Below, one piece after another: positions 1 to 64,000 of a stretch of DNA of 64,000 nt. Origin of the DNA: an uncultured Bacteroidaceae bacterium (lineage in GTDB: Bacteria; Bacteroidota; Bacteroidia; Bacteroidales; Bacteroidaceae); NCBI GenBank assembly GCA_905233465.1, contig CAJOEI010000005.1, positions 62,001 through 126,000 on the forward strand. Direction: 5' to 3'. Position 1 is the stretch's first letter. Every line of letters begins with the position of its first letter. Below the pieces are notes generated by a model, which was not told where the DNA came from, did not search any database, and worked only from the letters and a program-made list of their open reading frames with translations. The translations under genes were made by a program, and so were the position numbers.

Positions 1-61
1 AAATGGCTTTGTCTCCTTCGAAGAGGTTGCCCAGGTTAATATTCTTGTTATTGATTAGCAT
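1..61 (-). CDS. ftsW: Cell division protein FtsW, N-terminus only (runs off the left edge)
   Basis: Minus-strand ATG at 61 reads MLINNKNINLGNLFEGDKAI, resembling the FtsW N-terminus; position after murD fits the dcw cluster. Confidence 0.5.
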   Translation of the reverse strand, partial: MLINNKNINLGNLFEGDKAI

Positions 62-77
62 GGGAGAAAGACAAGAC

Positions 78-116
78 ACGACCTTCGGTCGTAGTTTAAA
101 GTTTATAGTTTAAAGT
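78..116 (+). repeat. Composite repeat: small hairpin ACGACCTTCGGTCGT followed by AGTTTAAAGTTTATAGTTTAAAGT
   Basis: Direct reading; same architecture at 6976-7014 (other strand) and 27977-28018. Confidence 0.7.
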
Positions 117-143
117 CTGGGAAGTTGTTGCGGTGGAGTGGGG

Positions 144-1478
144 TTATAGGCTTCTTGCTATGCTCTTGAACTGCTCGCCCCTATCCTCCATGTTTTTGAA
201 TAGGTCAAAGCTGGCGCAGCATGGCGACAGTAGCACTGTGTCGCCCGCCTGCGCTTGGCTGTAGCATGCATCCATGCACTCGCGCATGGAGCGTGTGTCG
301 GTGGTAGGGATACCCAGCGGGTCGAAGAACGCATGTAGCTTGGAGTTGTCAACTCCAAGAAAGACCAATGCCTTGCACTTCTGCATGACGAGGTCCTTGA
401 TGGCAGAGTAGTCGTTGCCTTTGTCCAGTCCACCCAGTATAAGGATTGTTGGTGTAGTCATGCTTTCGAGTGCATACCAGCAGGCATCGACATTGGTCGC
501 TTTGGAGTCGTTGATGTATTGTACGCCACGTACCCTGCATACGAATTCGAGTCGATGTTCCACACCTTGGAAAGTGCTCAGCCCTTCGCGTATGGCGGCA
601 TTGGATATGCCGCTGACATCTGCAGCGATACCGGCTGCCAGAGAGTTGTACATATTATGCTTACCATGCAGGGCGAGCGATTCTTGTTCCATATTGAATG
701 GCGTTGGGCTCTCGATAACGTATTCGCCGTCGGCGATGTAGCCAATCATGCCTTCTTTCTTTATTATGCTGAAAGGACATAGGCGGCTTTCGATGTTGTA
801 TTTCTTGAGCTCTGCACTGATGATTGGGTCTTCGTTCCAGTATACGAATGCATCGTCTTTTGTCTGATTGCGTATGATGCGCATCTTGGCATCAGTATAA
901 TTCTGCATCTTGCCGTCGTAGCGGTCCAGATGGTCAGGAGTGATGTTGAGCAAAACAGCGACATTTGCCCGGAAATCATACATATTGTCTAACTGGAAGC
1001 TTGATAGCTCAATGACATAGTATTCATGGGGCTCTTCGGCCACCTGCAGCGCCAAGCTATGACCTATGTTGCCAGCCAATCCCACATCATAGCCAGCTCC
1101 TTGGAAGATGTGGTATATGAGGCTTGTGGTTGTGGTCTTGCCGTTGGAACCGGTGATGCAGATCATCTTGGAGTTGGTGTATCGTCCAGCAAATTCTATC
1201 TCACTGATAATGGGGATGTTTGCCTCGCGCACCTTCTGTACCATGGGCGCTGTGTCAGGTATACCAGGACTCTTTATTATCTCATCAGCATTAAGGATAA
1301 GTTCTTCAGTGTGATGACCTTCTTCCCATTCGATGCCATGCTGAATGAGCATCTCTTTGTAGTGTGCCTTGATTTTGCCTCCGTCAGAGACAAAGACATC
1401 AAAACCTTTCTTCTGTGCGAGAACTGCAGCACCTACACCGCTCTCGGCGGCACCTAATATGACAATGCGTTTGTTCAT
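144..1478 (-). CDS. murD: UDP-N-acetylmuramoylalanine--D-glutamate ligase
   Basis: ITGSNGKTTTTSLI ATP-binding motif, Mur ligase architecture, dcw context. Confidence 0.96.
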   Translation of the reverse strand: MNKRIVILGAAESGVGAAVLAQKKGFDVFVSDGGKIKAHYKEMLIQHGIEWEEGHHTEELILNADEIIKSPGIPDTAPMVQKVREANIPIISEIEFAGRYTNSKMICITGSNGKTTTTSLIYHIFQGAGYDVGLAGNIGHSLALQVAEEPHEYYVIELSSFQLDNMYDFRANVAVLLNITPDHLDRYDGKMQNYTDAKMRIIRNQTKDDAFVYWNEDPIISAELKKYNIESRLCPFSIIKKEGMIGYIADGEYVIESPTPFNMEQESLALHGKHNMYNSLAAGIAADVSGISNAAIREGLSTFQGVEHRLEFVCRVRGVQYINDSKATNVDACWYALESMTTPTILILGGLDKGNDYSAIKDLVMQKCKALVFLGVDNSKLHAFFDPLGIPTTDTRSMRECMDACYSQAQAGDTVLLSPCCASFDLFKNMEDRGEQFKSIARSL

Positions 1479-1499
1479 TTCATTATCTTTTGTTAAACT

Positions 1500-2759
1500 C
1501 TACCTTATCTTAAGCGTCACAATAGCGAGGGCGCACATCATTATTGTTACAATCCAGAATCGGACAGTGATTTTAGATTCAAGCCAACACCCTTTTGGCC
1601 AGTTAAACAGCACTCGGAAGTCAGATGGTAACTGTTTGACACGAAATGTGTCGTGAATGGGAGCGCGCTTGAAAACACGTAGCTTCAGTCCGCGACGGTT
1701 ACCATAGCGGGCATAATTGGTTTGCAGCAGCACGCTGAGGCTTTCCATCAGGAAGACGAAGCAGATGATGGGTATCAGTAGTTCCTTGTGAATAATCACA
1801 GCCGTTACTGCTATCACGCCTCCGATGGTCAGCGAGCCTGTGTCGCCCATAAAGATTTGTGCGGGATAGGCGTTGTACCATAGGAAGCCTATCAATGCAC
1901 CGACAAAGGCCAAAAGGAATATCACCAGTTCTTCAGAGCCCGGGACATACATGATATTCAGGTATGCTGCCATGTTGATATGACTGGACACATATGCCAG
2001 AATGCCAAGCGTGAGACACATCACGGCTGAATTGCCCGCACACAAACCGTCCATGCCATCGTTGAGGTTGGCGCCGTTGCTGACAGCCATAACCACAAAG
2101 GTCGTCACCAGCACAAAGAGAAGCCAACCAGCGGCATTCTTCCATTCTCCAAGGAAAGAACACGCCTCGGTATAGCTCAGGTTGTTGTCCTTGACAAACG
2201 GGATTGTGGTGAGTGTGCTCTTGACGGGTTCACTCTTGTGGACCACGACCTCCATACCACCCTGACGTTCCATCTTGATATTCTCGCGTATGACTGCATC
2301 AGGACTCGTCCAAAGCGTAAGGCCCACTATCAGACCGAAAATGGCTTGGGCTGCCAGCTTGTAGATAGGGCGGATGCCGTCCTTGGAACGGTGCATCTTG
2401 GTGTAGTCGTCCCAGAAGCCAAGTAGCCCGAACCATACCACGGTGGCAAGCATCAGCAGCATGTATATATTGCGCAAGCGGCCGAAAAGCAGACAGGGGA
2501 CCAATGTAGCAACGATGATGATGATGCCGCCCATCGTTGGCACACCTACCTTGTCAACACCAAAGGGGTCGATGCTGGGGTCGCGCTGTTCTTCGCTGAG
2601 CTTGCGGCGACGCATGTATTTGATAAACCACTCGCCAAACCAGGCCGCAACAATCAGTGACGTTACCAACGTGAGCAACGCACGGAAGGAGATGTAACTC
2701 CATATATGTGAGCCCGATATGCCGAACTCAGAGAGATAGCGGAAGAGATAATATAGCAT
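1500..2759 (-). CDS. mraY: Phospho-N-acetylmuramoyl-pentapeptide transferase
   Basis: Multi-TM protein with NLNDGMDGL and GFLWYNAYPAQIFMGDTGSL motifs. Confidence 0.96.
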   Translation of the reverse strand: MLYYLFRYLSEFGISGSHIWSYISFRALLTLVTSLIVAAWFGEWFIKYMRRRKLSEEQRDPSIDPFGVDKVGVPTMGGIIIIVATLVPCLLFGRLRNIYMLLMLATVVWFGLLGFWDDYTKMHRSKDGIRPIYKLAAQAIFGLIVGLTLWTSPDAVIRENIKMERQGGMEVVVHKSEPVKSTLTTIPFVKDNNLSYTEACSFLGEWKNAAGWLLFVLVTTFVVMAVSNGANLNDGMDGLCAGNSAVMCLTLGILAYVSSHINMAAYLNIMYVPGSEELVIFLLAFVGALIGFLWYNAYPAQIFMGDTGSLTIGGVIAVTAVIIHKELLIPIICFVFLMESLSVLLQTNYARYGNRRGLKLRVFKRAPIHDTFRVKQLPSDFRVLFNWPKGCWLESKITVRFWIVTIMMCALAIVTLKIR

Positions 2760-2821
2760 CGATTACCAAAGCTTTAAATCATTCTTGTGTTGTGTATGCC
2801 GCTGTATCACAGCGGCTTAAC

Positions 2822-4273
2822 TTATGCCCCAAATGCTTCCTGCACCACCTCATGGTCATCGAAGTGATGCTTTATGCCCTTGATTTCCTGATAGTCCTCG
2901 TGACCCTTGCCGGCAATCAGTATGACATCGCCGGGTTGTGCCATCATCACCGCCGTGCGGATTGCCTCACGGCGGTCGGTTATTGCCACAACGCGGCTCA
3001 TGTCTTCCTTACTGATGCCTGCCAGCATGTCGTTGATGATATCTTGCGGCTCCTCAAAGCGTGGATTGTCGCTCGTGATGATGACTCGGTCCGAAGCTCT
3101 TACGGCACTCTGGGCCATCAGCGGACGTTTGCCCTTGTCGCGGTTGCCACCAGCGCCGCACACGGTGATGCACCGTGCTCTATTGCGCAGGATTTCATTG
3201 ATTGTTGCCAGAACATTGTCCAGCGCATCAGGGGTGTGGGCATAGTCCACGATAGCAGTCACACCGTTGGCAGAGCGGATAGTCTCAAAGCGGCCGTTCA
3301 CCGGACGCAGTGCACTCAGCGCTATCAGCACCTCCTCTGCCGTACGGCCCATGGCAATGGCTGTACTGTAAACGGCCAGCAGGTTAGATACATTGAAGCG
3401 ACCAATGAATGGCACACTCACCTGACGGCCGTCAATCTCCAGATCCATACCGTCGAAGCTCTCCTCAATGATGCGGGCATGGTGGGTTGCCTCACTCTGA
3501 CGGGAATATGTCACGACACGTGCATGTGTGTTCTGAACCATGAACATGCCATTCTTGTCGTCTGCGTTGATTACGGCGAAAGCATCATCCGGCAACATAT
3601 CGAAGAAGCCTTTTTTGGCATCGCGATAGGCTTCAACAGTCTTATGATAGTCAAGATGGTCGCGCGTGAGGTTGGTGAATATGCCGCCGGCAAAGTGCAG
3701 GCCGCCGATGCGGTGTTGCACGACGCTATGCGAACTCACCTCCATGAAGACATACCTGCATCCTTCGGATGCCATACGTCCCAGTAGTTTGTTCAGGGTA
3801 ATTGCGTCAGGGGTAGTGTGGTCTGTCGGCACAGCAGTACCGTCGATATAGTTACAGACGGTGGAGATAAGGCCGCACTTGTAGCCAAAGCGTCTGAACA
3901 TATTATACAGCAGCGTGGCTGTGGTTGTTTTGCCATTGGTGCCGGTGACGCCAATCAGGTCAAGCATCTCCGTGGGCTTACCGCAGAAGGCTGTTGCCAC
4001 CTCACCAACAATGGCTTCTGTGTCACGGACAATGATGTATGTCGTTGACGCACTAATCTCTTCTGGCAGGTGTTCACACAGGATGGCTGACGCACCTTGA
4101 GCAATAGCCTTCTGGATATAATCATGTCCGTCTGCCTGTGTACCACGCATGGCCACGAAGAGTGTTCCCGCCGATGTCTGGCGCGAATCAATGACCACGT
4201 CCGTAATATCAATGTCCGTGTCGCCATGAATGGCCGTCACTTCAATAGAACTCAGAATTTCCTTTAGTAGCAT
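2822..4273 (-). CDS. murE: UDP-N-acetylmuramoyl-tripeptide synthetase
   Basis: [34 protein letters not shown] and [13 protein letters not shown] motifs. Confidence 0.96.
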
Positions 4274-4312
4274 TATGAATTATCAATTATGAATTGTGAA
4301 TTATCAATTATT
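4274..4312. repeat. AT-rich short tandem repeat tract (ATTATGAATTATCAATTATGAATTGTGAATT type)
   Basis: Direct reading; related tracts at 20916, 22397, 22989, 41891. Confidence 0.7.
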
Positions 4313-6392
4313 CTTTTGCGGCCCTTGTGTCCAGCGCTTTTCCGCTGGGCTTCAGCGTCAGTTCCACAACCTCTCCTTGACGGGCGATGCTGCCGGCAGC
4401 AACGCTCTGGTGCTGCACACGGCCATACCCCCTGACAACAACTTTCAAACCGCGGCATTCCAGCAACCGCACAGCATCACGAGCACCCAAACCTATCACG
4501 TTTGGCACATTCTCCATGGGCACCTGCTCAGCAATAGCAATCTGTTCACTATCATCCTCCACGGTGAAGACAGATGTGCTGTCGGCCGCATCTTCAGGAT
4601 TACGATACACACCTTTCGACATCACATAGTGTGCCAGCTCACTGAACACTGGACCTGCTTGACCGCCACCAGAGGCAGGCAAACCAGCCTTCTTGATGCA
4701 TACCAGACATGTGTACTGAGGCTTCTCACTCGGATAGAAACCAGCAAAACTCACCATATAGCGACGTTCACCACTCTTGTAGCCACCAAATTGGTCTGCA
4801 ACCTGTGCTGTACCTGTCTTACCGCACACCTTAAACAGCTTGCTACCGGCACGACGACCAAGACCCTTCGGGTCGTTCACGACACGCTCCAGTATTTCAT
4901 GAATATCGCGCAGAGTGCTCATCTTGCATATACGCTCCTTAATCACCTCCACAGGAAACACCTCCGTCACCTCGCCGTCCATCTGAGCCTCGCGGACAAA
5001 GCGTGGCTTCACCATTTTGCCGCCATTGGCAATGGCATTATAGAACGTTGCTGTGTATATCGGCGGAATCTGAGTCTCATATCCTATGCTCATCCACGCC
5101 AACGCCGTCTTGCTCCAGTTGTCCAAGTTAGCATGCGGACGACGAACGTTTGGCTTGGCAGCACCCGGAATCTGCATCTCAAAAGGCACCCCAACACCAA
5201 TCCTATACAACCCGTCCACATATCGTTCGGGATGCTGGTGGAAATTCTCGTCAATAATTCTGCTCACACCGATATTCGACGAATACATCAGACACTCGTC
5301 AACGCTTATCACACCATAGCCGCCACGATGCCAGTTGTGATCCTTCATCTGACGGCCATGCATATTCCAGCAACCACCATCTGTGTTGACAACGTCCTTA
5401 CGAGTCACCACGCCTGCATCCAGCGCGACCATCATTGATGCGGTCTTGAATGTCGAACCAGGCTCCCACAGAGCTGTCAATGCATAGTTCGCACCCTCGC
5501 GATACACTCCCGGCGACACACGCTCCAGATTCACCAGCGCCTTGACGTCGCCTGTAGCAACCTCCATCAGGACAACAACACCTATCTCAGCATTCAGCTC
5601 CTTCAGCTTACGCTCCAATATTTTCTCGGCAGCATCCTGCATACCCACATCCAGCGTCGTAATCAGGTCTACACCGTTGATAGGCTCGATATCCGTCTTG
5701 TCCATCCAGTGACTACGCACTTTTTCCTTGTGGCTTCTCCCATTGATGCCACGCAACAGGCTGTCGTAAGCAAACTCCAGACCATTCATCGCTGAGTCAT
5801 TCAGCGCATTGTAGCTCCCCAGCACACGGCTCGCTAACGAACCGTAAGGCTTCTGACGCTTGGGAACAGGTTCAGCATAGAACCCCGTGGAGATGGCTCC
5901 GTGACGGGCAAAAGGCAATTTCATACACTCGCGATACTGGATGTACGACACATTGCGTACAATCAGCAGATTACGCTTCTTACCACCCCAGTGCTTCTGA
6001 ATCAAGCTCTTGTATTCCTTCGCCGTCTTCTCAGGGAAGAGCCGTGCCAGACCAATGCAGAAACTGTCCGCCTCATTGCGCCACAACGTGTCACGACGCA
6101 CACGCATCTTCTCCACTGCACGCTCATTCACGTCACTTATCACGAAGTCCATACGAAGGTTATACACCGGCATCGAACCAACCATCAACTGACCATCAGC
6201 CGAATAGATGTTGCCACGAATAGCTGGAATCACCTTCTGACGACTCTCCAAACGCTTGCGCACACTATCCCAGTAGTCTGCACGAGCTGTCATCTCATAC
6301 GCAGCCTTGCCAACCACTGCTACGCCCAACAGCGTCATGCAGATGATAATCAGCAGATATCGGGGTATGATGTTCTTACCGTTGAAATTCAT
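4308..6392 (-). CDS. ftsI: Division transpeptidase PBP3-type with C-terminal PASTA-like domain
   Basis: WEPGSTFKTASM (SxxK), SSN, CGKTGTAQ (KTG) and VPNVIGLGARDAVRLLECRGLKV PASTA-like segment; dcw context. Confidence 0.93.
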   Translation of the reverse strand: MNFNGKNIIPRYLLIIICMTLLGVAVVGKAAYEMTARADYWDSVRKRLESRQKVIPAIRGNIYSADGQLMVGSMPVYNLRMDFVISDVNERAVEKMRVRRDTLWRNEADSFCIGLARLFPEKTAKEYKSLIQKHWGGKKRNLLIVRNVSYIQYRECMKLPFARHGAISTGFYAEPVPKRQKPYGSLASRVLGSYNALNDSAMNGLEFAYDSLLRGINGRSHKEKVRSHWMDKTDIEPINGVDLITTLDVGMQDAAEKILERKLKELNAEIGVVVLMEVATGDVKALVNLERVSPGVYREGANYALTALWEPGSTFKTASMMVALDAGVVTRKDVVNTDGGCWNMHGRQMKDHNWHRGGYGVISVDECLMYSSNIGVSRIIDENFHQHPERYVDGLYRIGVGVPFEMQIPGAAKPNVRRPHANLDNWSKTALAWMSIGYETQIPPIYTATFYNAIANGGKMVKPRFVREAQMDGEVTEVFPVEVIKERICKMSTLRDIHEILERVVNDPKGLGRRAGSKLFKVCGKTGTAQVADQFGGYKSGERRYMVSFAGFYPSEKPQYTCLVCIKKAGLPASGGGQAGPVFSELAHYVMSKGVYRNPEDAADSTSVFTVEDDSEQIAIAEQVPMENVPNVIGLGARDAVRLLECRGLKVVVRGYGRVQHQSVAAGSIARQGEVVELTLKPSGKALDTRAAKE

Positions 6393-6423
6393 ATCTCACT
6401 TTTCACTCTTCATTTTCCACTTT

Positions 6424-6948
6424 TCACTTTTCACTCTTCACTCTTATCGGCGGCTCCGTCGACGGCATCAATGTTGTATCACCCATTGACCGTAGTTTGC
6501 TCTCAATGTTGCTCTGGCGGCAGCGCAGCGTCAGCTCAGCATATTGCGTCAGAGCATAATTCTTCTTCTCTATCAATTCCGCACGCAGACGTTCTTCCTC
6601 AATGATCTCCTGTTGGGCCTGATAGCGGTTCGTGATATAACCCACACCCAGAGCAAGCAAGAACAGAATAAACCAGATGTTGCGACGCAGAAAACTACCT
6701 ATCAAATAATCACCACCCAATATCTCACGCAACGACACCTGAGGCAAATCCTCTGACGAGAAAAACCTCCATGCCGAACTCTTCTCATTCACGTCGTCGT
6801 TTACCTCCTCACTCATGTCCACGTCCTCATTGACGTTCGCGTCCTCACCGACGTTCGCGTCCTCATTGACGTTCAAATCTTCCTTGACGTTCACGTCCTT
6901 ATCACTCGTTGTGGCATCAACAACGACAAAATCCTCATCAATTTTCAT
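6424..6948 (-). CDS. FtsL-like division protein with repetitive acidic N-terminus
   Basis: Single TM followed by coiled-coil-like segment, position between rsmH and ftsI; N-terminus DVNVKEDLNVNEDANVGEDANVNEDVD. Confidence 0.75.
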   Translation of the reverse strand: MKIDEDFVVVDATTSDKDVNVKEDLNVNEDANVGEDANVNEDVDMSEEVNDDVNEKSSAWRFFSSEDLPQVSLREILGGDYLIGSFLRRNIWFILFLLALGVGYITNRYQAQQEIIEEERLRAELIEKKNYALTQYAELTLRCRQSNIESKLRSMGDTTLMPSTEPPIRVKSEK

Positions 6949-6975
6949 AAAAACTTTTTCTACTCCTTATTTTTT

Positions 6976-7014
6976 GAACTTTCAACTTTCAACTTTCAAC
7001 TGCGGCGCAGCCGC
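6976..7014 (-). repeat. Composite repeat: GCGGCTGCGCCGC hairpin plus AGTTGAAAGTTGAAAGTTGAAAGTT; overlaps rsmH 3' end
   Basis: Direct reading on minus strand; encodes the last residues of RsmH. Confidence 0.7.
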
Positions 7015-7924
7015 GTTTTTCCGCTATACGCAACTTCGCACTTCTGCTGCGTGGATTCCTCGCCACCTCTTCCGCCGTGGGCACCACAGCCTTGCCTATC
7101 GGTCTCAACGGCGCATGGCTGTTGCCAAAGACATCACGCTCCATCTCACCACTATCGCTACCACAGCGCATCACACGTTTCACAATCCTGTCTTCCAGCG
7201 AATGATAGCTCAACACCACAAGACGACCACCAGGAGCCAGCAAATCCACAGCACTCATCAGCATATCCCTCAGAGCATCCATCTCATGGTTCACCTCGAT
7301 ACGCAAAGCCTGAAACATACGAGCCAAATCCTTCTTGTCATGTAGGTCAACAATGCGGGCCAACTCGCCCGTCGTACGTATCGCTCCACGTGCACGTGCC
7401 TTGACGATTGCATCTGCTATTCTGCGAGCACCTTTTAGCTCACCGTACAACATCAACACATCACACAATGCATCTACGTCATAGCTGTTAACCACATCAG
7501 CAGCGGTCATCCCACCAGCACGGTTCATACGCATGTCCAACGTCGCGTCCCAACGGAAACTAAAGCCACGTTCACCAGCATCCAAATGATGACCAGACAC
7601 ACCCAAGTCCGCAATCAGACCATCGATGCTATCAACACCATAGTAGCGCATCCAGTTTCCCAGATAACGGAAGTTGGAGTGAACCATTGTCCATTGTCCA
7701 TTGTCCATTGTCCACTGTCCATTATCCATTTGACATTTCGCTATGGCATCTCTGTCCTGGTCAAAGCTGAAGAGACGACCACCAGAACCCAGACGGCGCA
7801 GAATCTCACGACTGTGACCGCCACCACCAAGCGTTACGTCAACATACACACCACTCCCATGAACATTCAAACCGTCCACCGACGGCTCCAGTAGCACCGG
7901 AGTGTGGTATACGCACGTTTCCAT
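6989..7924 (-). CDS. rsmH: 16S rRNA m4C1402 methyltransferase
   Basis: YHTPVLLEPSVDGL, DVTLGGGGHSREIL, LADLGVSGHHLD, RLVVLSYHSLEDRIVK. Confidence 0.95.
   Translation of the reverse strand: METCVYHTPVLLEPSVDGLNVHGSGVYVDVTLGGGGHSREILRRLGSGGRLFSFDQDRDAIAKCQMDNGQWTMDNGQWTMVHSNFRYLGNWMRYYGVDSIDGLIADLGVSGHHLDAGERGFSFRWDATLDMRMNRAGGMTAADVVNSYDVDALCDVLMLYGELKGARRIADAIVKARARGAIRTTGELARIVDLHDKKDLARMFQALRIEVNHEMDALRDMLMSAVDLLAPGGRLVVLSYHSLEDRIVKRVMRCGSDSGEMERDVFGNSHAPLRPIGKAVVPTAEEVARNPRSRSAKLRIAEKRGCAAVES
7685..7732 (-). repeat. 7-bp tandem repeat (CATTGTC) inside rsmH, encoding MDNGQWTMDNGQWTM
   Basis: Direct reading: cattgtccattgtccattgtccattgtccactgtccattatcc. Confidence 0.85.
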
Positions 7925-7928
7925 GCCG

Positions 7929-7936
7929 CAAAGTTA
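7929..7936 (-). promoter_or_regulatory. Putative -7 element TAACTTTG for rsmH, 4 nt from ATG
   Basis: Minus strand reads TATAACTTTGCGGC-ATG; matches Bacteroidetes TAnnTTTG consensus. Confidence 0.6.
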
Positions 7937-8325
7937 TACCTTTTATCCGAAACGCACACAATAAAATAAATAAAATTTTTTAAAAAAGTTCACAACGCCC
8001 TGATTTAACGTGTTTTTAGGCGTTAAAGTTACACTTTAACTCAAAATACGCACCTTTATTGTCTCGTCACAATAATTCCACGTTACAACTCCATATTTTC
8101 GTGCGTCGTGCGTGCTGCGTCTTTTGTGTTTTTCTGAGTGTTTTCTCGCGCGTGTGCGCGCATCACAGCTGTTTTTCCAGAAAAGAACCTACATGCCTAC
8201 ACAAGCGTCATCTAACATGCTGTTAATGTGGAAGATAGAACCATGTAGGTTCGCATGTAGGTTATGACGGTGCTTACATCCGATAGGGTGTCATATGAAA
8301 ATTTGGTGGTTTCGGGAAAAAACAC

Positions 8326-8333
8326 TAACTTTG
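8326..8333 (+). promoter_or_regulatory. Putative -7 element TAACTTTG reading into structured intergenic DNA
   Basis: AAATTTGGTGG...CACTAACTTTGCACTAAG on + strand, with an upstream TTTG near the -33 position. Confidence 0.5.
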
Positions 8334-8345
8334 CACTAAGAAACG

Positions 8346-8495
8346 ATGAAGAGCAATAGTGACATGAACTGCACAATCCACACAACACATTCACCAAAAC
8401 AAGTGATGTCGACAGTATCACCTAATGAGACGGGGTCGTATCACCAGGTGAGACGCATGAGTATCTCCGGTGATACTCGCAAGTCTCACCGGTGA
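8346..8495 (+). CDS. Possible 49-aa small ORF (MKSNSDMNCTIHTTHSPKQVMSTVSPNETGSYHQVRRMSISGDTRKSHR)
   Basis: ATG 12 nt after a TAnnTTTG box; below the ORF-track length cutoff; 3' half lies in the palindrome array. Confidence 0.25.
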   Translation: MKSNSDMNCTIHTTHSPKQVMSTVSPNETGSYHQVRRMSISGDTRKSHR

Positions 8496-8520
8496 TACCT
8501 GCGCGTCTCACCGGTGAGAC
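8415..8520. repeat. Array of five mini-palindromes GT(A/C)TC-ACC-N-GGTGA(T/G)AC, starts 8415, 8438, 8461, 8483, 8505 (22-23 bp period)
   Basis: Direct reading; 16-17 bp palindromic units with 6-nt non-conserved spacers. Confidence 0.85.
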
Positions 8521-8550
8521 AACTCCTAACGTCCGGATGTTTTGCTCCTG

Positions 8551-8577
8551 ACATTCGGGGCAAAACGCCCCGAATGT
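8551..8577. repeat. Perfect 11-bp inverted repeat ACATTCGGGGC-AAAAC-GCCCCGAATGT
   Basis: Direct reading; perfect stem. Confidence 0.85.
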
Positions 8578-8645
8578 TAATATGTTGGTTTTTAGACGAC
8601 TATGTGCTTGAATTGTGTATCCTTGGGCTTGCTAAGCCTGATGGA

Positions 8646-9800
8646 TCAATATGTATGGTCGGATGTTTTTATTTCTTCTGGTGTAATCTTCTTCTTGTCG
8701 AGTGAATGCCATGCGTAGGCGATGTATGTGAGTACGAATGGTATGAGTAGTGACACGTATGCCATCGTGCGGAGTGTGAATTCGCTGGATGAGGCGTTTG
8801 TGATTGTTAGTGAGGACTGTAGGTCGGCGTTTGATGGATAGAAGGCTGTGTTGTTGAGGCCTGCAAGGAGCAACAACATCCACACTACGAGCACTGTACC
8901 CACGCCAGCAGGCCATATTCCGCCGATGTAGTTCTTGCTGCGTATGGTGCGCCAGAAAGCATACAGAACGAGTACCACGCCTATCAGCAACACTATTGCT
9001 AAGGGCCATAATGTCAACAGGTTGTGCAGGTATTTATACGGCTCAATGCTTATCACGCCGGTAACGGGATTGGCAGCATAGCCATCCTTGAGGAGCAGGT
9101 GTACAAGATAGCTCACGAAGAGAATCAGGAAGGCCACAGCCTGCCCAACGAGACGGACGCTGGCGCGGCTTCGGATGTCCTCGTTTTCGACGTTGTTCAT
9201 GAAGTAGAGCAGACCCAAACAACGAGTGAGAAACACGACAGCAAAACCCAGTACGAGCACCCATGGCGAGAGTAAAGCATCTAATCCGTGGGTGGCATTG
9301 GCCCATGTTGATACAGCCATATCCAACGGTTCATCTGGCGAGAGCATGTTGCCCTTGGCAATGAGGAAGTTGCTGCCTTCGAAGAATGTGGCTACCGCTC
9401 CACCAATGAGCAGTGGACCGAGTAATCCGTTGAGCAAGAGGCAGAAGCGGAATGGACGTGCACCGAGCAGGTTGCCTTGTTTATGCTGGAACTCGTAGCT
9501 GACGGCTTGCACAACAAATGTGACGAGGATAAGCATCCATAGCCAGTATGCACTGCCGAAGCTGGTGCTATAAAATAGTGGAAATGCTGCAAAGGCTGCG
9601 CCGCCGAATGTGACGAGTGTGGTGAAAGTGAGCTCCCACTTGCGGCCGGTGGAGTTGATGAGTGCACGGCGTTGGTCGTCATCAGCTCCGAGTGTGTATA
9701 TTAGGGTGTTGCCGCCCTGAACAAACATCATGAACACGAGCAGGCCACCAAGCAGGCTGACAAGCAGCCACCAGTATTGTTGAAGAAAGACGTAAGACAT
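8646..9800 (-). CDS. cydB: Cytochrome bd ubiquinol oxidase subunit II
   Basis: Multi-TM CydB-like sequence directly downstream of cydA. Confidence 0.93.
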   Translation of the reverse strand: MSYVFLQQYWWLLVSLLGGLLVFMMFVQGGNTLIYTLGADDDQRRALINSTGRKWELTFTTLVTFGGAAFAAFPLFYSTSFGSAYWLWMLILVTFVVQAVSYEFQHKQGNLLGARPFRFCLLLNGLLGPLLIGGAVATFFEGSNFLIAKGNMLSPDEPLDMAVSTWANATHGLDALLSPWVLVLGFAVVFLTRCLGLLYFMNNVENEDIRSRASVRLVGQAVAFLILFVSYLVHLLLKDGYAANPVTGVISIEPYKYLHNLLTLWPLAIVLLIGVVLVLYAFWRTIRSKNYIGGIWPAGVGTVLVVWMLLLLAGLNNTAFYPSNADLQSSLTITNASSSEFTLRTMAYVSLLIPFVLTYIAYAWHSLDKKKITPEEIKTSDHTY

Positions 9801-9805
9801 AGATA

Positions 9806-9841
9806 TATTTTACGATTTTACGATTTTACGATTTTACGATT

Positions 9842-9845
<4 letters not shown>
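9806..9845. repeat. TTTTACGA octamer tandem repeat between cydA and cydB
   Basis: tatattttacgattttacgattttacgattttacgatttc. Confidence 0.8.
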
Positions 9846-11392
<1,547 letters not shown>

Positions 11393-11414
11393 GGATGTGT
11401 TTATAGTTTAAGGT

Positions 11415-11627
11415 TTAGTTATTTGCTGCGCGTTGATTTAGTTGTGTCGCCACGAACTCTGCCTCCGCGCCTTGTGGCGCATGTTGTCGCAGGAAGTCTG
11501 GGAAGAACACGAGTTTCAGCACCACGAAGATGACGAACAGTTTCACGGCGATAATCAGCCACAGCGTGCGTCCCAGCGTCATTGACCGAAAACCGTCGTA
11601 GTAGAAGTAGAAGATTCGTCGCAACAT
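11415..11627 (-). CDS. Small membrane protein, DUF4492-like, upstream of cydA
   Basis: 70 aa, single TM, conserved position next to cydAB. Confidence 0.75.
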   Translation of the reverse strand: MLRRIFYFYYDGFRSMTLGRTLWLIIAVKLFVIFVVLKLVFFPDFLRQHAPQGAEAEFVATQLNQRAANN

Positions 11628-11641
11628 GAATTCTGTTTGTT

Positions 11642-13597
11642 TTATTTCTTGTTGAAGAACTGTTTCCAGTCGTCCTTCTTCTTTTGTCTGCCCTCTTGTG
11701 GCCCTCTGTCGTCACGGCGGCCTGAGGATTTAGACTTCGACGCAGTCTCAGCCGACCGTTTTTTATCCCTTTTGCTCTTCTTGCTGCCTTTGTCCGGTGC
11801 AAATTGAGCCTGCTCAAAACGCTTTTGTGCACGGCTCTTGCCTTTCGAACGGGCTTCTGCGCGAGGTGAGGTGCTTGGACCGGCACCCGCCGGTTCGGCA
11901 ATGTCTACTCCGATGCGGCGACCTTTCACCATGAGGCCTTGCATAGCTTTGAGAACCCTCTCGGCCTCTTCGTTGGGAACCTCAAAGAAGGAGAACGTAG
12001 GTCTCAGGTCTATGCGTCCCATCTCCACCTTGGGGCCCTCGCAGCGCCTGTTGACAAGTCCGATAATCTCACGGGCATAGAAACCGTCTACCTTGCCCAG
12101 GGTGATGAAGATGCGCGTGTAGCCCGCTTCGGGCGTGTAGTCGCCTTCGGCACGTGCTCCTTCGCGTGTTTTAGTCTTCGTTTTCGTTTTTGACTTGTCA
12201 TCCACCTCTTCGATGTCGGGGGCTGTGGCATAGTAACGCAGGAAGCGCCCGAACTCGCGGCTCACAACCCGCTTGATGATGTCGTCCTTGTCAAGCCATT
12301 CGAGGCGATTGCGCACCTCGTCGATGAATGGCGCAATCTGTTCTTCCTCCACCACCTCGCGTTCGATGTCGTCCACCACACGCCAAAGTTGCTTGGCACA
12401 GATGTCGCGCGCTGTGGGCAGAGTGCCGCGTTCGAAGGATTTCTTGATTGTTCTCTCCACGTCGCGGATGCGACCGCGTTCGCGCACATGCACGATGCAA
12501 AGGCTGGTGCCTTTCTTGCCTGCACGACCTGTGCGGCCGCTGCGATGTGTGTAGTTCTCGATATCGTCCGGCATTCCATAGTTGATGACGTGGGTCAGGT
12601 CGTCAACATCTAGTCCACGTGCTGCCACGTCTGTGGCGACAAGCAGCTGTATCCTGTGCTGTCGGAAGCGTTGCATGGTCAGGTCGCGCTGTTGCTGTGA
12701 GAGGTCACCGTGGAGCGCATCGGCGTTGTAGCCGTCGCGTATCAGTGCATCCGCCACTTCCTGTGTCTCAACTTTCGTGCGGCAAAACACGATGGCGTAT
12801 ATGCGTGGGTAGTAGTCCACGAGGCGCTTCAGGGCGAGATACTTATCGCTCGCGCGTACCATATAATATATATGGTTCACGTTTTCGGCTCCTTCATTGC
12901 GCGAACCCACCACAATCTGACGTGCATCATGCAGATAGCCTTCTGCTATGCGTTCGATCTCGCGACTCATGGTGGCCGAGAAGAGCAGGGTAGTATGTTC
13001 TTTAGGTATTCCCTCAAGGATGGCGTCAATGCTCTCGGAGAAACCCATCGACAGCATCTCATCGGCTTCGTCCAGAATCAGCGTTTGTACCTCGTCCAAG
13101 CAAGCTACCCCCTTGTGCATCAAGTCGATAAGTCGTCCAGGTGTGGCCACCACAATATCCACGCCGTGGCGCAGCGCGCGTATCTGCGGTTCGAAGTTGG
13201 CTCCGCCGTAGACAGCCACAACGCTCACCTGGGGTATATATTTTGCAAACGAGCGCAGGTCATCCACAATCTGAAGGCAGAGTTCACGGGTTGGTGAGAG
13301 CACCACAGCGCGAGGTTGTGTTGCTTCAGCAGCATCGTTGCTTGCTGCCAACCGCTGCAGCAGTGGCAATCCATAGGCAGCAGTCTTGCCTGTGCCCGTC
13401 TGTGCCAGCGCTACGAGATCTTGGTTTGATGTCAGCTGATGGGGAATCACTGCCTCTTGCACAGGCATAGGCTTGACATAGCCCAGTTCTTCGATTGCCC
13501 GAAGCAGCGGTTCTGCAAGTCCTAATTGGTCAAAAGATGTAAAGGTGGTCTCGGCTTGTGGTGCTGACTCCTGATAGGCGATGGTCTCTGTCTGCAT
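11642..13597 (-). CDS. DEAD-box RNA helicase with DbpA-like RNA-binding domain and basic tail
   Basis: AQTGTGKTAAY, DEADEM, SAT, HRSGRTGRAGKKG motifs; Lys/Arg-rich C-terminus. Confidence 0.94.
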   Translation of the reverse strand: MQTETIAYQESAPQAETTFTSFDQLGLAEPLLRAIEELGYVKPMPVQEAVIPHQLTSNQDLVALAQTGTGKTAAYGLPLLQRLAASNDAAEATQPRAVVLSPTRELCLQIVDDLRSFAKYIPQVSVVAVYGGANFEPQIRALRHGVDIVVATPGRLIDLMHKGVACLDEVQTLILDEADEMLSMGFSESIDAILEGIPKEHTTLLFSATMSREIERIAEGYLHDARQIVVGSRNEGAENVNHIYYMVRASDKYLALKRLVDYYPRIYAIVFCRTKVETQEVADALIRDGYNADALHGDLSQQQRDLTMQRFRQHRIQLLVATDVAARGLDVDDLTHVINYGMPDDIENYTHRSGRTGRAGKKGTSLCIVHVRERGRIRDVERTIKKSFERGTLPTARDICAKQLWRVVDDIEREVVEEEQIAPFIDEVRNRLEWLDKDDIIKRVVSREFGRFLRYYATAPDIEEVDDKSKTKTKTKTREGARAEGDYTPEAGYTRIFITLGKVDGFYAREIIGLVNRRCEGPKVEMGRIDLRPTFSFFEVPNEEAERVLKAMQGLMVKGRRIGVDIAEPAGAGPSTSPRAEARSKGKSRAQKRFEQAQFAPDKGSKKSKRDKKRSAETASKSKSSGRRDDRGPQEGRQKKKDDWKQFFNKK

Positions 13598-13622
13598 GCG
13601 TCGTATTATAAGGTAAATGAAT

Positions 13623-13657
13623 AAAAAAAGCCCGCAAACTCCGAAGAGTGTTGCGGA
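13623..13657 (-). terminator. Intrinsic terminator downstream of the tRNA-Asn pair
   Basis: Minus strand TCCGCAACACTCTTCGGAGTTTGCGGGCTTTTTTTA. Confidence 0.8.
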
Positions 13658-13668
13658 CCAACGCCCTG

Positions 13669-13742
13669 CGCTCCAGGATGGGCTTGAACCAACGACCCCC
13701 TGATTAACAGTCAGGTGCTCTAACCAACTGAGCTACTGAAGC
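13669..13742 (-). tRNA. tRNA-Asn (GTT)
   Basis: Cloverleaf readable on minus strand; acceptor GCTTCAG/CTGGAGC, anticodon loop CTGTTAA, GGTTCAAGCC T-arm. Confidence 0.93.
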
Positions 13743-13766
13743 AGTGCTCTTCCGATGTGAATCTTG

Positions 13767-13840
13767 CGCTCCAGGATGGGCTTGAACCAACGACCCCCTG
13801 ATTAACAGTCAGGTGCTCTAACCAACTGAGCTACTGAAGC
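13767..13840 (-). tRNA. tRNA-Asn (GTT), second identical copy
   Basis: Identical 74-nt sequence to the preceding tRNA. Confidence 0.93.
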
Positions 13841-13984
13841 GGGAGATAATCCCTATTTTATCATCTTTAGAACCCCTAAATAGGACCCTGAGATGCAAAT
13901 TTTAAGCTTTTTCTCGGAATTGCGGTGCAAAAGTAGCGGTTTTCTCAAAAATATGCAATACTTTTGCAGAAAATTTCACGAGTT

Positions 13985-14995
13985 ATGGTAAAAATAATAG
14001 GAATTGGCAACGCTCTGGTAGACGTTTTGGTGCAATTGCCTGATGATTCAGCCCTGCAACATCTCGGTTACGAACGAGGAGGCATGTGGCATATCGGGTT
14101 CGAACAGTTTGAACGACTGCAAGAGTGGCTCACCACCGTCCATACTGAACGTGCTACCGGAGGTAGCGCAGCAAATACCATACATGCGCTGTCAGCCCTC
14201 GGAGCATCGACAGCATATATTGGCAACGTGGGACTTGATGAGCTTGGAGATTACTTCGTTGGGATGTTACGCCATCGAGGTATAACCGATGCCGTCACTC
14301 GGAGCACAGATATTCGCACGGGAGTGGCCACAACATTTATCTTGCCAGATGGTGAGCGCACTTTTGCTACATATCTCGGTGCTGCACCCAACATGGATGT
14401 TGCATCTGTTACGCGCATGCTGCATGACATGCGACCCCGGCAGGGACATAAGGTGATACTGCACGTCGAAGGCTATCTGGTTCAAGACCATGACTTTATT
14501 CTGCCAGTGCTGGAGGCGGCCAAGGCTGTCGGCATGTTGGTGAGCTACGACCTTGCTTCATGGAATATTGTGAAAAACGACATTGATTTTGTACGCCACC
14601 TCGTGGACAAATATGTCGATATTGTTTTTGCCAATGAGGATGAAGCAATGGCTTTCAGTGGCACTACCGATGCACACGATGCGCTGGGAATGCTTGCTGA
14701 AATGACAATGATGGCTGTCGTCAAGGTTGGCAAGCGTGGAGCATGGGGGCGCTCGGGAACAGACGAGGAGCACGTGCCCGCTGCTGAATGCGAAAAGGTT
14801 GTTGACACCACTGCTGCCGGCGACTTCTTTGCTGCTGGCTTCCTGCGTGGATATGTCAGTGGCGAGTCTTTGCGCTGCTGCCTCGAAATGGGTAATATTA
14901 TGGCAGTGAAGGTGATACAGGTGCTAGGCACTAAAGTGGATGATGCCCAACTGCCTGATGCATTGAATGACGTAACAAGTAAGTGGCAACCATGA
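13985..14995 (+). CDS. PfkB-family sugar/nucleoside kinase
   Basis: IGNALVDVLVQ, GGSAANT, DTTAAGDFFAAGFL motifs. Confidence 0.92.
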   Translation: MVKIIGIGNALVDVLVQLPDDSALQHLGYERGGMWHIGFEQFERLQEWLTTVHTERATGGSAANTIHALSALGASTAYIGNVGLDELGDYFVGMLRHRGITDAVTRSTDIRTGVATTFILPDGERTFATYLGAAPNMDVASVTRMLHDMRPRQGHKVILHVEGYLVQDHDFILPVLEAAKAVGMLVSYDLASWNIVKNDIDFVRHLVDKYVDIVFANEDEAMAFSGTTDAHDALGMLAEMTMMAVVKVGKRGAWGRSGTDEEHVPAAECEKVVDTTAAGDFFAAGFLRGYVSGESLRCCLEMGNIMAVKVIQVLGTKVDDAQLPDALNDVTSKWQP

Positions 14996-16623
14996 AGATT
15001 TCACGATTTTACGATTTTACGATTTCACGATTTTACCTCCTCTTCGTGTTGCTGCTTCCCGTATCCGCATCGGCGCAGGAGCCGCTGCAACTCAGCCGAG
15101 GTTTGGAAATATTTGCTGATGTCTACCGTCAGCTTGATCTTTTCTATGTAGATACCCTTTCTGCAGACACTGCTCTGCGATGGGCTATCAACGGAATGCT
15201 TGATGACCTTGACCCTTACACCGTTTACTATCCCGATGATAATCAAGAGGATTTGCGTGCGATGGCTACCGGCAAGTATGGTGGCATAGGTGCAGTGATA
15301 CGTGCTTCCAAGAAAGCAGGCCGTAGTGTAGTGGAAGAGCCATACGAGGGGTGTCCAGCTCAAGAGGCTGGTGTGCGTGCCGGAGATATCATTCTCTCCA
15401 TCGACGGCAAGGACACACGAGGCTGGGACAATGCCCGCGTCAGCAAGGCCTTGCGCGGTGAGCCCGGCACCACATTCGAGTTGCGTGTTCAACGCCCCAA
15501 CTGTGTGCAGCCTCTCTCCTTCCGTATCACCCGCAGGCAGATACAGACTCCCTCAGTGCCTTGGTATGGCATAATAGATACTGTTGCCCACACGGGGTAT
15601 CTTTATCTTTCAAGCATTACAGAGAATTGTGCCCGCGATGTGAAGAACGCTTTCATCGAGATGCGCCAGAAGGGCATGCAGCGTTTTCTTCTTGACCTGC
15701 GTGACAATGGTGGTGGCTCTGTAGCCGAGGCTGTTGAGATTGTGGGAATGTTTGTGCCTAAGGGCAGTCATGTGGTATCAACAAAAGGTAAGGTTCCAGC
15801 CACATGCAATGACTATCGCACTCCCGACGAGCCCATAGACACCATCATGCCTCTCGCTGTATTGGTCAATGGAGGTTCAGCATCAGCAGCAGAAATCGTC
15901 AGTGGGGCGTTGCAGGATCTGGACAGGGCAATCATCATCGGACAGCGAACATACGGCAAGGGCATAGTGCAGGCCATTCGTGATGTGCCGTATCGTGGAC
16001 AACTCAAGATAACGACTTCCAGATACTATCTTCCTTCGGGCCGCTGCATACAGTCATACGACTATCGTCATGGCGGGCGCAAGACCAGTTCTGCGGTGGG
16101 AGATAGCCTGAAGCATGTGTTCCACACCCGTCTGGGACGCATTGTGCGCGACGATGGCGGTATCATGCCCGACAGTGTGCTTGCTGTGGATTCTATGCCC
16201 ACACTGGTCTACGACCTCATGGCGTCGGACGCTTTGTTTGATTATTTAAATAATTATGCTGCTACGCACGACACCATTGCCAAACCTGACGACTTTGTGC
16301 TGACGGATGCTGAATATGCTATTTTTGCCGATTCCATCGCTGTCTCGGACTTTAAATACAACGCACGCACGAAGGCCGCACTTGAACAGCTCCGACAGAT
16401 TATGAGTATTGAGGGTCGTTTGTCGCAGGCGCAGGCAGAGCTGCAGGCGCTTGAAGACAAACTCGCGTCTACCGACACGCGTGCCGACATACTCAGTGCC
16501 AAGAAGTTTATACAGCCACTGTTGGAGACTGAAATCATTAGCCGTTACTATTATCAGCGTGGAGCCATGCAGCATCATGCATTTAGGGACAAAGATGTAC
16601 GCCGTGCTCTGAAAATGTTTTAA
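14992..16623 (+). CDS. S41 family C-terminal processing peptidase
   Basis: PDZ domain plus NGGSASAAEIVSGALQD and GKGIVQ motifs; start overlaps upstream stop (ATGA). Confidence 0.93.
   Translation: MKISRFYDFTISRFYLLFVLLLPVSASAQEPLQLSRGLEIFADVYRQLDLFYVDTLSADTALRWAINGMLDDLDPYTVYYPDDNQEDLRAMATGKYGGIGAVIRASKKAGRSVVEEPYEGCPAQEAGVRAGDIILSIDGKDTRGWDNARVSKALRGEPGTTFELRVQRPNCVQPLSFRITRRQIQTPSVPWYGIIDTVAHTGYLYLSSITENCARDVKNAFIEMRQKGMQRFLLDLRDNGGGSVAEAVEIVGMFVPKGSHVVSTKGKVPATCNDYRTPDEPIDTIMPLAVLVNGGSASAAEIVSGALQDLDRAIIIGQRTYGKGIVQAIRDVPYRGQLKITTSRYYLPSGRCIQSYDYRHGGRKTSSAVGDSLKHVFHTRLGRIVRDDGGIMPDSVLAVDSMPTLVYDLMASDALFDYLNNYAATHDTIAKPDDFVLTDAEYAIFADSIAVSDFKYNARTKAALEQLRQIMSIEGRLSQAQAELQALEDKLASTDTRADILSAKKFIQPLLETEIISRYYYQRGAMQHHAFRDKDVRRALKMF
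14998..15036. repeat. ACGATTTT/ACGATTTC repeat forming the N-terminus of the S41 peptidase
   Basis: atttcacgattttacgattttacgatttcacgattttacc encodes ISRFYDFTISRFY. Confidence 0.85.
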
Positions 16624-16668
16624 CATCTTACGATTTCACAGTTTATAATTTACAATTCATAATAAATA

Positions 16669-17925
16669 ATGCGTAAACGTCAAGCATCGCAACTCAACCG
16701 TCGGGTGATGACAGGTGTCATCGCGATGGGCCTGATAGTACTTCTGGTATGTTTTCTTTTCCTGTCTATGGTTTCCTGCACGAGGGATGTGCCATCGTTC
16801 AACGTCAGTGGTCATATTGCTGATGCAGAAGACTCTGTGTTGGTCATAGAGGCTGTTACTTTGAAGGGTGTGGAACCGTTGGATTCGGTGATTTTGAAGC
16901 ATGAAGGCGCTTTTTCTTTCGACATCAAGCGTGACATGACTGTCTTGGGTGAGCCAGATTCTGTCAGCGGTTGCCAGCAATGGGCACCGGAGTTTTACAG
17001 GCTGCGCATTGCCAATCAAATTGTCAATTTTGTCGTTGATAGCATTGAGACCATCACAGTTGAGGCATCCATGCCTGGTTTGGCCACGAACTATGATATT
17101 CAGGGCAACGATGCAAGTCGCACAATGAAGACAATAGCGTTGCTGAACATACAGCTTCAGCGTCAGTTTAATGAGCTGCGAGGAGATGGCACTTTATCTG
17201 ATATGGAGAAGGCCCTGCGTGCACGAGAGTTGCATGAGGGCTACAAGCAGCGGCTGAAACAAGATTTCATAATATCCAATCCATCATCACCAGCTGCATA
17301 TTTTGCTCTAATGCAGTCGTTGGATGGCGTGCTGCTCTTCAACCCTGAGAGCAATCGCAATGACGTTCAGTATTTTGCTGCTGTGGCCACACAGTGGAGT
17401 GAGCATTACCCTGCTGCTCTGCGCACTCAGAATATCTGTAATATCGCCATGCGAGGGCTTAGCAATACGAGGCGGCCGCGCCCCGTGGAGATAGAACTTG
17501 ATGGTGACAAGGTTACGGAAACAGGCATCATTGACATGGGTTTTCCAGATATCAACGGGGTGGAACGTCGTTTGTCGTCCCTGCATGATAACGTTGTGTT
17601 GCTCGACTTCACATCCTACGTGCTGCCAGACAGCAGGGAGCGCACATTGCAGCTGCGTGAGTTATACAGCCGTTATCATGAGCGTGGTTTTGAGATATAC
17701 CAGGTTTCGCTGGATGGGGATATACATCGCTGGAAGACTATGGCGGAACCACTGCCGTGGGTGTGTGTGAACTGCAGTGAGGGTTTTGCCAATGACATCG
17801 TGTCGCTGTATCAGGTTACGAAGCTACCGACGTTCTTCATCATCGGCCGTGGCAGCGAACTGCGTTCTCGCGACACACAGATTGACGACCTCTATAAGGC
17901 TATTGAGGCAGAACTGGCCAATTGA
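16669..17925 (+). CDS. Thioredoxin-like lipoprotein (DUF4369-like N-terminus), no CXXC at the expected site
   Basis: Signal/lipobox FLSMVSC, C-terminal thioredoxin-like fold, VLLDFTSYVLPDS in place of CXXC. Confidence 0.7.
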   Translation: MRKRQASQLNRRVMTGVIAMGLIVLLVCFLFLSMVSCTRDVPSFNVSGHIADAEDSVLVIEAVTLKGVEPLDSVILKHEGAFSFDIKRDMTVLGEPDSVSGCQQWAPEFYRLRIANQIVNFVVDSIETITVEASMPGLATNYDIQGNDASRTMKTIALLNIQLQRQFNELRGDGTLSDMEKALRARELHEGYKQRLKQDFIISNPSSPAAYFALMQSLDGVLLFNPESNRNDVQYFAAVATQWSEHYPAALRTQNICNIAMRGLSNTRRPRPVEIELDGDKVTETGIIDMGFPDINGVERRLSSLHDNVVLLDFTSYVLPDSRERTLQLRELYSRYHERGFEIYQVSLDGDIHRWKTMAEPLPWVCVNCSEGFANDIVSLYQVTKLPTFFIIGRGSELRSRDTQIDDLYKAIEAELAN

Positions 17926-17951
17926 CAGTTGAAATATAGGAATGGAACGGA

Positions 17952-17994
17952 AAAGTAAAAGGCGACGGAAAAACTTTCCGTCGCCTTTTACTTT
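17952..17994. terminator. Bidirectional terminator, 20-bp perfect stem
   Basis: AAAGTAAAAGGCGACGGAAA-AAC-TTTCCGTCGCCTTTTACTTT between convergent genes. Confidence 0.9.
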
Positions 17995-18214
17995 AATATT
18001 CGTCCTCGTTGAAAAGGAAGTCTTCCTTCGTTGGGTAGTCAGGCCAGACATCTTCTATGTTTTCGTAGATGTCTCCTTCGTCTTCTATTTCCTGTAGGTT
18101 TTCGATGACTTCCATAGGCGCTCCGCTACGCACGGCGTAGTCAATGAGCTCGTCTTTTGTTGCGGGCCAGGGTGCGTCTTCGAGTTTTGATGCTAATTCG
18201 AGTGTCCAGTACAT
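17993..18214 (-). CDS. DUF2795-like small protein
   Basis: WPATKDELIDYAVRSGAPMEVIENLQEI with acidic C-terminus. Confidence 0.75.
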   Translation of the reverse strand: MYWTLELASKLEDAPWPATKDELIDYAVRSGAPMEVIENLQEIEDEGDIYENIEDVWPDYPTKEDFLFNEDEY

Positions 18215-18335
18215 GATTAAGATTTCACGATTTTAGGATTTCACGTTTTTTGAATTTGGGCGCGAAGATACTACTTATTTGTGAAAAACAAGCATGCGGG
18301 GAAAAATTTTTTTATGATTTCACAATTTTACGATT

Positions 18336-20954
18336 TCACTGTTTGCAATATACCATCATTTTCAGCCGCTTTTGGATTTCTTGTGCTGTGAGTGTGGTGG
18401 TGACGCTGATGTCGCGTGTCTGTCCAGGCATGAGATCGAAGAAGTTATCGGAGAAATGGTGTGTCTCATCGTCGTCGAGGCTCAGGAATATGCCTTTGGC
18501 ATAGTTGTCGGTTGAGATTTGAATGATATTGTTTTGGTCTTTTCGAACAGTGTATTGCAGGTGTGGTGGCATTAATTGCAAATCTTTGGGATAGACTAGT
18601 ATGTATGAGTTGGAGTATGTTGTGCCATGAATATCGAGTTCTGTGTGTATGATAGCCTGCTGGGCTGTTATGCCCGCTTCAGAGAGCAGTTGGGCTGTGC
18701 GCTTTTGCCAGACGTCTGTGGCGCTGTTGGCTGCTACCTTGATTTTCAACTTTTCACTTTTTACTTTTGATGTGGATGTCCAGATCTCAATGGTCAGCTG
18801 TCCGCTCACGGGTGTGAGGCGGTCGTTGACAATATAGACGTGCAGTGTGCTATCCTCTTTTTGAATGGGTGATACGAGAATGTCTGCCATCGCTGGCCGG
18901 ACCATGTAGTGTGCTGCTTTCCATCTGCCGTAGTAGTCACGTGTGGACCATGATGCTACGGGCCAGCAGTCGTTGATCTGCCAGAGGAGCGAGCCCCAAC
19001 AGTAGCCTTTGTCTCGTCGGTGGGCTTCAATGGCGGTCTTCATGGCGTCGCCTTGCATGAGTTGGCCCACATATAGTAGGGTGTCGAATGCTGTGGTGTG
19101 GCCATACTCTGTGTTGAGATAGCTCTCTATTAGTTCGTTGGCATGTTCACCACCGCGTTGATGTGCCATCATCACATCAGAGGTGATGCTCCAGTCCTTG
19201 GGGTCGGGACAGAATTGTCGTACGGATGCGAGGCATGGGAAACTCTGCATACCATATTCGCTGAAGAAACGTGCACGGACTTTGTTGTATTCGCTTATTG
19301 GTTTGCGTCCGTGCCACACCTCCCAATAGTGGTAGTCTCCGCGTGCGAACTCACTCTTGCCCTCATAGGTGGCAAATGGAGATGATGGCTGGTAGTCGGT
19401 CTGTGGAGCATATTGGCTCACCACATCGGGCAGTGTCTTGAAGAAAAGGGCTTTGTACTCATCCCACATACGCCGGGCTTGGTCTTCGCCGCGTTGCTCG
19501 GAGCGTCGTTTCCATCCCCACCCAAACCATGCATCCTGCACCTCGTTGTTGCCACACCACAGGGCTATGCATGGGTGGTTGCGCAGTCGTCGCACATTGT
19601 CTATGGCTTCGTTGCGTATATTCTCCAGGAAGGCGCCGCTGGCAGGATACATAGAACATGCGAACATGAAGTCCTGCCACACGAGGATGCCGTTTTCGTC
19701 GCATAGTTGATAGAAGCGGTCGTCCTCATACACACCTCCTCCCCAGACGCGAATCATATTCATGTTGACGGCTACGGCATCTGCAATGGTGCGTCGGTAT
19801 ATTGAGTCGTTGACACGTGGCAGGAAGATGTCGCACGGGATGTAGTTGGCTCCCTTCATGAATACCTTTTCACCATTTAATGTGAAATAGAAAGCTTCAC
19901 CATCGGCATCAGGATCGCGGTGGAGCTTGATGGAGCGGAGTCCTGTCTTTGTTGAGTGGAGACATACTCCAGCCGTAGCCTTTCCCGCGGGGGAGGGGAG
20001 ATGTGTGCGATGTAATCCCGTATGGGAAACCGCTGGGCACACTGTTTCTACTTTTGTTTGAATAGTATAAAGGTGTGGCTGGCCGAGGCCATTTGTCCAC
20101 CAGAGTTTGGGGTTGTTGATGGTGTATGGGAGTGCTATTTCGTTGTTGCCTTTGTGCAGCAGCACTTGTTGAGTGGCCAGTGTGCGTTGTGTGGCAGAAT
20201 CAGTGACAGTGATTGTAGCCGCCGCGTCGTGGTCGGCTTCTATGGTGACGTGGTGTGTGATGACGGCGCGTTTGTGTGTCACTTGTTTCTGTTCGACGAA
20301 GACATCGCGTATAATGATGTCATCCCACGCAGTAAACACCACAGGCCGCCAGATGCCGGATGTGACAAGACGTGGGCCCCAGTCCCAGCCGTAGTGGTAT
20401 GGTGCCTTGCGGATGAATGGTGATAGTTGTCGGTCGAGCAGGCCTCCGTTCTGGCTTTGGTCGGAGCTGGCGTGGTACTGATTGGGGAATTGTTGCCACT
20501 TTGGCAAATCCATCTTGACGGGCGAGTAAAGTCTGACTCGCAAATGGTTCTGGCCTACGTGTGTGAGGTGCGTGATGTCAGCCCGCCATGTGCGGAACAT
20601 GTTGTCAGCTGTGATGATGAGAGTGTCGTTGAGCCAAACGTCGGCATAGGTGTCGAGGCCGTAGAATGTTATCTCACGCCGTGCGCGCTGTTGCTGCTCT
20701 TGTGTGACGGTGAAATGGTTGTCGTAGAGCCAATCTTCTTTGTCAATCCATTGCACATCGCGCTCGTTGAGTCCATAGAACGGATCCTGTATACTGCCAA
20801 TGGCCATGAGGTCGGTGTGTACTGTTCCAGGCACTGTGGCATGGTGCCAATTGTGCAATCGTTCCTGGCGGAAGGTCCATCCGGATGAGAGGGTGAGGGA
20901 GGCGAGCAGTATTAATTGGATAATGGACATTGGATAATGGAATTCACAATTCAT
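18336..20954 (-). CDS. Glycoside hydrolase family 2 protein, beta-mannosidase-like
   Basis: NMIRVWGGGVYEDDRFYQLCDENGILVWQDFMFACSMYP, CGNNEVQ, SEYGMQSFP. Confidence 0.93.
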   Translation of the reverse strand: MNCEFHYPMSIIQLILLASLTLSSGWTFRQERLHNWHHATVPGTVHTDLMAIGSIQDPFYGLNERDVQWIDKEDWLYDNHFTVTQEQQQRARREITFYGLDTYADVWLNDTLIITADNMFRTWRADITHLTHVGQNHLRVRLYSPVKMDLPKWQQFPNQYHASSDQSQNGGLLDRQLSPFIRKAPYHYGWDWGPRLVTSGIWRPVVFTAWDDIIIRDVFVEQKQVTHKRAVITHHVTIEADHDAAATITVTDSATQRTLATQQVLLHKGNNEIALPYTINNPKLWWTNGLGQPHLYTIQTKVETVCPAVSHTGLHRTHLPSPAGKATAGVCLHSTKTGLRSIKLHRDPDADGEAFYFTLNGEKVFMKGANYIPCDIFLPRVNDSIYRRTIADAVAVNMNMIRVWGGGVYEDDRFYQLCDENGILVWQDFMFACSMYPASGAFLENIRNEAIDNVRRLRNHPCIALWCGNNEVQDAWFGWGWKRRSEQRGEDQARRMWDEYKALFFKTLPDVVSQYAPQTDYQPSSPFATYEGKSEFARGDYHYWEVWHGRKPISEYNKVRARFFSEYGMQSFPCLASVRQFCPDPKDWSITSDVMMAHQRGGEHANELIESYLNTEYGHTTAFDTLLYVGQLMQGDAMKTAIEAHRRDKGYCWGSLLWQINDCWPVASWSTRDYYGRWKAAHYMVRPAMADILVSPIQKEDSTLHVYIVNDRLTPVSGQLTIEIWTSTSKVKSEKLKIKVAANSATDVWQKRTAQLLSEAGITAQQAIIHTELDIHGTTYSNSYILVYPKDLQLMPPHLQYTVRKDQNNIIQISTDNYAKGIFLSLDDDETHHFSDNFFDLMPGQTRDISVTTTLTAQEIQKRLKMMVYCKQ

Positions 20955-20964
20955 AATTCACAAT
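20916..20964. repeat. AT-rich repeat tract forming the start of the GH2 gene
   Basis: attggataatggacattggataatggaattcacaattcataattcacaat. Confidence 0.7.
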
Positions 20965-20968
20965 GTTG

Positions 20969-22330
20969 TTAGCTCTGCATCCGCAGGCTTATGCCGTTGG
21001 TTTTGCGATAAAGGTCGAGTGCGTAGATGTCTGTCATGCCTGAGATATAGTCGAGTGCTGCGAGGATGCGTTGGTAGATGCTTTTGTGGTGTATTTGGTA
21101 TTGTGATGACACACGTCTGAGCAGTAGCTGTGAATAGGCTCTTGTGGGGTTCATGACTGCTTCAATGATTAGGTTTGTGAGTGCTGTCATGACGTGGAAT
21201 CCTGCGAGTTCGATGTCGAGGACCTCTCGGCTATGATAGATGTGTTCGTGGCTTATGGTGACGCATGCTTTGTATGCTTCGCGTGGTGTGGGGCTGATGT
21301 TCTGTATGAGTGTTCCTTGGAATGTGCCGTTGAGTATTGCTTCTTCGTTGTCGACGAAGAGTCGCACGCATTCGCTTTCGAGTGTATTGATTACGGATGA
21401 TCGTAGGTATGCTATCTGTTCGTTTACGTCTTCTATGCCGCTTTGTTCGAGGTGTTGTATGATTTGTTGCTGTCGTGCGGGTTCGAAGTATGCGAGGAGC
21501 AGTTGTCGTGCCTGCTCAGTGGGAATTATCTTTAGTTTGTGTGCGTCTTCGAGGTCCATTATCTCATAGCAGATGTCGTCTGCTGCCTCGACAAGGTAAA
21601 CGAGTGGAAATCGTGCGTAGCGGAGGCCGTCTGGTTGTGTCTGGAGCTGTGGTATGCCGAGTTCGGAGGCGATGTGCTGATATGTTTGTTGTTCTGCTTG
21701 GAAGAACCCGAACTTCTGGTGTTGTCCTGCGAGGTCGCTGGAGTGGGGGTATTTGACGATGCTTGCGAGTGTGCTGTATGTCATTGCAAATCCTCCTCGA
21801 CGCCGGCCTTGGAATTGGTGTGTGAGGATTCTGAGTGCGTTGGCGTTGCCGTCGAAGTGTGTGAGGTCGTCCCATTGTTGTGGAGTGAGGTGGTCTCCTG
21901 TCTCGCTGTCGACATATGTGCGCAGGTATCGTCCCGGTCCTTCGCTGAAGTAGGTTGCTATTGCTTGTTCTCCGGAATGGCCGAATGGTGGGTTTCCCAT
22001 GTCGTGTGCAAGGCATGCAGCGCTGACGATGTTTCCGAGTTCTGTGAAATGTGTGTTTTGGAGTTCGGGATGTCGCTGCAGCAGGAGTCTTGCGCAGTCG
22101 TTGCCGAGTGACCGTCCTACGCTGGAGACTTCGAGGCTGTGTGTGAGTCTGTTATGTACGAATATGCTTCCGGGTAGCGGGAAGACTTGTGTCTTGTTCT
22201 GCAGTCGGCGAAATGGTGGTGAAAAGATGAGTCTGTCGTAGTCTCGCTGAAACTCTGTGCGGTCGTCGGACTGCTGTTGCTGGTCCTCGAGGCCGAGACG
22301 CTTGGTGCTTAATAGTTGGGTCCAATTCAT
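20969..22330 (-). CDS. dgt: Deoxyguanosinetriphosphate triphosphohydrolase-like HD protein
   Basis: RRLQNKTQVFPL, NRLTHSLEVSSVGRSLG, AHDMGNPPFGHSGEQAI. Confidence 0.93.
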   Translation of the reverse strand: MNWTQLLSTKRLGLEDQQQQSDDRTEFQRDYDRLIFSPPFRRLQNKTQVFPLPGSIFVHNRLTHSLEVSSVGRSLGNDCARLLLQRHPELQNTHFTELGNIVSAACLAHDMGNPPFGHSGEQAIATYFSEGPGRYLRTYVDSETGDHLTPQQWDDLTHFDGNANALRILTHQFQGRRRGGFAMTYSTLASIVKYPHSSDLAGQHQKFGFFQAEQQTYQHIASELGIPQLQTQPDGLRYARFPLVYLVEAADDICYEIMDLEDAHKLKIIPTEQARQLLLAYFEPARQQQIIQHLEQSGIEDVNEQIAYLRSSVINTLESECVRLFVDNEEAILNGTFQGTLIQNISPTPREAYKACVTISHEHIYHSREVLDIELAGFHVMTALTNLIIEAVMNPTRAYSQLLLRRVSSQYQIHHKSIYQRILAALDYISGMTDIYALDLYRKTNGISLRMQS

Positions 22331-22376
22331 AATGCAAAAAGCATTAATATAAAATGTAAAAAGTACAATTATGTTG

Positions 22377-22384
22377 CAAAGGTA
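22377..22384 (-). promoter_or_regulatory. Putative -7 element TACCTTTG for dgt
   Basis: Minus strand TACTACCTTTGCAAC. Confidence 0.5.
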
Positions 22385-22396
22385 GTAAAAAAAACT

Positions 22397-22424
22397 TATA
22401 ATTCATAATTCATAATTCATAATT
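22397..22424. repeat. ATTCATA tandem repeat
   Basis: tataattcataattcataattcataatt. Confidence 0.75.
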
Positions 22425-22499
22425 GGTTGTGTCATGTGGGTTTTAAGGATTTTTACGATAAATTGTGTTGTATGGTAGAGTTGTTTGTACAAAAATTAG

Positions 22500-22507
22500 T
22501 ACCTTTG
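22500..22507 (+). promoter_or_regulatory. Putative -7 element TACCTTTG for dut
   Basis: TTAGTACCTTTGCGG upstream of dut. Confidence 0.55.
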
Positions 22508-22552
22508 CGGCGCCGTTTGGCGGATACACAACTTATTAAGTAAGAGTGAATA

Positions 22553-22987
22553 ATGAAGATACCTATTTTGAATAACTCGCACCATGCTGTTCCGGCATAC
22601 GCGACAGATTTGTCTGCAGGTATGGACCTGCGTGCGAATCTTGAACAGTCATTGACTCTAAAGCCTTTGCAGCGTGCGTTGGTTCCGACGGGTTTGAGTA
22701 TTGCGTTGCCTGCTGGCTACGAGGCTCAGGTGCGACCTCGCAGTGGACTGGCCTTGCGTCAGGGGCTTACGGTGTTAAATACTCCTGGTACTATTGATGC
22801 GGACTACAGGGGCGAGATATGTGTGATTATGGTCAATCTGTCTGATGTGGATGTGACCATTGCAGATGGTGATCGTGTGGCACAGTTGGTTGTTGCTCGT
22901 CACGAGCGAGTGGAGTGGGAGAGTGTGGAGTGTCTGGATGAGACGGAGCGTGGCTCTGGCGGCTTTGGGCACAGCGGAGTGAGATAG
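22553..22987 (+). CDS. dut: dUTP diphosphatase
   Basis: [46 protein letters not shown]. Confidence 0.96.
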
Positions 22988-22988
22988 C

Positions 22989-23044
22989 TAATTCATAATT
23001 CACAATTCATAATTCATAATTGACAATTCGCAATTTACAATTGA
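22989..23044. repeat. ATTCATA/ATTCACA repeat tract overlapping the start of the TPR gene
   Basis: taattcataattcacaattcataattcataattgacaattcgcaatttacaattg. Confidence 0.75.
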
Positions 23045-24855
23045 CGACATACGGACAATGGCGTCATATCCTGTTTGTTTTGCTGTCGGGGCTGTTGACA
23101 GTTGCTTGCAGCCCGCGGGGGCGGGTGGATATGACATCATCTGGGGTGAAAGCGACCCGCGAGGTGTCTCCTCGCTTCCGCTATCTCTATGCTGAGGCAG
23201 CGCGTCAGAAGATTGTTGAGAACTACGTGTGTGCCTTTGACCTTCTGGAGCATTGCAGACAGATAAATCCTGATGCTCCTGAAGTTCTGTATGAGTTGTC
23301 GCTCTATCACCGTCTGCTGCATAACGATAGCTTGGCTGTTAGTTACTTAGAAAGGGCTGTGGAGTTGGATTCTGCACAGCCTCAATATATCGAGGCTTTG
23401 GCTGCGCTGCGTCTCGAGCAGCATGATGTGGACCGTGCGTTGCCCCTGATAGAGACTATGGCGCGGTTGCAACCTCGTCGGACAGACGTTTTGTCGAGGT
23501 TGGTGAATCTCTATGCCGAAGCGGGTCGGCCCGCCGATGCTATCCGCGCATTGGACCGTATTGAACTGCTGGAAGGCATGATGCCTTCGGTGAGCTATCG
23601 CAAATTTGCTTTGTATAAGCAGATGGATAAGGATGCCGAGGCCTATGCGACGTTGGAGGCGCTGTGCCGCGAGTATCCGCATGAAGTGAGCTATCGTCTG
23701 GCCATCGCCAACGAGCTTGTTGACGACGGCCGCATGGACGAGGCTCAGGCCATCTTCGATGAGGTGCGCAAGCAGGAACCCGGCAACATGGCATTGCGGC
23801 TGAGCCAGATGCGTTACTATCGTGACAGTGATCAGGACAGCCTCTTTGCATCGAGTCGTGACGCGTTGCTCTACGACCGCGCCACTCCGTCGGACATGCG
23901 CATAGCTATCATGCGCGACCTGATCGCTGAGCAGATGAAGGACGAGGCACGCGGGCGCCACGTGGTGGACAGTGTCTTTGCGCGGCTTGACACGGTGAAG
24001 GCTGAAGATGTCGACATGCTGACGCTGAGGGCTGCCTTCCTGGTGACGTATGACAAGGACAACGACAGCCTGTTTGTGGAGGTGATGGACCGCATCAACA
24101 GCATCCAGCCATCCAACACGCAGGCGCTGTTTTATCTCATCCAGTACTATGGTCAGCATCAGCTTTACACCCAGCTGGAAGCTATCTGTCGTCGTGGAGT
24201 GATAACACATCCCGAGGAGCTGATTTGTCATTATTTCCTCGGTGTGGCCCTCTTCCAGCAAGACAAACGTGAGGAGGCGCTACAAGCATTTCGCAGTGGG
24301 TTGCGGCAGCGCACCGAGCAGAGCAAGGCGACTATGGTGGCAGACCTCTACAGCATCATGGGTGATGTCCTGCACGACCTGGGCCATACGGCCGAGGCCT
24401 ACGAGGCCTACGATTCGTGTCTGGTGTATCAGGACGACAATGTGGCGTGCCTGAACAACTATGCATACTATCTCTCGCTCGAAGAGCGCGATCTGGACCA
24501 CGCTGAGGAAATGAGCTACCGCACCATACGTCTGCATCCCGACAACAAGACCTATCTTGACACCTATGCGTGGATACTCTTCCAGAAGGCCCGTTACTCA
24601 GAGGCCGCCCGCTACATCGACCGTGTGTGTCCTGCTGACAGTGCTGACAGCGTGCTTCTGGCCGATGCCGAACTCTCGGCGGTGGTCTTTGAGCATGCCG
24701 GCGACATCGCAGCCATGAATGGCCAGCTGGAACGAGCGCTGCGCTTCTGGCGTCTGGCCCAACAGATGGGCGGAAAAGGCGTGACTCCGATGCTACCCAA
24801 GAAAATCAAACTTAAGAAATACGTAAAGGGAGGTTCTAATAATTCACAATTATGA
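23020..24855 (+). CDS. TPR-repeat lipoprotein (start codon uncertain, apparently non-ATG)
   Basis: Signal HILFVLLSGLLTVAC; many TPR helices; in-frame starts before the signal peptide are TTG only. Confidence 0.85.
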   Translation: MTIRNLQLTTYGQWRHILFVLLSGLLTVACSPRGRVDMTSSGVKATREVSPRFRYLYAEAARQKIVENYVCAFDLLEHCRQINPDAPEVLYELSLYHRLLHNDSLAVSYLERAVELDSAQPQYIEALAALRLEQHDVDRALPLIETMARLQPRRTDVLSRLVNLYAEAGRPADAIRALDRIELLEGMMPSVSYRKFALYKQMDKDAEAYATLEALCREYPHEVSYRLAIANELVDDGRMDEAQAIFDEVRKQEPGNMALRLSQMRYYRDSDQDSLFASSRDALLYDRATPSDMRIAIMRDLIAEQMKDEARGRHVVDSVFARLDTVKAEDVDMLTLRAAFLVTYDKDNDSLFVEVMDRINSIQPSNTQALFYLIQYYGQHQLYTQLEAICRRGVITHPEELICHYFLGVALFQQDKREEALQAFRSGLRQRTEQSKATMVADLYSIMGDVLHDLGHTAEAYEAYDSCLVYQDDNVACLNNYAYYLSLEERDLDHAEEMSYRTIRLHPDNKTYLDTYAWILFQKARYSEAARYIDRVCPADSADSVLLADAELSAVVFEHAGDIAAMNGQLERALRFWRLAQQMGGKGVTPMLPKKIKLKKYVKGGSNNSQL

Positions 24856-24995
24856 CCATCCATAATCTTGCACCCAATCTCTGTCATTTCTATTCAGTTA
24901 TAATACCCCGCATTACGCCTTCATAAGAAATAACATTTCTTTTGCACAATATCATCAAATCTCACAACAGCGAATTAATATAACCTCCCTTACAA

Positions 24996-25853
24996 ATGAA
25001 AGCTCTCAAGCATTCTTCATTATTATTCATCTTTTCGATAGCCATTCTGTCTACTCTCATCTCGTGTCGTTCGAAGCAGGAGATTGTAACGCCCACCAAC
25101 CCGACAGAGTTGGATAAAGCAGATCCGGTGACTCGTGTGAACAACAACCGCATGCCGATGCAGGCCATCACATCCAAGGTGAGTCTCACCGCTGGACGCG
25201 GCACGAGCCGAATCTCTGTCAGCGGCACGTTGAAGATGCAGCGCGACAAGATCATCCAGCTGTCGCTGACACCGTATGGCTTGATCGAGGTGGGGCGTCT
25301 GGAGCTCACTCCGGATTACTTCATGCTTATGGACCGCTGGAACAAGCAGTATGTACAAGCGCGATGGAGCGATGTGAAGACGCTGAGCGATGCAGGCGTG
25401 GATTTCTATGTCTTTCAGGCGCTTTTCTGGGAAGAGCTCTTCGTGCCTGGCCGACAGTCGCTGGCGCTGCCGGCTGACTTCACCGTTAGCAATCAAGGCG
25501 AGACCTTCAGCCTCAAGCCCACAGACAAGGCTCGCAAATCCAAGGATATCGATGTGGCGTTTGTTGCACGTGCGCTGAATGGCCTCATCCAGCAGACGAG
25601 TGTAGAGACAACGGGAAGCGATGTCATTCGTTTCTTGTGGGACTACACCAAATGGAGTGAGCTTGAGGGGCGTGACTTCCCCGAACAGATGGTAGTCAAT
25701 ATTCACCATAAGACAACAACATACGCGGCGACCTTCAACCTGTCGCACCTGCGAAGCGACAATGCAGACAAGGACCTTCGCACGAAGATAGACACCAAGC
25801 GCTACCGCGAGGTGGAGTTGTCCAGCCTCATGGATCAGCTCATGAAAATGTGA
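24996..25853 (+). CDS. DUF4292-like lipoprotein
   Basis: Lipobox LISC; LolA-like beta-rich sequence; adjacent to TPR and M23 genes. Confidence 0.7.
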   Translation: MKALKHSSLLFIFSIAILSTLISCRSKQEIVTPTNPTELDKADPVTRVNNNRMPMQAITSKVSLTAGRGTSRISVSGTLKMQRDKIIQLSLTPYGLIEVGRLELTPDYFMLMDRWNKQYVQARWSDVKTLSDAGVDFYVFQALFWEELFVPGRQSLALPADFTVSNQGETFSLKPTDKARKSKDIDVAFVARALNGLIQQTSVETTGSDVIRFLWDYTKWSELEGRDFPEQMVVNIHHKTTTYAATFNLSHLRSDNADKDLRTKIDTKRYREVELSSLMDQLMKM

Positions 25854-25869
25854 TTATCAGGACAATACG

Positions 25870-27189
25870 ATGATAGCGAAACGATTAGTAATAGCATTGC
25901 TGTCGGTGTTGGCACTACAACTCCCAGGCCCTTACTCCCCATCCCTCAGTGCGCAGACCAAGCAGATTAATAGTCTCAAGCAGCAGCGCCAGCAGATAGA
26001 GAAGGGAATCAAGAAGAAGCAGGGCGAGTTGCAGCAGACGCGTCATGCCGCAGGCAAGAAGCAGCAGACGGTGGACTTCATGGAGGTGCAGCTCAACGAG
26101 CGTCTGGCGTTCATACACCGTTTAGAAGGTGAGATAGACAGCTTGGATAAGCACATCGACACTCTCACGGCAGAGGTGGCGCGTCTGGACTCTCAGCTTC
26201 AGGCCCGTCGCCAGCGCTACACGCGCAGCCTGCGCCTGAGCCGTCCGTCAACGAGCTTGCGCAGCCCGCTGCTGTTTGCGCTCACTGCCAACTCCTTCTC
26301 ACAGGCTATGCGTCGTGCCCGCTATGCGCGTGAATATGCTGCCGGCGAGCGTGCTGCCGGATTGCGCGTTATGGAGCAGCAGGACTACCTGCGCAGCCTG
26401 AAAAACAAACTGTTGCGTGCCAAGCAGCAGCGTTCGGGCACCGTGCAGGAAATCATCTGGCAGCGCAAGCAACTCACTACCGACCACGCTGTGGCTGCAG
26501 CTGGAGTGGCCAAACTCAAGCGGCAGGCGCGCGACATAGAGAAGAATGTTGCCGAACAAACTAAGAAACTCAACGCGCTCAACAAGAAGATTGACGAGTT
26601 GGTGGCCATAGAGGTTGAGAAAGCCCGCCGCCGTGCCGAGGCCGAAGCTCGCCGCCGCCGCGAGGCTGAGGAGCGGCGCCGTCGCGAGCAAACAGCTGCG
26701 CAGAACACCAAGAAGCCGGCAACTCAAAGTGCGAAGCCCTCCAAGCCCTCAGAGAAATGGCTTACAGCAGAGGACAAGAAGCTCAATGGCAGCCTCGTGC
26801 AGAACAAGGGCCGTTTGCCGGTGCCCATAACGGGTCCCTATCGTCTGTACCGGCGCTTTGGCCTCAATCGCATTGCACCTGGCGTGACGCTCGACAACAA
26901 GGGTGTACACTATATCGGTCAGAGCGGCGCACGCGCCCGCAGCATCTGGGACGGCGAGGTGTCGACAATCTTCGAGATGGCAGGCTCCAAGCATGTTCTT
27001 GTCCGCCACGGCTCATACATCAGCGTCTACAGTGGCCTGTCGTCCGTTATCGTTCACAAAGGACAGAAGATAAGTGCACGTGACATCATCGGCACCGTGG
27101 CTACAGACGACGAAGGGCGTCAAATCCTGCAGTTCCAATTGCGTCATGAGACATCGAAGCTCAATCCCGAACAATGGATTGGGCGATAA
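25870..27189 (+). CDS. M23-family murein hydrolase activator (EnvC-like)
   Basis: Long coiled coil then C-terminal peptidase_M23-like domain (VLVRHGSYISVYSGLSSVIVHKGQKI). Confidence 0.88.
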   Translation: MIAKRLVIALLSVLALQLPGPYSPSLSAQTKQINSLKQQRQQIEKGIKKKQGELQQTRHAAGKKQQTVDFMEVQLNERLAFIHRLEGEIDSLDKHIDTLTAEVARLDSQLQARRQRYTRSLRLSRPSTSLRSPLLFALTANSFSQAMRRARYAREYAAGERAAGLRVMEQQDYLRSLKNKLLRAKQQRSGTVQEIIWQRKQLTTDHAVAAAGVAKLKRQARDIEKNVAEQTKKLNALNKKIDELVAIEVEKARRRAEAEARRRREAEERRRREQTAAQNTKKPATQSAKPSKPSEKWLTAEDKKLNGSLVQNKGRLPVPITGPYRLYRRFGLNRIAPGVTLDNKGVHYIGQSGARARSIWDGEVSTIFEMAGSKHVLVRHGSYISVYSGLSSVIVHKGQKISARDIIGTVATDDEGRQILQFQLRHETSKLNPEQWIGR

Positions 27190-27218
27190 AGGTGAGTGCA
27201 CGTAAGGTTTTTTGTTCA

Positions 27219-27365
27219 AAATCCGGATGTTTCTTTGAGTCCATGTGCGCGGACTCATGAGTCCACGCACATGGGCTCATGAGTCCACGCACATGGACTC
27301 AAGAGTCCACGCACATGGACTCAAAGAAAATGTCCGGACGTTGCAGTGTTAACGTCCGGACATTT
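27219..27365. repeat. Mini-palindrome array, copy A: core 27227-27329 plus flanking TCCGGA inverted repeats
   Basis: Four GAGTCC-N8-GG(A/G)CTC units at 22-bp period within TTTCTTT...AAAGAAA ends; flanked by AAATGTCCGGACGTT-N8-AACGTCCGGACATTT. Confidence 0.9.
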
Positions 27366-27434
27366 GTATGCGGTTGCCCGCATCATTGTGTTTAAGTGAG
27401 TTATGCTCGCAATGTGTTGTTGCGGATAATCGTG

Positions 27435-27965
27435 TTATCTACTCTGTGTGAAGGCCAGTGTGTAGATGCCGGCTCGTTCGCCCAGATTGGCATCAATGGT
27501 GAATGCCACGTCGTTCCATTGGTCGTACGTTATGGGGTTTGCGATTTTGCCCAGCTTGAGTGTGGCAGGATACTCGCTGTATGTCACTTCTGCGTTGGGA
27601 GTGCGTTTGGGCATGATAATCTTGCCTTCTACCTCGGCAAACATGACACCGTCGACACCATTCTGGTTGTTAATGGGCACATTCTCGAATGTGGCTTCGC
27701 CCCAGTATGAACTCTTGTAGCGGATATCGTAGTTCCGGTCGTTGGCCACGGCAACCGTGATGATTACGGTGTCGATGACATCGGGCATTGTCAGGTTTTC
27801 GAAATGCATGCTGCTGCCTGATGTTGTACCTAAATAGGTGCCTGCGAACTTGTACGCTTCAGGCCCAATGTTAATGTCTTCTTCGTCGTCGCCACAACTG
27901 ACAAAGACGCTGCTGATGGAACATGCAGCGAGCATAAGCAGCACTGCTGAGAGGATTTTCTTCAT
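27435..27965 (-). CDS. Lipoprotein, calycin-like/DUF4840-like
   Basis: Lipobox VFVSC; about 175 aa beta-rich protein. Confidence 0.6.
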   Translation of the reverse strand: MKKILSAVLLMLAACSISSVFVSCGDDEEDINIGPEAYKFAGTYLGTTSGSSMHFENLTMPDVIDTVIITVAVANDRNYDIRYKSSYWGEATFENVPINNQNGVDGVMFAEVEGKIIMPKRTPNAEVTYSEYPATLKLGKIANPITYDQWNDVAFTIDANLGERAGIYTLAFTQSR

Positions 27966-27976
27966 TGTTTCTTGAC

Positions 27977-28018
27977 GCGGTTGCGCCGCAGTTTAAAGGT
28001 TATAGTTGAAAGTTTAAA
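27977..28018 (+). repeat. Composite repeat: GCGGTTGCGCCGC hairpin plus AGTTTAAAGGTTATAGTTGAAAGTTTAAAG
   Basis: Direct reading; matches 78-116 and 6976-7014. Confidence 0.7.
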
Positions 28019-28083
28019 GACATCTTGTCTTGCAAAGCGGTGGCAAAAGTAGGTGTTTTAGTTGTATTATGCAAATTTTTCTG

Positions 28084-28091
28084 TACCTTTG
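28084..28091 (+). promoter_or_regulatory. Putative -7 element TACCTTTG, 8 nt before ATG of the TonB receptor
   Basis: CTGTACCTTTGCCGCCGTTATG. Confidence 0.5.
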
Positions 28092-28099
28092 CCGCCGTT

Positions 28100-30691
28100 A
28101 TGCAACAACAACGGACCGTTATGCAACATTATCGGATTTTTTGCCGCCTGATGGCAGCTGCTTGGATGTCGTGTATTGCCGTATCGGCATACGGTCGCAC
28201 AGAGGTTGTCGCACCAGCCGACAGCATCAGGACAACAGACATCGAGGAGATTGTTGTCGTGTCCACGCCGAAGGAAGATGCACGCCTCCGGCAACAGCCA
28301 CTGTCATCAACGTCATTCGCCCACGAGCAGATGCTCGAGCGCGGCATAGATGGCGTGACGGGTCTCACGGCCAATGTCCCCAACCTCTTCATCCCCGACT
28401 ATGGTTCGCGCCTCACCACGAGTGTATACATACGTGGTATAGGTTCGCGCACGGGCACGCCTGCTGTGGCTCTGTATGTCGATGGTGTGCCACAGCTCTC
28501 GCCTGCCGGATTTGACTTCAATTTCAGCGGAGTAGACCGCATTGATGTGTTGCGCGGTCCACAGACTACGCTTTACGGCCGCAACTCGATGGGCGGTGTG
28601 ATACGCGTCTACACCAAGAATCCATTCCACTATCAGGGTACAGACATCACGTTGCGTGGCGCAGGCATTCTACATGACGGGTCGGATGTCAGCGGTGCGT
28701 TGCAGCTGACGCACTATCATCGTGTCAGCAACCGCTTTGCCTTCTCTGTGAATCTGTTTTGTGAGGCCGACGGCGGCTACTTCACCAACGAGGCCCGCGA
28801 CGGCGAACGCATTGATACTCAGCAGGATTGCGGCGGGCGCATGCGCTTTGTCATCAAGCCGTCGGAGAATCTCAACATCGACCTCACGGCCTCTCACGAA
28901 TGGTTGCGTCAGGGCGGCTACCCATATGAGTACCGTGGGGTGGTGGGCAACCCGTCGACACCCGACCCCGTGCACGATGTCGGCACCATAGCCTATGACA
29001 ACCGTAGCGGATATCGGCGCAACCTCACCAATGCTGGCCTGACCATTGACAGGCGCTGGAAGCGTGCCACACTGACAAGTGTCACGGGCTTCCAGCATCT
29101 GCATGACAACATGAAGCTTGATCAGGATTTCACAGACCGCAACCTCTACACGCTGCTACAGCGGCAGAATGCCAACACCTTGTCAGAGGAGCTGATTCTC
29201 AAGGGCAGCATTGGCATCGGCCATGCGGCAACGCCCACCACATACTCTTGGCTGCTCGGGGCCACAGCCATGCGCCAATGGCTGAACACCTACGGCCCAG
29301 TCACCTTCCACTCAGATGGCCTCGAATGGCTCAACGGGCTCATCAACCATCAGGCCAGTAGCCATATGCCGACGGTGAAGGGCGAGGAGTATACGATGAA
29401 CTTCATGTTCAACAACAACATCTACGGCACAGAGCTGGATTTCCCAGGCAGCTACGACACACCGACATCCAATCTGGCACTGTTCCATCAGAGTACTTTC
29501 AACAACCTTTTCGGCATAAATGGATTGAATCTCACGGCCGGACTGCGCCTCGACCGCGAACACATGCGGCTGGCCTACGATGCCTACTATTACTTCCACC
29601 AGACATACTCCCTCGGTGGCCGGCTGACATACCCCGATGGTTCCACACGCGACGGGATGACCTTGGTGCCGGAGAGCGAGTTTGACGTAGCCGACCAGAT
29701 TGAAGGTGACATAGACAGGAGCTACGTCAAACTGCTGCCCAAGGTTACGCTGCAGTGGGCTCCTATACGCTCCACTGCCGATGCGCGTCTTTCGGCCCTC
29801 AACATCTATGCCACAGTCTCGCAGGGTTACCGTTCTGGTGGATATAACGTACAGATGTTCAGCGATATACTGCAGGGCCGCATGCAGACGTGCATCCTGC
29901 AGAATGTGACTGCCGTCACACTGCCCGTCGTGCGCCAGCAACCATCGATGCCGGATGTCGCCAAGGCCACTGTGGAGCAGATACTCACCACGATGTCGGC
30001 TGAGAAGGATTATGACATCGATGCGTTGACGTGGTATCAGCCCGAGACCTCATGGAACTACGAGGTTGGAGCGCACCTCACCGCATTCGATGCACGCCTG
30101 CAGGCCGACCTTGCAGCCTTTTGGATGGATACTCGCGACCAGCAGCTGTCGCTGATGACGTCGGGAGGATTAGGACGCGTCACTGTGAATAGCGGCCGCA
30201 GCCGCAGCGTGGGCGCTGAGGTGTCGATGCGTGCGCGCCCAACCGACGGGTTGGACATACAGATGGCCTACGGATACACCGATGCCCGCTTCCGCGAGGA
30301 GGCCGAGACCTATGTGCCTTTTGTGCCGCGCCACACGCTCAGCGTAGGTGCCACACAGACGTGGACGCTCGGTGTCGGACGCACATGTTTCCTGCGCAGC
30401 ATAGCGCTGCATGCCGACTATCGTGCTGCAGGACGAGTATATTGGACTACTGACAACGATGTCTCACAGCCCTTTGCCGGGGTTCTGAATGCCCGTCTCA
30501 CCTTTGTACCTCGCCTGCCTGCCTGGGAGCGCCGGATGAATGGCGGTGTCAATCCGCTGTCAGTGGCCATCTATGCAGAGAACATCCTCTCAACACGCTA
30601 CCAGACCTTCTATTTCGAGACCATGCAACGCAGCTTTGCGCAGTATTGTCGTCCGATGTCCTTTGGCGTTGAGGCACGTATGCAGTTCTGA
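28100..30691 (+). CDS. TonB-dependent outer membrane receptor
   Basis: Plug domain IRGIGSRTGTPAVALYVDGVPQ...VDRIDVLRGPQTTLYGRNSMGGVI; C-terminal barrel ending in F. Confidence 0.94.
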   Translation: MQQQRTVMQHYRIFCRLMAAAWMSCIAVSAYGRTEVVAPADSIRTTDIEEIVVVSTPKEDARLRQQPLSSTSFAHEQMLERGIDGVTGLTANVPNLFIPDYGSRLTTSVYIRGIGSRTGTPAVALYVDGVPQLSPAGFDFNFSGVDRIDVLRGPQTTLYGRNSMGGVIRVYTKNPFHYQGTDITLRGAGILHDGSDVSGALQLTHYHRVSNRFAFSVNLFCEADGGYFTNEARDGERIDTQQDCGGRMRFVIKPSENLNIDLTASHEWLRQGGYPYEYRGVVGNPSTPDPVHDVGTIAYDNRSGYRRNLTNAGLTIDRRWKRATLTSVTGFQHLHDNMKLDQDFTDRNLYTLLQRQNANTLSEELILKGSIGIGHAATPTTYSWLLGATAMRQWLNTYGPVTFHSDGLEWLNGLINHQASSHMPTVKGEEYTMNFMFNNNIYGTELDFPGSYDTPTSNLALFHQSTFNNLFGINGLNLTAGLRLDREHMRLAYDAYYYFHQTYSLGGRLTYPDGSTRDGMTLVPESEFDVADQIEGDIDRSYVKLLPKVTLQWAPIRSTADARLSALNIYATVSQGYRSGGYNVQMFSDILQGRMQTCILQNVTAVTLPVVRQQPSMPDVAKATVEQILTTMSAEKDYDIDALTWYQPETSWNYEVGAHLTAFDARLQADLAAFWMDTRDQQLSLMTSGGLGRVTVNSGRSRSVGAEVSMRARPTDGLDIQMAYGYTDARFREEAETYVPFVPRHTLSVGATQTWTLGVGRTCFLRSIALHADYRAAGRVYWTTDNDVSQPFAGVLNARLTFVPRLPAWERRMNGGVNPLSVAIYAENILSTRYQTFYFETMQRSFAQYCRPMSFGVEARMQF

Positions 30692-30796
30692 GCAGTTTTT
30701 GCACTTTTGAATCAACGTATATCAACGTTTTTGTTTTTTCTCAGTAAGATTCAGAAACTTTTTGTGGTTTTGCTTGCGTATTCCGCTAAAATACAC

Positions 30797-30804
30797 TACT
30801 TTTG
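30797..30804 (+). promoter_or_regulatory. Putative -7 element TACTTTTG for the rimP-nusA-infB operon
   Basis: ATACACTACTTTTGCACC about 135 nt upstream of rimP. Confidence 0.55.
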
Positions 30805-30860
30805 CACCGCAAAGATGAAGCGAGGGGCCGCAGGGTTCTTCGCTTCAACATTAGAAAACC

Positions 30861-30920
30861 ATGTACTCCAACCGCAAACGACTGTGGCACTACGGCTGCA
30901 AGTCATTGCGTAACAAGTAA
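30861..30920 (+). CDS. Possible 19-aa leader ORF MYSNRKRLWHYGCKSLRNK
   Basis: ATG...TAA in the rimP leader, strongly basic peptide, ends 19 nt before rimP. Confidence 0.3.
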   Translation: MYSNRKRLWHYGCKSLRNK

Positions 30921-30939
30921 ATAACTACAACAACGACAG

Positions 30940-31407
30940 ATGATTGAAGCATCCAAAGTGAGAGAGCTGGTGGGCCAGTGGCTTGCCGGCAAAGACTATT
31001 TTCTTACAGATCTCAGCGTGACACCTGACAACTGTATCACCGTCGAAATCGACCACAAAGAAGGTGTGTGGATTGACGATTGTGTGCAACTGTCACGCTA
31101 CATCGAAGACCACCTCTCGCGCGACGAGGAGGATTATGAGCTCGAAGTGGGCAGTGCTGGTCTGGGACAGCCATTCAAGGTGCAGCGCCAGTGGGACAAC
31201 CATGTCGGCAAGCAGGTGGAAGTCATCACCGTCGATGGACGCAAGGTCTGTGGCATGCTCACAGATGTCAACGCCGAACAGGTGACGCTGTCCGTGCCCA
31301 CCAAGATGACGCTGCCAGGGCGCAAGCGTCCCGTGGTGCAGGATGTGGCAAACAACATACCTATGTCCGAAGTCAAGAGCGGCAGGTACATCATTGATTA
31401 CAAATAA
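30940..31407 (+). CDS. rimP: Ribosome maturation factor
   Basis: YELEVGSAGLGQPFK and position before nusA. Confidence 0.93.
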   Translation: MIEASKVRELVGQWLAGKDYFLTDLSVTPDNCITVEIDHKEGVWIDDCVQLSRYIEDHLSRDEEDYELEVGSAGLGQPFKVQRQWDNHVGKQVEVITVDGRKVCGMLTDVNAEQVTLSVPTKMTLPGRKRPVVQDVANNIPMSEVKSGRYIIDYK

Positions 31408-31419
31408 ATACACACAAAT

Positions 31420-32712
31420 ATGGCAAAGAAAAACAATCAGCTAATTGAGACCTTCGCCGAATTCAAGGAGACGAAGAACATCGACCGCGCTACACTCGTC
31501 AGCGTGCTCGAGGAGAGCTTCCGCAGCGTCATCGCCAAGATGCTCGGCACCGACGAGAACTATGATGTCATTGTCAATCCCGACAAGGGCGACTTCGAGA
31601 TCTATCGCAACCGCACTGTCGTGGAAGACGGCACAGTGACAGACCCCAACATGCAGATCAGCCTCTCAGAGGCACGCGAGATTGCAGACGACTATGAGGT
31701 CGGAGAAGACGTCTCCGAGCCCGTGGACTTCTCCAAGTTCGGACGACGTGCCATACTGACGTTGCGTCAGACACTGGCATCGAAGATTCTCGAACTGGAG
31801 CACGATGCTCTATATAATAAGTATGTCGAGCGCGTTGGAGAAGTTATCTCCGCCGAGGTCTACCAGGTGTGGCACAAGGAAGTGCTGCTGCTGGATGAGG
31901 ACGGCAACGAGCTGCTGCTGCCGAAGGGCGAGCAGATTCCGGGCGACTTCTTCCGCAAGGGTGAGCCGGCACGCGCCGTGGTGGCACGCGTGGACAACAG
32001 CACCGGCAACCCGAAGATTATTCTTTCACGTACCAGCCCCGTGTTCCTGCAGAGATTGTTGGAGAACGAGGTGCCCGAGATTGCCGAAGGCATCATCGCC
32101 GTACGCAAGATTGCACGTGTGCCCGGCGAACGCGCAAAGATTGCTGTCGAGAGTTTCGACGACCGCGTTGACCCAGTAGGTGCTTGCGTGGGTGTGCGTG
32201 GCAGCCGTGTACATGGCATTGTACGTGAGTTGCGCGGAGAGAACCTGGATGTCATACAGTGGACCAACAACCCGCAGCTGCTCATAGCTCGTGCTCTCGG
32301 ACCGGCAGAGGTCAACAGCATCAACCTCGACCCAGAGACAAAGCATTGCGAAGTGTACCTCAACCCCGACCAGGTCTCGCTGGCTATCGGCAAGGGTGGC
32401 CTGAACATACGTCTGGCCTCGATGCTCACCGACACAGTGATAGATGTATATCGCGAACTGCCCGAGGGCGAGTCTGACGAGCTGGAGGATGACATACATC
32501 TCGACGACTTCAAGGATGAAATCGACGAATGGGTCATCGAGGAGCTCAAGAACAACGGATGGACCACGGCACGTGCCGTGCTCGAGGCACCACGCGAGAT
32601 GCTCATACAACGTGCTGATCTCGAAGAAGAAACGGTTGACGAAGTGCTGCGCATACTGCGTCAGGAGTTTGCCGATGAGGAAGAGACAAGTCAAACTCCT
32701 ACGGAGAGTTGA
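31420..32712 (+). CDS. nusA: Transcription termination/antitermination factor
   Basis: S1/KH domains, DPVGACVGVRGSRVHGIVRELRGENLDVIQW. Confidence 0.96.
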   Translation: MAKKNNQLIETFAEFKETKNIDRATLVSVLEESFRSVIAKMLGTDENYDVIVNPDKGDFEIYRNRTVVEDGTVTDPNMQISLSEAREIADDYEVGEDVSEPVDFSKFGRRAILTLRQTLASKILELEHDALYNKYVERVGEVISAEVYQVWHKEVLLLDEDGNELLLPKGEQIPGDFFRKGEPARAVVARVDNSTGNPKIILSRTSPVFLQRLLENEVPEIAEGIIAVRKIARVPGERAKIAVESFDDRVDPVGACVGVRGSRVHGIVRELRGENLDVIQWTNNPQLLIARALGPAEVNSINLDPETKHCEVYLNPDQVSLAIGKGGLNIRLASMLTDTVIDVYRELPEGESDELEDDIHLDDFKDEIDEWVIEELKNNGWTTARAVLEAPREMLIQRADLEEETVDEVLRILRQEFADEEETSQTPTES

Positions 32713-32757
32713 TAGTGTGTCCAATTTTTTATTACATTATCAATTAAGAAATCGTTT

Positions 32758-35721
32758 ATGCCAATAAGAATAAATAAGGTCACAAAGGAATGCAACGTAG
32801 GATTGCAGACACTCGTTGATTTCCTGCACAAAAAGGGATTTGACGATGTAGAGGCTAATCCCGCTGCACGTATTACTGACGAACAATATGCCCTTGTGCA
32901 AGCAGAGTTCAATAAGGACAAGGGTGTGCGCTCGCAGGTGGAGCAGATGCAGGCCGCACGCAAGAACAAAGAGCGCAAAGAGGTCATCATGCTCACCGAC
33001 AACGATGAGGTGTTGCCCGTGACTGAGGTGAAGAAGCCCAAAGTTGTTGGACGCATAGACCTCAACTCCAAGGGTGAGCCTGTGGCAAAGTCCAAGCCTG
33101 CGACAGAGGATGTTGCACCCGAGAAGCCCGTGAAGCAGCCCAAAGCAAATGTGGCAGCGGCTCCAGAGGCATCCGCACAGCAGGCCAAGGAGACAAAGGC
33201 TGCTGCAACAGAGGCACCAGCTACCAAGCCTGAGCAGCAGAAACAACAAGAGCCGAAGCCCGAGCAGGCAACAGACCCGCATAAGGACAAGCCCGCCGAA
33301 GCCGCAACAGCCAAGGAGGAGCCTAAGCAGCAACCTCAAGCACAGGCCCATGTTGACACAGCCTCCACACCTGAGGGTCAAGTCTCTGACACTGTGTCAT
33401 CAAGCTCAGAGGCACAGCAGCCCAAGAAGAAGCAGAAGCAGCAGATTATTGGTGAGGAGGTGGATGGCGTCTTCAGACTGAAGACACCCGTGGAACCTCC
33501 TGTCACGCTGAACATCAAGGGACATATAGACCTCGACTCGCTGAACCAAAGCACGCGTCCGTCGCGCAAGAAGCGCAAGCGTGGAGGCGCAGCCAATTTA
33601 GCTGCCGGAGCATCGGCTGCCGGTGAGGGCAAGCGACAGAAGAAACGCGGAGAGCGTGTGGACATCAATGCCGTTGCCAAGGAGCAAGGGCAAAACGCCT
33701 CGCCGAAGAAGAACAAGGGCGGCAACGCACATCAGCAGCAACAGGCCGAGAATTCTGGTAAGAACCGCAAGCGCAAGAACCAGCCCAAGCAGGAACCTAT
33801 CATACAGGAGCAGAGCGACGAAGAGGTTGCAAAGCAGGTGCGCGAGACACTGGCACGACTCACAGCCGGCAAGAACAAGGTGCTGGGCAAGGGTGCTAAA
33901 TACCGTCGCGAGAAACGCGACAACATCCGTGCTGGATTGGAGCATGAGATGGAAGTCGCAGAACAGGAAGCCAAGATACTCAAACTCACCGAGTTCGTCA
34001 CGGCCAACGAGCTGGCAACCATGATGGGTGTGCCAGTGACGCAGGTCATCGGACAGTGCATGAGCATCGGAGTGATGGTCAGCATCAACCAGCGCATGGA
34101 CCGCGAGACCATCGACTTGGTGGCAGATTCCTTTGGATTCCAGACAGAGTTTGTCAGCGCTGATGTCAGCGAGGCTGTCACCGAAGAAGCCGACGACGAG
34201 GCAGACCTCGTTCCACGCGCACCCATCGTCACAGTTATGGGCCACGTTGACCACGGTAAGACCTCGCTGCTCGACTACATACGCAAGACAAACGTCATCG
34301 CAGGTGAAGCTGGTGGCATCACACAGCACATCGGTGCATACAACGTGCGACTTGACGACGGGCGTCATATCACATTCCTCGATACACCTGGACATGAGGC
34401 TTTCACTGCTATGCGTGCACGTGGTGCTCAGGTCACCGACGTGGCCATCATCATCATCGCTGCCGATGATGACATTATGCCACAGACCAAGGAGGCCATT
34501 AACCATGCTGTCGCTGCTGGCGTGCCGATAGTCTTCGCGATAAACAAGATAGACAAACCGGCTGCCAATCCCGAGAAGATAAAGGAACACCTCGCACAGA
34601 TGAACTTCCTCGTTGAGGACTGGGGAGGTAAATACCAAAGCCAGGACATCAGCGCCAAGAAGGGCATGGGCGTTCCCGAACTCATGGAGAAAGTGCTGCT
34701 TGAGGCTGAGATGCTCGACCTCAAAGCCAACCCCAACCGCAAGGGAACAGGCTCCATCATCGAGTCCTCTCTCGACAAGGGCAGAGGCTATGTCGCAACT
34801 GTCTTGTGCTCAAATGGCACACTGCGCGTCGGAGATATTCTCCTTGCCGGCACCAACTATGGACGCATCAAGGCCATGTTCAACGAACGTGGACAGCGCA
34901 TCAAGGAGATTGGACCGTCAGAGGCCGCAACTGTGCTCGGACTCAATGGCGCACCGCAGGCTGGCGACACCTTCCACGTCATGAACAGCGATCAGGAAGC
35001 TCGAGAGATTGCAGGCAAGCGCGAACAGTTGGCACGAGAGCAGGGATTGCGCACACAGACACACCTCACACTCGAGGAAATCGGACGACGCATCGAGCAA
35101 GGCGGATTCCAGGAACTCAACGTCATCGTCAAGGGCGATGTCGATGGCTCCATCGAGGCTCTCGCCGACTCACTCATCAAGCTCTCAACAGAGAAGATTG
35201 CCGTCAACGTCATTCACAAGGCCGTGGGTCAGATCAGCGAGAACGATGTCTCGCTCGCAGCAGCATCAGATGCCATCATCGTTGCCTTCCAGGTGCGACC
35301 CTCCGCACAGGCACGCAGGGCTGCCGAGCAGCAAGGCGTGGAGATACGCACATACAGCATCATCTACGATGCCATCGAGGAGGTCAAGGAAGCCATGGAA
35401 GGTATGCTCGCACCCGAACTCAAGGAGGAAGTCACAGCACAACTCGAAGTCCGTCAGGTGTTCCACATCTCCAAGGTCGGTACTGTGGCTGGTGCATACG
35501 TTATTGACGGCAAGGTCAGCCGTTCCAACAAGGCACGCGTCATTCGCGACGGCATCGTCATTCACACCGGAGCCATCGATGCACTCAAGCGCTTTAAGGA
35601 TGATGTCAAGGAGGTAAGCACAAACTTCGAGTGCGGTATCTCGCTTGTCAACTTCAGCGACATCCGAGAAGGCGACACCATCGAGACATTCCAGGAGATT
35701 GAAGTCAAGGCAAAACTGTGA
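32758..35721 (+). CDS. infB: Translation initiation factor IF-2
   Basis: [43 protein letters not shown]. Confidence 0.97.
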
Positions 35722-36209
35722 ACGGTTTCGACATTCTCTTCTTTCTCGTGCTCATAGCAGCAGCATGGAAAGGGTGGCATAGCGGAGTCATACAGCAGGC
35801 ATTGGGTCTTATTGGAGTATTCCTTGGACTTTATGTCGCACGCATGCTTTATGCACAGGTCGGCTATCAGCTTGCACCCCACATTGGCACATCGCCCAGC
35901 ATCGCCAGCATACTGGCCTTCATCTTGATATGGATCGGAGTGCCCATACTCCTGTGGGTACTTGGATCATTGCTCACCCAGTTTCTCGACTGGACAGGAT
36001 TGGGAGGCATCAACAAGGGGGCCGGACTTGTCCTCAGCCTCATCAAGTATGCCCTGATACTCGGAGCATTGTGCAACGTCCTCGCAATAACACATCTCGT
36101 CACGCCAGAAGCACAGCAGCATTCCATACTCTTCGAACCGCTGCGCCAGACAACAGCAATAGCATTCGACCTCGCCATCTCACAGTGGAGAGGAGCACAA
36201 GCACCATAG
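35718..36209 (+). CDS. CvpA family membrane protein (GTG start, overlaps infB stop)
   Basis: Four TM segments, [24 protein letters not shown]. Confidence 0.85.
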
Positions 36210-36218
36210 CCAGCGCAT

Positions 36219-37715
36219 ATGAGTAACAACGTAGTCAAGCAGATAGCCCAACAAGCATACGCCTATGGCTTTACCACAGACGTAGAGACTGAAATCATCG
36301 ACCGTGGCCTCACAGAGGACACGGTGCGACTCATCTCCCAGAAGAAGGGAGAACCGCAGTGGCTGCTGCAGTTCCGTCTCGATGCCTTCCGCACTTGGCA
36401 GCACATGAAGCAACCACAGTGGGGGCATCTCAACATGCCACCTATCGACTACCAAGCTATCTCCTACTACGCCGACCCGACAAAGCGCAAAACAGCACCC
36501 TCTGCCACCTCCACGGGCAGTGTGCCCGGCGGTTCCGCCGCTGAGACATCCACCCCATCAATAGACGACATCGATCCCGAGCTCATGCGCACATTCGACA
36601 AGCTCGGCATACCACTCGAGGAGCGCCTCGCCCTCAGCGGGACAGCCGTCGATGCCGTCATGGACTCCGTCAGCGTTAAGACCACATTCCGCGAGCAACT
36701 CGCCCGACAAGGCATCATCTTCTGCAGCATCAGCGAAGCTGTACGCCAATATCCCGACTTGGTGCGCAAGTACCTCGGCACCGTCGTGCCGCCACGCGAC
36801 AACTTCTTTGCTGCCCTCAACTCGGCAGTGTTCTCTGATGGCAGCTTTGCATACATACCCAAAGGCGTCCGATGTCCCATGGAGCTCAGCACATACTTCC
36901 GCATCAACGCACGTGGCACTGGACAATTTGAGCGAACACTCATCGTCTGCGACGAAGGAGCATACGTCTCCTATCTTGAAGGATGCACAGCACCTATGCG
37001 CGACGAAAACCAGCTACATGCCGCCATCGTCGAGATCATCGTTGAGCAGGACGCACAAGTCAAGTACAGCACCGTACAAAACTGGTATCCTGGTGACAAA
37101 AACGGACAAGGCGGAGTCCTCAATCTCGTCACCAAGCGTGGACACCTGCGCGGACCACGGGCACGACTCTCATGGACACAGGTTGAGACGGGTTCAGCCA
37201 TCACATGGAAATACCCCTCGTGCATCCTTGCCGGTGAGGGCTCACAAGCCGAGTTCTATAGCGTCGCCGTCACCAACAACCTTCAGCAGGCCGACACAGG
37301 AACCAAGATGATACATCTTGCGCCAAACACCACATCCACCATCATCAGCAAAGGTATCAGTGCTGGACACTCGCAGAACAGCTACCGCGGACTCGTGCGC
37401 ATCGCCCCGGCAGCCACAGGCGCACGCAACTACAGCTCATGCGACAGCCTGCTGCTATCATCCACATCCGGAGCACATACGTTCCCATACATCGACTCCC
37501 GATGTCCAGATGCCATCGTCGAGCACGAAGCCACAACATCACGCATCAGCGAGGAGCAACTTTTCTATTGTCAGCAGCGAGGCATGTCCACCGAGGACGC
37601 CGTTGCACTCATCGTCAACGGATACGCACGCGACGTAATCACTAAGCTCCCAATGGAGTTCGCGGTAGAAGCACAAAAACTACTCGCTGTCACACTCGAG
37701 GGAACCGTAGGATAA
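36219..37715 (+). CDS. sufB: Fe-S cluster assembly protein SufB
   Basis: [48 protein letters not shown]. Confidence 0.95.
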
Positions 37716-37737
37716 CGCTTAAAACTGAGCCATATCC

Positions 37738-39096
37738 CTATAATTCCGAGATGAAGATGCTGGCTATGGCTATCGGAGCAAGCCATCGTATGAGGAAGAG
37801 GAAGGATGGCACGACGAATCTCGGTAGGTGTAGCGTCCCATTATTAGTCAACTCTTCTTCTACCACCTTGCGCGGCAGCCGCCATCCCACAAACACACTC
37901 AGCACAATGCCGCTCAGAGGCATAATCCACATCGCCGTGACATCGTTAAAAGCGTCGAAAATAGTGCGTCCAGCCAACGGGCGGAAGTCAGCAAGCGGTC
38001 CGAAGGACAACGAGCATAGCGAACCAAGTAATATTGCGGCGACAGTCATATAGCTGGCAGCACGTCGACGCGAGATATGATATCGGTCGTAGAAGAATGC
38101 CGTCACCTCTTCATGCATAGATATTGTACTTGTCAGTGCTGCCAACACCAATAGCAAGTAGAACATCAACGAGAACACATACCCAAGCACTGGGGCATGT
38201 GAGAAGATGTTGTTGAAGATGCTCGGCAGGGTGACGAACACAAGTCCCGGTCCAGCATCGGGCCCGACATCGCTAACGCTGAACACAGCAGGGAAGATGA
38301 TGAAACCACTGATTATTGCTACAAGCGTATCCAGTCCCACAACGTTGGCAGCTGTCTTCACCAACGGCACATCACTCTTGAAATAGCTGGCGTATGTGCT
38401 CAGGCAACCTATGGCTATGCTCAGCGAGAAGAATGCTTGACCAAGTGCACTGAGCAACACAGAGGGAGTGATTTTCGTGAAGTCCGGATATAGCAGGAAC
38501 TGCAGTCCCTGTTTAGCTCCAGGCATCAACATGCTGCCCACTGCCAGCATGAGCATCAACACGAGCAGCAGAGGCATCAACAATTTGGAGAAACGTTCTA
38601 TTCCGTTCTGCACACCACGTTCGATAACCACGTGCGTGATGAGCAGGAAGACAACAGTATACACCAGCGGGGGTATGGCCGAGCCGCTGAAATCTGCAAA
38701 AAATGCAGTTGCATCAGTCACTCGGGACAGTTGACCAGTGAATGCCGACATGCAAAATTTAAGTATCCAGCCTGCCACGACACTGTAGTAGCTCAAGATA
38801 AGCGTGACACACAACATGCCGGCGTAGCCAGTAAGATACCAAGGCTGTCGTGGAGCCAACTGCTCATAGGCTGACGCAATATTGGTGTGTGTGCGCCGAC
38901 CAATGATGAACTCTGCCGTCATCATAGGCACGCCCAGCAGAATCACACACAACAGGTATACGACGATAAATGCTCCACCACCGTTCTCACCAGTCTCAAC
39001 AGGGAAGCGCCATATATTGCCAAGACCCACAGCAGAACCTGCTGTGGCCAGAACAATGCCCAACTTTGACTTAAAGTTACCTCTATCGGAGTTCAT
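37738..39096 (-). CDS. Sodium:neurotransmitter symporter (NSS) family transporter
   Basis: KLGIVLATAGSAVGLGNIWRFPVETGENGGGAF. Confidence 0.93.
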   Translation of the reverse strand: MNSDRGNFKSKLGIVLATAGSAVGLGNIWRFPVETGENGGGAFIVVYLLCVILLGVPMMTAEFIIGRRTHTNIASAYEQLAPRQPWYLTGYAGMLCVTLILSYYSVVAGWILKFCMSAFTGQLSRVTDATAFFADFSGSAIPPLVYTVVFLLITHVVIERGVQNGIERFSKLLMPLLLVLMLMLAVGSMLMPGAKQGLQFLLYPDFTKITPSVLLSALGQAFFSLSIAIGCLSTYASYFKSDVPLVKTAANVVGLDTLVAIISGFIIFPAVFSVSDVGPDAGPGLVFVTLPSIFNNIFSHAPVLGYVFSLMFYLLLVLAALTSTISMHEEVTAFFYDRYHISRRRAASYMTVAAILLGSLCSLSFGPLADFRPLAGRTIFDAFNDVTAMWIMPLSGIVLSVFVGWRLPRKVVEEELTNNGTLHLPRFVVPSFLFLIRWLAPIAIASIFISEL

Positions 39097-40456
39097 ACAC
39101 GAAAATCAGAGCTATGGCTATCGGTGCCAGCCATCGCAGTACAAAGATATAACCACGAATCAGGTATTCCGGCACAGGATGGCTACCATAATTGGTCAGT
39201 TCATCACGCACAATCTGCTTATCGAGGCGCCAACCGACAAACAGCGATATGATGATGCCACCCACAGGCAGGAATATCTTTGCAGAAATAAAATCGAAGA
39301 AATCAAAAATCGACAATCTAAGGTCGAATATAGATAACCGGTAGTCTGCAAGGGGGCCGAAGCTGAGGCTGCATAACACACCCACAAGAATGCTCACTGC
39401 TGTGACAATCATCGTTGCACGGTGGCGCGTGATGCCGAAGCGCTCGATGAGGAAGGCAGTCGGCGGCTCGTGGATGGACACCATGCTTGTCAGTGCTGCC
39501 AACAAAAGCAGCAGATAGAACATAAAGGCAAAGATGCCGCCCAGCCAGGGCACGCCGGCAAAGGCCGCCTGAAAGACCTTGGGCAGGGTAATGAACACGA
39601 GTCCAGGGCCCGCATCGGGTGCTACGCCAGTGACGCTGAACACAGCGGGGAATATTATGAAACCGCTCATTATGGCCACCAACGTATCTATGAGGGCAAC
39701 ACTGCCAGCTGTCTTCACCAGACGAGCATCGTCAGTGAAATAGCTGGCGTAAGTGCACAGACAGCCCATGGCAATGCTCAGCGAGAAGAATGCCTGACCC
39801 ATAGCGCTGAGGATGACATTGGGCGTAATCTTACTGAAGTCTGGCCGTAGCAGGAAGGCTATGCCCGCTTCCGATCCTGGCATCGTGAGTGAACACACCA
39901 GCAGCACCACCATGATGACCAGCAACATGGGCATCATCAGCTTGGACGACCGCTCAATGCCGCCTTGCACTCCACGCACTATGACCAGATGACACATCAG
40001 CACCACTGCCACCATATATCCCAACGGGATGAGTGGATGGGAGGTGAAAGAGGCGAAATACTCGGTGGAATGGGCGATTTTTGTCACTTCACCCAAGCCA
40101 CTCTCAACAAGATACTTCAGGGTCCAGCCTGCCACCACGCCATAGTAGCACAGGATGAACCACGCAGTGAAGACCCCGAGATAACCCTGCAACACCCACG
40201 GAGTGCGCGGTGCGAGTATGCGATATGCATCAGCTGTGTTGGCATGTGTGCGACGACCGATGATGAACTCCGAGACCATCAGCGGCAGTCCCAACAACAA
40301 CACACACAAGATGTATATCAGGATGAATGCAGCTCCACCGTTAGCACCCACCTCAGTTGGGAAGCGCCACACGTTGCCGAGCCCTACAGCAGAGCCAGCC
40401 GAAGCCAGGATAATGCCCAATTTGCTACCAAAATTAGCACGTTGCTCTGTTTTCAT
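39083..40456 (-). CDS. NSS family transporter, tandem paralogue
   Basis: KLGIILASAGSAVGLGNVWRFPTEVGANGGAAF; paralogous along its whole length. Confidence 0.93.
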   Translation of the reverse strand: MKTEQRANFGSKLGIILASAGSAVGLGNVWRFPTEVGANGGAAFILIYILCVLLLGLPLMVSEFIIGRRTHANTADAYRILAPRTPWVLQGYLGVFTAWFILCYYGVVAGWTLKYLVESGLGEVTKIAHSTEYFASFTSHPLIPLGYMVAVVLMCHLVIVRGVQGGIERSSKLMMPMLLVIMVVLLVCSLTMPGSEAGIAFLLRPDFSKITPNVILSAMGQAFFSLSIAMGCLCTYASYFTDDARLVKTAGSVALIDTLVAIMSGFIIFPAVFSVTGVAPDAGPGLVFITLPKVFQAAFAGVPWLGGIFAFMFYLLLLLAALTSMVSIHEPPTAFLIERFGITRHRATMIVTAVSILVGVLCSLSFGPLADYRLSIFDLRLSIFDFFDFISAKIFLPVGGIIISLFVGWRLDKQIVRDELTNYGSHPVPEYLIRGYIFVLRWLAPIAIALIFVYELR

Positions 40457-40460
40457 GGTG

Positions 40461-40468
40461 CAAAAGTA
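40461..40468 (-). promoter_or_regulatory. Putative -7 element TACTTTTG, 4 nt before ATG of the NSS paralogue
   Basis: Minus strand TAGTACTTTTGCACC-ATG. Confidence 0.55.
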
Positions 40469-40595
40469 CTATTTCTTTGCGACAAGTTATTTATGAACAT
40501 CGTATTTTTGCTCTGGTAGAGTGTCATTTTCTATAGTTTTTGACCTTTTATTGAAAATAGGTGGAAAGAATTATGCTTTTCAAAGAGATTTTCTA

Positions 40596-40603
40596 TAATT
40601 TTG
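40596..40603 (+). promoter_or_regulatory. Putative -7 element TAATTTTG, 5 nt before ATG of dacB
   Basis: CTATAATTTTGTGCCC-ATG. Confidence 0.5.
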
Positions 40604-40608
40604 TGCCC

Positions 40609-41895
40609 ATGAAAGTCAAGCCAAGTCACTTACTGTCAGCCATACTCGTTTTCGCTGCCGTGGTATGCAGCGGTTGCGGTTCGGCACGCCATGCCCACCG
40701 CAATCAGCAACCGGATGTGGCGTTACAAGGGCTTAATGCGCCAACAACAGAGGCCAATGTCGACAAGAGCCACAATGCGGTGGCTGTATCAGAAGCTCCA
40801 CTTTCGCCATTAGCCGTGCTGCAGAACCAACTGACAGCATTGACACAAGATAGCATTGCTCGATTCTCGCAGTTGGGGCTGAGAGTTGTGGACCTCACTG
40901 ATGGCATCGTACTGTTCTCCTGCGGCGAGGCACAACGCATGCGTCCAGCATCGTCTGAGAAGCTGGTGACGGCAATTGCCGCACTGCATCACCTCGGACC
41001 AAACTATCGGTTCACCACATCGCTGGCTTCGACGGCAGACATTGTCGACGGCACGCTCAGGGGTGACTTGTATGTCCGTGGAGCTATGGATCCTTTGCTC
41101 ACCGCCGCCGATGTGCGCGCGCTGGCAACAAAGTTGCGTGACAGCGGTGTTCGGACGGTGCGCGGCCGCATTGTGGCCGATGCCACACTCAAGGATAAGG
41201 ACGACTACGGCTGGGGCTGGTGCTGGGATGACGACAATCCAGTGCTCTCACCTATGTTGGTCGGCGGCAAACCTGCATTGTCCACAGCTTTGCAGAATGC
41301 GCTGCGGGGTGCTGGAGTCCGCGTCACGGTGCCTGTCGTGGTCAACGGCCAGACACCAACATCAGCACGTGTGCTGGCAGCTGTGAGCCGAACGCTGACA
41401 GATGTCCTGCAGCCCATGCTCAAGCAAAGTGACAACCTGTGTGCAGAGGCCGTGTTCTACCAGCTCGGACCGACACGCGATGTGGTGGCAACGCGCATCA
41501 ACAGCCTGTTAGACAGCATCGGTTGTGATGTCAGCGGCTCTAACGTCGCCGACGGCAGCGGACTGTCACTATACAACTATCAGACAGCCAACACATTTAC
41601 CACGTTGCTGACCTTTGCCGCCTCACGGCCAGACAGCATCTTCAATCCGTTGCTGCAGGCAATGCCCATCGCTTCCGTGGACGGCACGCTGAAACGACGC
41701 ATGGCCGACACGCCTGCTGCCAACAATGTCCGCGCCAAGACCGGCAGCGTAACAGCAATTTCCACACTCGTGGGCTACACCACACAACGCAGTACAGGCC
41801 ATCTCATCGCCTTTGCCATACTCAATCAGGGCTTGCACAACATGGCTGAAGGACGGCAACTGCAAGACAAGATCTGCGCTGTGCTCAGCCAATAA
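40609..41895 (+). CDS. dacB: D-alanyl-D-alanine carboxypeptidase/PBP4-type lipoprotein
   Basis: RPASSEKLVTA, SDNLCAEA, KTGSVTAISTLVGYT. Confidence 0.88.
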   Translation: MKVKPSHLLSAILVFAAVVCSGCGSARHAHRNQQPDVALQGLNAPTTEANVDKSHNAVAVSEAPLSPLAVLQNQLTALTQDSIARFSQLGLRVVDLTDGIVLFSCGEAQRMRPASSEKLVTAIAALHHLGPNYRFTTSLASTADIVDGTLRGDLYVRGAMDPLLTAADVRALATKLRDSGVRTVRGRIVADATLKDKDDYGWGWCWDDDNPVLSPMLVGGKPALSTALQNALRGAGVRVTVPVVVNGQTPTSARVLAAVSRTLTDVLQPMLKQSDNLCAEAVFYQLGPTRDVVATRINSLLDSIGCDVSGSNVADGSGLSLYNYQTANTFTTLLTFAASRPDSIFNPLLQAMPIASVDGTLKRRMADTPAANNVRAKTGSVTAISTLVGYTTQRSTGHLIAFAILNQGLHNMAEGRQLQDKICAVLSQ

Positions 41896-41978
41896 TTCAA
41901 TTCACAATGCATAATTCACAATGCATAATTCATAATTAATTAATCGTATAATTGTCAAATCGTAAAATCGTAAAATCA
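41891..41978. repeat. Mixed ATTCATA/ATTCACA and AATCGTAA repeat tract
   Basis: aataattcaattcacaatgcataattcacaatgcataattcataattaattaatcgtataattgtcaaatcgtaaaatcgtaaaatca. Confidence 0.75.
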
Positions 41979-42782
41979 ATGAATCCTTATCTCAACTTCT
42001 CTCTCGAGGGTAAGGTAGCCCTCGTCACCGGTGCCAGCTACGGCATCGGTTTCGCCATTGCCAGCGCCTTTGCTGAGCAAGGAGCAACCATCTGCTTCAA
42101 CGACATCAACCAGGAACTCGTGGACCGCGGCCTGAAGAGTTATGCCGAGAAAGGCATCAAGGCTCACGGCTATGTTTGCGACGTAACCGACGAACCCGCT
42201 GTGCAGGCTCTCGTTGCCAAGATCAAAGCTGAAGTGGGTACCATTGACATCCTCGTGAACAACGCAGGTATCATCCGCCGCATCCCCATGCATGAGATGG
42301 AGGCTGCCGACTTCCGCCGCGTCATCGACATCGACCTCAACGCTCCGTTCATCGTCGCCAAGGCCGTGCTGCCCGACATGATGGCAAAGCGTAGCGGCAA
42401 GATCATCAACATCTGCTCGATGATGTCCGAACTGGGCCGCGAGACCGTCAGCGCCTATGCTGCTGCCAAGGGTGGCCTGAAGATGCTCACCCGTAATATC
42501 TGCTCGGAGTATGGTGAATACAACATCCAGTGCAACGGCATCGGCCCGGGCTACATCGCAACACCTCAGACTGCTCCCCTGCGCGAGCGTCAGCCGGACG
42601 GTAGCCGTCATCCCTTTGACAGCTTCATCTGCGCCAAGACTCCCGCTGGCCGCTGGCTCGACCCACAGGAGCTCACAGGTCCTGCCGTGTTCCTCGCTTC
42701 CGAAGCATCGAACGCTGTCAACGGCCACATCCTCTATGTGGATGGCGGCATACTGGCTTACATCGGCAAACAACCGAAATAA
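41979..42782 (+). CDS. SDR-family oxidoreductase, gluconate 5-dehydrogenase-like
   Basis: ALVTGASYGIGFAIA, NNAGIIRR, YAAAKGGLKMLTRN. Confidence 0.9.
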   Translation: MNPYLNFSLEGKVALVTGASYGIGFAIASAFAEQGATICFNDINQELVDRGLKSYAEKGIKAHGYVCDVTDEPAVQALVAKIKAEVGTIDILVNNAGIIRRIPMHEMEAADFRRVIDIDLNAPFIVAKAVLPDMMAKRSGKIINICSMMSELGRETVSAYAAAKGGLKMLTRNICSEYGEYNIQCNGIGPGYIATPQTAPLRERQPDGSRHPFDSFICAKTPAGRWLDPQELTGPAVFLASEASNAVNGHILYVDGGILAYIGKQPK

Positions 42783-42803
42783 ACAGTAAAGCATACAATT
42801 AGT

Positions 42804-42843
42804 GCGAGGCTGTGCCATACTTTGTGGCGCAGCCTCGTTTTTG
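42804..42843 (+). terminator. Intrinsic terminator of the SDR gene
   Basis: GCGAGGCTGTGCCATACTTTGTGGCGCAGCCTCGTTTTT. Confidence 0.85.
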
Positions 42844-42851
42844 CTTATCCT

Positions 42852-42936
42852 CAACGAATTATACGAATCACATGAATTTTATAAGCACTTGATAATTACA
42901 CATATACAATATTAGTGTGATTCGTATTATTCGTTG
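42852..42936. repeat. 21-bp inverted repeat pair (42852-42872 / 42916-42936, 1 mismatch) around 43 nt
   Basis: CAACGAATTATACGAATCACA ... TGTGATTCGTATTATTCGTTG. Confidence 0.85.
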
Positions 42937-43020
42937 CGTAACGAAAATTTCGGCTATGTATCAGCATATCATCATGGCGATAACAGCACATTCTCCGCAG
43001 GTTAATTGTTCATTCTCCGC

Positions 43021-43123
43021 ATGTTTCTTTGAGTCCATGTGCGCGGACTCATGAGTCCACGCACATGGGCTCATGAGTCCACGCACATGGACTCAAGAGT
43101 CCGCGCACATGGACTCAAAGAAA
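43021..43123. repeat. Mini-palindrome array, copy B (102/103 identical to 27227-27329)
   Basis: Aligned by eye; the only difference is 43103 G versus 27309 A. Confidence 0.95.
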
Positions 43124-43294
43124 TGACCGGATAATGATGTTTATTTCACTTGGGGAATCATCAACATTGTCCGGATGTGTATAGAATTAATGCTGGATCA
43201 TGAAAAAATGGCCACTAACCTCACGGTCAATGGCCATCATGAAATAAATACGAATATTCAAAAATGCTATGGACTCAGAAATGATTCGCTCTCA

Positions 43295-43549
43295 TCAACC
43301 GAGTTTGTTGATATAGTGAGCGAGCTTGGACTTCAGGTTAGAAGCCTTGTTCTTGTGGATGATGTTTACCTTTGCCAGCTTGTCAAGCATCTTCTGCACG
43401 GCAGGCAGCTGCTTCTCAGCTTCGGCCTTGTCCTTTGTGGCACGCAGCTGACGCACAGCCACACGCATCTTGCGAGCATAGTAGCGGTTGTGTAGACGAC
43501 GCTTCTGCTCTTGGCGAATTCTCTTCAGTGAAGACTTATGGTTTGCCAT
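43295..43549 (-). CDS. rpsT: 30S ribosomal protein S20
   Basis: [35 protein letters not shown]. Confidence 0.95.
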
Positions 43550-43593
43550 TTTGAATTACAATTTGTCTTTTTATTATTATTTTTATTCTCTTG

Positions 43594-43665
43594 TAGTCCA
43601 TAGCAGAGTCGAACTGCTCTTTAGAGAATGAAAATCTCTCGTCCTAACCGATAGACGAATGGACC
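43594..43665 (-). tRNA. tRNA-Glu (TTC)
   Basis: Minus strand GGTCCATTCGTCTATCGGTTAGGAC...GATTTTCATTC...AGTTCGACTCTGCTATGGACT. Confidence 0.92.
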
Positions 43666-43818
43666 TGACGCGTTTTGCGGGTGCAAAGGTACGCCAAAAA
43701 GGTACAATGACCAAATATTTATCAAAAAAACTTAAGAAAAACATGTTTTTTTCATCTTTTTGAGCTTCATAGTCATATTTTTTACACGCGAATAGCCACC
43801 ATTTTCATCTTTTTAAGC

Positions 43819-43826
43819 TATTTTTG
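43819..43826 (+). promoter_or_regulatory. Putative -7 element TATTTTTG, 5 nt before ATG of recO
   Basis: AGCTATTTTTGCACCC-ATG. Confidence 0.5.
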
Positions 43827-43831
43827 CACCC

Positions 43832-44542
43832 ATGATAGAGAGTCGTGGAATTGTTCTTAATGCGGTGAAATATTCTGATGACAAAGTTATCATCAACGTG
43901 CTCACTCAGGCCCAAGGCACCGTGGGCTTTGTGCTACGCCGCAACAAACGCACCACACCCGCCGTCTGGCAGCCACTAACCGTAGTCAATATCATCTGGC
44001 ACGACGGCCCGGGCAAAGCCCTCATCAAGCCGCATGAGCTCAGCGTGGCGCGGCCGTGGCGCAACATACCGTATGTGCCTCATAAAGCAGCAATTGCACT
44101 CTTTCTGGGGGAGTTCCTTGGGCATGTGTTGCGTCAGGAACCGCGTGGCGACGAGCTGGTGCAATGGTTAGAGATGTCGTTGGCATGGTTAGACGAAGCA
44201 GAGAGCGGATACGCCAACTTTCACATCGCTATGTTATTCAGGCTCAGCCGTTTCCTGGGTTTCGAACCGAATGTCAGCGACTACACCGAAGGCGCGTTCT
44301 TCGACCTTCGCGCTGCCGAGTTCGTCACGGCCCGACCTATGCACAACGACTGCCTGACAGAGGACGAAGCGGCTGTGCTGCCGCGACTCATGCGACTGGG
44401 ATATGCCGGCATGCGCCGCGTGCGTCTCAACAGTGACGCCCGACAGCGCATGCTGCAGGTGGTGATACAATACTATAGGCTGCACGTCCCTCCGTTACCG
44501 GACATCAAGAGCCTGGCTGTTCTGCATGATGTGCTGCACTGA
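43832..44542 (+). CDS. recO: DNA repair protein RecO
   Basis: GIVLNAVKYSDDKVIINVLTQAQGTVGFVLRR. Confidence 0.88.
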   Translation: MIESRGIVLNAVKYSDDKVIINVLTQAQGTVGFVLRRNKRTTPAVWQPLTVVNIIWHDGPGKALIKPHELSVARPWRNIPYVPHKAAIALFLGEFLGHVLRQEPRGDELVQWLEMSLAWLDEAESGYANFHIAMLFRLSRFLGFEPNVSDYTEGAFFDLRAAEFVTARPMHNDCLTEDEAAVLPRLMRLGYAGMRRVRLNSDARQRMLQVVIQYYRLHVPPLPDIKSLAVLHDVLH

Positions 44543-44575
44543 CATGCGGCAACCACTGCGTCTCGTAACAACTCA

Positions 44576-45859
44576 CTACTGAGGCAAGATACAATGTGGT
44601 TGGATGTGCGAGGAGCGGATGCGCCATTCTTTCGGATATAGGTTGTTGGCGCGTGAACCGATGTTCTTGGCCAGGCCCAACCGCTGACCACGGAAACAGA
44701 CTTGTACAATGCCAGTTGGGGCATCTGCCGGCAGGGTGATGGCCTCGTGTTGCAAGTATCTCACGGCCTGCTCCATCGACACATCGACCTTAGGCGCTGA
44801 CGGGTCGTCAAGTTGGTTCACAGGCAGGATGTTTAGGGCATCAGATGGACTGGATTGCCTGCGTGCGGGACGCTGACGCTGATTGGCGCGCGAAGTCGCC
44901 TGTTTGGGCCCATCTACATAGCTCAGGGCAGGCTTGCGTATGAGGGCCTCACCCTCTGTCTTGCGCACGAAGGCGATGAAGAAACCCTCGCCACGCACGC
45001 GGCCTGGCAGGAAATGATAGCAGTGCAGACGGTCATCAGCCTGCCGCGCCGCGCGCATATCACCCACTATTCCCCATTCGTCAGCAACGGGCACAGCCAT
45101 CGTCTCTCCACCGAGTTCGCGGCAGATCCATTCTACCATATCCTCGTCCTCAAAGGGGTTGAAAGTGCAAGTCGAGAAGACAAGCGTGCCGCCGCGCCTG
45201 AGGCACGGCCATATACGGCTGACGATGTCGCGCGCTGTGGCGGCACAGTCGTCCACGAGCTGCGGAGTCCATTGGCGTAAAGCCTCCTCTTCCTTTCGAA
45301 ACATCCCCTCGCCAGAGCACGGCACATCGGCAACAATCACGTCAAAGCCGTCAGCACTCACCAGCGAGCCACAGCTGTCGGCCAGCGTCGCCACGCTGGC
45401 GTTGGTCACGACAACGTTACCCACACCCCACTTGGCCATGTTCTCGGCAAGCACTTGGGCACGGGGACGAACCACCTCATTACTAACAAGCAGACAACTG
45501 TCGGGCAACAGCGAGCGCAACAGAGTGCTCTTGCCGCCTGGAGCGGCACACAGATCCAATGCAGCTGCCGGCATCATGCCGCTTGATGCCAAGATGTGCT
45601 TCAGCCCATGATGCAGAAACATCGAACTGGCTTCCTGAACATAATACGCCCCAGCATGCAGAAGCGGATCGGCTGTAAATAGAGGTCGCTCACGCAGATA
45701 CACGCCATCGGAGCACCAAGGCACACGGCCGTCGTAGCCATCAATCTGCTCCACTGCCACCGCACCGCGAGCGGGATTCAACCTGATGCTGACGCTGGCC
45801 TCGCCATCAAGCCCGGACAACAGCGCATCAACATCCCGCTGATGCCAATGCGTCAGCAT
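44576..45859 (-). CDS. RsmF/NOL1-NOP2-Sun family RNA m5C methyltransferase
   Basis: LDLCAAPGGKSTLL, DVPCSGEGMFRK, STCTFNPFEDEDMV. Confidence 0.92.
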   Translation of the reverse strand: MLTHWHQRDVDALLSGLDGEASVSIRLNPARGAVAVEQIDGYDGRVPWCSDGVYLRERPLFTADPLLHAGAYYVQEASSMFLHHGLKHILASSGMMPAAALDLCAAPGGKSTLLRSLLPDSCLLVSNEVVRPRAQVLAENMAKWGVGNVVVTNASVATLADSCGSLVSADGFDVIVADVPCSGEGMFRKEEEALRQWTPQLVDDCAATARDIVSRIWPCLRRGGTLVFSTCTFNPFEDEDMVEWICRELGGETMAVPVADEWGIVGDMRAARQADDRLHCYHFLPGRVRGEGFFIAFVRKTEGEALIRKPALSYVDGPKQATSRANQRQRPARRQSSPSDALNILPVNQLDDPSAPKVDVSMEQAVRYLQHEAITLPADAPTGIVQVCFRGQRLGLAKNIGSRANNLYPKEWRIRSSHIQPHCILPQ

Positions 45860-45912
45860 ATAATCACGATATGATGAAGGTAGATTGATGGGAAAAAGAG
45901 AGAATTAAAGAA

Positions 45913-48900
45913 CTATTCCTTGCACAGCACCTTCATGGTGCGTCCGTCAGCCGTGCGAATGATGTTCAGCCCCTTGCTCGCATTCTGTCGGCGACGGCCA
46001 TCGAGACCATAGACGACGATTGAAGATTGAGATGAAGCAGAGGCATCGACATCAAAGCTGTCATCGTCAAACGGCAAGCCCTCGACAAACGTGACCTCGC
46101 CATCCTCGTCCACAAACGCCGAGCGCAACCTCACGTGAGCAGCGCCGGCAGGAGGTGTGATATAAGCAGTATACGCCTTCAGCGTTGAGCCGCTGCCACC
46201 AAGCTTCAGCGCACCCGCACTGTTTACAATGCCATACATGCCCTCCATATCGAAAGCAGGATCATAATTGGCATGCATAACCCAACTAGCATATCCACTG
46301 TAGCCCGTCGTAGCAGCTTTCGAGCCAGCTGAGGCGGCAGTGACAGCGACATTCGACCAAGTCGGCATATCTATCGCAGATGCCAGATGGAGTATATAGG
46401 GTTCGTTAGCTTCAATGCTGCCATCCGTCACCTTAGAGAAATACAGCGTATAGCCGTCGGCCACGCTATAAGTCACCGTCTGCAACTGTGCCACCCAGTC
46501 ATCGTCGCTATCGTAGGCGGTGCCCACGATGGCCTCCACCGTTGTTTCAAACGGCAATGCTATGGTCGAGTAGCCAGACTTAAGGGTGCGGGAGAGAGTA
46601 ACACTGCTGTAAGATGAATAATTGATGACGGGAGCCATAGTCGGGTCAAGCACAAGCGCTGGCTTCACCACTTGGATGGTGTAAGTCTTGTTTAGTGCAT
46701 AGTAGTCATCCGTCTCTGCACGTGTCAACGTCACAGTCACAGTTCCTTCCTTGAGAGCAGTCAATGTAAAGGTGTTACTACCGAATGTTGCAGACACCAC
46801 CTGATTGTCACTGATAGTCAGTGCATCAGATGTTATTCTGGCATTTGTTCTAATAGTAATATCTGGATTGCCAATAGGGTATATATTGGTTCCCGATTCC
46901 AACAATGTGGTTGTCACCACTACTTCCTCCTTTTGAATAACAGTAAAGTATCTCGTGACGCTCACCTCGTTATATTTGTAGTTACCGGCCTGAGTAGCCG
47001 TAATGGCAATATTGGCACCACCAGCCTTGGCGGTCAAGGCACCTGTCGAGGCATCCACCTCCAAAGCAGAGGGGTTGCTGGAGCTATAGGTCACTGCCAA
47101 ACCGCTGGATGCCGTTGCCGTATTAGTCGTCAACACATCGTCCACTTCAAGGGTACGAGCATCGGCATCGAGGTCATTCACCCACGTCACTGTCTGGTCG
47201 TACTTCGAGACATTCACCGTCACGGTCTTTGTAGCTCCGTAGTGATAATCGTTTTCAAGCTGCGTCAGAGTGAGCGTAGCCGTACCCGCGCCCACTGCCA
47301 TTATCTTGTTGAGAGCCGCATCGAAGGTGGCCACACCGTCGTGCGACCAAGTGGCTGTGAGCGTTGCCTCGCTATTCTTGCCCGAGACCACATCCGAGAC
47401 TACATCATCCACCTTCAACGTCTGTTCACCAACAACAGCCAGTGTATTCGCACGCTTGGCTGCAGTAGCCGTTAGTGTTATCGTCTGCGAATAGAACAAG
47501 TCACCAATAGTAATAGTAGCCGTCTCCTCACCCAGTGCATTCGGGTCTGGCGTATAGGTAACAGTGAAGGTGCGAGTGCCATCCACACCGCAGATATACT
47601 CCGTTCCGCCAGGACTCGTGGCCTTCTTGTTACTCTCTACGGCTATTTCAGAGATGCTGGGCACAAAATGCGAGTTACTGCTACTGATATTGATGTTGCC
47701 ACCATTAGTCGAACTGTAGCTGACAGTAATGGTAGCAGAGGTTGCGGTAGTTCCTGTATAGACAGTGCCAAAGTTATCTCTGGAGGTGTCGTGTGACTCA
47801 CGGACATACGTCTTACGAGTTACCTTAGCATCCTTCATATATTTCACCAAGGTACCGCCAGCAGGGAAACGGAAACGAACATAACGTGCCGCCTCATCGC
47901 CCATTTCACACCAGAAATCATTGCTTTTATATCCGGCATCAAGACTATCATTATTTTGAATTTCGGTCCAATTGCTCCCATCAGTGGAGCGTTCAACATA
48001 TAGATTGTAATAGATTGTAATAGCCGTTCCTTTACAAGCATTATATGTTAAAGTCTCGCCTGGACCTGAAAGCGTGTATTGATGCATAACACCGGAACCC
48101 GTGCCATGAGAGTATTCGCTCTCATCGTAAAGAACGTAACCCACAGCTTCATCGGAGTTGTTCACTCGTATAGTGAATGAAGCGAAGCCAGCCTCGTATT
48201 TATAGGTCTCGGCCTGACGAATCTCATAGATATCTGTTCCTTGGCTGTTGCCAGCAGTGATGTTGCCACCCGAATAGGTAGTGTACGAACCACTTGTGCG
48301 ATTAACCGTTGGAGCTGGGCCACTGGTATTTGCATAGGTATAGGAGAGAGAAGCAGTAGCACCATACTTCAACTTGATATTAGTGGCACTACTGCCTGCA
48401 AGCGTAATCGAGATGGGGTTGCTGAGCTTCGTTACCGTAATGTCGTAGGTAGAACTGGTCCAAGCGGCATACTTATCGGTCTGGGCCTGTGTGAAGGTTA
48501 TCTTGGCAGTACCTGCATTCTGGGCGGTGATGACACCGTCGGCATAGGTGATAACATCGCTTCCATTATTGACGTTCGACGAAAGCACCTCATTCGTGAT
48601 GGTGCCCACAATAGCGGTAGCAATATTATTTTGACCCGTGAAAGTAACAGCAATCGTACCGTCTGGATTCGCCGTCATGGATGCAAGACTTGCTGCAAGG
48701 CCGTTAGGGATCCTAGTCACGGTGATGTTGTAGGTCTTCGAGGCAGAATAATGGGTAGTGTTGCCTGGGTCGTTGAGCGTCACTGTAGAGGTTCCGACCT
48801 TCAGCGCTGTCAGTGTAATAACATTGCCAGACTTTGATATGCCTACGACAGTGGGATCTGACGAAGTGTATGTGAAACCGGAAGTTGTATTCGCTACCGT

Positions 48901-50247
48901 AATGGTGGGGGCATCGTCAACATAGGATGTGTAATTGTCGCCACTGCTGCTTTGGAAACCAGATGCGTCAAACGTAGGTTGGAACTTATTGATGACCGTA
49001 AACTGGCGCGTAGCCTCCACCGCGTTGTATTCGTCGTTACCTGCCTGACGCAACGTGATAGTTATCGGATCCATTGATGCTGCAATACCAGTAACATCAC
49101 CATTAGCATTCACCGTTGCCACATTCGTGTCGCTACTCGTATAGGTAACGGCGAGACCGCTGGAGGCCGTAGCTGCTGCCAAGCCCGTATACGTTTCTCC
49201 CGCAACAACATTCGGGTCGTATGGATCTTGCGTCCACGTCAGTGTCTGATTGCTCTTGAAGTATGCGTATAAAGTTAGATTCTTCGTGGAGCCCTCTGTG
49301 GTATTCGTTATCGTTGTAGTATAAGGGTTGTCCGTCGAAACTAAGGTTGTGTGCCCTGCATCAGAATACCAGCCTTCGAAGGTACTGTTGTCAGTGGTAG
49401 CCGTAAAGGTGGCGGTAGTGGACTTCTGTGTGTCGCTTACTGCACCTACGATTTGACTATTTGTGACCGTAGCCGTAGCCGTCCCGTGATTATATATTTT
49501 GTTGGCAGTAGCCGAGAACTTGAAGACGGGAAGACCTGTACCACTAACAGGGAACGAAACCGTTTTGCCATTGGTGGATGTTAACGTACAAGTACCCGAC
49601 TGAACACCAACCTTTGTGGGCGAGAAGGTAATCTTGACATTCATCGTACCCGTCTCGCCTGTGGTTACAGCCGTTACGGTGAAGTCGCTAAGCGTATTTC
49701 CACTACCGTCCTTACAAACGCCAGTCACCTGATGATTATAGGTTGTATTATTATAGGTAATGCTGGCATTCAGTTCCTTTGATGAGCCTTTATTCACATC
49801 GCCAAAGGCAAGACTGGTAGTAGTGGTGGAGAAAGTTGTAGCACGGGTTATCTTAACATTCTTGTAATACCTTTTGTAACTTCCACCATTATCAAAGCGA
49901 ACATAACGAATATTGGTATTGTTTAAATCATAAGAGAAACTTTTATAACTATTTTTATTTAACTCACCCACTTCTATTGACTTAAATGTCGTCCAATTAC
50001 TTCCATCTGTTGACACCATAATGTTCAAATCACCAACGGCAGTACTCATCGTCTTATAAGCTTCGAAACTTAATTTTGCTCCTGGGCCAGACATTGTCAA
50101 CTTTGTGCCCTCACTCCAATTTCCAGTATTCCTCTCTGTAGCGTCGTTAAGAACATAGCTCGTGGATTCACCCCAGGCCCATGCGCCAGTAGACCACGCA
50201 AGTGCGAGGATTATAAGAAGGATAATATGTTGAAATCTTTGATTCAT
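45913..50247 (-). CDS. Very large secreted protein with BIG2-like Ig repeats and T9SS-like C-terminal signature
   Basis: Signal peptide, repeated VTYTSSDTNVATVNANGDVTG-type modules, C-terminus SIVVYGLDGRRRQNASKGLNIIRTADGRTMKVLCKE. Confidence 0.8.
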   Translation of the reverse strand: MNQRFQHIILLIILALAWSTGAWAWGESTSYVLNDATERNTGNWSEGTKLTMSGPGAKLSFEAYKTMSTAVGDLNIMVSTDGSNWTTFKSIEVGELNKNSYKSFSYDLNNTNIRYVRFDNGGSYKRYYKNVKITRATTFSTTTTSLAFGDVNKGSSKELNASITYNNTTYNHQVTGVCKDGSGNTLSDFTVTAVTTGETGTMNVKITFSPTKVGVQSGTCTLTSTNGKTVSFPVSGTGLPVFKFSATANKIYNHGTATATVTNSQIVGAVSDTQKSTTATFTATTDNSTFEGWYSDAGHTTLVSTDNPYTTTITNTTEGSTKNLTLYAYFKSNQTLTWTQDPYDPNVVAGETYTGLAAATASSGLAVTYTSSDTNVATVNANGDVTGIAASMDPITITLRQAGNDEYNAVEATRQFTVINKFQPTFDASGFQSSSGDNYTSYVDDAPTITVANTTSGFTYTSSDPTVVGISKSGNVITLTALKVGTSTVTLNDPGNTTHYSASKTYNITVTRIPNGLAASLASMTANPDGTIAVTFTGQNNIATAIVGTITNEVLSSNVNNGSDVITYADGVITAQNAGTAKITFTQAQTDKYAAWTSSTYDITVTKLSNPISITLAGSSATNIKLKYGATASLSYTYANTSGPAPTVNRTSGSYTTYSGGNITAGNSQGTDIYEIRQAETYKYEAGFASFTIRVNNSDEAVGYVLYDESEYSHGTGSGVMHQYTLSGPGETLTYNACKGTAITIYYNLYVERSTDGSNWTEIQNNDSLDAGYKSNDFWCEMGDEAARYVRFRFPAGGTLVKYMKDAKVTRKTYVRESHDTSRDNFGTVYTGTTATSATITVSYSSTNGGNINISSSNSHFVPSISEIAVESNKKATSPGGTEYICGVDGTRTFTVTYTPDPNALGEETATITIGDLFYSQTITLTATAAKRANTLAVVGEQTLKVDDVVSDVVSGKNSEATLTATWSHDGVATFDAALNKIMAVGAGTATLTLTQLENDYHYGATKTVTVNVSKYDQTVTWVNDLDADARTLEVDDVLTTNTATASSGLAVTYSSSNPSALEVDASTGALTAKAGGANIAITATQAGNYKYNEVSVTRYFTVIQKEEVVVTTTLLESGTNIYPIGNPDITIRTNARITSDALTISDNQVVSATFGSNTFTLTALKEGTVTVTLTRAETDDYYALNKTYTIQVVKPALVLDPTMAPVINYSSYSSVTLSRTLKSGYSTIALPFETTVEAIVGTAYDSDDDWVAQLQTVTYSVADGYTLYFSKVTDGSIEANEPYILHLASAIDMPTWSNVAVTAASAGSKAATTGYSGYASWVMHANYDPAFDMEGMYGIVNSAGALKLGGSGSTLKAYTAYITPPAGAAHVRLRSAFVDEDGEVTFVEGLPFDDDSFDVDASASSQSSIVVYGLDGRRRQNASKGLNIIRTADGRTMKVLCKE

Positions 50248-50353
50248 TATCTACGGTCTATCTGGCGTGTGAGTGTCAGACCTACGTTGGCCATCTCCTC
50301 GTTAGTGCCAGTATCAGGGGAACCAGGATTACTTAGTGAGGCCTAGGATAACC

Positions 50354-51094
50354 CTAATCAAACTCGCCGGTATGCGTTCCGGCAGCTATGGGAATGATGG
50401 TGCCGCTGACAGGGTCAGCGGTGAGGTTTATGGTGTATGCCTTTGCGGCTTCAAGGGTCATGGAGCCAGGGACAGAGAGATCGGTTACGTGGCTGCCGGC
50501 GAGGGCGGCGGCAGAGATGGTGTAGTTTGTTGCGCCAGCAGGGAAATACACCGTCTTAGATGTCTCGTTTGAAGCGAAGGTGACGGTGCGCGTTCCTATT
50601 GTTAGCGTCGGTGCTCCATAGAGCGCCGTGAATGAATTGTTAAGGGTGAATGTCACTCGGGAATTCTTTGGTGCTCCGAGTGCAATGGCGATGTTGGCGG
50701 TTGTGCCTGGATTGAGTGTGAACTCAGCAGACTGGCCGCTATAGTAGGGCATGCCAAGACCTGTTGTAGAGGCCTCGAGGTTCTCTGCCAGCAAATCGTA
50801 TGTACCAGCTGCGGCATAGCCGACAAGGGTGGTGCCCGTAGGCATCATGGTTATTTCCTGTTTCTGCGATTCGTCGCCACCAGGCAGGAGATAGAACTTA
50901 TACCCTGTGAAATCAGTCAGGGTGGCGCGGGTCTCGGCATCTACATAGATGTCGTTGCCGCCTATAGAGAGCACGATGCAGCCCATCTCCTCAGTCGGTG
51001 TTACAGGACTGAGGTCTTCTTGCTGACAGCCATAGAACATGGCGATGAATGCCAGCATAAGGAAATGTAAGATGTGGCGTGCAGATGCGTGCAT
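50354..51094 (-). CDS. DUF4493-like lipoprotein
   Basis: Lipobox MFYGC-QQED; MGCIVLSIGGNDIYVDAETRATL N-terminal module. Confidence 0.7.
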   Translation of the reverse strand: MHASARHILHFLMLAFIAMFYGCQQEDLSPVTPTEEMGCIVLSIGGNDIYVDAETRATLTDFTGYKFYLLPGGDESQKQEITMMPTGTTLVGYAAAGTYDLLAENLEASTTGLGMPYYSGQSAEFTLNPGTTANIAIALGAPKNSRVTFTLNNSFTALYGAPTLTIGTRTVTFASNETSKTVYFPAGATNYTISAAALAGSHVTDLSVPGSMTLEAAKAYTINLTADPVSGTIIPIAAGTHTGEFD

Positions 51095-51123
51095 CGTGAT
51101 GTATTTGATGTTTGAAGATTATT

Positions 51124-51175
51124 CTCCAGATGCTTTGCTGTATCCGTAATTGTGGATGCAACAAAACATCTGGAG
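51124..51175. repeat. Stem-loop between two lipoprotein genes (17-bp arms, 15 paired)
   Basis: CTCCAGATGCTTTGCTG ... CAACAAAACATCTGGAG. Confidence 0.75.
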
Positions 51176-51187
51176 TTTCAGAAGAAA

Positions 51188-51967
51188 TTATACTTCGTTA
51201 CCTGTAGCAGCATCAATGGTGATTGTGCTGGTTTCGCCAGTTGTGTATTCATCATCATAGGTGATGGTGACACTTATAGTACCATTGCTGTTGCTTGCGA
51301 TGGTGAGAACGCTGGCAGAACCTGCGCCGCCGAGAGTGAATGTTTTAGCAGCAGAGGTCTTTGTGATGCCGTTAATAGTGTAAGTAATGGTATAAGTCAG
51401 CTCTGCAGATGCGGCAAAGAAGGCATCGTTATCGATTGTGCTATTCGCCTTGTCAAAGGTTAGCGTGCGCGGAGCGGAGACGTTGACAGTAAGAGCTGTT
51501 CCGCTGAAGCCAGCAGAGGCAATAGAGAACTTAGCATTCTTAGCCATGCCGCACTCAATGGCGACGTTGGTGGTGTTACCGGCAGTCACGGCCTGGTTTG
51601 ACGCATTGCCCTCGTAATAGGCAGCACCAAAGCCGTCATTAGCCGTGAGCCAATCATCATCATCAGCGAAATTAGAAACTGCCACGTTGTAACTACCGGC
51701 TGCCAATGGCGTAGTACCTAAGGTCGTGCCAATAAGGGCCTTTGCAGCAACTGTTCCGAATACGGGGTCGCCATCTCCATTTGTCACGACAGCATACCAC
51801 TCTGCTACGTTGGCATTCTGTGTGGCACGTGTTGCGATGGCATCATCGATTGTCACGCCGAGTTTGATATACCCCTTGTTCTTGTCGAGGTATCCGTCTT
51901 CGCTTGTGCATGCATTGAAACTTACAAATGCTGCGACAGCCAGTGCGATAGTAAATAACTTTTTCAT
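51188..51967 (-). CDS. DUF4493-like lipoprotein
   Basis: Lipobox SFNAC-TSED; GYIKLGVTIDDAIATRATQNA module. Confidence 0.72.
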   Translation of the reverse strand: MKKLFTIALAVAAFVSFNACTSEDGYLDKNKGYIKLGVTIDDAIATRATQNANVAEWYAVVTNGDGDPVFGTVAAKALIGTTLGTTPLAAGSYNVAVSNFADDDDWLTANDGFGAAYYEGNASNQAVTAGNTTNVAIECGMAKNAKFSIASAGFSGTALTVNVSAPRTLTFDKANSTIDNDAFFAASAELTYTITYTINGITKTSAAKTFTLGGAGSASVLTIASNSNGTISVTITYDDEYTTGETSTITIDAATGNEV

Positions 51968-52018
51968 AATTGTTTTGTGATTAAGTTGTTAATAATAATA
52001 TTAATTGTTTTTTCGATG

Positions 52019-52897
52019 TTATTCGAGTGTTATTTCTTCTGTGGATCCTTCGGTGAAGTGGTCATCATAGGTGATGGCCATGAGGGAGATGTTGCCCGTG
52101 GATGGTTGGGGGGCGTTGAGCTTCACTTCGAGGCGTGTTATCTTGCCTGCTTGTAGGGTGAGTGTGCGTGTGAGGCGCACTGTGCCGTCCCACCCTGCAG
52201 AGGCGGTGATGGTGAGTGCTACGTCGGCAGTGAGCTGGCCCACCCCCGACCCCTCCCCAAGGGAGGGGAGGGAAGTGTTGTAGTATGCTACGGCGGGCCC
52301 CACCCCCGACCCCTCCCCTGTTAAGGAGGGGAGTGTTGTGTTGGCGGGGAAAGCGTTGTCGGCGTTGAACTTCAATGCACGTGTGTCGGCTGTGGTGACG
52401 GCATACTCTGTGAAGTAGCTTGTAAAGCTGTCGTCGAAGGTGACGCACAGTCCGGCGTTGGCCATCGTGCACGGCACTGTGACATGTGTTGTCTGTCCCT
52501 CGGTGATGGCGAATGGAGCGGAGCTGCCCGCGTAGCGTCGCGCACCCCAACCGCTGTTCAGGCTCTCAGCATCAGCTGCGCTGATATTCTCTGCACTGAC
52601 GACATATCCCGTGCCAAGGGGCTGTGTGCGGTCGGCAAGGGTGATGTCGGCAAATGGTATGTTCTCCCATATAGTCTCTGTGGCAGAGTGGAGAGTGACC
52701 CTGTATGCGGCAGCCTCAGCGTCGGTGAGCTGGCGTGGCGCACGGGTCACGATGTCTGCCGTGAGGCTATCTGTGGCCAGCTCAAAAGCAAAAGTACCAC
52801 GCCCAGCAGAGGGACTGGGTTGTTCTCCAATGCATGCTGTGAGTAGTATGGCACAGAGAGCAGTGAGTACGTAGCTTCGTAGCGCGAGGTTTGACAT
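52019..52897 (-). CDS. DUF4493-like lipoprotein with two in-frame GC-rich repeat insertions
   Basis: Start set at MSNLALRSYVLTALCAILLTAC; contains LPSLTGEGSGVG and LPSLGEGSGVG. Confidence 0.72.
   Translation of the reverse strand: MSNLALRSYVLTALCAILLTACIGEQPSPSAGRGTFAFELATDSLTADIVTRAPRQLTDAEAAAYRVTLHSATETIWENIPFADITLADRTQPLGTGYVVSAENISAADAESLNSGWGARRYAGSSAPFAITEGQTTHVTVPCTMANAGLCVTFDDSFTSYFTEYAVTTADTRALKFNADNAFPANTTLPSLTGEGSGVGPAVAYYNTSLPSLGEGSGVGQLTADVALTITASAGWDGTVRLTRTLTLQAGKITRLEVKLNAPQPSTGNISLMAITYDDHFTEGSTEEITLE
52237..52275 (-). repeat. GC-rich palindromic repeat, copy 1 (CCCACCCCCGACCCCTCCCC-AA-GGGAGGGG)
   Basis: Direct reading within the 52019-52897 CDS. Confidence 0.85.
52296..52333 (-). 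repeat. GC-rich palindromic repeat, copy 2 (CCCACCCCCGACCCCTCCCCTGTTAAGGAGGGGAG)
   Basis: Direct reading within the same CDS. Confidence 0.85.
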
Positions 52898-52901
52898 ATT
52901 G

Positions 52902-55487
52902 TTAGTTGGAGTACTGGAAGAAGAGTTTATAGACCTTTGAACATGTGGCACCTGAGCCATAGCTGCCTTCGCAGGTTACATAGGTAACATTGGCAGACGT
53001 GGTGAAGATTTCGACTCCGGTGTTGTGAACGTCGTTGTTATATTTGCTTTCGGTACATGTCACGATAGTCTGGTCTCCTGCCTTGACATTGGCTTCAGTG
53101 TTGACAGCGGCACGGTGTAGGACGATGTCATAGTCAAGTGACATCCTTATTCCTGCCGGAATGTTGAACCATGAGCTGTTCTTGATGCGGTGGGGCTGGC
53201 TCAGAGAATAGTTGCCAAGTCGTACGTGGTCAGAGTTGAAGTTTGTTGTTCCTTTGTCGTTGGCCCATCCTGTCGCCTCTGTTGGAGGTGTGAAGTTTGC
53301 TGGAAGGCCTGTGATGCGGAACTGCTTGCTGGCACTGACCGTCTCACCGCCGAAGTTGGCTGTAACAGAGAATGTATATAACGAGCCGCTGACTGGTACG
53401 TTGGTATAGTCTGCCCACGAGGGAGAATTTGTGGACTCGGTTGTAGTGGCGCTCTGTCCGTTACATGAGCGTGTGAAAGTGCGTGTGTAGTTGGTGTTGG
53501 TCATCAGCGATGGAGCTACGCTGATATGTGCCGAAGGTGCATAGAATGTAAGTCGATCGCAGTCGTTCGCGGCTGTGACATCGCCAGCCTCATACTTGGT
53601 GTGTGCGCTGTAACCATCAACGGTGAGTGTCAGTGTTGGAGCTGGGACGGTGAACGTTGTTGTAGCTACGCGGCTGCTGCCGTTGGAGGCGGTGAAAGTG
53701 TAGCTGACGGTATAGCTGCCTTTGGGCAGATATGGCCATGTAGTGTCGGTATGGTCAGAGGTCAGGTCGCCTGTGCCAGAGACGGTACGCACCGCCGTTC
53801 CAGATGAGTTCTTTATTGTTGCACTCCACACACGGCCTTCGATGGGAGCGTCAGTGAGTGTCACGCTTGTGCCCTGCAGTACGCCGCCATCATAGACATG
53901 TGTGGCTGTGACGGAAGGCGTGGATATGAGGTCTATGGTTCCGAGGTCATAGATGTGGCTCGCAGTGCCGCCGAAGGTGGTCGTCGAGGTCTGGGTATAG
54001 GTGCGTCCGTCGCAAGTGTATGTGAGCGTGAAACCAGCGAGCTGCACCGGTGCGGAAGCGATGTAGTATGTTCCGGCCTCAAAGGTATTAATTCCCTGTG
54101 GCGGCAGGATGGTGATGGTGGTGCTCTCTGTGGATGCTATTGTCGCAGTTGGATGTTGACCGCTGTAGTCAATGCCTATCCTTCCGGCGATGGGTGTGGT
54201 GGCAGTGAGGAGTATGCTGCGTATCTTGTCCTCGGCGTATGCTGGTATGTCGAAGCGCAACAGCTGTGTGGTGTTGTAGAAAGTGAGCATTGCCGGACTG
54301 CCATCGAGATTGCGCGAGCCCTTGGCCACGGAGATGTTGAGAGCTGATGCTATATTGCCTGCCACGGCGTACTGCGTCGTTGGCAAGGTGGCAGCAAGTG
54401 TGGCAGCCGATGTTGCAGCCTCAGCTGCAAGCCTGTAAGGGTATATAGCTGCGAAGTTCTGCGTGCGGGCTGTCACCTGTCCAGCGAAGCGTGCCTGATT
54501 GCCATTGACGTCGGTAGCAGTGAAATTGCGCCGTGTGGACTGGAAGTCGTACACAGCCACAACATCGCCACTATCCCAGTTGACAATGGTGCCGTCCGTG
54601 CCGAGTGTGGCGCGTGTGTCTATCACAGCATCATCCAGCGTAAAGCTCTCATGCACAGCATTGAACTCTGTCGTGCCGTCTTCTACAGTTATGTCGCTGT
54701 CGGTGATATTGATGACATCCGTAACGAACACGTCCTGTTCATCAATGGTGATGTTGAAGTCGAAATAACTGATATCGTATTTGAAGTTAAGGCTGCTAAC
54801 CTTGGCCTGCTTGATGTCGATGGTGCCTTCTTTGACTATCGTCTTAGGCCCAATGGCGGTGATGGTGTACGTAATCTGACGGTTAGTGCCATCATCGTCA
54901 AGGTTGAAGTATGCCGTGCGTCCAGCTGTCGCGGCGTTGTAAACGATAGTGCGGTCGCCATCGTGAATAGTGACATAGTAGTCGGAGGTGAAATACTCGG
55001 CCATGCTCTGGTCGAAGGTAATCTCCACTGCGGCATTGACAACGGAACAGCCCACATTGACAGATGTTGTCTGACCGGCTTTGATGGCAAATGATCCTGA
55101 TAGGCCTGCAAAGCGCTTCTGTCCCCAGCCATCGTTCAAGGTGATGGCTTCCTGCTTGGTGCAATTCTCGGCCATAACACGATAGCCATAGCCTGCTGGC
55201 AGACTGGTGTTGAGACTGCCAAGACGTGTGGCGGAACGCACGATGTCACTACCTTTGTATATGGTTACGAGGAAGTTATTGGCTTCTTCCTGTGTGATGA
55301 CAGTGGTGGTGGCACGCGTGGGTGTCTGACCTGTGAAGATGAGCTCGAAGTTACCGAGGCTGTCAGCAGGCACATCAACTGGAGCATCGACGGGCATGCT
55401 ATCGGAGCTGCAGGCCACAAAGAGCATTACCACGACCAGAGCGCAGCAGACGCTGAATGCACGTATTATGGAGTGGATGCGCTTCAT
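52902..55487 (-). CDS. DUF4493-like lipoprotein fused to a fimbrillin-like domain and a C-terminal beta module
   Basis: Lipobox LFVAC-SSDS; fimbrillin-like IVNWDSGDVVAVYDFQSTRRNFTATDVNGNQARFAGQV...NFAAIYPY; C-terminal module shared with 56206-58026. Confidence 0.72.
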   Translation of the reverse strand: MKRIHSIIRAFSVCCALVVVMLFVACSSDSMPVDAPVDVPADSLGNFELIFTGQTPTRATTTVITQEEANNFLVTIYKGSDIVRSATRLGSLNTSLPAGYGYRVMAENCTKQEAITLNDGWGQKRFAGLSGSFAIKAGQTTSVNVGCSVVNAAVEITFDQSMAEYFTSDYYVTIHDGDRTIVYNAATAGRTAYFNLDDDGTNRQITYTITAIGPKTIVKEGTIDIKQAKVSSLNFKYDISYFDFNITIDEQDVFVTDVINITDSDITVEDGTTEFNAVHESFTLDDAVIDTRATLGTDGTIVNWDSGDVVAVYDFQSTRRNFTATDVNGNQARFAGQVTARTQNFAAIYPYRLAAEAATSAATLAATLPTTQYAVAGNIASALNISVAKGSRNLDGSPAMLTFYNTTQLLRFDIPAYAEDKIRSILLTATTPIAGRIGIDYSGQHPTATIASTESTTITILPPQGINTFEAGTYYIASAPVQLAGFTLTYTCDGRTYTQTSTTTFGGTASHIYDLGTIDLISTPSVTATHVYDGGVLQGTSVTLTDAPIEGRVWSATIKNSSGTAVRTVSGTGDLTSDHTDTTWPYLPKGSYTVSYTFTASNGSSRVATTTFTVPAPTLTLTVDGYSAHTKYEAGDVTAANDCDRLTFYAPSAHISVAPSLMTNTNYTRTFTRSCNGQSATTTESTNSPSWADYTNVPVSGSLYTFSVTANFGGETVSASKQFRITGLPANFTPPTEATGWANDKGTTNFNSDHVRLGNYSLSQPHRIKNSSWFNIPAGIRMSLDYDIVLHRAAVNTEANVKAGDQTIVTCTESKYNNDVHNTGVEIFTTSANVTYVTCEGSYGSGATCSKVYKLFFQYSN

Positions 55488-56203
55488 AGACTGATATCAG
55501 TGTTTTCGGTCTCCATATCATCGGTGATGATGATGTCCACGCCGCCGGAAGTGGCATTGGAGTCATAGCTGTAGCTGACGGTGAACACCTTGCCAGCTTC
55601 GATGTCTGGAAAGTCGATTGCAGAATGTGAGTGTGTGACGTTGTCGGTGTTGGTGGCGCGCAGTGCATAGCTGAAACCGCCTTCGGCAACGGCGAAATAT
55701 GCCTTTTCACCCTCGTTGATGGTCACGGTGCGTGTGCCGCTATGCAGGGTGAAGGTGTATGAACTGAAGAGTTCGTGGAAGTGCTCCGGTAGGGCGAGAC
55801 TGACGGCATAGTTAGTCATCGGTACGTCAAGACGCATACGGAACACCATATCATTTTCCATTGAGAACGTTGTCTCAGCATAATAGCATGCTGTGCCTTT
55901 CCCGCTATTGGCCGTGGGCCATGAGGTCTGGTTGTCTGTGTATGCTCGCAGAACAAAGTTGCCTGGGGCGAGTACAATCTTTGCGGGTACGGTGCCTGCA
56001 GCATAATGGTTGAGCAGTGTGCCTTCGTCATCAAGGATATCCACGCAGAGGTCATCGTCCACAGCGCGCGTAGCAACGGCTGGATGGCCGGCACGAGACA
56101 GCTCCAACTCGAGCACACCCGTGGCCAAGGTCATGTCGTCCTGCTGCTGACAACCTGTCAACATGACTATACACATTATTATATATATATATAGGCGACG
56201 CAT
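55484..56203 (-). CDS. DUF4493-like lipoprotein
   Basis: Start set at MRRLYIYIIMCIVMLTGC; stop overlaps next start (ATGA). Confidence 0.7.
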   Translation of the reverse strand: MRRLYIYIIMCIVMLTGCQQQDDMTLATGVLELELSRAGHPAVATRAVDDDLCVDILDDEGTLLNHYAAGTVPAKIVLAPGNFVLRAYTDNQTSWPTANSGKGTACYYAETTFSMENDMVFRMRLDVPMTNYAVSLALPEHFHELFSSYTFTLHSGTRTVTINEGEKAYFAVAEGGFSYALRATNTDNVTHSHSAIDFPDIEAGKVFTVSYSYDSNATSGGVDIIITDDMETENTDISL

Positions 56204-56205
56204 GA

Positions 56206-58026
56206 TCAATGGTTAGCGTATTTTAGTGTGAAGGAGTAGATATGTGAGCACGTCTGTCCAGCGCCATAGTCGTTGTAGCAATGAATATTTGTGGCGTATG
56301 CATTATCATCATGGAACGTGTCTGTGGTGCCGGAATAGAGGTGATCTGTATCACGGAAAGGTGTTCCCGCCTCTTCTTGTTTGAGAATTTCTGTATTTCC
56401 TACCTTAATTGAGAGATATGTACCTATGGTGAAAGTATGCACATTGATGCTGTAGTCGGCACAGAAATATGTAGATGGCGGTATGCAGACGGAAGTGTTA
56501 GTCTGGATGTACTGACTTCCTGTGCTGAGGTGACCAAGGCGGACATCATTGTCAAACCAGTCTACGCCGCCACTGGATTCCCATTCATCGTGACTCTTCA
56601 GATTAAGAGAGTATGGCAGACCCGTAATGATAAGGTCGCGTTGGGCGCTGGCCGTGACTCCGTCGAAGGTGGCTTCAGCACGCAGCACATGGGCCTCACG
56701 TTGTACAGCCTGATTGGTCTGGTTGCCAGGGTTGCAGATATTGCTATTAGCAGGGATGGATAGCGATGTCCCGTCGTATGTGCAGGTGAAGGAGTGGCTG
56801 TAGTTGCTGTTCTGCAGCAGTGTCGGGCTGACGTTGAACTTTGCAGATGGCTCGTAGACCGTGACTCGTTCGCAAGCATTTGCAGCGTCTATGTCGCCTT
56901 CGAGGTACTTGGAATATGAGGTGTAGCCAGTGGTGGTGACGCTGATAGTGGGTGCTGTGACGCTGAAGTCACGGCTGCTGGCAAAGGTGGCCTGATCGTT
57001 GGCATCCAAGAGATAGTAGCTGGCTTTGTATTGCCCTTGCGGCAGATATGGCCATGTGCTGTTGTTGGTGTAGTCCGACTGTAGCGGTCCTGTACCCTCC
57101 ACGGCACGCACTGTCGTACCGGCGGCATTGGTGATGACAGCCCGCCACTTCATGCCCGGATAGCTCTCGGTGATGATGAGGTTTGTGCCGACAAGGTTGC
57201 CAATTTTGTCATACTGATGCATGGGCAACACCATAGCCACAGGCAACCATGAGAGAGGTATTGTCTCGTCGAGTGTGATTTCTGTCATTTCCACTTTGCT
57301 GATGGCGACGGTCATTGCGCTCTCCGGGTCAGGCAAAGTGAGGGTGACTTGTGCGTGGTCGGCGGCTGATAGCGTGGAGGGCATGTCGGTCGATGTGAGT
57401 GTCGTTGACACCTCGCGGTCGTTCTCCATTTTCAACTTGCCCCAGAAACGCAGCGTCACCTGACTGCCGGCACGTACATATACGCTCTTGGCAGGAGCTT
57501 CTTTTGTGATGGGGATGGAGAAGTTGCCAACATTCACGTACAAAGCATAGTCACTGTAGAAGCGGTCGAAGCGCTGCTGCTCGACAGCGTCGGATCCGAA
57601 GCGCGCCGAAATGAGAGCATTGGCCACACGTGCCGTGAGGTTCACTGTTGTGGTCTGATCAGCATCCACGGTGGCTGTTTGCTCAGCAAGATAATATGGC
57701 TTGTCCATCCCTATCACGGGATTCTCACCGTATGTGGCGCTGATGGCGTACTGTCCAGTCGGCAACGTGAAGGGCTCATCAGTGAACGTACCGTCGTAGA
57801 CATCACGTCCCGCTGAGTTGGTTACAGTGAGATGGAAGTCAGCTGCAGTTGGCACGCCGAGGTCGGCAGGTATGGAACGCGTGGCCGTATAGACATTAGG
57901 CATCGCCAACTGCAGCTGGCCCATGCCGCCAGCTGCGGGAACATCCACGTCTGCACTGCAAGCAGCAAATGTTGCAGCCAGCAATGCAAACAGTGTGATA
58001 TGTCCTATGACGTTCCTAAGTCTCAT
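56206..58026 (-). CDS. DUF4493-like lipoprotein with C-terminal beta module
   Basis: Lipobox TFAAC-SADVD; GQLQLAMPNVYTATRSI; C-terminal module paralogous to 52902-55487. Confidence 0.72.
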   Translation of the reverse strand: MRLRNVIGHITLFALLAATFAACSADVDVPAAGGMGQLQLAMPNVYTATRSIPADLGVPTAADFHLTVTNSAGRDVYDGTFTDEPFTLPTGQYAISATYGENPVIGMDKPYYLAEQTATVDADQTTTVNLTARVANALISARFGSDAVEQQRFDRFYSDYALYVNVGNFSIPITKEAPAKSVYVRAGSQVTLRFWGKLKMENDREVSTTLTSTDMPSTLSAADHAQVTLTLPDPESAMTVAISKVEMTEITLDETIPLSWLPVAMVLPMHQYDKIGNLVGTNLIITESYPGMKWRAVITNAAGTTVRAVEGTGPLQSDYTNNSTWPYLPQGQYKASYYLLDANDQATFASSRDFSVTAPTISVTTTGYTSYSKYLEGDIDAANACERVTVYEPSAKFNVSPTLLQNSNYSHSFTCTYDGTSLSIPANSNICNPGNQTNQAVQREAHVLRAEATFDGVTASAQRDLIITGLPYSLNLKSHDEWESSGGVDWFDNDVRLGHLSTGSQYIQTNTSVCIPPSTYFCADYSINVHTFTIGTYLSIKVGNTEILKQEEAGTPFRDTDHLYSGTTDTFHDDNAYATNIHCYNDYGAGQTCSHIYSFTLKYANH

Positions 58027-58032
58027 TAGCCT

Positions 58033-59763
58033 TTACTCATAAAGCAGTTCCATATTGTCAATCTGCAGCAGGCTCTCCTCGCCGCCGGTGAAGTAGTCAC
58101 CGTATTTGGACGATGACGCCACGACGATGATTGTTGAGGGCTGACGGTCGCGCACGCGATAGTTGATATCAACGGTCTGCGTTGTCCATGTGCTGATATC
58201 CTTGCCGCACGAATACTGTCCAAAGGCAATCAAATGACTGTCGTTCATGTCCATGAGGTGCAGGGCCGACGGTCGTGTGCGGATGAGATAGCGGCACTGT
58301 GTACCCTTGTAGTCAACGGGCTCCCAGTCACCAAGTGCTACGTAGATGTTGCATGTATCGGGTTGTCCCTTGAGCCCTTCATATAGTTGGCGGGTGATGT
58401 AATTGCCGTAGGCTTCCTTCCACTCACCGCCTGTGCGGGTTATAGTGCTGGTGCGATACTTGAAGTCGAAGCGCAGCTTTGTGGGGAATGACGTGAACGG
58501 ACGTCCGAAGTTGAGCACACCATTGGTGCCATCGGTCTCAAGATATTCGCCTGTGAAGATATTGCCTGCAGCGAACTTGATGACGATGTACTTCGACTGC
58601 AAGTTGGCAAAACGCCGTCCGCCTTCGTCAACGTATGTGCTGTTGCTGGCACCAACGGTGGTGGCACCGTGGTTGCCTGTGTCCCAATAGCTTTCTGCTC
58701 CCTCGGCCCACGGGCAATAGAGTGCACGTGTGCCGCTGCCCTCGATATGCCAGTCATCAAAGCTGCCGTTCGGCAACTGCTGTGGTGCCACGGTGGTGAA
58801 GGTCTGCACACTTGTGGTGGCCTCGCCTGCTGTGACTTGGTACTCGTATGTACCGCCTGCCACAAGGCCCGTGAGTTCGGCTACATAACGTGTGTTGTTC
58901 ACGGCAATCTGTCCTGTGGGCAGCACAGTCCACTCAGCATCACCCTGACGGCGATACTCCACTTTGGGTGCTACGCCCGAGGCACATTGGCCGCTGATGG
59001 TGGCGGTGACACAGCGTGCAAAGGCCGTCGCCGTGGCTTGCTGCTGGGCTTCGGTGTGGTAGACGAAGACCCTCCAGGCTGCCGTGCTGCGCCCATTGCC
59101 CGCGGTGATGGTGAAGGTGCGCATCTCGCTGAAGTCGTAGGTTGGTGTCTCCGTGGGGTCAGGAGCCACGACACAGTGCTGTCCTGCCGGACGGAACTTC
59201 TGCACAGCCACGGCACTTAGGTCTTGGTTAGCAGCAACATAGACGATTACATTGTGGTTGACATTGTCTATGATAGCATCACCCACCTGACCTGCCATCT
59301 GCACTTCGGGGATTATGACTTGCTTGACACGTATGCGCCATGTATAGTCCTGATATGTCGTCAAGGTGAATTTGGCCTCACCCTGCGTGAAGTCTACATG
59401 TGTGTTGTCTGTCGAAGCCGGACGTTCGAAACCCTGCGTAGGGAACTCTGACGGGCGTAGGCAGTTGTCAGCGGGCTGTATGGTGGCGTCATTGCTCACT
59501 TCCATGCGAATGATGCGCACGGCAGCGAGGTTGACAGTGTCGCTGACAAAGACATCAATGGTGGCATCGTTCTTGTTGATAGTTGCAGCGGCAGCCTCGG
59601 TATCGGTCTCGTTGCACTGGCCAGACACCTGGAAGGCGGTGATTGCAGCCTCGACAATGGGATATGGTATGTCATCCTTGATGGCGCACGAAGTGATGCT
59701 GCCCGCCGTCACAGCGAGAAGCATGACATTGCTGATGGTGCGTATTGTGGATTTTATTGTCAT
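58033..59763 (-). CDS. PCMD-like (putative carbohydrate metabolism domain) lipoprotein
   Basis: Lipobox SITSC-AIKDD; FN3-like segment then NGSFDDWHIEG...YWDTGNHG...LQSKYIVIKFAAGNIFTGEY. Confidence 0.78.
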   Translation of the reverse strand: MTIKSTIRTISNVMLLAVTAGSITSCAIKDDIPYPIVEAAITAFQVSGQCNETDTEAAAATINKNDATIDVFVSDTVNLAAVRIIRMEVSNDATIQPADNCLRPSEFPTQGFERPASTDNTHVDFTQGEAKFTLTTYQDYTWRIRVKQVIIPEVQMAGQVGDAIIDNVNHNVIVYVAANQDLSAVAVQKFRPAGQHCVVAPDPTETPTYDFSEMRTFTITAGNGRSTAAWRVFVYHTEAQQQATATAFARCVTATISGQCASGVAPKVEYRRQGDAEWTVLPTGQIAVNNTRYVAELTGLVAGGTYEYQVTAGEATTSVQTFTTVAPQQLPNGSFDDWHIEGSGTRALYCPWAEGAESYWDTGNHGATTVGASNSTYVDEGGRRFANLQSKYIVIKFAAGNIFTGEYLETDGTNGVLNFGRPFTSFPTKLRFDFKYRTSTITRTGGEWKEAYGNYITRQLYEGLKGQPDTCNIYVALGDWEPVDYKGTQCRYLIRTRPSALHLMDMNDSHLIAFGQYSCGKDISTWTTQTVDINYRVRDRQPSTIIVVASSSKYGDYFTGGEESLLQIDNMELLYE

Positions 59764-59784
59764 TCTTTTTGGTTGGTGTGAAGC

Positions 59785-60963
59785 TTATAGGTAGAATGTC
59801 AGGCCGAGGTTTATACTCAGGAGGTTGAACTTGAAATTGGCACCTCCGCTCTGGCTCTTGCCAGACTCGATGCGGTTGGTGTGCTGATCCTGCCATCGGT
59901 ACTTCAGACCCATGATGCCTATGCTGGCCTCTGCTGCGAGGAAGTCAGTCACGAAGGCTGCCATACCCGGGCAGAAGCTGAGTTTGATGGTGTGGGTGTG
60001 GCCGTATGAGCCGTCGTAGTCAGCACCGCTGCCGGTACTGTTCTTGCCTGTGGTGTAGGCGTATGAACCACGTATCTCTCCGAAGAAGCCAAACATCTTG
60101 CTGCGACCCAGCGGCATGTATGTACGCAGGAACATTGCGCCTTCATGGGTGTGTTCGAGGTAGTAGAGGTCTTCGAGCGAGATGTTGAAATCCTCACCCA
60201 GATTGAGGTCGAAGGAACCCAAGTAGAAGTAGTTGCGGCTGTAGCTGTAGCGTCCGCCAAGAGCCAGGTTGTTGGCCACAAAGTAACCGAAGTAGGGACT
60301 GGCAGAGAAGGTATGTCCTTCGATGTTCATATCCTTGAGCACAAGGAGGTTGATGTTATCGGTATCCCACTCCTGATAGTTGAACGTAGCACCCAGCAAC
60401 CATTGCTTCTTGGGCACGAAGACAGCCTTCAGCATCTCACGGTCCACACGCTGTATGTGTCGTTTCTTCTGCGAGCGGTCCCATAACTGCTCAGCACGGG
60501 TTCGTGGCTCAAAAATGCTATTGCTTCCAGAATAACCCTGCATCTGCAACGCCCGCATGACACCTCGCTGCACAGCCTGCTCGATGACGCTGTCTGGGAC
60601 AGAACCTGTGTAGACCATCTCACGCTGGTCGAGCACTGCGGCGGACAGTGTGTCATACTTTGTCACATAGGCAGTGTCTTTCTTCTCGACAATCACGGTG
60701 TCGCGCTTGGTGACCACCATGGTGTCGCGGCGTGCCACGACCATCTGTCCGGGCTGCAGCTCAGCACCTCGCGAGACAAGTATGCCGGCATCCTGCATCA
60801 CCATGCGTTGCTGCGGTTGCAGCTGCGACTGCGAGCGCGCTGGCTGGCGTCCCTGGGTGACCTGCCGCGACGAGCGACGCATCACTTTGGACTGCGAGAT
60901 GGCTGCTGCCGGCATCAGAACCAGCAGCAGCCATAACAGGTATCTATTTGGTTGCGAAATCAT
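59785..60963 (-). CDS. Outer membrane beta-barrel protein with repetitive periplasmic N-terminal region
   Basis: Signal peptide, RRDTMVVTKRDTVIVEKKDTAYVTKYDT repeat, then alternating beta-strand pattern ending LGLTFYL. Confidence 0.78.
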   Translation of the reverse strand: MISQPNRYLLWLLLVLMPAAAISQSKVMRRSSRQVTQGRQPARSQSQLQPQQRMVMQDAGILVSRGAELQPGQMVVARRDTMVVTKRDTVIVEKKDTAYVTKYDTLSAAVLDQREMVYTGSVPDSVIEQAVQRGVMRALQMQGYSGSNSIFEPRTRAEQLWDRSQKKRHIQRVDREMLKAVFVPKKQWLLGATFNYQEWDTDNINLLVLKDMNIEGHTFSASPYFGYFVANNLALGGRYSYSRNYFYLGSFDLNLGEDFNISLEDLYYLEHTHEGAMFLRTYMPLGRSKMFGFFGEIRGSYAYTTGKNSTGSGADYDGSYGHTHTIKLSFCPGMAAFVTDFLAAEASIGIMGLKYRWQDQHTNRIESGKSQSGGANFKFNLLSINLGLTFYL

Positions 60964-60968
60964 TACAT

Positions 60969-62750
60969 TTACTGAACGGTTGGAGTGTCGCCGTAAACCA
61001 TTTCGAAGTCGTCGAGGTAGAGGACAGAAGAGTCTGAGCCATAGAAGTAATCACCATACCTCGAGCTGGAGCAGACGATGATGAGATGTGTCGGCACCTT
61101 GGTGAGGCTATGATACTCAAGCGGAATATCGAATTCCTTCCATTGTCCGTTGGAGTTCACGCACTGGCTTGCGGGCAGTGTGCCATAGGCCACAACGCGC
61201 GGATCGGTATTCCAGTTGGGGAACTCATCCATCTTGGTGTTGTCAATCTGAATCACCTCTGTGGTGAGCACGCAATAGATCTGGCATTGGTCATCTTCGC
61301 CCTTGGCTGGTGCACCACTTGGCTGTGTACCACGGTTAATAGATCCAGGAGCATACTGGAGGTAGCCATGCAGGCTTGTGGGACGACCGTTGAATGGAAC
61401 ACCCCAGTTGAGGACTGCGCCCCTGGTACCTACGAGATGGTCAAACTGTCCGGTATACAAGCTGGCAGCAGCAAACTTGATAATGACATACATGGACTGC
61501 AGCTTGGCAGCATACGTGCCGCTGCGTACAGGTGATGTCGTGCTTGTGGTGACGTTGTAGCTATCGCCCATGCTGGCTGAACCAGGATTGGAGCTGTCCC
61601 AATATGTAGTACCTTGAGCATTCGGGTACCAGATGCTGCCGTCCTTCCACCAGTTCTCGAAGCCGCCGTTGTACAGTGCGGGTTCGCTGCCTGTGGTGAA
61701 GTTGACTTCATTGCTGTTCACGGCTGCATCTGTAGTCGTGTAGACGAAGCGGTAGGTATAGGCTGTCTGCGGTGTCAGACCAGTGAGCTTATAGCTGTAG
61801 TTGTCGCCGCTGACGGTGAGCTGGTCATTAGCCACGGTTGTCCAGTCAGTAGCGTTCTGCTGCTTCCACTGCAGTGTGACGCTTGCAGGATCAAACTCCG
61901 AAGTCTTGGCTGTAACCATGCCCGTGAGGTTAGCAAAGTGTCCCCATGCGCTGATGTTGTTGGCCTGCAGTGCAATGCTGCTCTTGCGAGGCACTTCAAT
62001 AGTGTATGTGTAGGACTGCGTAGCATCGTCAACCTTAACAGTTACGCCACCCATGCTACCTGCATCAGCAATCCTATAAGTGATGATGTAGTGGTCGCGT
62101 GCCTTGACGTTCTCGATGGTATTATCCTGCAGGTGGGTTGCACCGTTGCTCTTGCTGGTGACATGCACCATGAGCGTGAGGTTGCCAACAGGGAAGTAGG
62201 CCGAACCCACTGTGCTACCCATAGTAAATGTACGCGGAGCAACACCTTCCATGGCAGACTCCACAATAGTAGTAGCCTTGGAGAAGTATGTACGGAAGCT
62301 CTCATCGTAGTTCACTGTCACCTTGACGTTGGCCTGTGTCAGCGTGAGGCTGGCTGTAGTGAGCTCCTTGGCACGCACTGTCACGGTGGTGAAGCCTGAG
62401 TAGAATGGCGTTCCAAAGCCAGAATCACTGCCATCCCAGTTCGAGGAGTGAGCATCAATGGTGTAATTACCGGGCTGCAGGATTATTGTTCCCTGAAAAT
62501 CGCTGGCATTGGCAAAGTCATCGGTCTGCATGAGGACAGTACCCTGTGCATTACGGATTTCCACATGCAGCTTCTTGGCGTTGTAACCGTTTGGTACACC
62601 AGTTACTGTACGCGTGTTTGTTGAAACAAGAGTGTTTATGTCAAGCTTCAGATAGCCCTGTTCCTCGACCTGGTCGATGTCGGTGCTGCTGCACGATGTT
62701 ACAAGGAGAGCAGCAACGAAGGCTGTAAGAATAGAAAATATCTTTTTCAT
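60969..62750 (-). CDS. DUF4493-like plus PCMD-like lipoprotein
   Basis: Lipobox LVTSC-SSTDIDQ; GYLKLDINTLVSTNTRTV; C-terminal NGGFENWW...YWDSSNPG...LQSMYVIIKFAAASLYTGQF. Confidence 0.8.
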   Translation of the reverse strand: MKKIFSILTAFVAALLVTSCSSTDIDQVEEQGYLKLDINTLVSTNTRTVTGVPNGYNAKKLHVEIRNAQGTVLMQTDDFANASDFQGTIILQPGNYTIDAHSSNWDGSDSGFGTPFYSGFTTVTVRAKELTTASLTLTQANVKVTVNYDESFRTYFSKATTIVESAMEGVAPRTFTMGSTVGSAYFPVGNLTLMVHVTSKSNGATHLQDNTIENVKARDHYIITYRIADAGSMGGVTVKVDDATQSYTYTIEVPRKSSIALQANNISAWGHFANLTGMVTAKTSEFDPASVTLQWKQQNATDWTTVANDQLTVSGDNYSYKLTGLTPQTAYTYRFVYTTTDAAVNSNEVNFTTGSEPALYNGGFENWWKDGSIWYPNAQGTTYWDSSNPGSASMGDSYNVTTSTTSPVRSGTYAAKLQSMYVIIKFAAASLYTGQFDHLVGTRGAVLNWGVPFNGRPTSLHGYLQYAPGSINRGTQPSGAPAKGEDDQCQIYCVLTTEVIQIDNTKMDEFPNWNTDPRVVAYGTLPASQCVNSNGQWKEFDIPLEYHSLTKVPTHLIIVCSSSRYGDYFYGSDSSVLYLDDFEMVYGDTPTVQ

Positions 62751-62770
62751 TGTTCTTTCGTGCTTTTTAT

Positions 62771-64000
62771 TTATTCGACAGTGAGGGTTAGGGTGCCGTT
62801 CTTCTTCGTGCCGTTCATGTCTTCAACTACCATGTTGAAGGTGTGCTGACCGGAGAGGAAGCCGAGCAGTCCGAAGAAATTACCAATTGGGAATGTGTAG
62901 TCGATATCACCTGCGCTGGGCACGGAGAGCGGCTGGTTGAGGTCGTTGAAAAGCTGAACCACGCTCTGGTTGTCTACGATCTCGGCTCCGTTGATGAAGT
63001 CGACACCATAGTTGGTGTTCAGGCCACCGAGAGACTCAATCATCTCGTCGCTGGTGCTGACGATGCTGACCTTGATGCTCTTGATGCCGTTGTCACACTT
63101 GATGTATGTGTCGCCGAGGCTCTTGTCTGTGCCAGCGTTGACGGTCATGTTCTGCGGCAGGTTGAGAGTAATGCTGGTATCGTCACCACCTGCACTGGGA
63201 TCATCACCACCTGAGGGATCGTCGCCACCGCCAGGTGTCAGTGTGCCGTTGTCGCCTACTTCAAGGCTTACGGGCTGTGTGGTCTCATCGAAGGTCACTG
63301 TGGCAGTAATGGTAATGCCAGTGACGTGACCGCTGGTGCTCTCCACAGGAGTGAAGTTGATGACGATGCCATCGCCGCCAGTGAAGTTTTGGCTGTCGTT
63401 GTCATAAGACTCAGCAGCCACAGTCTTTGTCAGCACGTTGCGGGCACTCACTGTAGAACCGTCCTGAGTGGTACCACGGAAGTTGAGGGTCAGCTGTAAG
63501 ACGTTCTCCTCAAAGAGCCAGTAGACAGGATTAGGAGTAGTGCCGTCGTTGTTTGTGAAGGAGAGAGCAATGTTCGACTCGCTACCGTCATCAAGGGTAA
63601 TCTCCCATGCGGTGAATACCTCGAGGAAGTCGGCGTCGTAGGAAACAGTAATCTTGGAGTTCTGCATCTTGCACACCACCTCGACATTGGTGGTGACATC
63701 CTTCGTGATCTCCATCGCGGTAGAACCTTTATAATAAGGCGTAGTCATCTTCTTCTGGATAACGCCGGGGGTATGGCTCTCTACGGTGTAGTTGCCAACG
63801 GAAAGGAGGTAGCTCGAAGGCACTTCGCTCACGGTGTTCCAACTGACGACCTGCTGTCCGCCGTCATTGTATACCACAACGGGATAGTTATCAACCTCAG
63901 TCACGGCACGCGTTGCTGCCGGTTCGAGCTGAGTGACGCTGAGTGCCATGCGTCCACTGCCTTCAGCGAACTTGGCATTCTGGTCAGCATCGAGATTCTC
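62771..64000 (-). CDS. DUF4493-like protein, 5' end beyond the window
   Basis: Frame stays open upstream of 63949 (ENLDADQNAKFAEGSGRMALSVTQLEPAATRAV); linker GGGDDPSGGDDPSAGGDD. Confidence 0.7.
   Translation of the reverse strand, partial: ENLDADQNAKFAEGSGRMALSVTQLEPAATRAVTEVDNYPVVVYNDGGQQVVSWNTVSEVPSSYLLSVGNYTVESHTPGVIQKKMTTPYYKGSTAMEITKDVTTNVEVVCKMQNSKITVSYDADFLEVFTAWEITLDDGSESNIALSFTNNDGTTPNPVYWLFEENVLQLTLNFRGTTQDGSTVSARNVLTKTVAAESYDNDSQNFTGGDGIVINFTPVESTSGHVTGITITATVTFDETTQPVSLEVGDNGTLTPGGGDDPSGGDDPSAGGDDTSITLNLPQNMTVNAGTDKSLGDTYIKCDNGIKSIKVSIVSTSDEMIESLGGLNTNYGVDFINGAEIVDNQSVVQLFNDLNQPLSVPSAGDIDYTFPIGNFFGLLGFLSGQHTFNMVVEDMNGTKKNGTLTLTVE

Follow-up and report, generated by a model that had tools for sequence, protein, structure and literature searches.

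A conserved DUF4493 lipoprotein locus of Bacteroidales, probably encoding a divergent type V pilus

Type V (FimA/Mfa-like) pili are built from lipoprotein prepilins that carry acidic residues after the lipidated Cys, a first β-strand and a site formed by Arg or Lys and a small residue, and their multi-gene loci include longer subunits. Cleavage of surface lipoprotein pilins by clostripain has a precedent (PMC12632263), as do Arg-gingipain processing and the export of Mfa5 by the T9SS (PMC5954841). Among other surface systems, the Bt1926-Bt1927 S-layer pair of Bacteroides thetaiotaomicron consists of a surface lipoprotein beside a predicted 8-stranded barrel, proposed to act as anchor or secretion partner of that lipoprotein (PMC12578637). 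The BT2081/PCMD family (PF13201) comprises jelly-roll proteins with a putative glycan pocket, which accompany SusC-like porins in polysaccharide utilization loci (PULs) (PMC2954218). Neither DUF4493 nor PCMD was found mentioned by name in the literature searched.

We analyzed a stretch of 64,000 nucleotides (the window) from an uncultured Bacteroidaceae bacterium, in which all eleven of the originally predicted successive minus-strand genes form an unbroken run filling positions 45913-64000. The contig extends 906 bases beyond the window and contains there the start of gene B and a twelfth gene of the locus, gene A, an additional DUF4493 lipoprotein truncated by the contig end. The features within the window are as follows.

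Gene B: 62771..64000, minus strand; lipoprotein (CVSEN), 431 aa on the contig, 5' end beyond the window.
Gene C: 60969..62750, minus strand; lipoprotein (CSSTDID), 593 aa, with DUF4493, FN3-like and PCMD domains.
Gene D: 59785..60963, minus strand; outer-membrane beta-barrel, 392 aa.
Gene E: 58033..59763, minus strand; PCMD lipoprotein (CAIKDDIPYP), 576 aa.
Gene F: 56206..58026, minus strand; lipoprotein (CSADVD), 606 aa, with DUF4493 and a C-terminal domain.
Gene G: 55484..56209, minus strand; lipoprotein (CQQQDD), 239-241 aa, with DUF4493 as its single domain.
Gene H: 52902..55487, minus strand; lipoprotein (CSSDS), 861 aa, with DUF4493, fimbrillin-like, Ig-like and C-terminal domains.
Second domain of gene H: 53910..54719, minus strand; related to Mfa_like_1; sequence TRATLGTDGTIVNWDSGDVVAVYD.
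Gene I: 52019..52960, minus strand, likely start 52897; lipoprotein (CIGEQ), with DUF4493 as its single domain.
Gene J: 51188..51967, minus strand; lipoprotein (CTSEDG), 259 aa, with DUF4493 as its single domain.
Gene K: 50354..51094, minus strand; lipoprotein (CQQED), 246 aa, with DUF4493 as its single domain.
Gene L: 45913..50247, minus strand; Sec-secreted Ig-like repeat protein, 1444 aa.

The predicted tight spacing of 0-22 bp was borne out for the upstream part, where the gaps from B to I measure 20, 5, 21, 6, about 2, -4 and 4 bp (the last computed with the gene I start at 52897), and failed for the three 3'-most gaps, which measure 51, 93 and 106 bp. Scans for promoters and terminators gave scores equal to those of shuffled sequence and are therefore uninformative on operon structure. 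Profile searches upheld the assignment of the domain families: Pfam places DUF4493 in nine proteins (A, B, C, F, G, H, I, J and K) and PCMD in gene C and, as the sole domain, in gene E. The genome's nine DUF4493 matches (9/9) are confined to this one locus, with none elsewhere. No SusC/SusD pair, glycoside hydrolase or sensor was found in the locus (ORFs, Pfam and relatives' loci), in line with the expected lack of a SusCD pair; the locus lacks this SusC/SusD and glycoside hydrolase signature of a PUL.

Ten of the twelve genes (A, B, C, E, F, G, H, I, J and K) encode lipoproteins. The eight originally named as lipoproteins all stand, each with acidic residues soon after the Cys, and genes B (CVSENLDAD) and A (CVSEDHD) raise the number of such lipoboxes to ten when the acidic surface-export rule (PMC5080379) is applied. 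By their sequences, these proteins therefore resemble the prepilins of type V pili, which are lipoproteins with an acidic N-terminus of the putative surface-export type. Gene B combines DUF4493 (158 bits) and TR at the candidate cut site with a conserved C-terminal Ig-like domain. Gene C scores 150.6 bits for DUF4493 and 159.6 bits for PCMD; its jelly-roll, which has relatives of solved structure (3hbz, 4het, 4jrl and 3s30), is a putative lectin, making gene C a candidate adhesive subunit. The C-terminal domain of gene F resembles that of gene H (sequences compared by eye), and the counterpart of gene H in several relatives is two separate lipoprotein genes. Gene I contains two in-frame palindromic inserts. 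Gene J has a conserved C-terminus (ITIDAATG), and gene K ends in GTHTGEFD, missing the final strand of other subunits; together with the subunit-specific conservation of C-termini, this missing strand is an indirect sign that may hint at donor-strand exchange.

To assess its distribution, the locus was compared across 393 Bacteroidales genomes, of which 46 (~12%), from 27 of 206 genera, contain DUF4493. The co-conservation that the original prediction staked itself on was found: 33 of the 34 barrel-bearing genomes contain DUF4493 as well (p=3e-36), in most cases with a shared core order of DUF4493, DUF4493, DUF4493-PCMD, barrel and PCMD. This order is repeated in other genera and families. Across families the positions of the barrel and the PCMD-only gene are unchanged, and in most loci the PCMD genes C and E flank the barrel. 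The genes at a given position are orthologous from species to species, and each position has a characteristic conserved length and C-terminus. Within the window's genus there are up to nine DUF4493 genes, the number differing among species, and the genes flanking the locus are conserved between two close species only. Since all DUF4493 matches of the genome fall in one locus and other genera and families repeat the gene order, the arrangement is more than chance; at the level of sequence, synteny supports co-function of one conserved, co-inherited multi-subunit set. Inverted repeats of 30 nt occur upstream of gene A in one relative (G002) and not in four others, so that an invertible promoter, or phase variation, as a general feature was rejected.

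The fold of DUF4493 was addressed with AF2 models, which were built on eight sequences and gave a pLDDT of about 70 and TM values of about 0.4-0.54; a PDB search found no solved DUF4493 structure (best E 0.009, unrelated). For the gene C domain (pLDDT 71, pTM 0.70), the top 12 PDB matches are all Bacteroidales fimbrial or cell-adhesion structures, with the Mfa2 anchor and the FimA prepilin further down. Among the matches listed, all those with TM >= 0.4 are type V proteins, and the others, except for type V members, score <= 0.30. The gene J model is a weaker repeat, with 3ufi as its best match and, among the matches listed, only type V proteins at TM >= 0.39. Both models thus predict for DUF4493 the two-domain fimbrillin (transthyretin-like) fold of type V pilins. 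DUF4493 and Mfa_like_1 gave no sequence-profile match (hhalign 2.7%), and the case therefore rests on fold and site. The second domain of gene H, in contrast to DUF4493 itself, aligns with Mfa_like_1 (hhalign 95.6%, E 1.3e-8), and its counterpart in the relative G031 matches PF13149 at 31.5 bits (cut-off 27), a match absent from the hmmscan listing. Mfa_like_1 fimbrillin domains also sit inside the locus in relatives, as in G369, where the first gene matches PF13149 at 62 bits.

The lipidated N-termini share a layout in which a β-strand is followed by T/S-R/K-A/S, with TR invariant in the window's DUF4493 domains. T27-R28 supply two of the only four columns that are invariant across eight window domains (19-27% identity), and the models of genes C and J place them, with low confidence, in a loop that follows the first strand. 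The motif [ST][RK][ASGTV] occurs in 131 of 155 DUF4493 N-terminal windows versus 118 of 616 windows further down. The basic residue depends on lineage, being Arg in 81/82 cases in family f1 and Lys in 8/8 in family f9; background composition was rejected as the cause, because R/(R+K) is 0.40 elsewhere in the domain in both families. The same N-terminal layout is seen in bona fide Mfa_like_1 proteins encoded by this genome, and the choice of Arg or Lys mostly agrees between DUF4493 and Mfa_like_1 across genomes (discordant in G241, G156 and G404; mixed in family f87). No protease had been visible in the original prediction, whereas a suitable C11 family peptidase is encoded elsewhere in the genome, matching the putative trypsin-like Arg/Lys site after the first strand. 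The same prediction held that no known system was suggested; this has to be revised, as the N-terminal strand with TRA and the pilin-like models reveal the layout of type V pili.

The predicted barrel, gene D, stands: its family alignment, read by eye, has about eight amphipathic strands and a terminal FYL, with a variable N-terminal extension. It has no Pfam or NCBIfam match above cut-off and no convincing match among PDB sequences, and is a candidate outer-membrane platform. The PCMD-only lipoprotein gene E (130.6 bits) adjoins this barrel and has no TR site; its family keeps the N-terminus C..NDIPYP across families and mostly misses the processing motif. For these reasons gene E is a candidate permanent lipid anchor. 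The giant Ig-like protein was likewise recovered, as gene L has Big_2 and weak choice-of-anchor-D matches, no lipobox and a type IX-like C-terminal tail. Like Mfa5 of the P. gingivalis mfa locus, it is a large type IX-like cargo beside a pilin-like operon; unlike Mfa5, it has no VWA domain found by Pfam, and its association with the locus is loose and inconstant, being downstream in several relatives.

Because the strand and "TRA" reproduce the prepilin layout and DUF4493 models on type V pilins, we consider that the locus probably encodes a divergent type V pilus with DUF4493 proteins as subunits. Fold, site, synteny and lipoprotein signals are supported by computation, and from them we infer cleavage, polymerization by strand exchange, subunit order and a base of barrel and gene E. 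The DUF4493 subunits would be synthesized as lipoproteins, transported to the outer membrane and flipped onto the surface by the acidic signal after the Cys. A C11/clostripain-type, trypsin-like surface protease would cleave just C-terminal to the conserved Arg, which is Lys in some families, stripping the lipid and first β-strand and exposing a groove into which a second subunit could insert its C-terminal strand. Ig or jelly-roll domains, including PCMD, would be contributed by the long subunits B, C, F and H for glycan binding or the tip, and the short subunits A, G, I, J and K would serve as shaft or adaptor. Gene E, as the sole lipoprotein without a cut site, would retain its lipid and, with barrel D, anchor the fibre base.

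Several features set the locus apart from described type V pili. Its main subunits contain DUF4493, a domain without a profile match to PF13149; there are up to nine such subunits, all non-identical; no Mfa2/FimB-type anchor (PF08842) was matched among the locus proteins scanned; and it includes a fixed outer-membrane barrel, not part of the P. gingivalis fim/mfa loci as described in the literature examined, and PCMD jelly-roll proteins. It is conceivable, if doubtful, that these mark a separate fibre class, in which up to nine different DUF4493 pilins, each in one or a few copies, would join in a fixed order into a hetero-polymer with jelly-roll lectin tips, a dedicated outer-membrane barrel and PCMD lipoprotein replacing the Mfa2/FimB anchor. 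The term "undescribed" may accordingly hold for the DUF4493/barrel variant, while the general kind of apparatus is known.

A reading without any fibre, in which fimbrillin-fold and PCMD lipoproteins on the barrel bind polysaccharide as monomers or a small complex, is rather unlikely. The conserved putative carbohydrate pocket of PCMD and its occurrence in PULs (PMC2954218) fit such capture, as do the solved PCMD relatives and the position of genes C and E on either side of the barrel in most loci; the link of PCMD to PULs also counts against a fibre. Set against this, the conserved Arg/Lys site would de-lipidate every DUF4493 subunit, the predicted fold is pilin-like, up to nine such subunits exceed the needs of a capture complex, and the locus combines PCMD with a small barrel and DUF4493, no SusCD, glycoside hydrolase or sensor being seen in it.

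An S-layer-type coat, with a lipoprotein lattice held by an 8-stranded barrel, is still less probable. It would share the two-part anatomy of Bt1926-Bt1927 (PMC12578637), since the window barrel adjoins lipoprotein genes, whereas many unequal subunits with cut sites are ill-suited to a one-protein lattice, and that system has one lipoprotein, unrelated to those of the window, and a phase-variable promoter. The orthologous B. faecis locus (L046), located by exact primer match, encodes a Bt1927 orthologue of 940 aa that is coiled-coil-like and contains neither DUF4493 nor PCMD, so homology to Bt1927 was rejected. The Bt1926-type barrel belongs to PF16961, a family not matched by gene D, and homology of the barrels (hhalign 5.9%) was rejected as well. 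Nine successive DUF4493 paralogues, varying in number by species, could also be tandem-duplicated, independent surface lipoproteins acting as antigenic decoys and clustered by duplication only; this is very improbable given orthologous positions of conserved length and C-terminus, a barrel and PCMD-only gene fixed across families, and near-complete co-occurrence of barrel and DUF4493.

The divergent type V pilus makes sharp predictions, namely a cut at one dipeptide by a C11-type protease and surface display that depends on the barrel. If correct, it would give DUF4493 a function, define a barrel-linked branch of type V pili and account for a domain that ~12% of the sampled Bacteroidales genomes contain. 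Such surface fibres of commensals would be relevant to adhesion involving mucus, food particles and phages.

The window covers bases 62001-126000 of contig C5, which ends at base 126906, in a draft Bacteroidales genome of 2.54 Mb that comprises 57 contigs and is 85% complete. The 906 bases beyond the window contain the rest of gene B and most of a further gene, A, the genes being lettered A to L in transcription order. Three features of the window are referred to below:

64000 to 45913, minus strand: uninterrupted run of 11 genes, as originally noted
59763 to 58033, minus strand: gene E, a lipoprotein with a PCMD domain only
52240 to 52335: two copies of a palindromic G-rich element within gene I

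The expectation of at least eight lipoproteins was borne out: with A and B included there are ten, all having acidic residues soon after the lipid-bearing cysteine. The tight spacing claimed for the run holds from B to I (gaps of -4 to 21 bp) and fails at the 3' end (51, 93 and 106 bp); A and B are 47 bp apart. Pfam searches identified DUF4493 in A, B, C, F, G, H, I, J and K, and PCMD (PF13201) in C and E. The outer-membrane barrel encoded by gene D matched no Pfam family above the cut-off, and gene L, encoding a 1444-aa repeat protein, gave weak Ig-type matches only. All nine DUF4493 matches in the source genome fall within this locus.

The proposal that these genes form a unit is supported by synteny, as gene order and the co-occurrence of DUF4493 with the barrel are conserved across the genus and in other families. 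Among 61 relatives, DUF4493 is present in 14 genomes, and the barrel occurs in the same set except for one genome each way. Within the genus, the order A-B-C(DUF4493-PCMD)-barrel-E(PCMD)-F-G-H-I-J-K is retained position by position, with species-specific losses. The locus is absent from most genomes of the genus and, because its flanking genes differ from genome to genome (one close pair excepted), represents an accessory block at varying sites. In an order-wide sample, DUF4493 was found in 46 of 393 genomes (27 of 206 genera); 34 of the 393 carry a strong barrel match, and 33 of these also encode DUF4493 (Fisher p = 3e-36). Loci of other families share a five-gene core:

Gene 1: DUF4493 protein, either ~850 aa with a PCMD-like end or short
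Gene 2: DUF4493 protein, ~425 aa
Gene 3: DUF4493-PCMD protein, 550-730 aa
Gene 4: barrel, one or two copies
Gene 5: PCMD-only lipoprotein, mature N-terminus C-x-x-NDIPYP or similar

Because this core recurs in other families, it is old and has been enlarged in the window's genus. The locus is real, conserved and multi-gene, and its products are presumably located at the cell surface. In many loci of other families (L113-L120 and others), two adjacent barrels (~244 and ~290 aa) replace the single one; in family f26 the pair is sometimes located away from the locus (genomes G174 and G413). Eight genomes without a strong barrel match (G043, G078, G153, G166, G188, G246, G283 and G421) encode a lone ~430-aa DUF4493 protein, in which the domain may serve a different purpose. 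In G002, a pair of 30-nt inverted repeats (93%; L028:786-815 and 1272-1301), separated by 456 nt, immediately precedes gene A and delimits a possible invertible promoter segment; such repeats were not seen in four other relatives checked.

No solved DUF4493 structure was found. AlphaFold2 models, built from an alignment of only the window's eight DUF4493 domains, reached moderate confidence for the gene C domain (pLDDT 71, pTM 0.70) and whole mature gene J (pLDDT 70, pTM 0.68). The best 12 PDB matches of the gene C model came without exception from Bacteroidales proteins labelled fimbrial or "cell adhesion" (including 3r4r, 3ufi, 3up6, 3gf8, 4gpv, 4h40, 3sy6 and 5cag), and further down stood the anchor protein Mfa2 (5nfi) and two entries for the FimA prepilin (6jzk, 6jzj). 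Among the matches listed, all with query TM of at least 0.40 belonged to this fimbrial class, and those outside it reached at most 0.30. The gene J model gave the same result with weaker scores (best match 3ufi), other Ig-like proteins being matched at low TM only. On these models, TM values of 0.4-0.54 indicate a distant relation to fimbrillins; comparison of sequence profiles gave no match between DUF4493 and Mfa_like_1. Additional links come from gene H (52902-55487), whose second domain aligns to the profile of Mfa_like_1 (hhalign 95.6%, E 1.3e-8), and which, as L037 and other relatives show, is a single gene in some species of the genus and two separate lipoprotein genes (DUF4493 and fimbrillin-like) in others. 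The separate counterpart of this domain in G031 scores 31.5 bits against PF13149 (cut-off 27), a match unlisted by hmmscan of the same protein. In G369, from another family, the first locus gene encodes a clear Mfa_like_1 protein (62 bits), directly followed by DUF4493, DUF4493, DUF4493-PCMD and barrel genes. We consider it very likely that DUF4493 is a pilin fold, and the literature may already have placed it among fimbrillins.

In published work, type V pilins are lipoproteins exposed on the cell surface, and their cleavage by a protease of the clostripain or Arg-gingipain type removes the first strand and opens a groove for the C-terminus of another subunit (PMC12632263, PMC5954841, PMC11316588). 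The mature DUF4493 N-termini comprise the lipid-bearing cysteine, an acidic linker, a GxLxLxI-type strand and then T-R-A, a layout also seen in genuine Mfa_like_1 fimbrillins of the source genome. Only four columns are invariant among the window's eight domains, and T and R account for two of them; in both models these residues occupy a loop of low confidence that immediately follows the first strand. The motif [ST][RK][ASGTV] occurs in 131 of 155 DUF4493 N-terminal windows, versus 118 of 616 windows of the same length taken further into the proteins. In the window's family f1 the site carries Arg in 81 of 82 cases, and in f9 it carries Lys in all eight; base composition is ruled out as the cause, since Arg/(Arg+Lys) in the remaining domain is 0.40 in both. 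In genomes encoding both DUF4493 and Mfa_like_1, the preference is mostly concordant (Arg in f1, f108, f26, f59 and f67; Lys in f77 and f104), with some exceptions. The source genome encodes a C11 peptidase and one C25 peptidase, which we read as PorU from its size and C-terminus. T-R is likely, in our assessment, to be the processing site of DUF4493 subunits.

Gene E, which adjoins the barrel in nearly all loci, would keep its lipid anchor, because it alone among the lipoproteins of the locus lacks DUF4493, PCMD-only homologues mostly lack the processing motif (present in 6 of 27 over a longer window), and its lipid-proximal segment is strongly conserved. In the PCMD-only proteins that segment, which starts from the lipid-bearing cysteine and reads C-x-(x)-NDIPYP, is kept across families to a degree that far exceeds a simple export signal. 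Tentatively, E and barrel D would form the base of a fibre. PCMD adopts a jelly-roll in which a putative sugar pocket is conserved (PMC2954218), so glycan binding is probable for C and E, and the similar C-terminal domains of F and H may act as adhesins. Among the short subunits the C-terminus is conserved within each but differs from one to the next (IEVPVxWI in A, ITIDAATG in J), and in complete orthologues of gene K, which end in or near GxHxGEFD, the last strand is missing; such endings would fit a hetero-polymer of fixed order that has K at one end.

The G-rich element of gene I (...GGGAGGGGTCGGGGGTGGG) is present in two in-frame copies encoding LPSLxGEGSGVG, and orthologues are ~42 aa shorter; two copies of a 19-mer from it also occur in L070, a locus of another genome. 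Gene L is the least certain member. It recurs downstream of the locus in several relatives, and its C-terminal tail resembles other presumed type IX cargo of the source genome; the mfa system includes a component exported by the T9SS, Mfa5 (PMC5954841), which provides a precedent for such cargo beside pilin genes.

The closest known lipoprotein-barrel pair is Bt1926-27, from the S-layer of B. thetaiotaomicron (PMC12578637). The orthologous B. faecis locus encodes a 940-aa lipoprotein and a PF16961 barrel. Membership of the same family was rejected, as this lipoprotein lacks DUF4493 and PCMD and its barrel gives no convincing alignment with that of the window; the two systems may be alike in the anchor step. 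An ordinary Mfa_like_1 fimbrillin pair is present on contig C29 of the source genome (L048, L049), which therefore probably produces one or more classical type V pili as well. We lean towards fibre formation by the products of the locus, for which the best explanation is a type V pilus variant built on DUF4493, to which a barrel and jelly-roll lectins have been added.

Follow-up and report, generated by a model that had tools for sequence, protein, structure and literature searches.

The gene at positions 52902 to 55487 on the minus strand of the window (by which we mean the whole stretch of 64,000 nucleotides that was analysed) encodes a lipoprotein of 861 amino acids, in which a DUF4493 domain, an internal fimbrillin-like domain and a separate C-terminal module with a highly variable distal part follow one another in a single chain. 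We put the probability at roughly 0.55 that this protein is a surface lipoprotein unconnected with pili and part of a conserved complex, its DUF4493 half serving as anchor, its fimbrillin-like domain as coupling module and its variable distal part as binding head.

The open reading frame runs from ATG to stop and has orthologues in fused form in five other genomes and in split form in 19. At the N-terminus of the product lie a signal peptide and a lipobox (ending in MLFVAC, with Cys26; positions 55410-55487), from which export as a lipoprotein is predicted. Residues 46-252 (54732-55352) match the DUF4493 family (PF14900) with 98 bits (E 9.5e-28, cut-off 27). As the original prediction had it, this N-terminal module is common to the neighbouring genes, several of which also match PF14900, and the N-terminal half of the protein is thus a member of the DUF4493 lipoproteins, from the rest of which it differs in that it carries a fimbrillin domain. 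A linker (residues 254-291, 54615-54728) leads into the fimbrillin-like domain of the Mfa_like_1 type (approximately residues 272-526, 53910-54674), and some 325 residues follow. The latter had also been correctly recognised as a separate module: they are beta-rich and resemble the C-terminal module of the 606-residue neighbour described below (34% identity over 334 columns). The module consists of a conserved, Ig-like proximal part (residues 535-618, 53634-53885; delimited by conservation and by the model) and a distal part (residues 619-861, 52905-53633).

The middle domain has the two-sandwich fold of the fimbrillins, and the similarity is far beyond chance. The fimbrillin-like motifs quoted in the original prediction are present at residues 274-524. 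Neither the full-length window protein nor its middle segment gives a Pfam match to Mfa_like_1 (PF13149); of the 22 aligned orthologous segments, made up of the window copy and 21 relatives with 42-64% identity, three do match this family, the best of them, locus L016 with 47% identity to the segment of the window protein, at 31.9 bits where 27 is the cut-off. In a Pfam search with full-length L016 the fimbrillin domain was missed, and the isolated segment was needed for its detection. The profile of the middle segment aligns with 14 bona fide Mfa_like_1 segments with a probability of 90% (P 1.6e-6) as compared to 0.2-0.5% in control profile comparisons, among them those of the C-terminal module (0.3%) and of DUF4493 (0.2%) with the same Mfa_like_1 segments. 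At the level of profiles, DUF4493 itself was likewise rejected as a disguised relative of the fimbrillins or of Mfa2.

Structure prediction leads to the same result. Neither the single sequence nor profiles retrieved a fimbrillin in searches of PDB sequences, so that only the fold search was informative, and since a Foldseek search with a model of the two modules yielded mostly generic beta-sandwich proteins (Ig-like, complement), the domain was modelled in isolation. Though built, like the other models, on a shallow alignment (22-26 sequences), the AlphaFold model of the isolated domain reached a pLDDT of 86.9 and a pTM of 0.83. Adhesins of the FimA superfamily from Bacteroidales take up the first ten places among its PDB matches, headed by 3ufi (E 7e-9, probability 1.00), with TM-scores that are moderate at about 0.5 at most. 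The fimbrillin fold that had been proposed for this segment is hence borne out by profile and model alike. The domain, in which 35 positions are invariant across the 22 orthologues, shares its fold with Mfa_like_1 and with the FimA-superfamily structures BACOVA_04980 (3ufi), BACUNI_00621 (4k4k), BF1858 (3t2l) and BT0320 (4dgu), and shares profile similarity with these adhesins by way of its orthologues. Different from them, it is internal, with DUF4493 before it and the C-terminal module behind it, and the window copy stays below the Pfam threshold and lacks the terminal Trp.

The gene is part of an operon of about 11 syntenic genes for DUF4493, PCMD and barrel-like proteins, all of those with coordinates given here lying on the minus strand. 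In order, they encode a DUF4493 protein of 392 amino acids (62771-63949), a DUF4493-PCMD protein of 593 (60969-62750), an outer-membrane-barrel-like protein of 392 (59785-60963), a PCMD-domain lipoprotein of 576 (58033-59763), a protein of 606 in which DUF4493 is joined directly to the C-terminal module without a fimbrillin domain (56206-58026), a DUF4493 lipoprotein of 241 (55484-56209) whose gene overlaps the fusion gene by 4 nucleotides, the fusion protein, three more DUF4493 proteins and a protein of 1444 amino acids. The three DUF4493 proteins are a lipoprotein with an open reading frame of 313 codons (52019-52960, the true start probably lying near 52897), a lipoprotein of 259 amino acids (51188-51967) and a protein of 246 (50354-51094). 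Assignments are based on Pfam and synteny, together with alignment for the 606-residue protein and with the open reading frames for the 241- and 313-residue ones. The barrel-like protein, which was named for the appearance of its sequence, is a constant member of the operon and has no Pfam or NCBIfam match. Both PCMD proteins match solved structures (4het, 4jrl, 3hbz) that were deposited under the label of putative glycoside hydrolase; a literature search for the name PCMD retrieved no paper. The gene order is conserved in 19 genomes; gaps are few, and several of them fall at contig ends. All nine DUF4493 matches above the cut-off in this genome lie within the operon. In other genomes the operon also occurs without the fimbrillin gene.

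In 19 relatives, 14 of the genus and five more (G451, G342, G572, G573, G578), the same modules are found in split form, as two adjacent lipoprotein genes of which the first encodes DUF4493 and the second the fimbrillin domain with the C-terminal module (fimbrillin-C). The upstream product is a DUF4493 lipoprotein of about 300 amino acids that is 36-52% identical to the N-terminal part of the window protein, and the downstream product has a signal peptide and lipobox of its own. At the 14 loci examined the two genes overlap by 8-14 nucleotides or are separated by 12-27. Split orthologues such as those of G064, G001 and G102 thus agree with the window gene in modules, module order and place in the operon and differ from it in having two genes and two signal peptides instead of one of each. 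The fused form is present in six genomes including that of the window, which rules out a chance fusion or frame error in a single assembly. In a tree of the fimbrillin domain five of the six fused copies cluster (support 85/99) and the sixth, from G032, sits elsewhere on a long branch; a single origin of the fusion is not rejected by a tree test (AU p 0.177). Since these genes are mostly kept apart in relatives, their fusion suggests a joint function of the two parts. Two further genomes (G083, L184 at 7858-9717; G103, L185) have in the corresponding slot of the operon a DUF4493 domain joined straight to the C-terminal module, which may represent the state before arrival of the fimbrillin cassette or after its loss, and in five others (G079, G117, G065, G042, G107) the whole cassette is absent. 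The genomes compared are mostly draft assemblies, several of them titled rumen MAGs. One of them, G094, has two more copies of the split pair on contigs other than that of the main operon (C63 and C146; L028, L030).

The strongest hint of a physical partnership between DUF4493 and fimbrillin-C comes from the way in which the separately encoded DUF4493 protein ends. A C-terminal tail of 42-47 residues, of which 24-40% are acidic, is present in all 19 loci in which a fimbrillin gene follows this protein, whereas in all five loci that have no fimbrillin gene it ends in only 12-13 residues (Fisher p 2.4e-5, with the loci taken as independent of ancestry). These five loci do not reflect assembly gaps because the next gene of the operon follows DUF4493 on the same contig. 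By alignment and tail length, the linker of the fused proteins corresponds to this acidic tail, and within it the sequence TTEFNAVH (residues 272-279, 54651-54674) is modelled as the first strand of the fimbrillin domain (strand 3-10 of model m1554d4b5e495). Two features somewhat weaken the case: mean pairwise identity is 41% in the tail as opposed to 51% in the fimbrillin domain, and the last residues of the tail partly overlap the next start codon in many loci, though the D-x-x-Y ending is kept also in loci without such an overlap. A role of the split-form tail as donor strand is not favoured because of its polar and acidic character, in contrast to the fused linker, which has become hydrophobic at the strand.

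A second pattern emerges from the C-terminal module. Its proximal part is 49-67% identical to that of the window protein in all orthologues, and its distal part 63-85% identical in nine genomes and only about 20-35% in most others, independently of how similar the fimbrillin domains are. For instance, the loci L008 and L009 share 81% identity in the fimbrillin domain as against 24% in the distal part, and one head type (B) is common to a fused copy (L004) and to two split ones (L008 and L010) with 66-69% identity among the three, the fused copy sharing 67-69% with the split ones. The distal part hence comes in unrelated allele types that are swapped separately from the remainder of the gene, a pattern that fits exchange of a recognition head and points to selection on surface recognition.

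How might these parts act together? We propose that the lipid and the DUF4493 domain hold the protein at the cell surface, that the domain of fimbrillin fold acts as a spacer that couples this anchor half to the head, and that the C-terminal beta domains, the last 240 residues of which occur in exchangeable alleles, form a ligand-binding head, probably an adhesin for glycans or proteins. In the split relatives, the acidic tail of the DUF4493 protein would dock on the fimbrillin-C protein encoded just downstream; in the window gene, where the two have been fused and the second signal peptide lost, the former tail would have become the linker and the first fimbrillin strand. What the computation itself shows is the order of the modules, the fold, the operon, the split and fused forms, the association of tail and fimbrillin gene and the swapping of heads; location at the surface, physical pairing, docking through the tail and binding of a ligand are inferred. 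The likeness of a PCMD neighbour to solved structures labelled as putative glycoside hydrolases is in support of a surface complex. On the other hand, the Arg kept in the first loop of the fimbrillin domain (see below) recalls the pilins and would be superfluous in a pure spacer, and the head has no family assignment, the PDB matches of the two-module model being mostly generic. A tentative extension, which we judge to be well short of an even chance, is that a fimbrillin-fold protein was recruited from pilus biology as a plug-in of a DUF4493/PCMD surface complex, and that the acidic tail is a specific docking element evolving together with the fimbrillin gene. In the fused form the tail would then have turned into the first strand, and a contact between subunits into one within the chain.

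It is rather doubtful that the fimbrillin domain is instead a neutral spacer derived from domain shuffling, and the fusion a chance loss of stop codon and signal peptide that has no functional meaning. Such an explanation would be in line with the many relatives in which the domain is missing from the slot, be it by direct joining of its neighbours (G083 and G103) or by absence of the cassette in the five genomes named above. However, it would not readily account for the co-occurrence of tail and fimbrillin gene in 24 of 24 loci checked, nor for the invariant positions of the domain and the fixed order of the genes.

But is the protein a component of a pilus? Cleavable type V pilins consist of a first strand, a flexible loop with the Arg that is cut, and two sandwiches, and gingipain-type processing cuts them in the loop between the first two strands (PMC5789003). 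In the window protein, R292 (54612-54614) is invariant in 22 of 22 orthologues and located after the first strand in a loop (residues 287-297) with a pLDDT below 50 in the model of the isolated domain. The Arg cleavage site that was to be looked for thus has a candidate, and it sits where cleavable type V pilins are cut. A link to type V pilus biology, as originally proposed, nonetheless finds no support in the gene neighbourhood: among the ten operon proteins scanned none belongs to a recognised pilus family, and the Mfa2 and Mfa_like_1 matches of the same genome are on other contigs. Moreover, fimbrillin domains also open many other lipoproteins of the family, which have unrelated C-termini, so that a pilus cannot be deduced from the fold by itself.

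Among pilus functions, that of a tip adhesin is possible, though we regard it as improbable. The protein would be cut at R292, lose its first strand, receive a donor strand from a shaft pilin encoded elsewhere, and display its C-terminal module at the pilus tip. With the type V tip proteins Mfa3-5 of Porphyromonas gingivalis it has in common the two-sandwich fimbrillin fold, an additional C-terminal part (the tip protein Mfa3 likewise bears a C-terminal extension) and, as a candidate, the Arg site in the loop after the first strand, where cleaved shaft and tip pilins also have theirs (PMC5789003). In addition, the genome encodes C25 and C11 peptidases besides the Mfa_like_1 and Mfa2 proteins mentioned. 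It differs from the tip proteins in that there is no pilus locus, in that DUF4493 stands in front, and in that its gene lies in a conserved operon alongside those for PCMD proteins; the unrelated C-termini of the other fimbrillin-domain lipoproteins weigh against a tip function too. If the fused form were cut at R292, moreover, head and DUF4493 would come apart, an outcome difficult to square with selection for the fusion.

The original prediction of a tip or anchor subunit accordingly survives as regards the tip, as a possibility, and is unlikely to hold as regards the anchor. A pilus anchor or shaft subunit is what a lipoprotein with a fimbrillin fold might at first suggest, but it is very improbable: shaft pilins end in a long C-terminal strand (PMC5789003), whereas here about 325 residues come after the domain, which makes a shaft role unlikely; an anchor role is unlikely in view of the retained Arg loop and the lack of similarity between the domain and the Mfa2 profile (0.5%); and the Trp near the end that is described for many shaft and for anchor pilins, and is lacking in Mfa4 (PMC5789003), has no counterpart near the end of this domain, W304 being the sole Trp in residues 276-526.

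The proposed surface complex is of interest in several respects. A full-text literature search found no paper mentioning DUF4493 and hence no described function for it; for one DUF4493 protein, a probable physical partner can now be read from the split and fused forms and the probable contact from the acidic tail, and both are directly testable. Furthermore, the window protein shows that a fimbrillin fold can occur away from any recognised pilus locus.

Finally, a GC-rich palindromic element (...GGGGAGGGGTCGGGGGTGGG) was noticed in two in-frame copies on the minus strand at positions 52230-52335, inside the DUF4493 gene at 52019-52960 that follows the fusion gene. Its 20-base core has 53 matches in the genome at up to two mismatches, as compared to none for the reversed control, and the element thus looks like a dispersed repeat able to insert into coding sequence.
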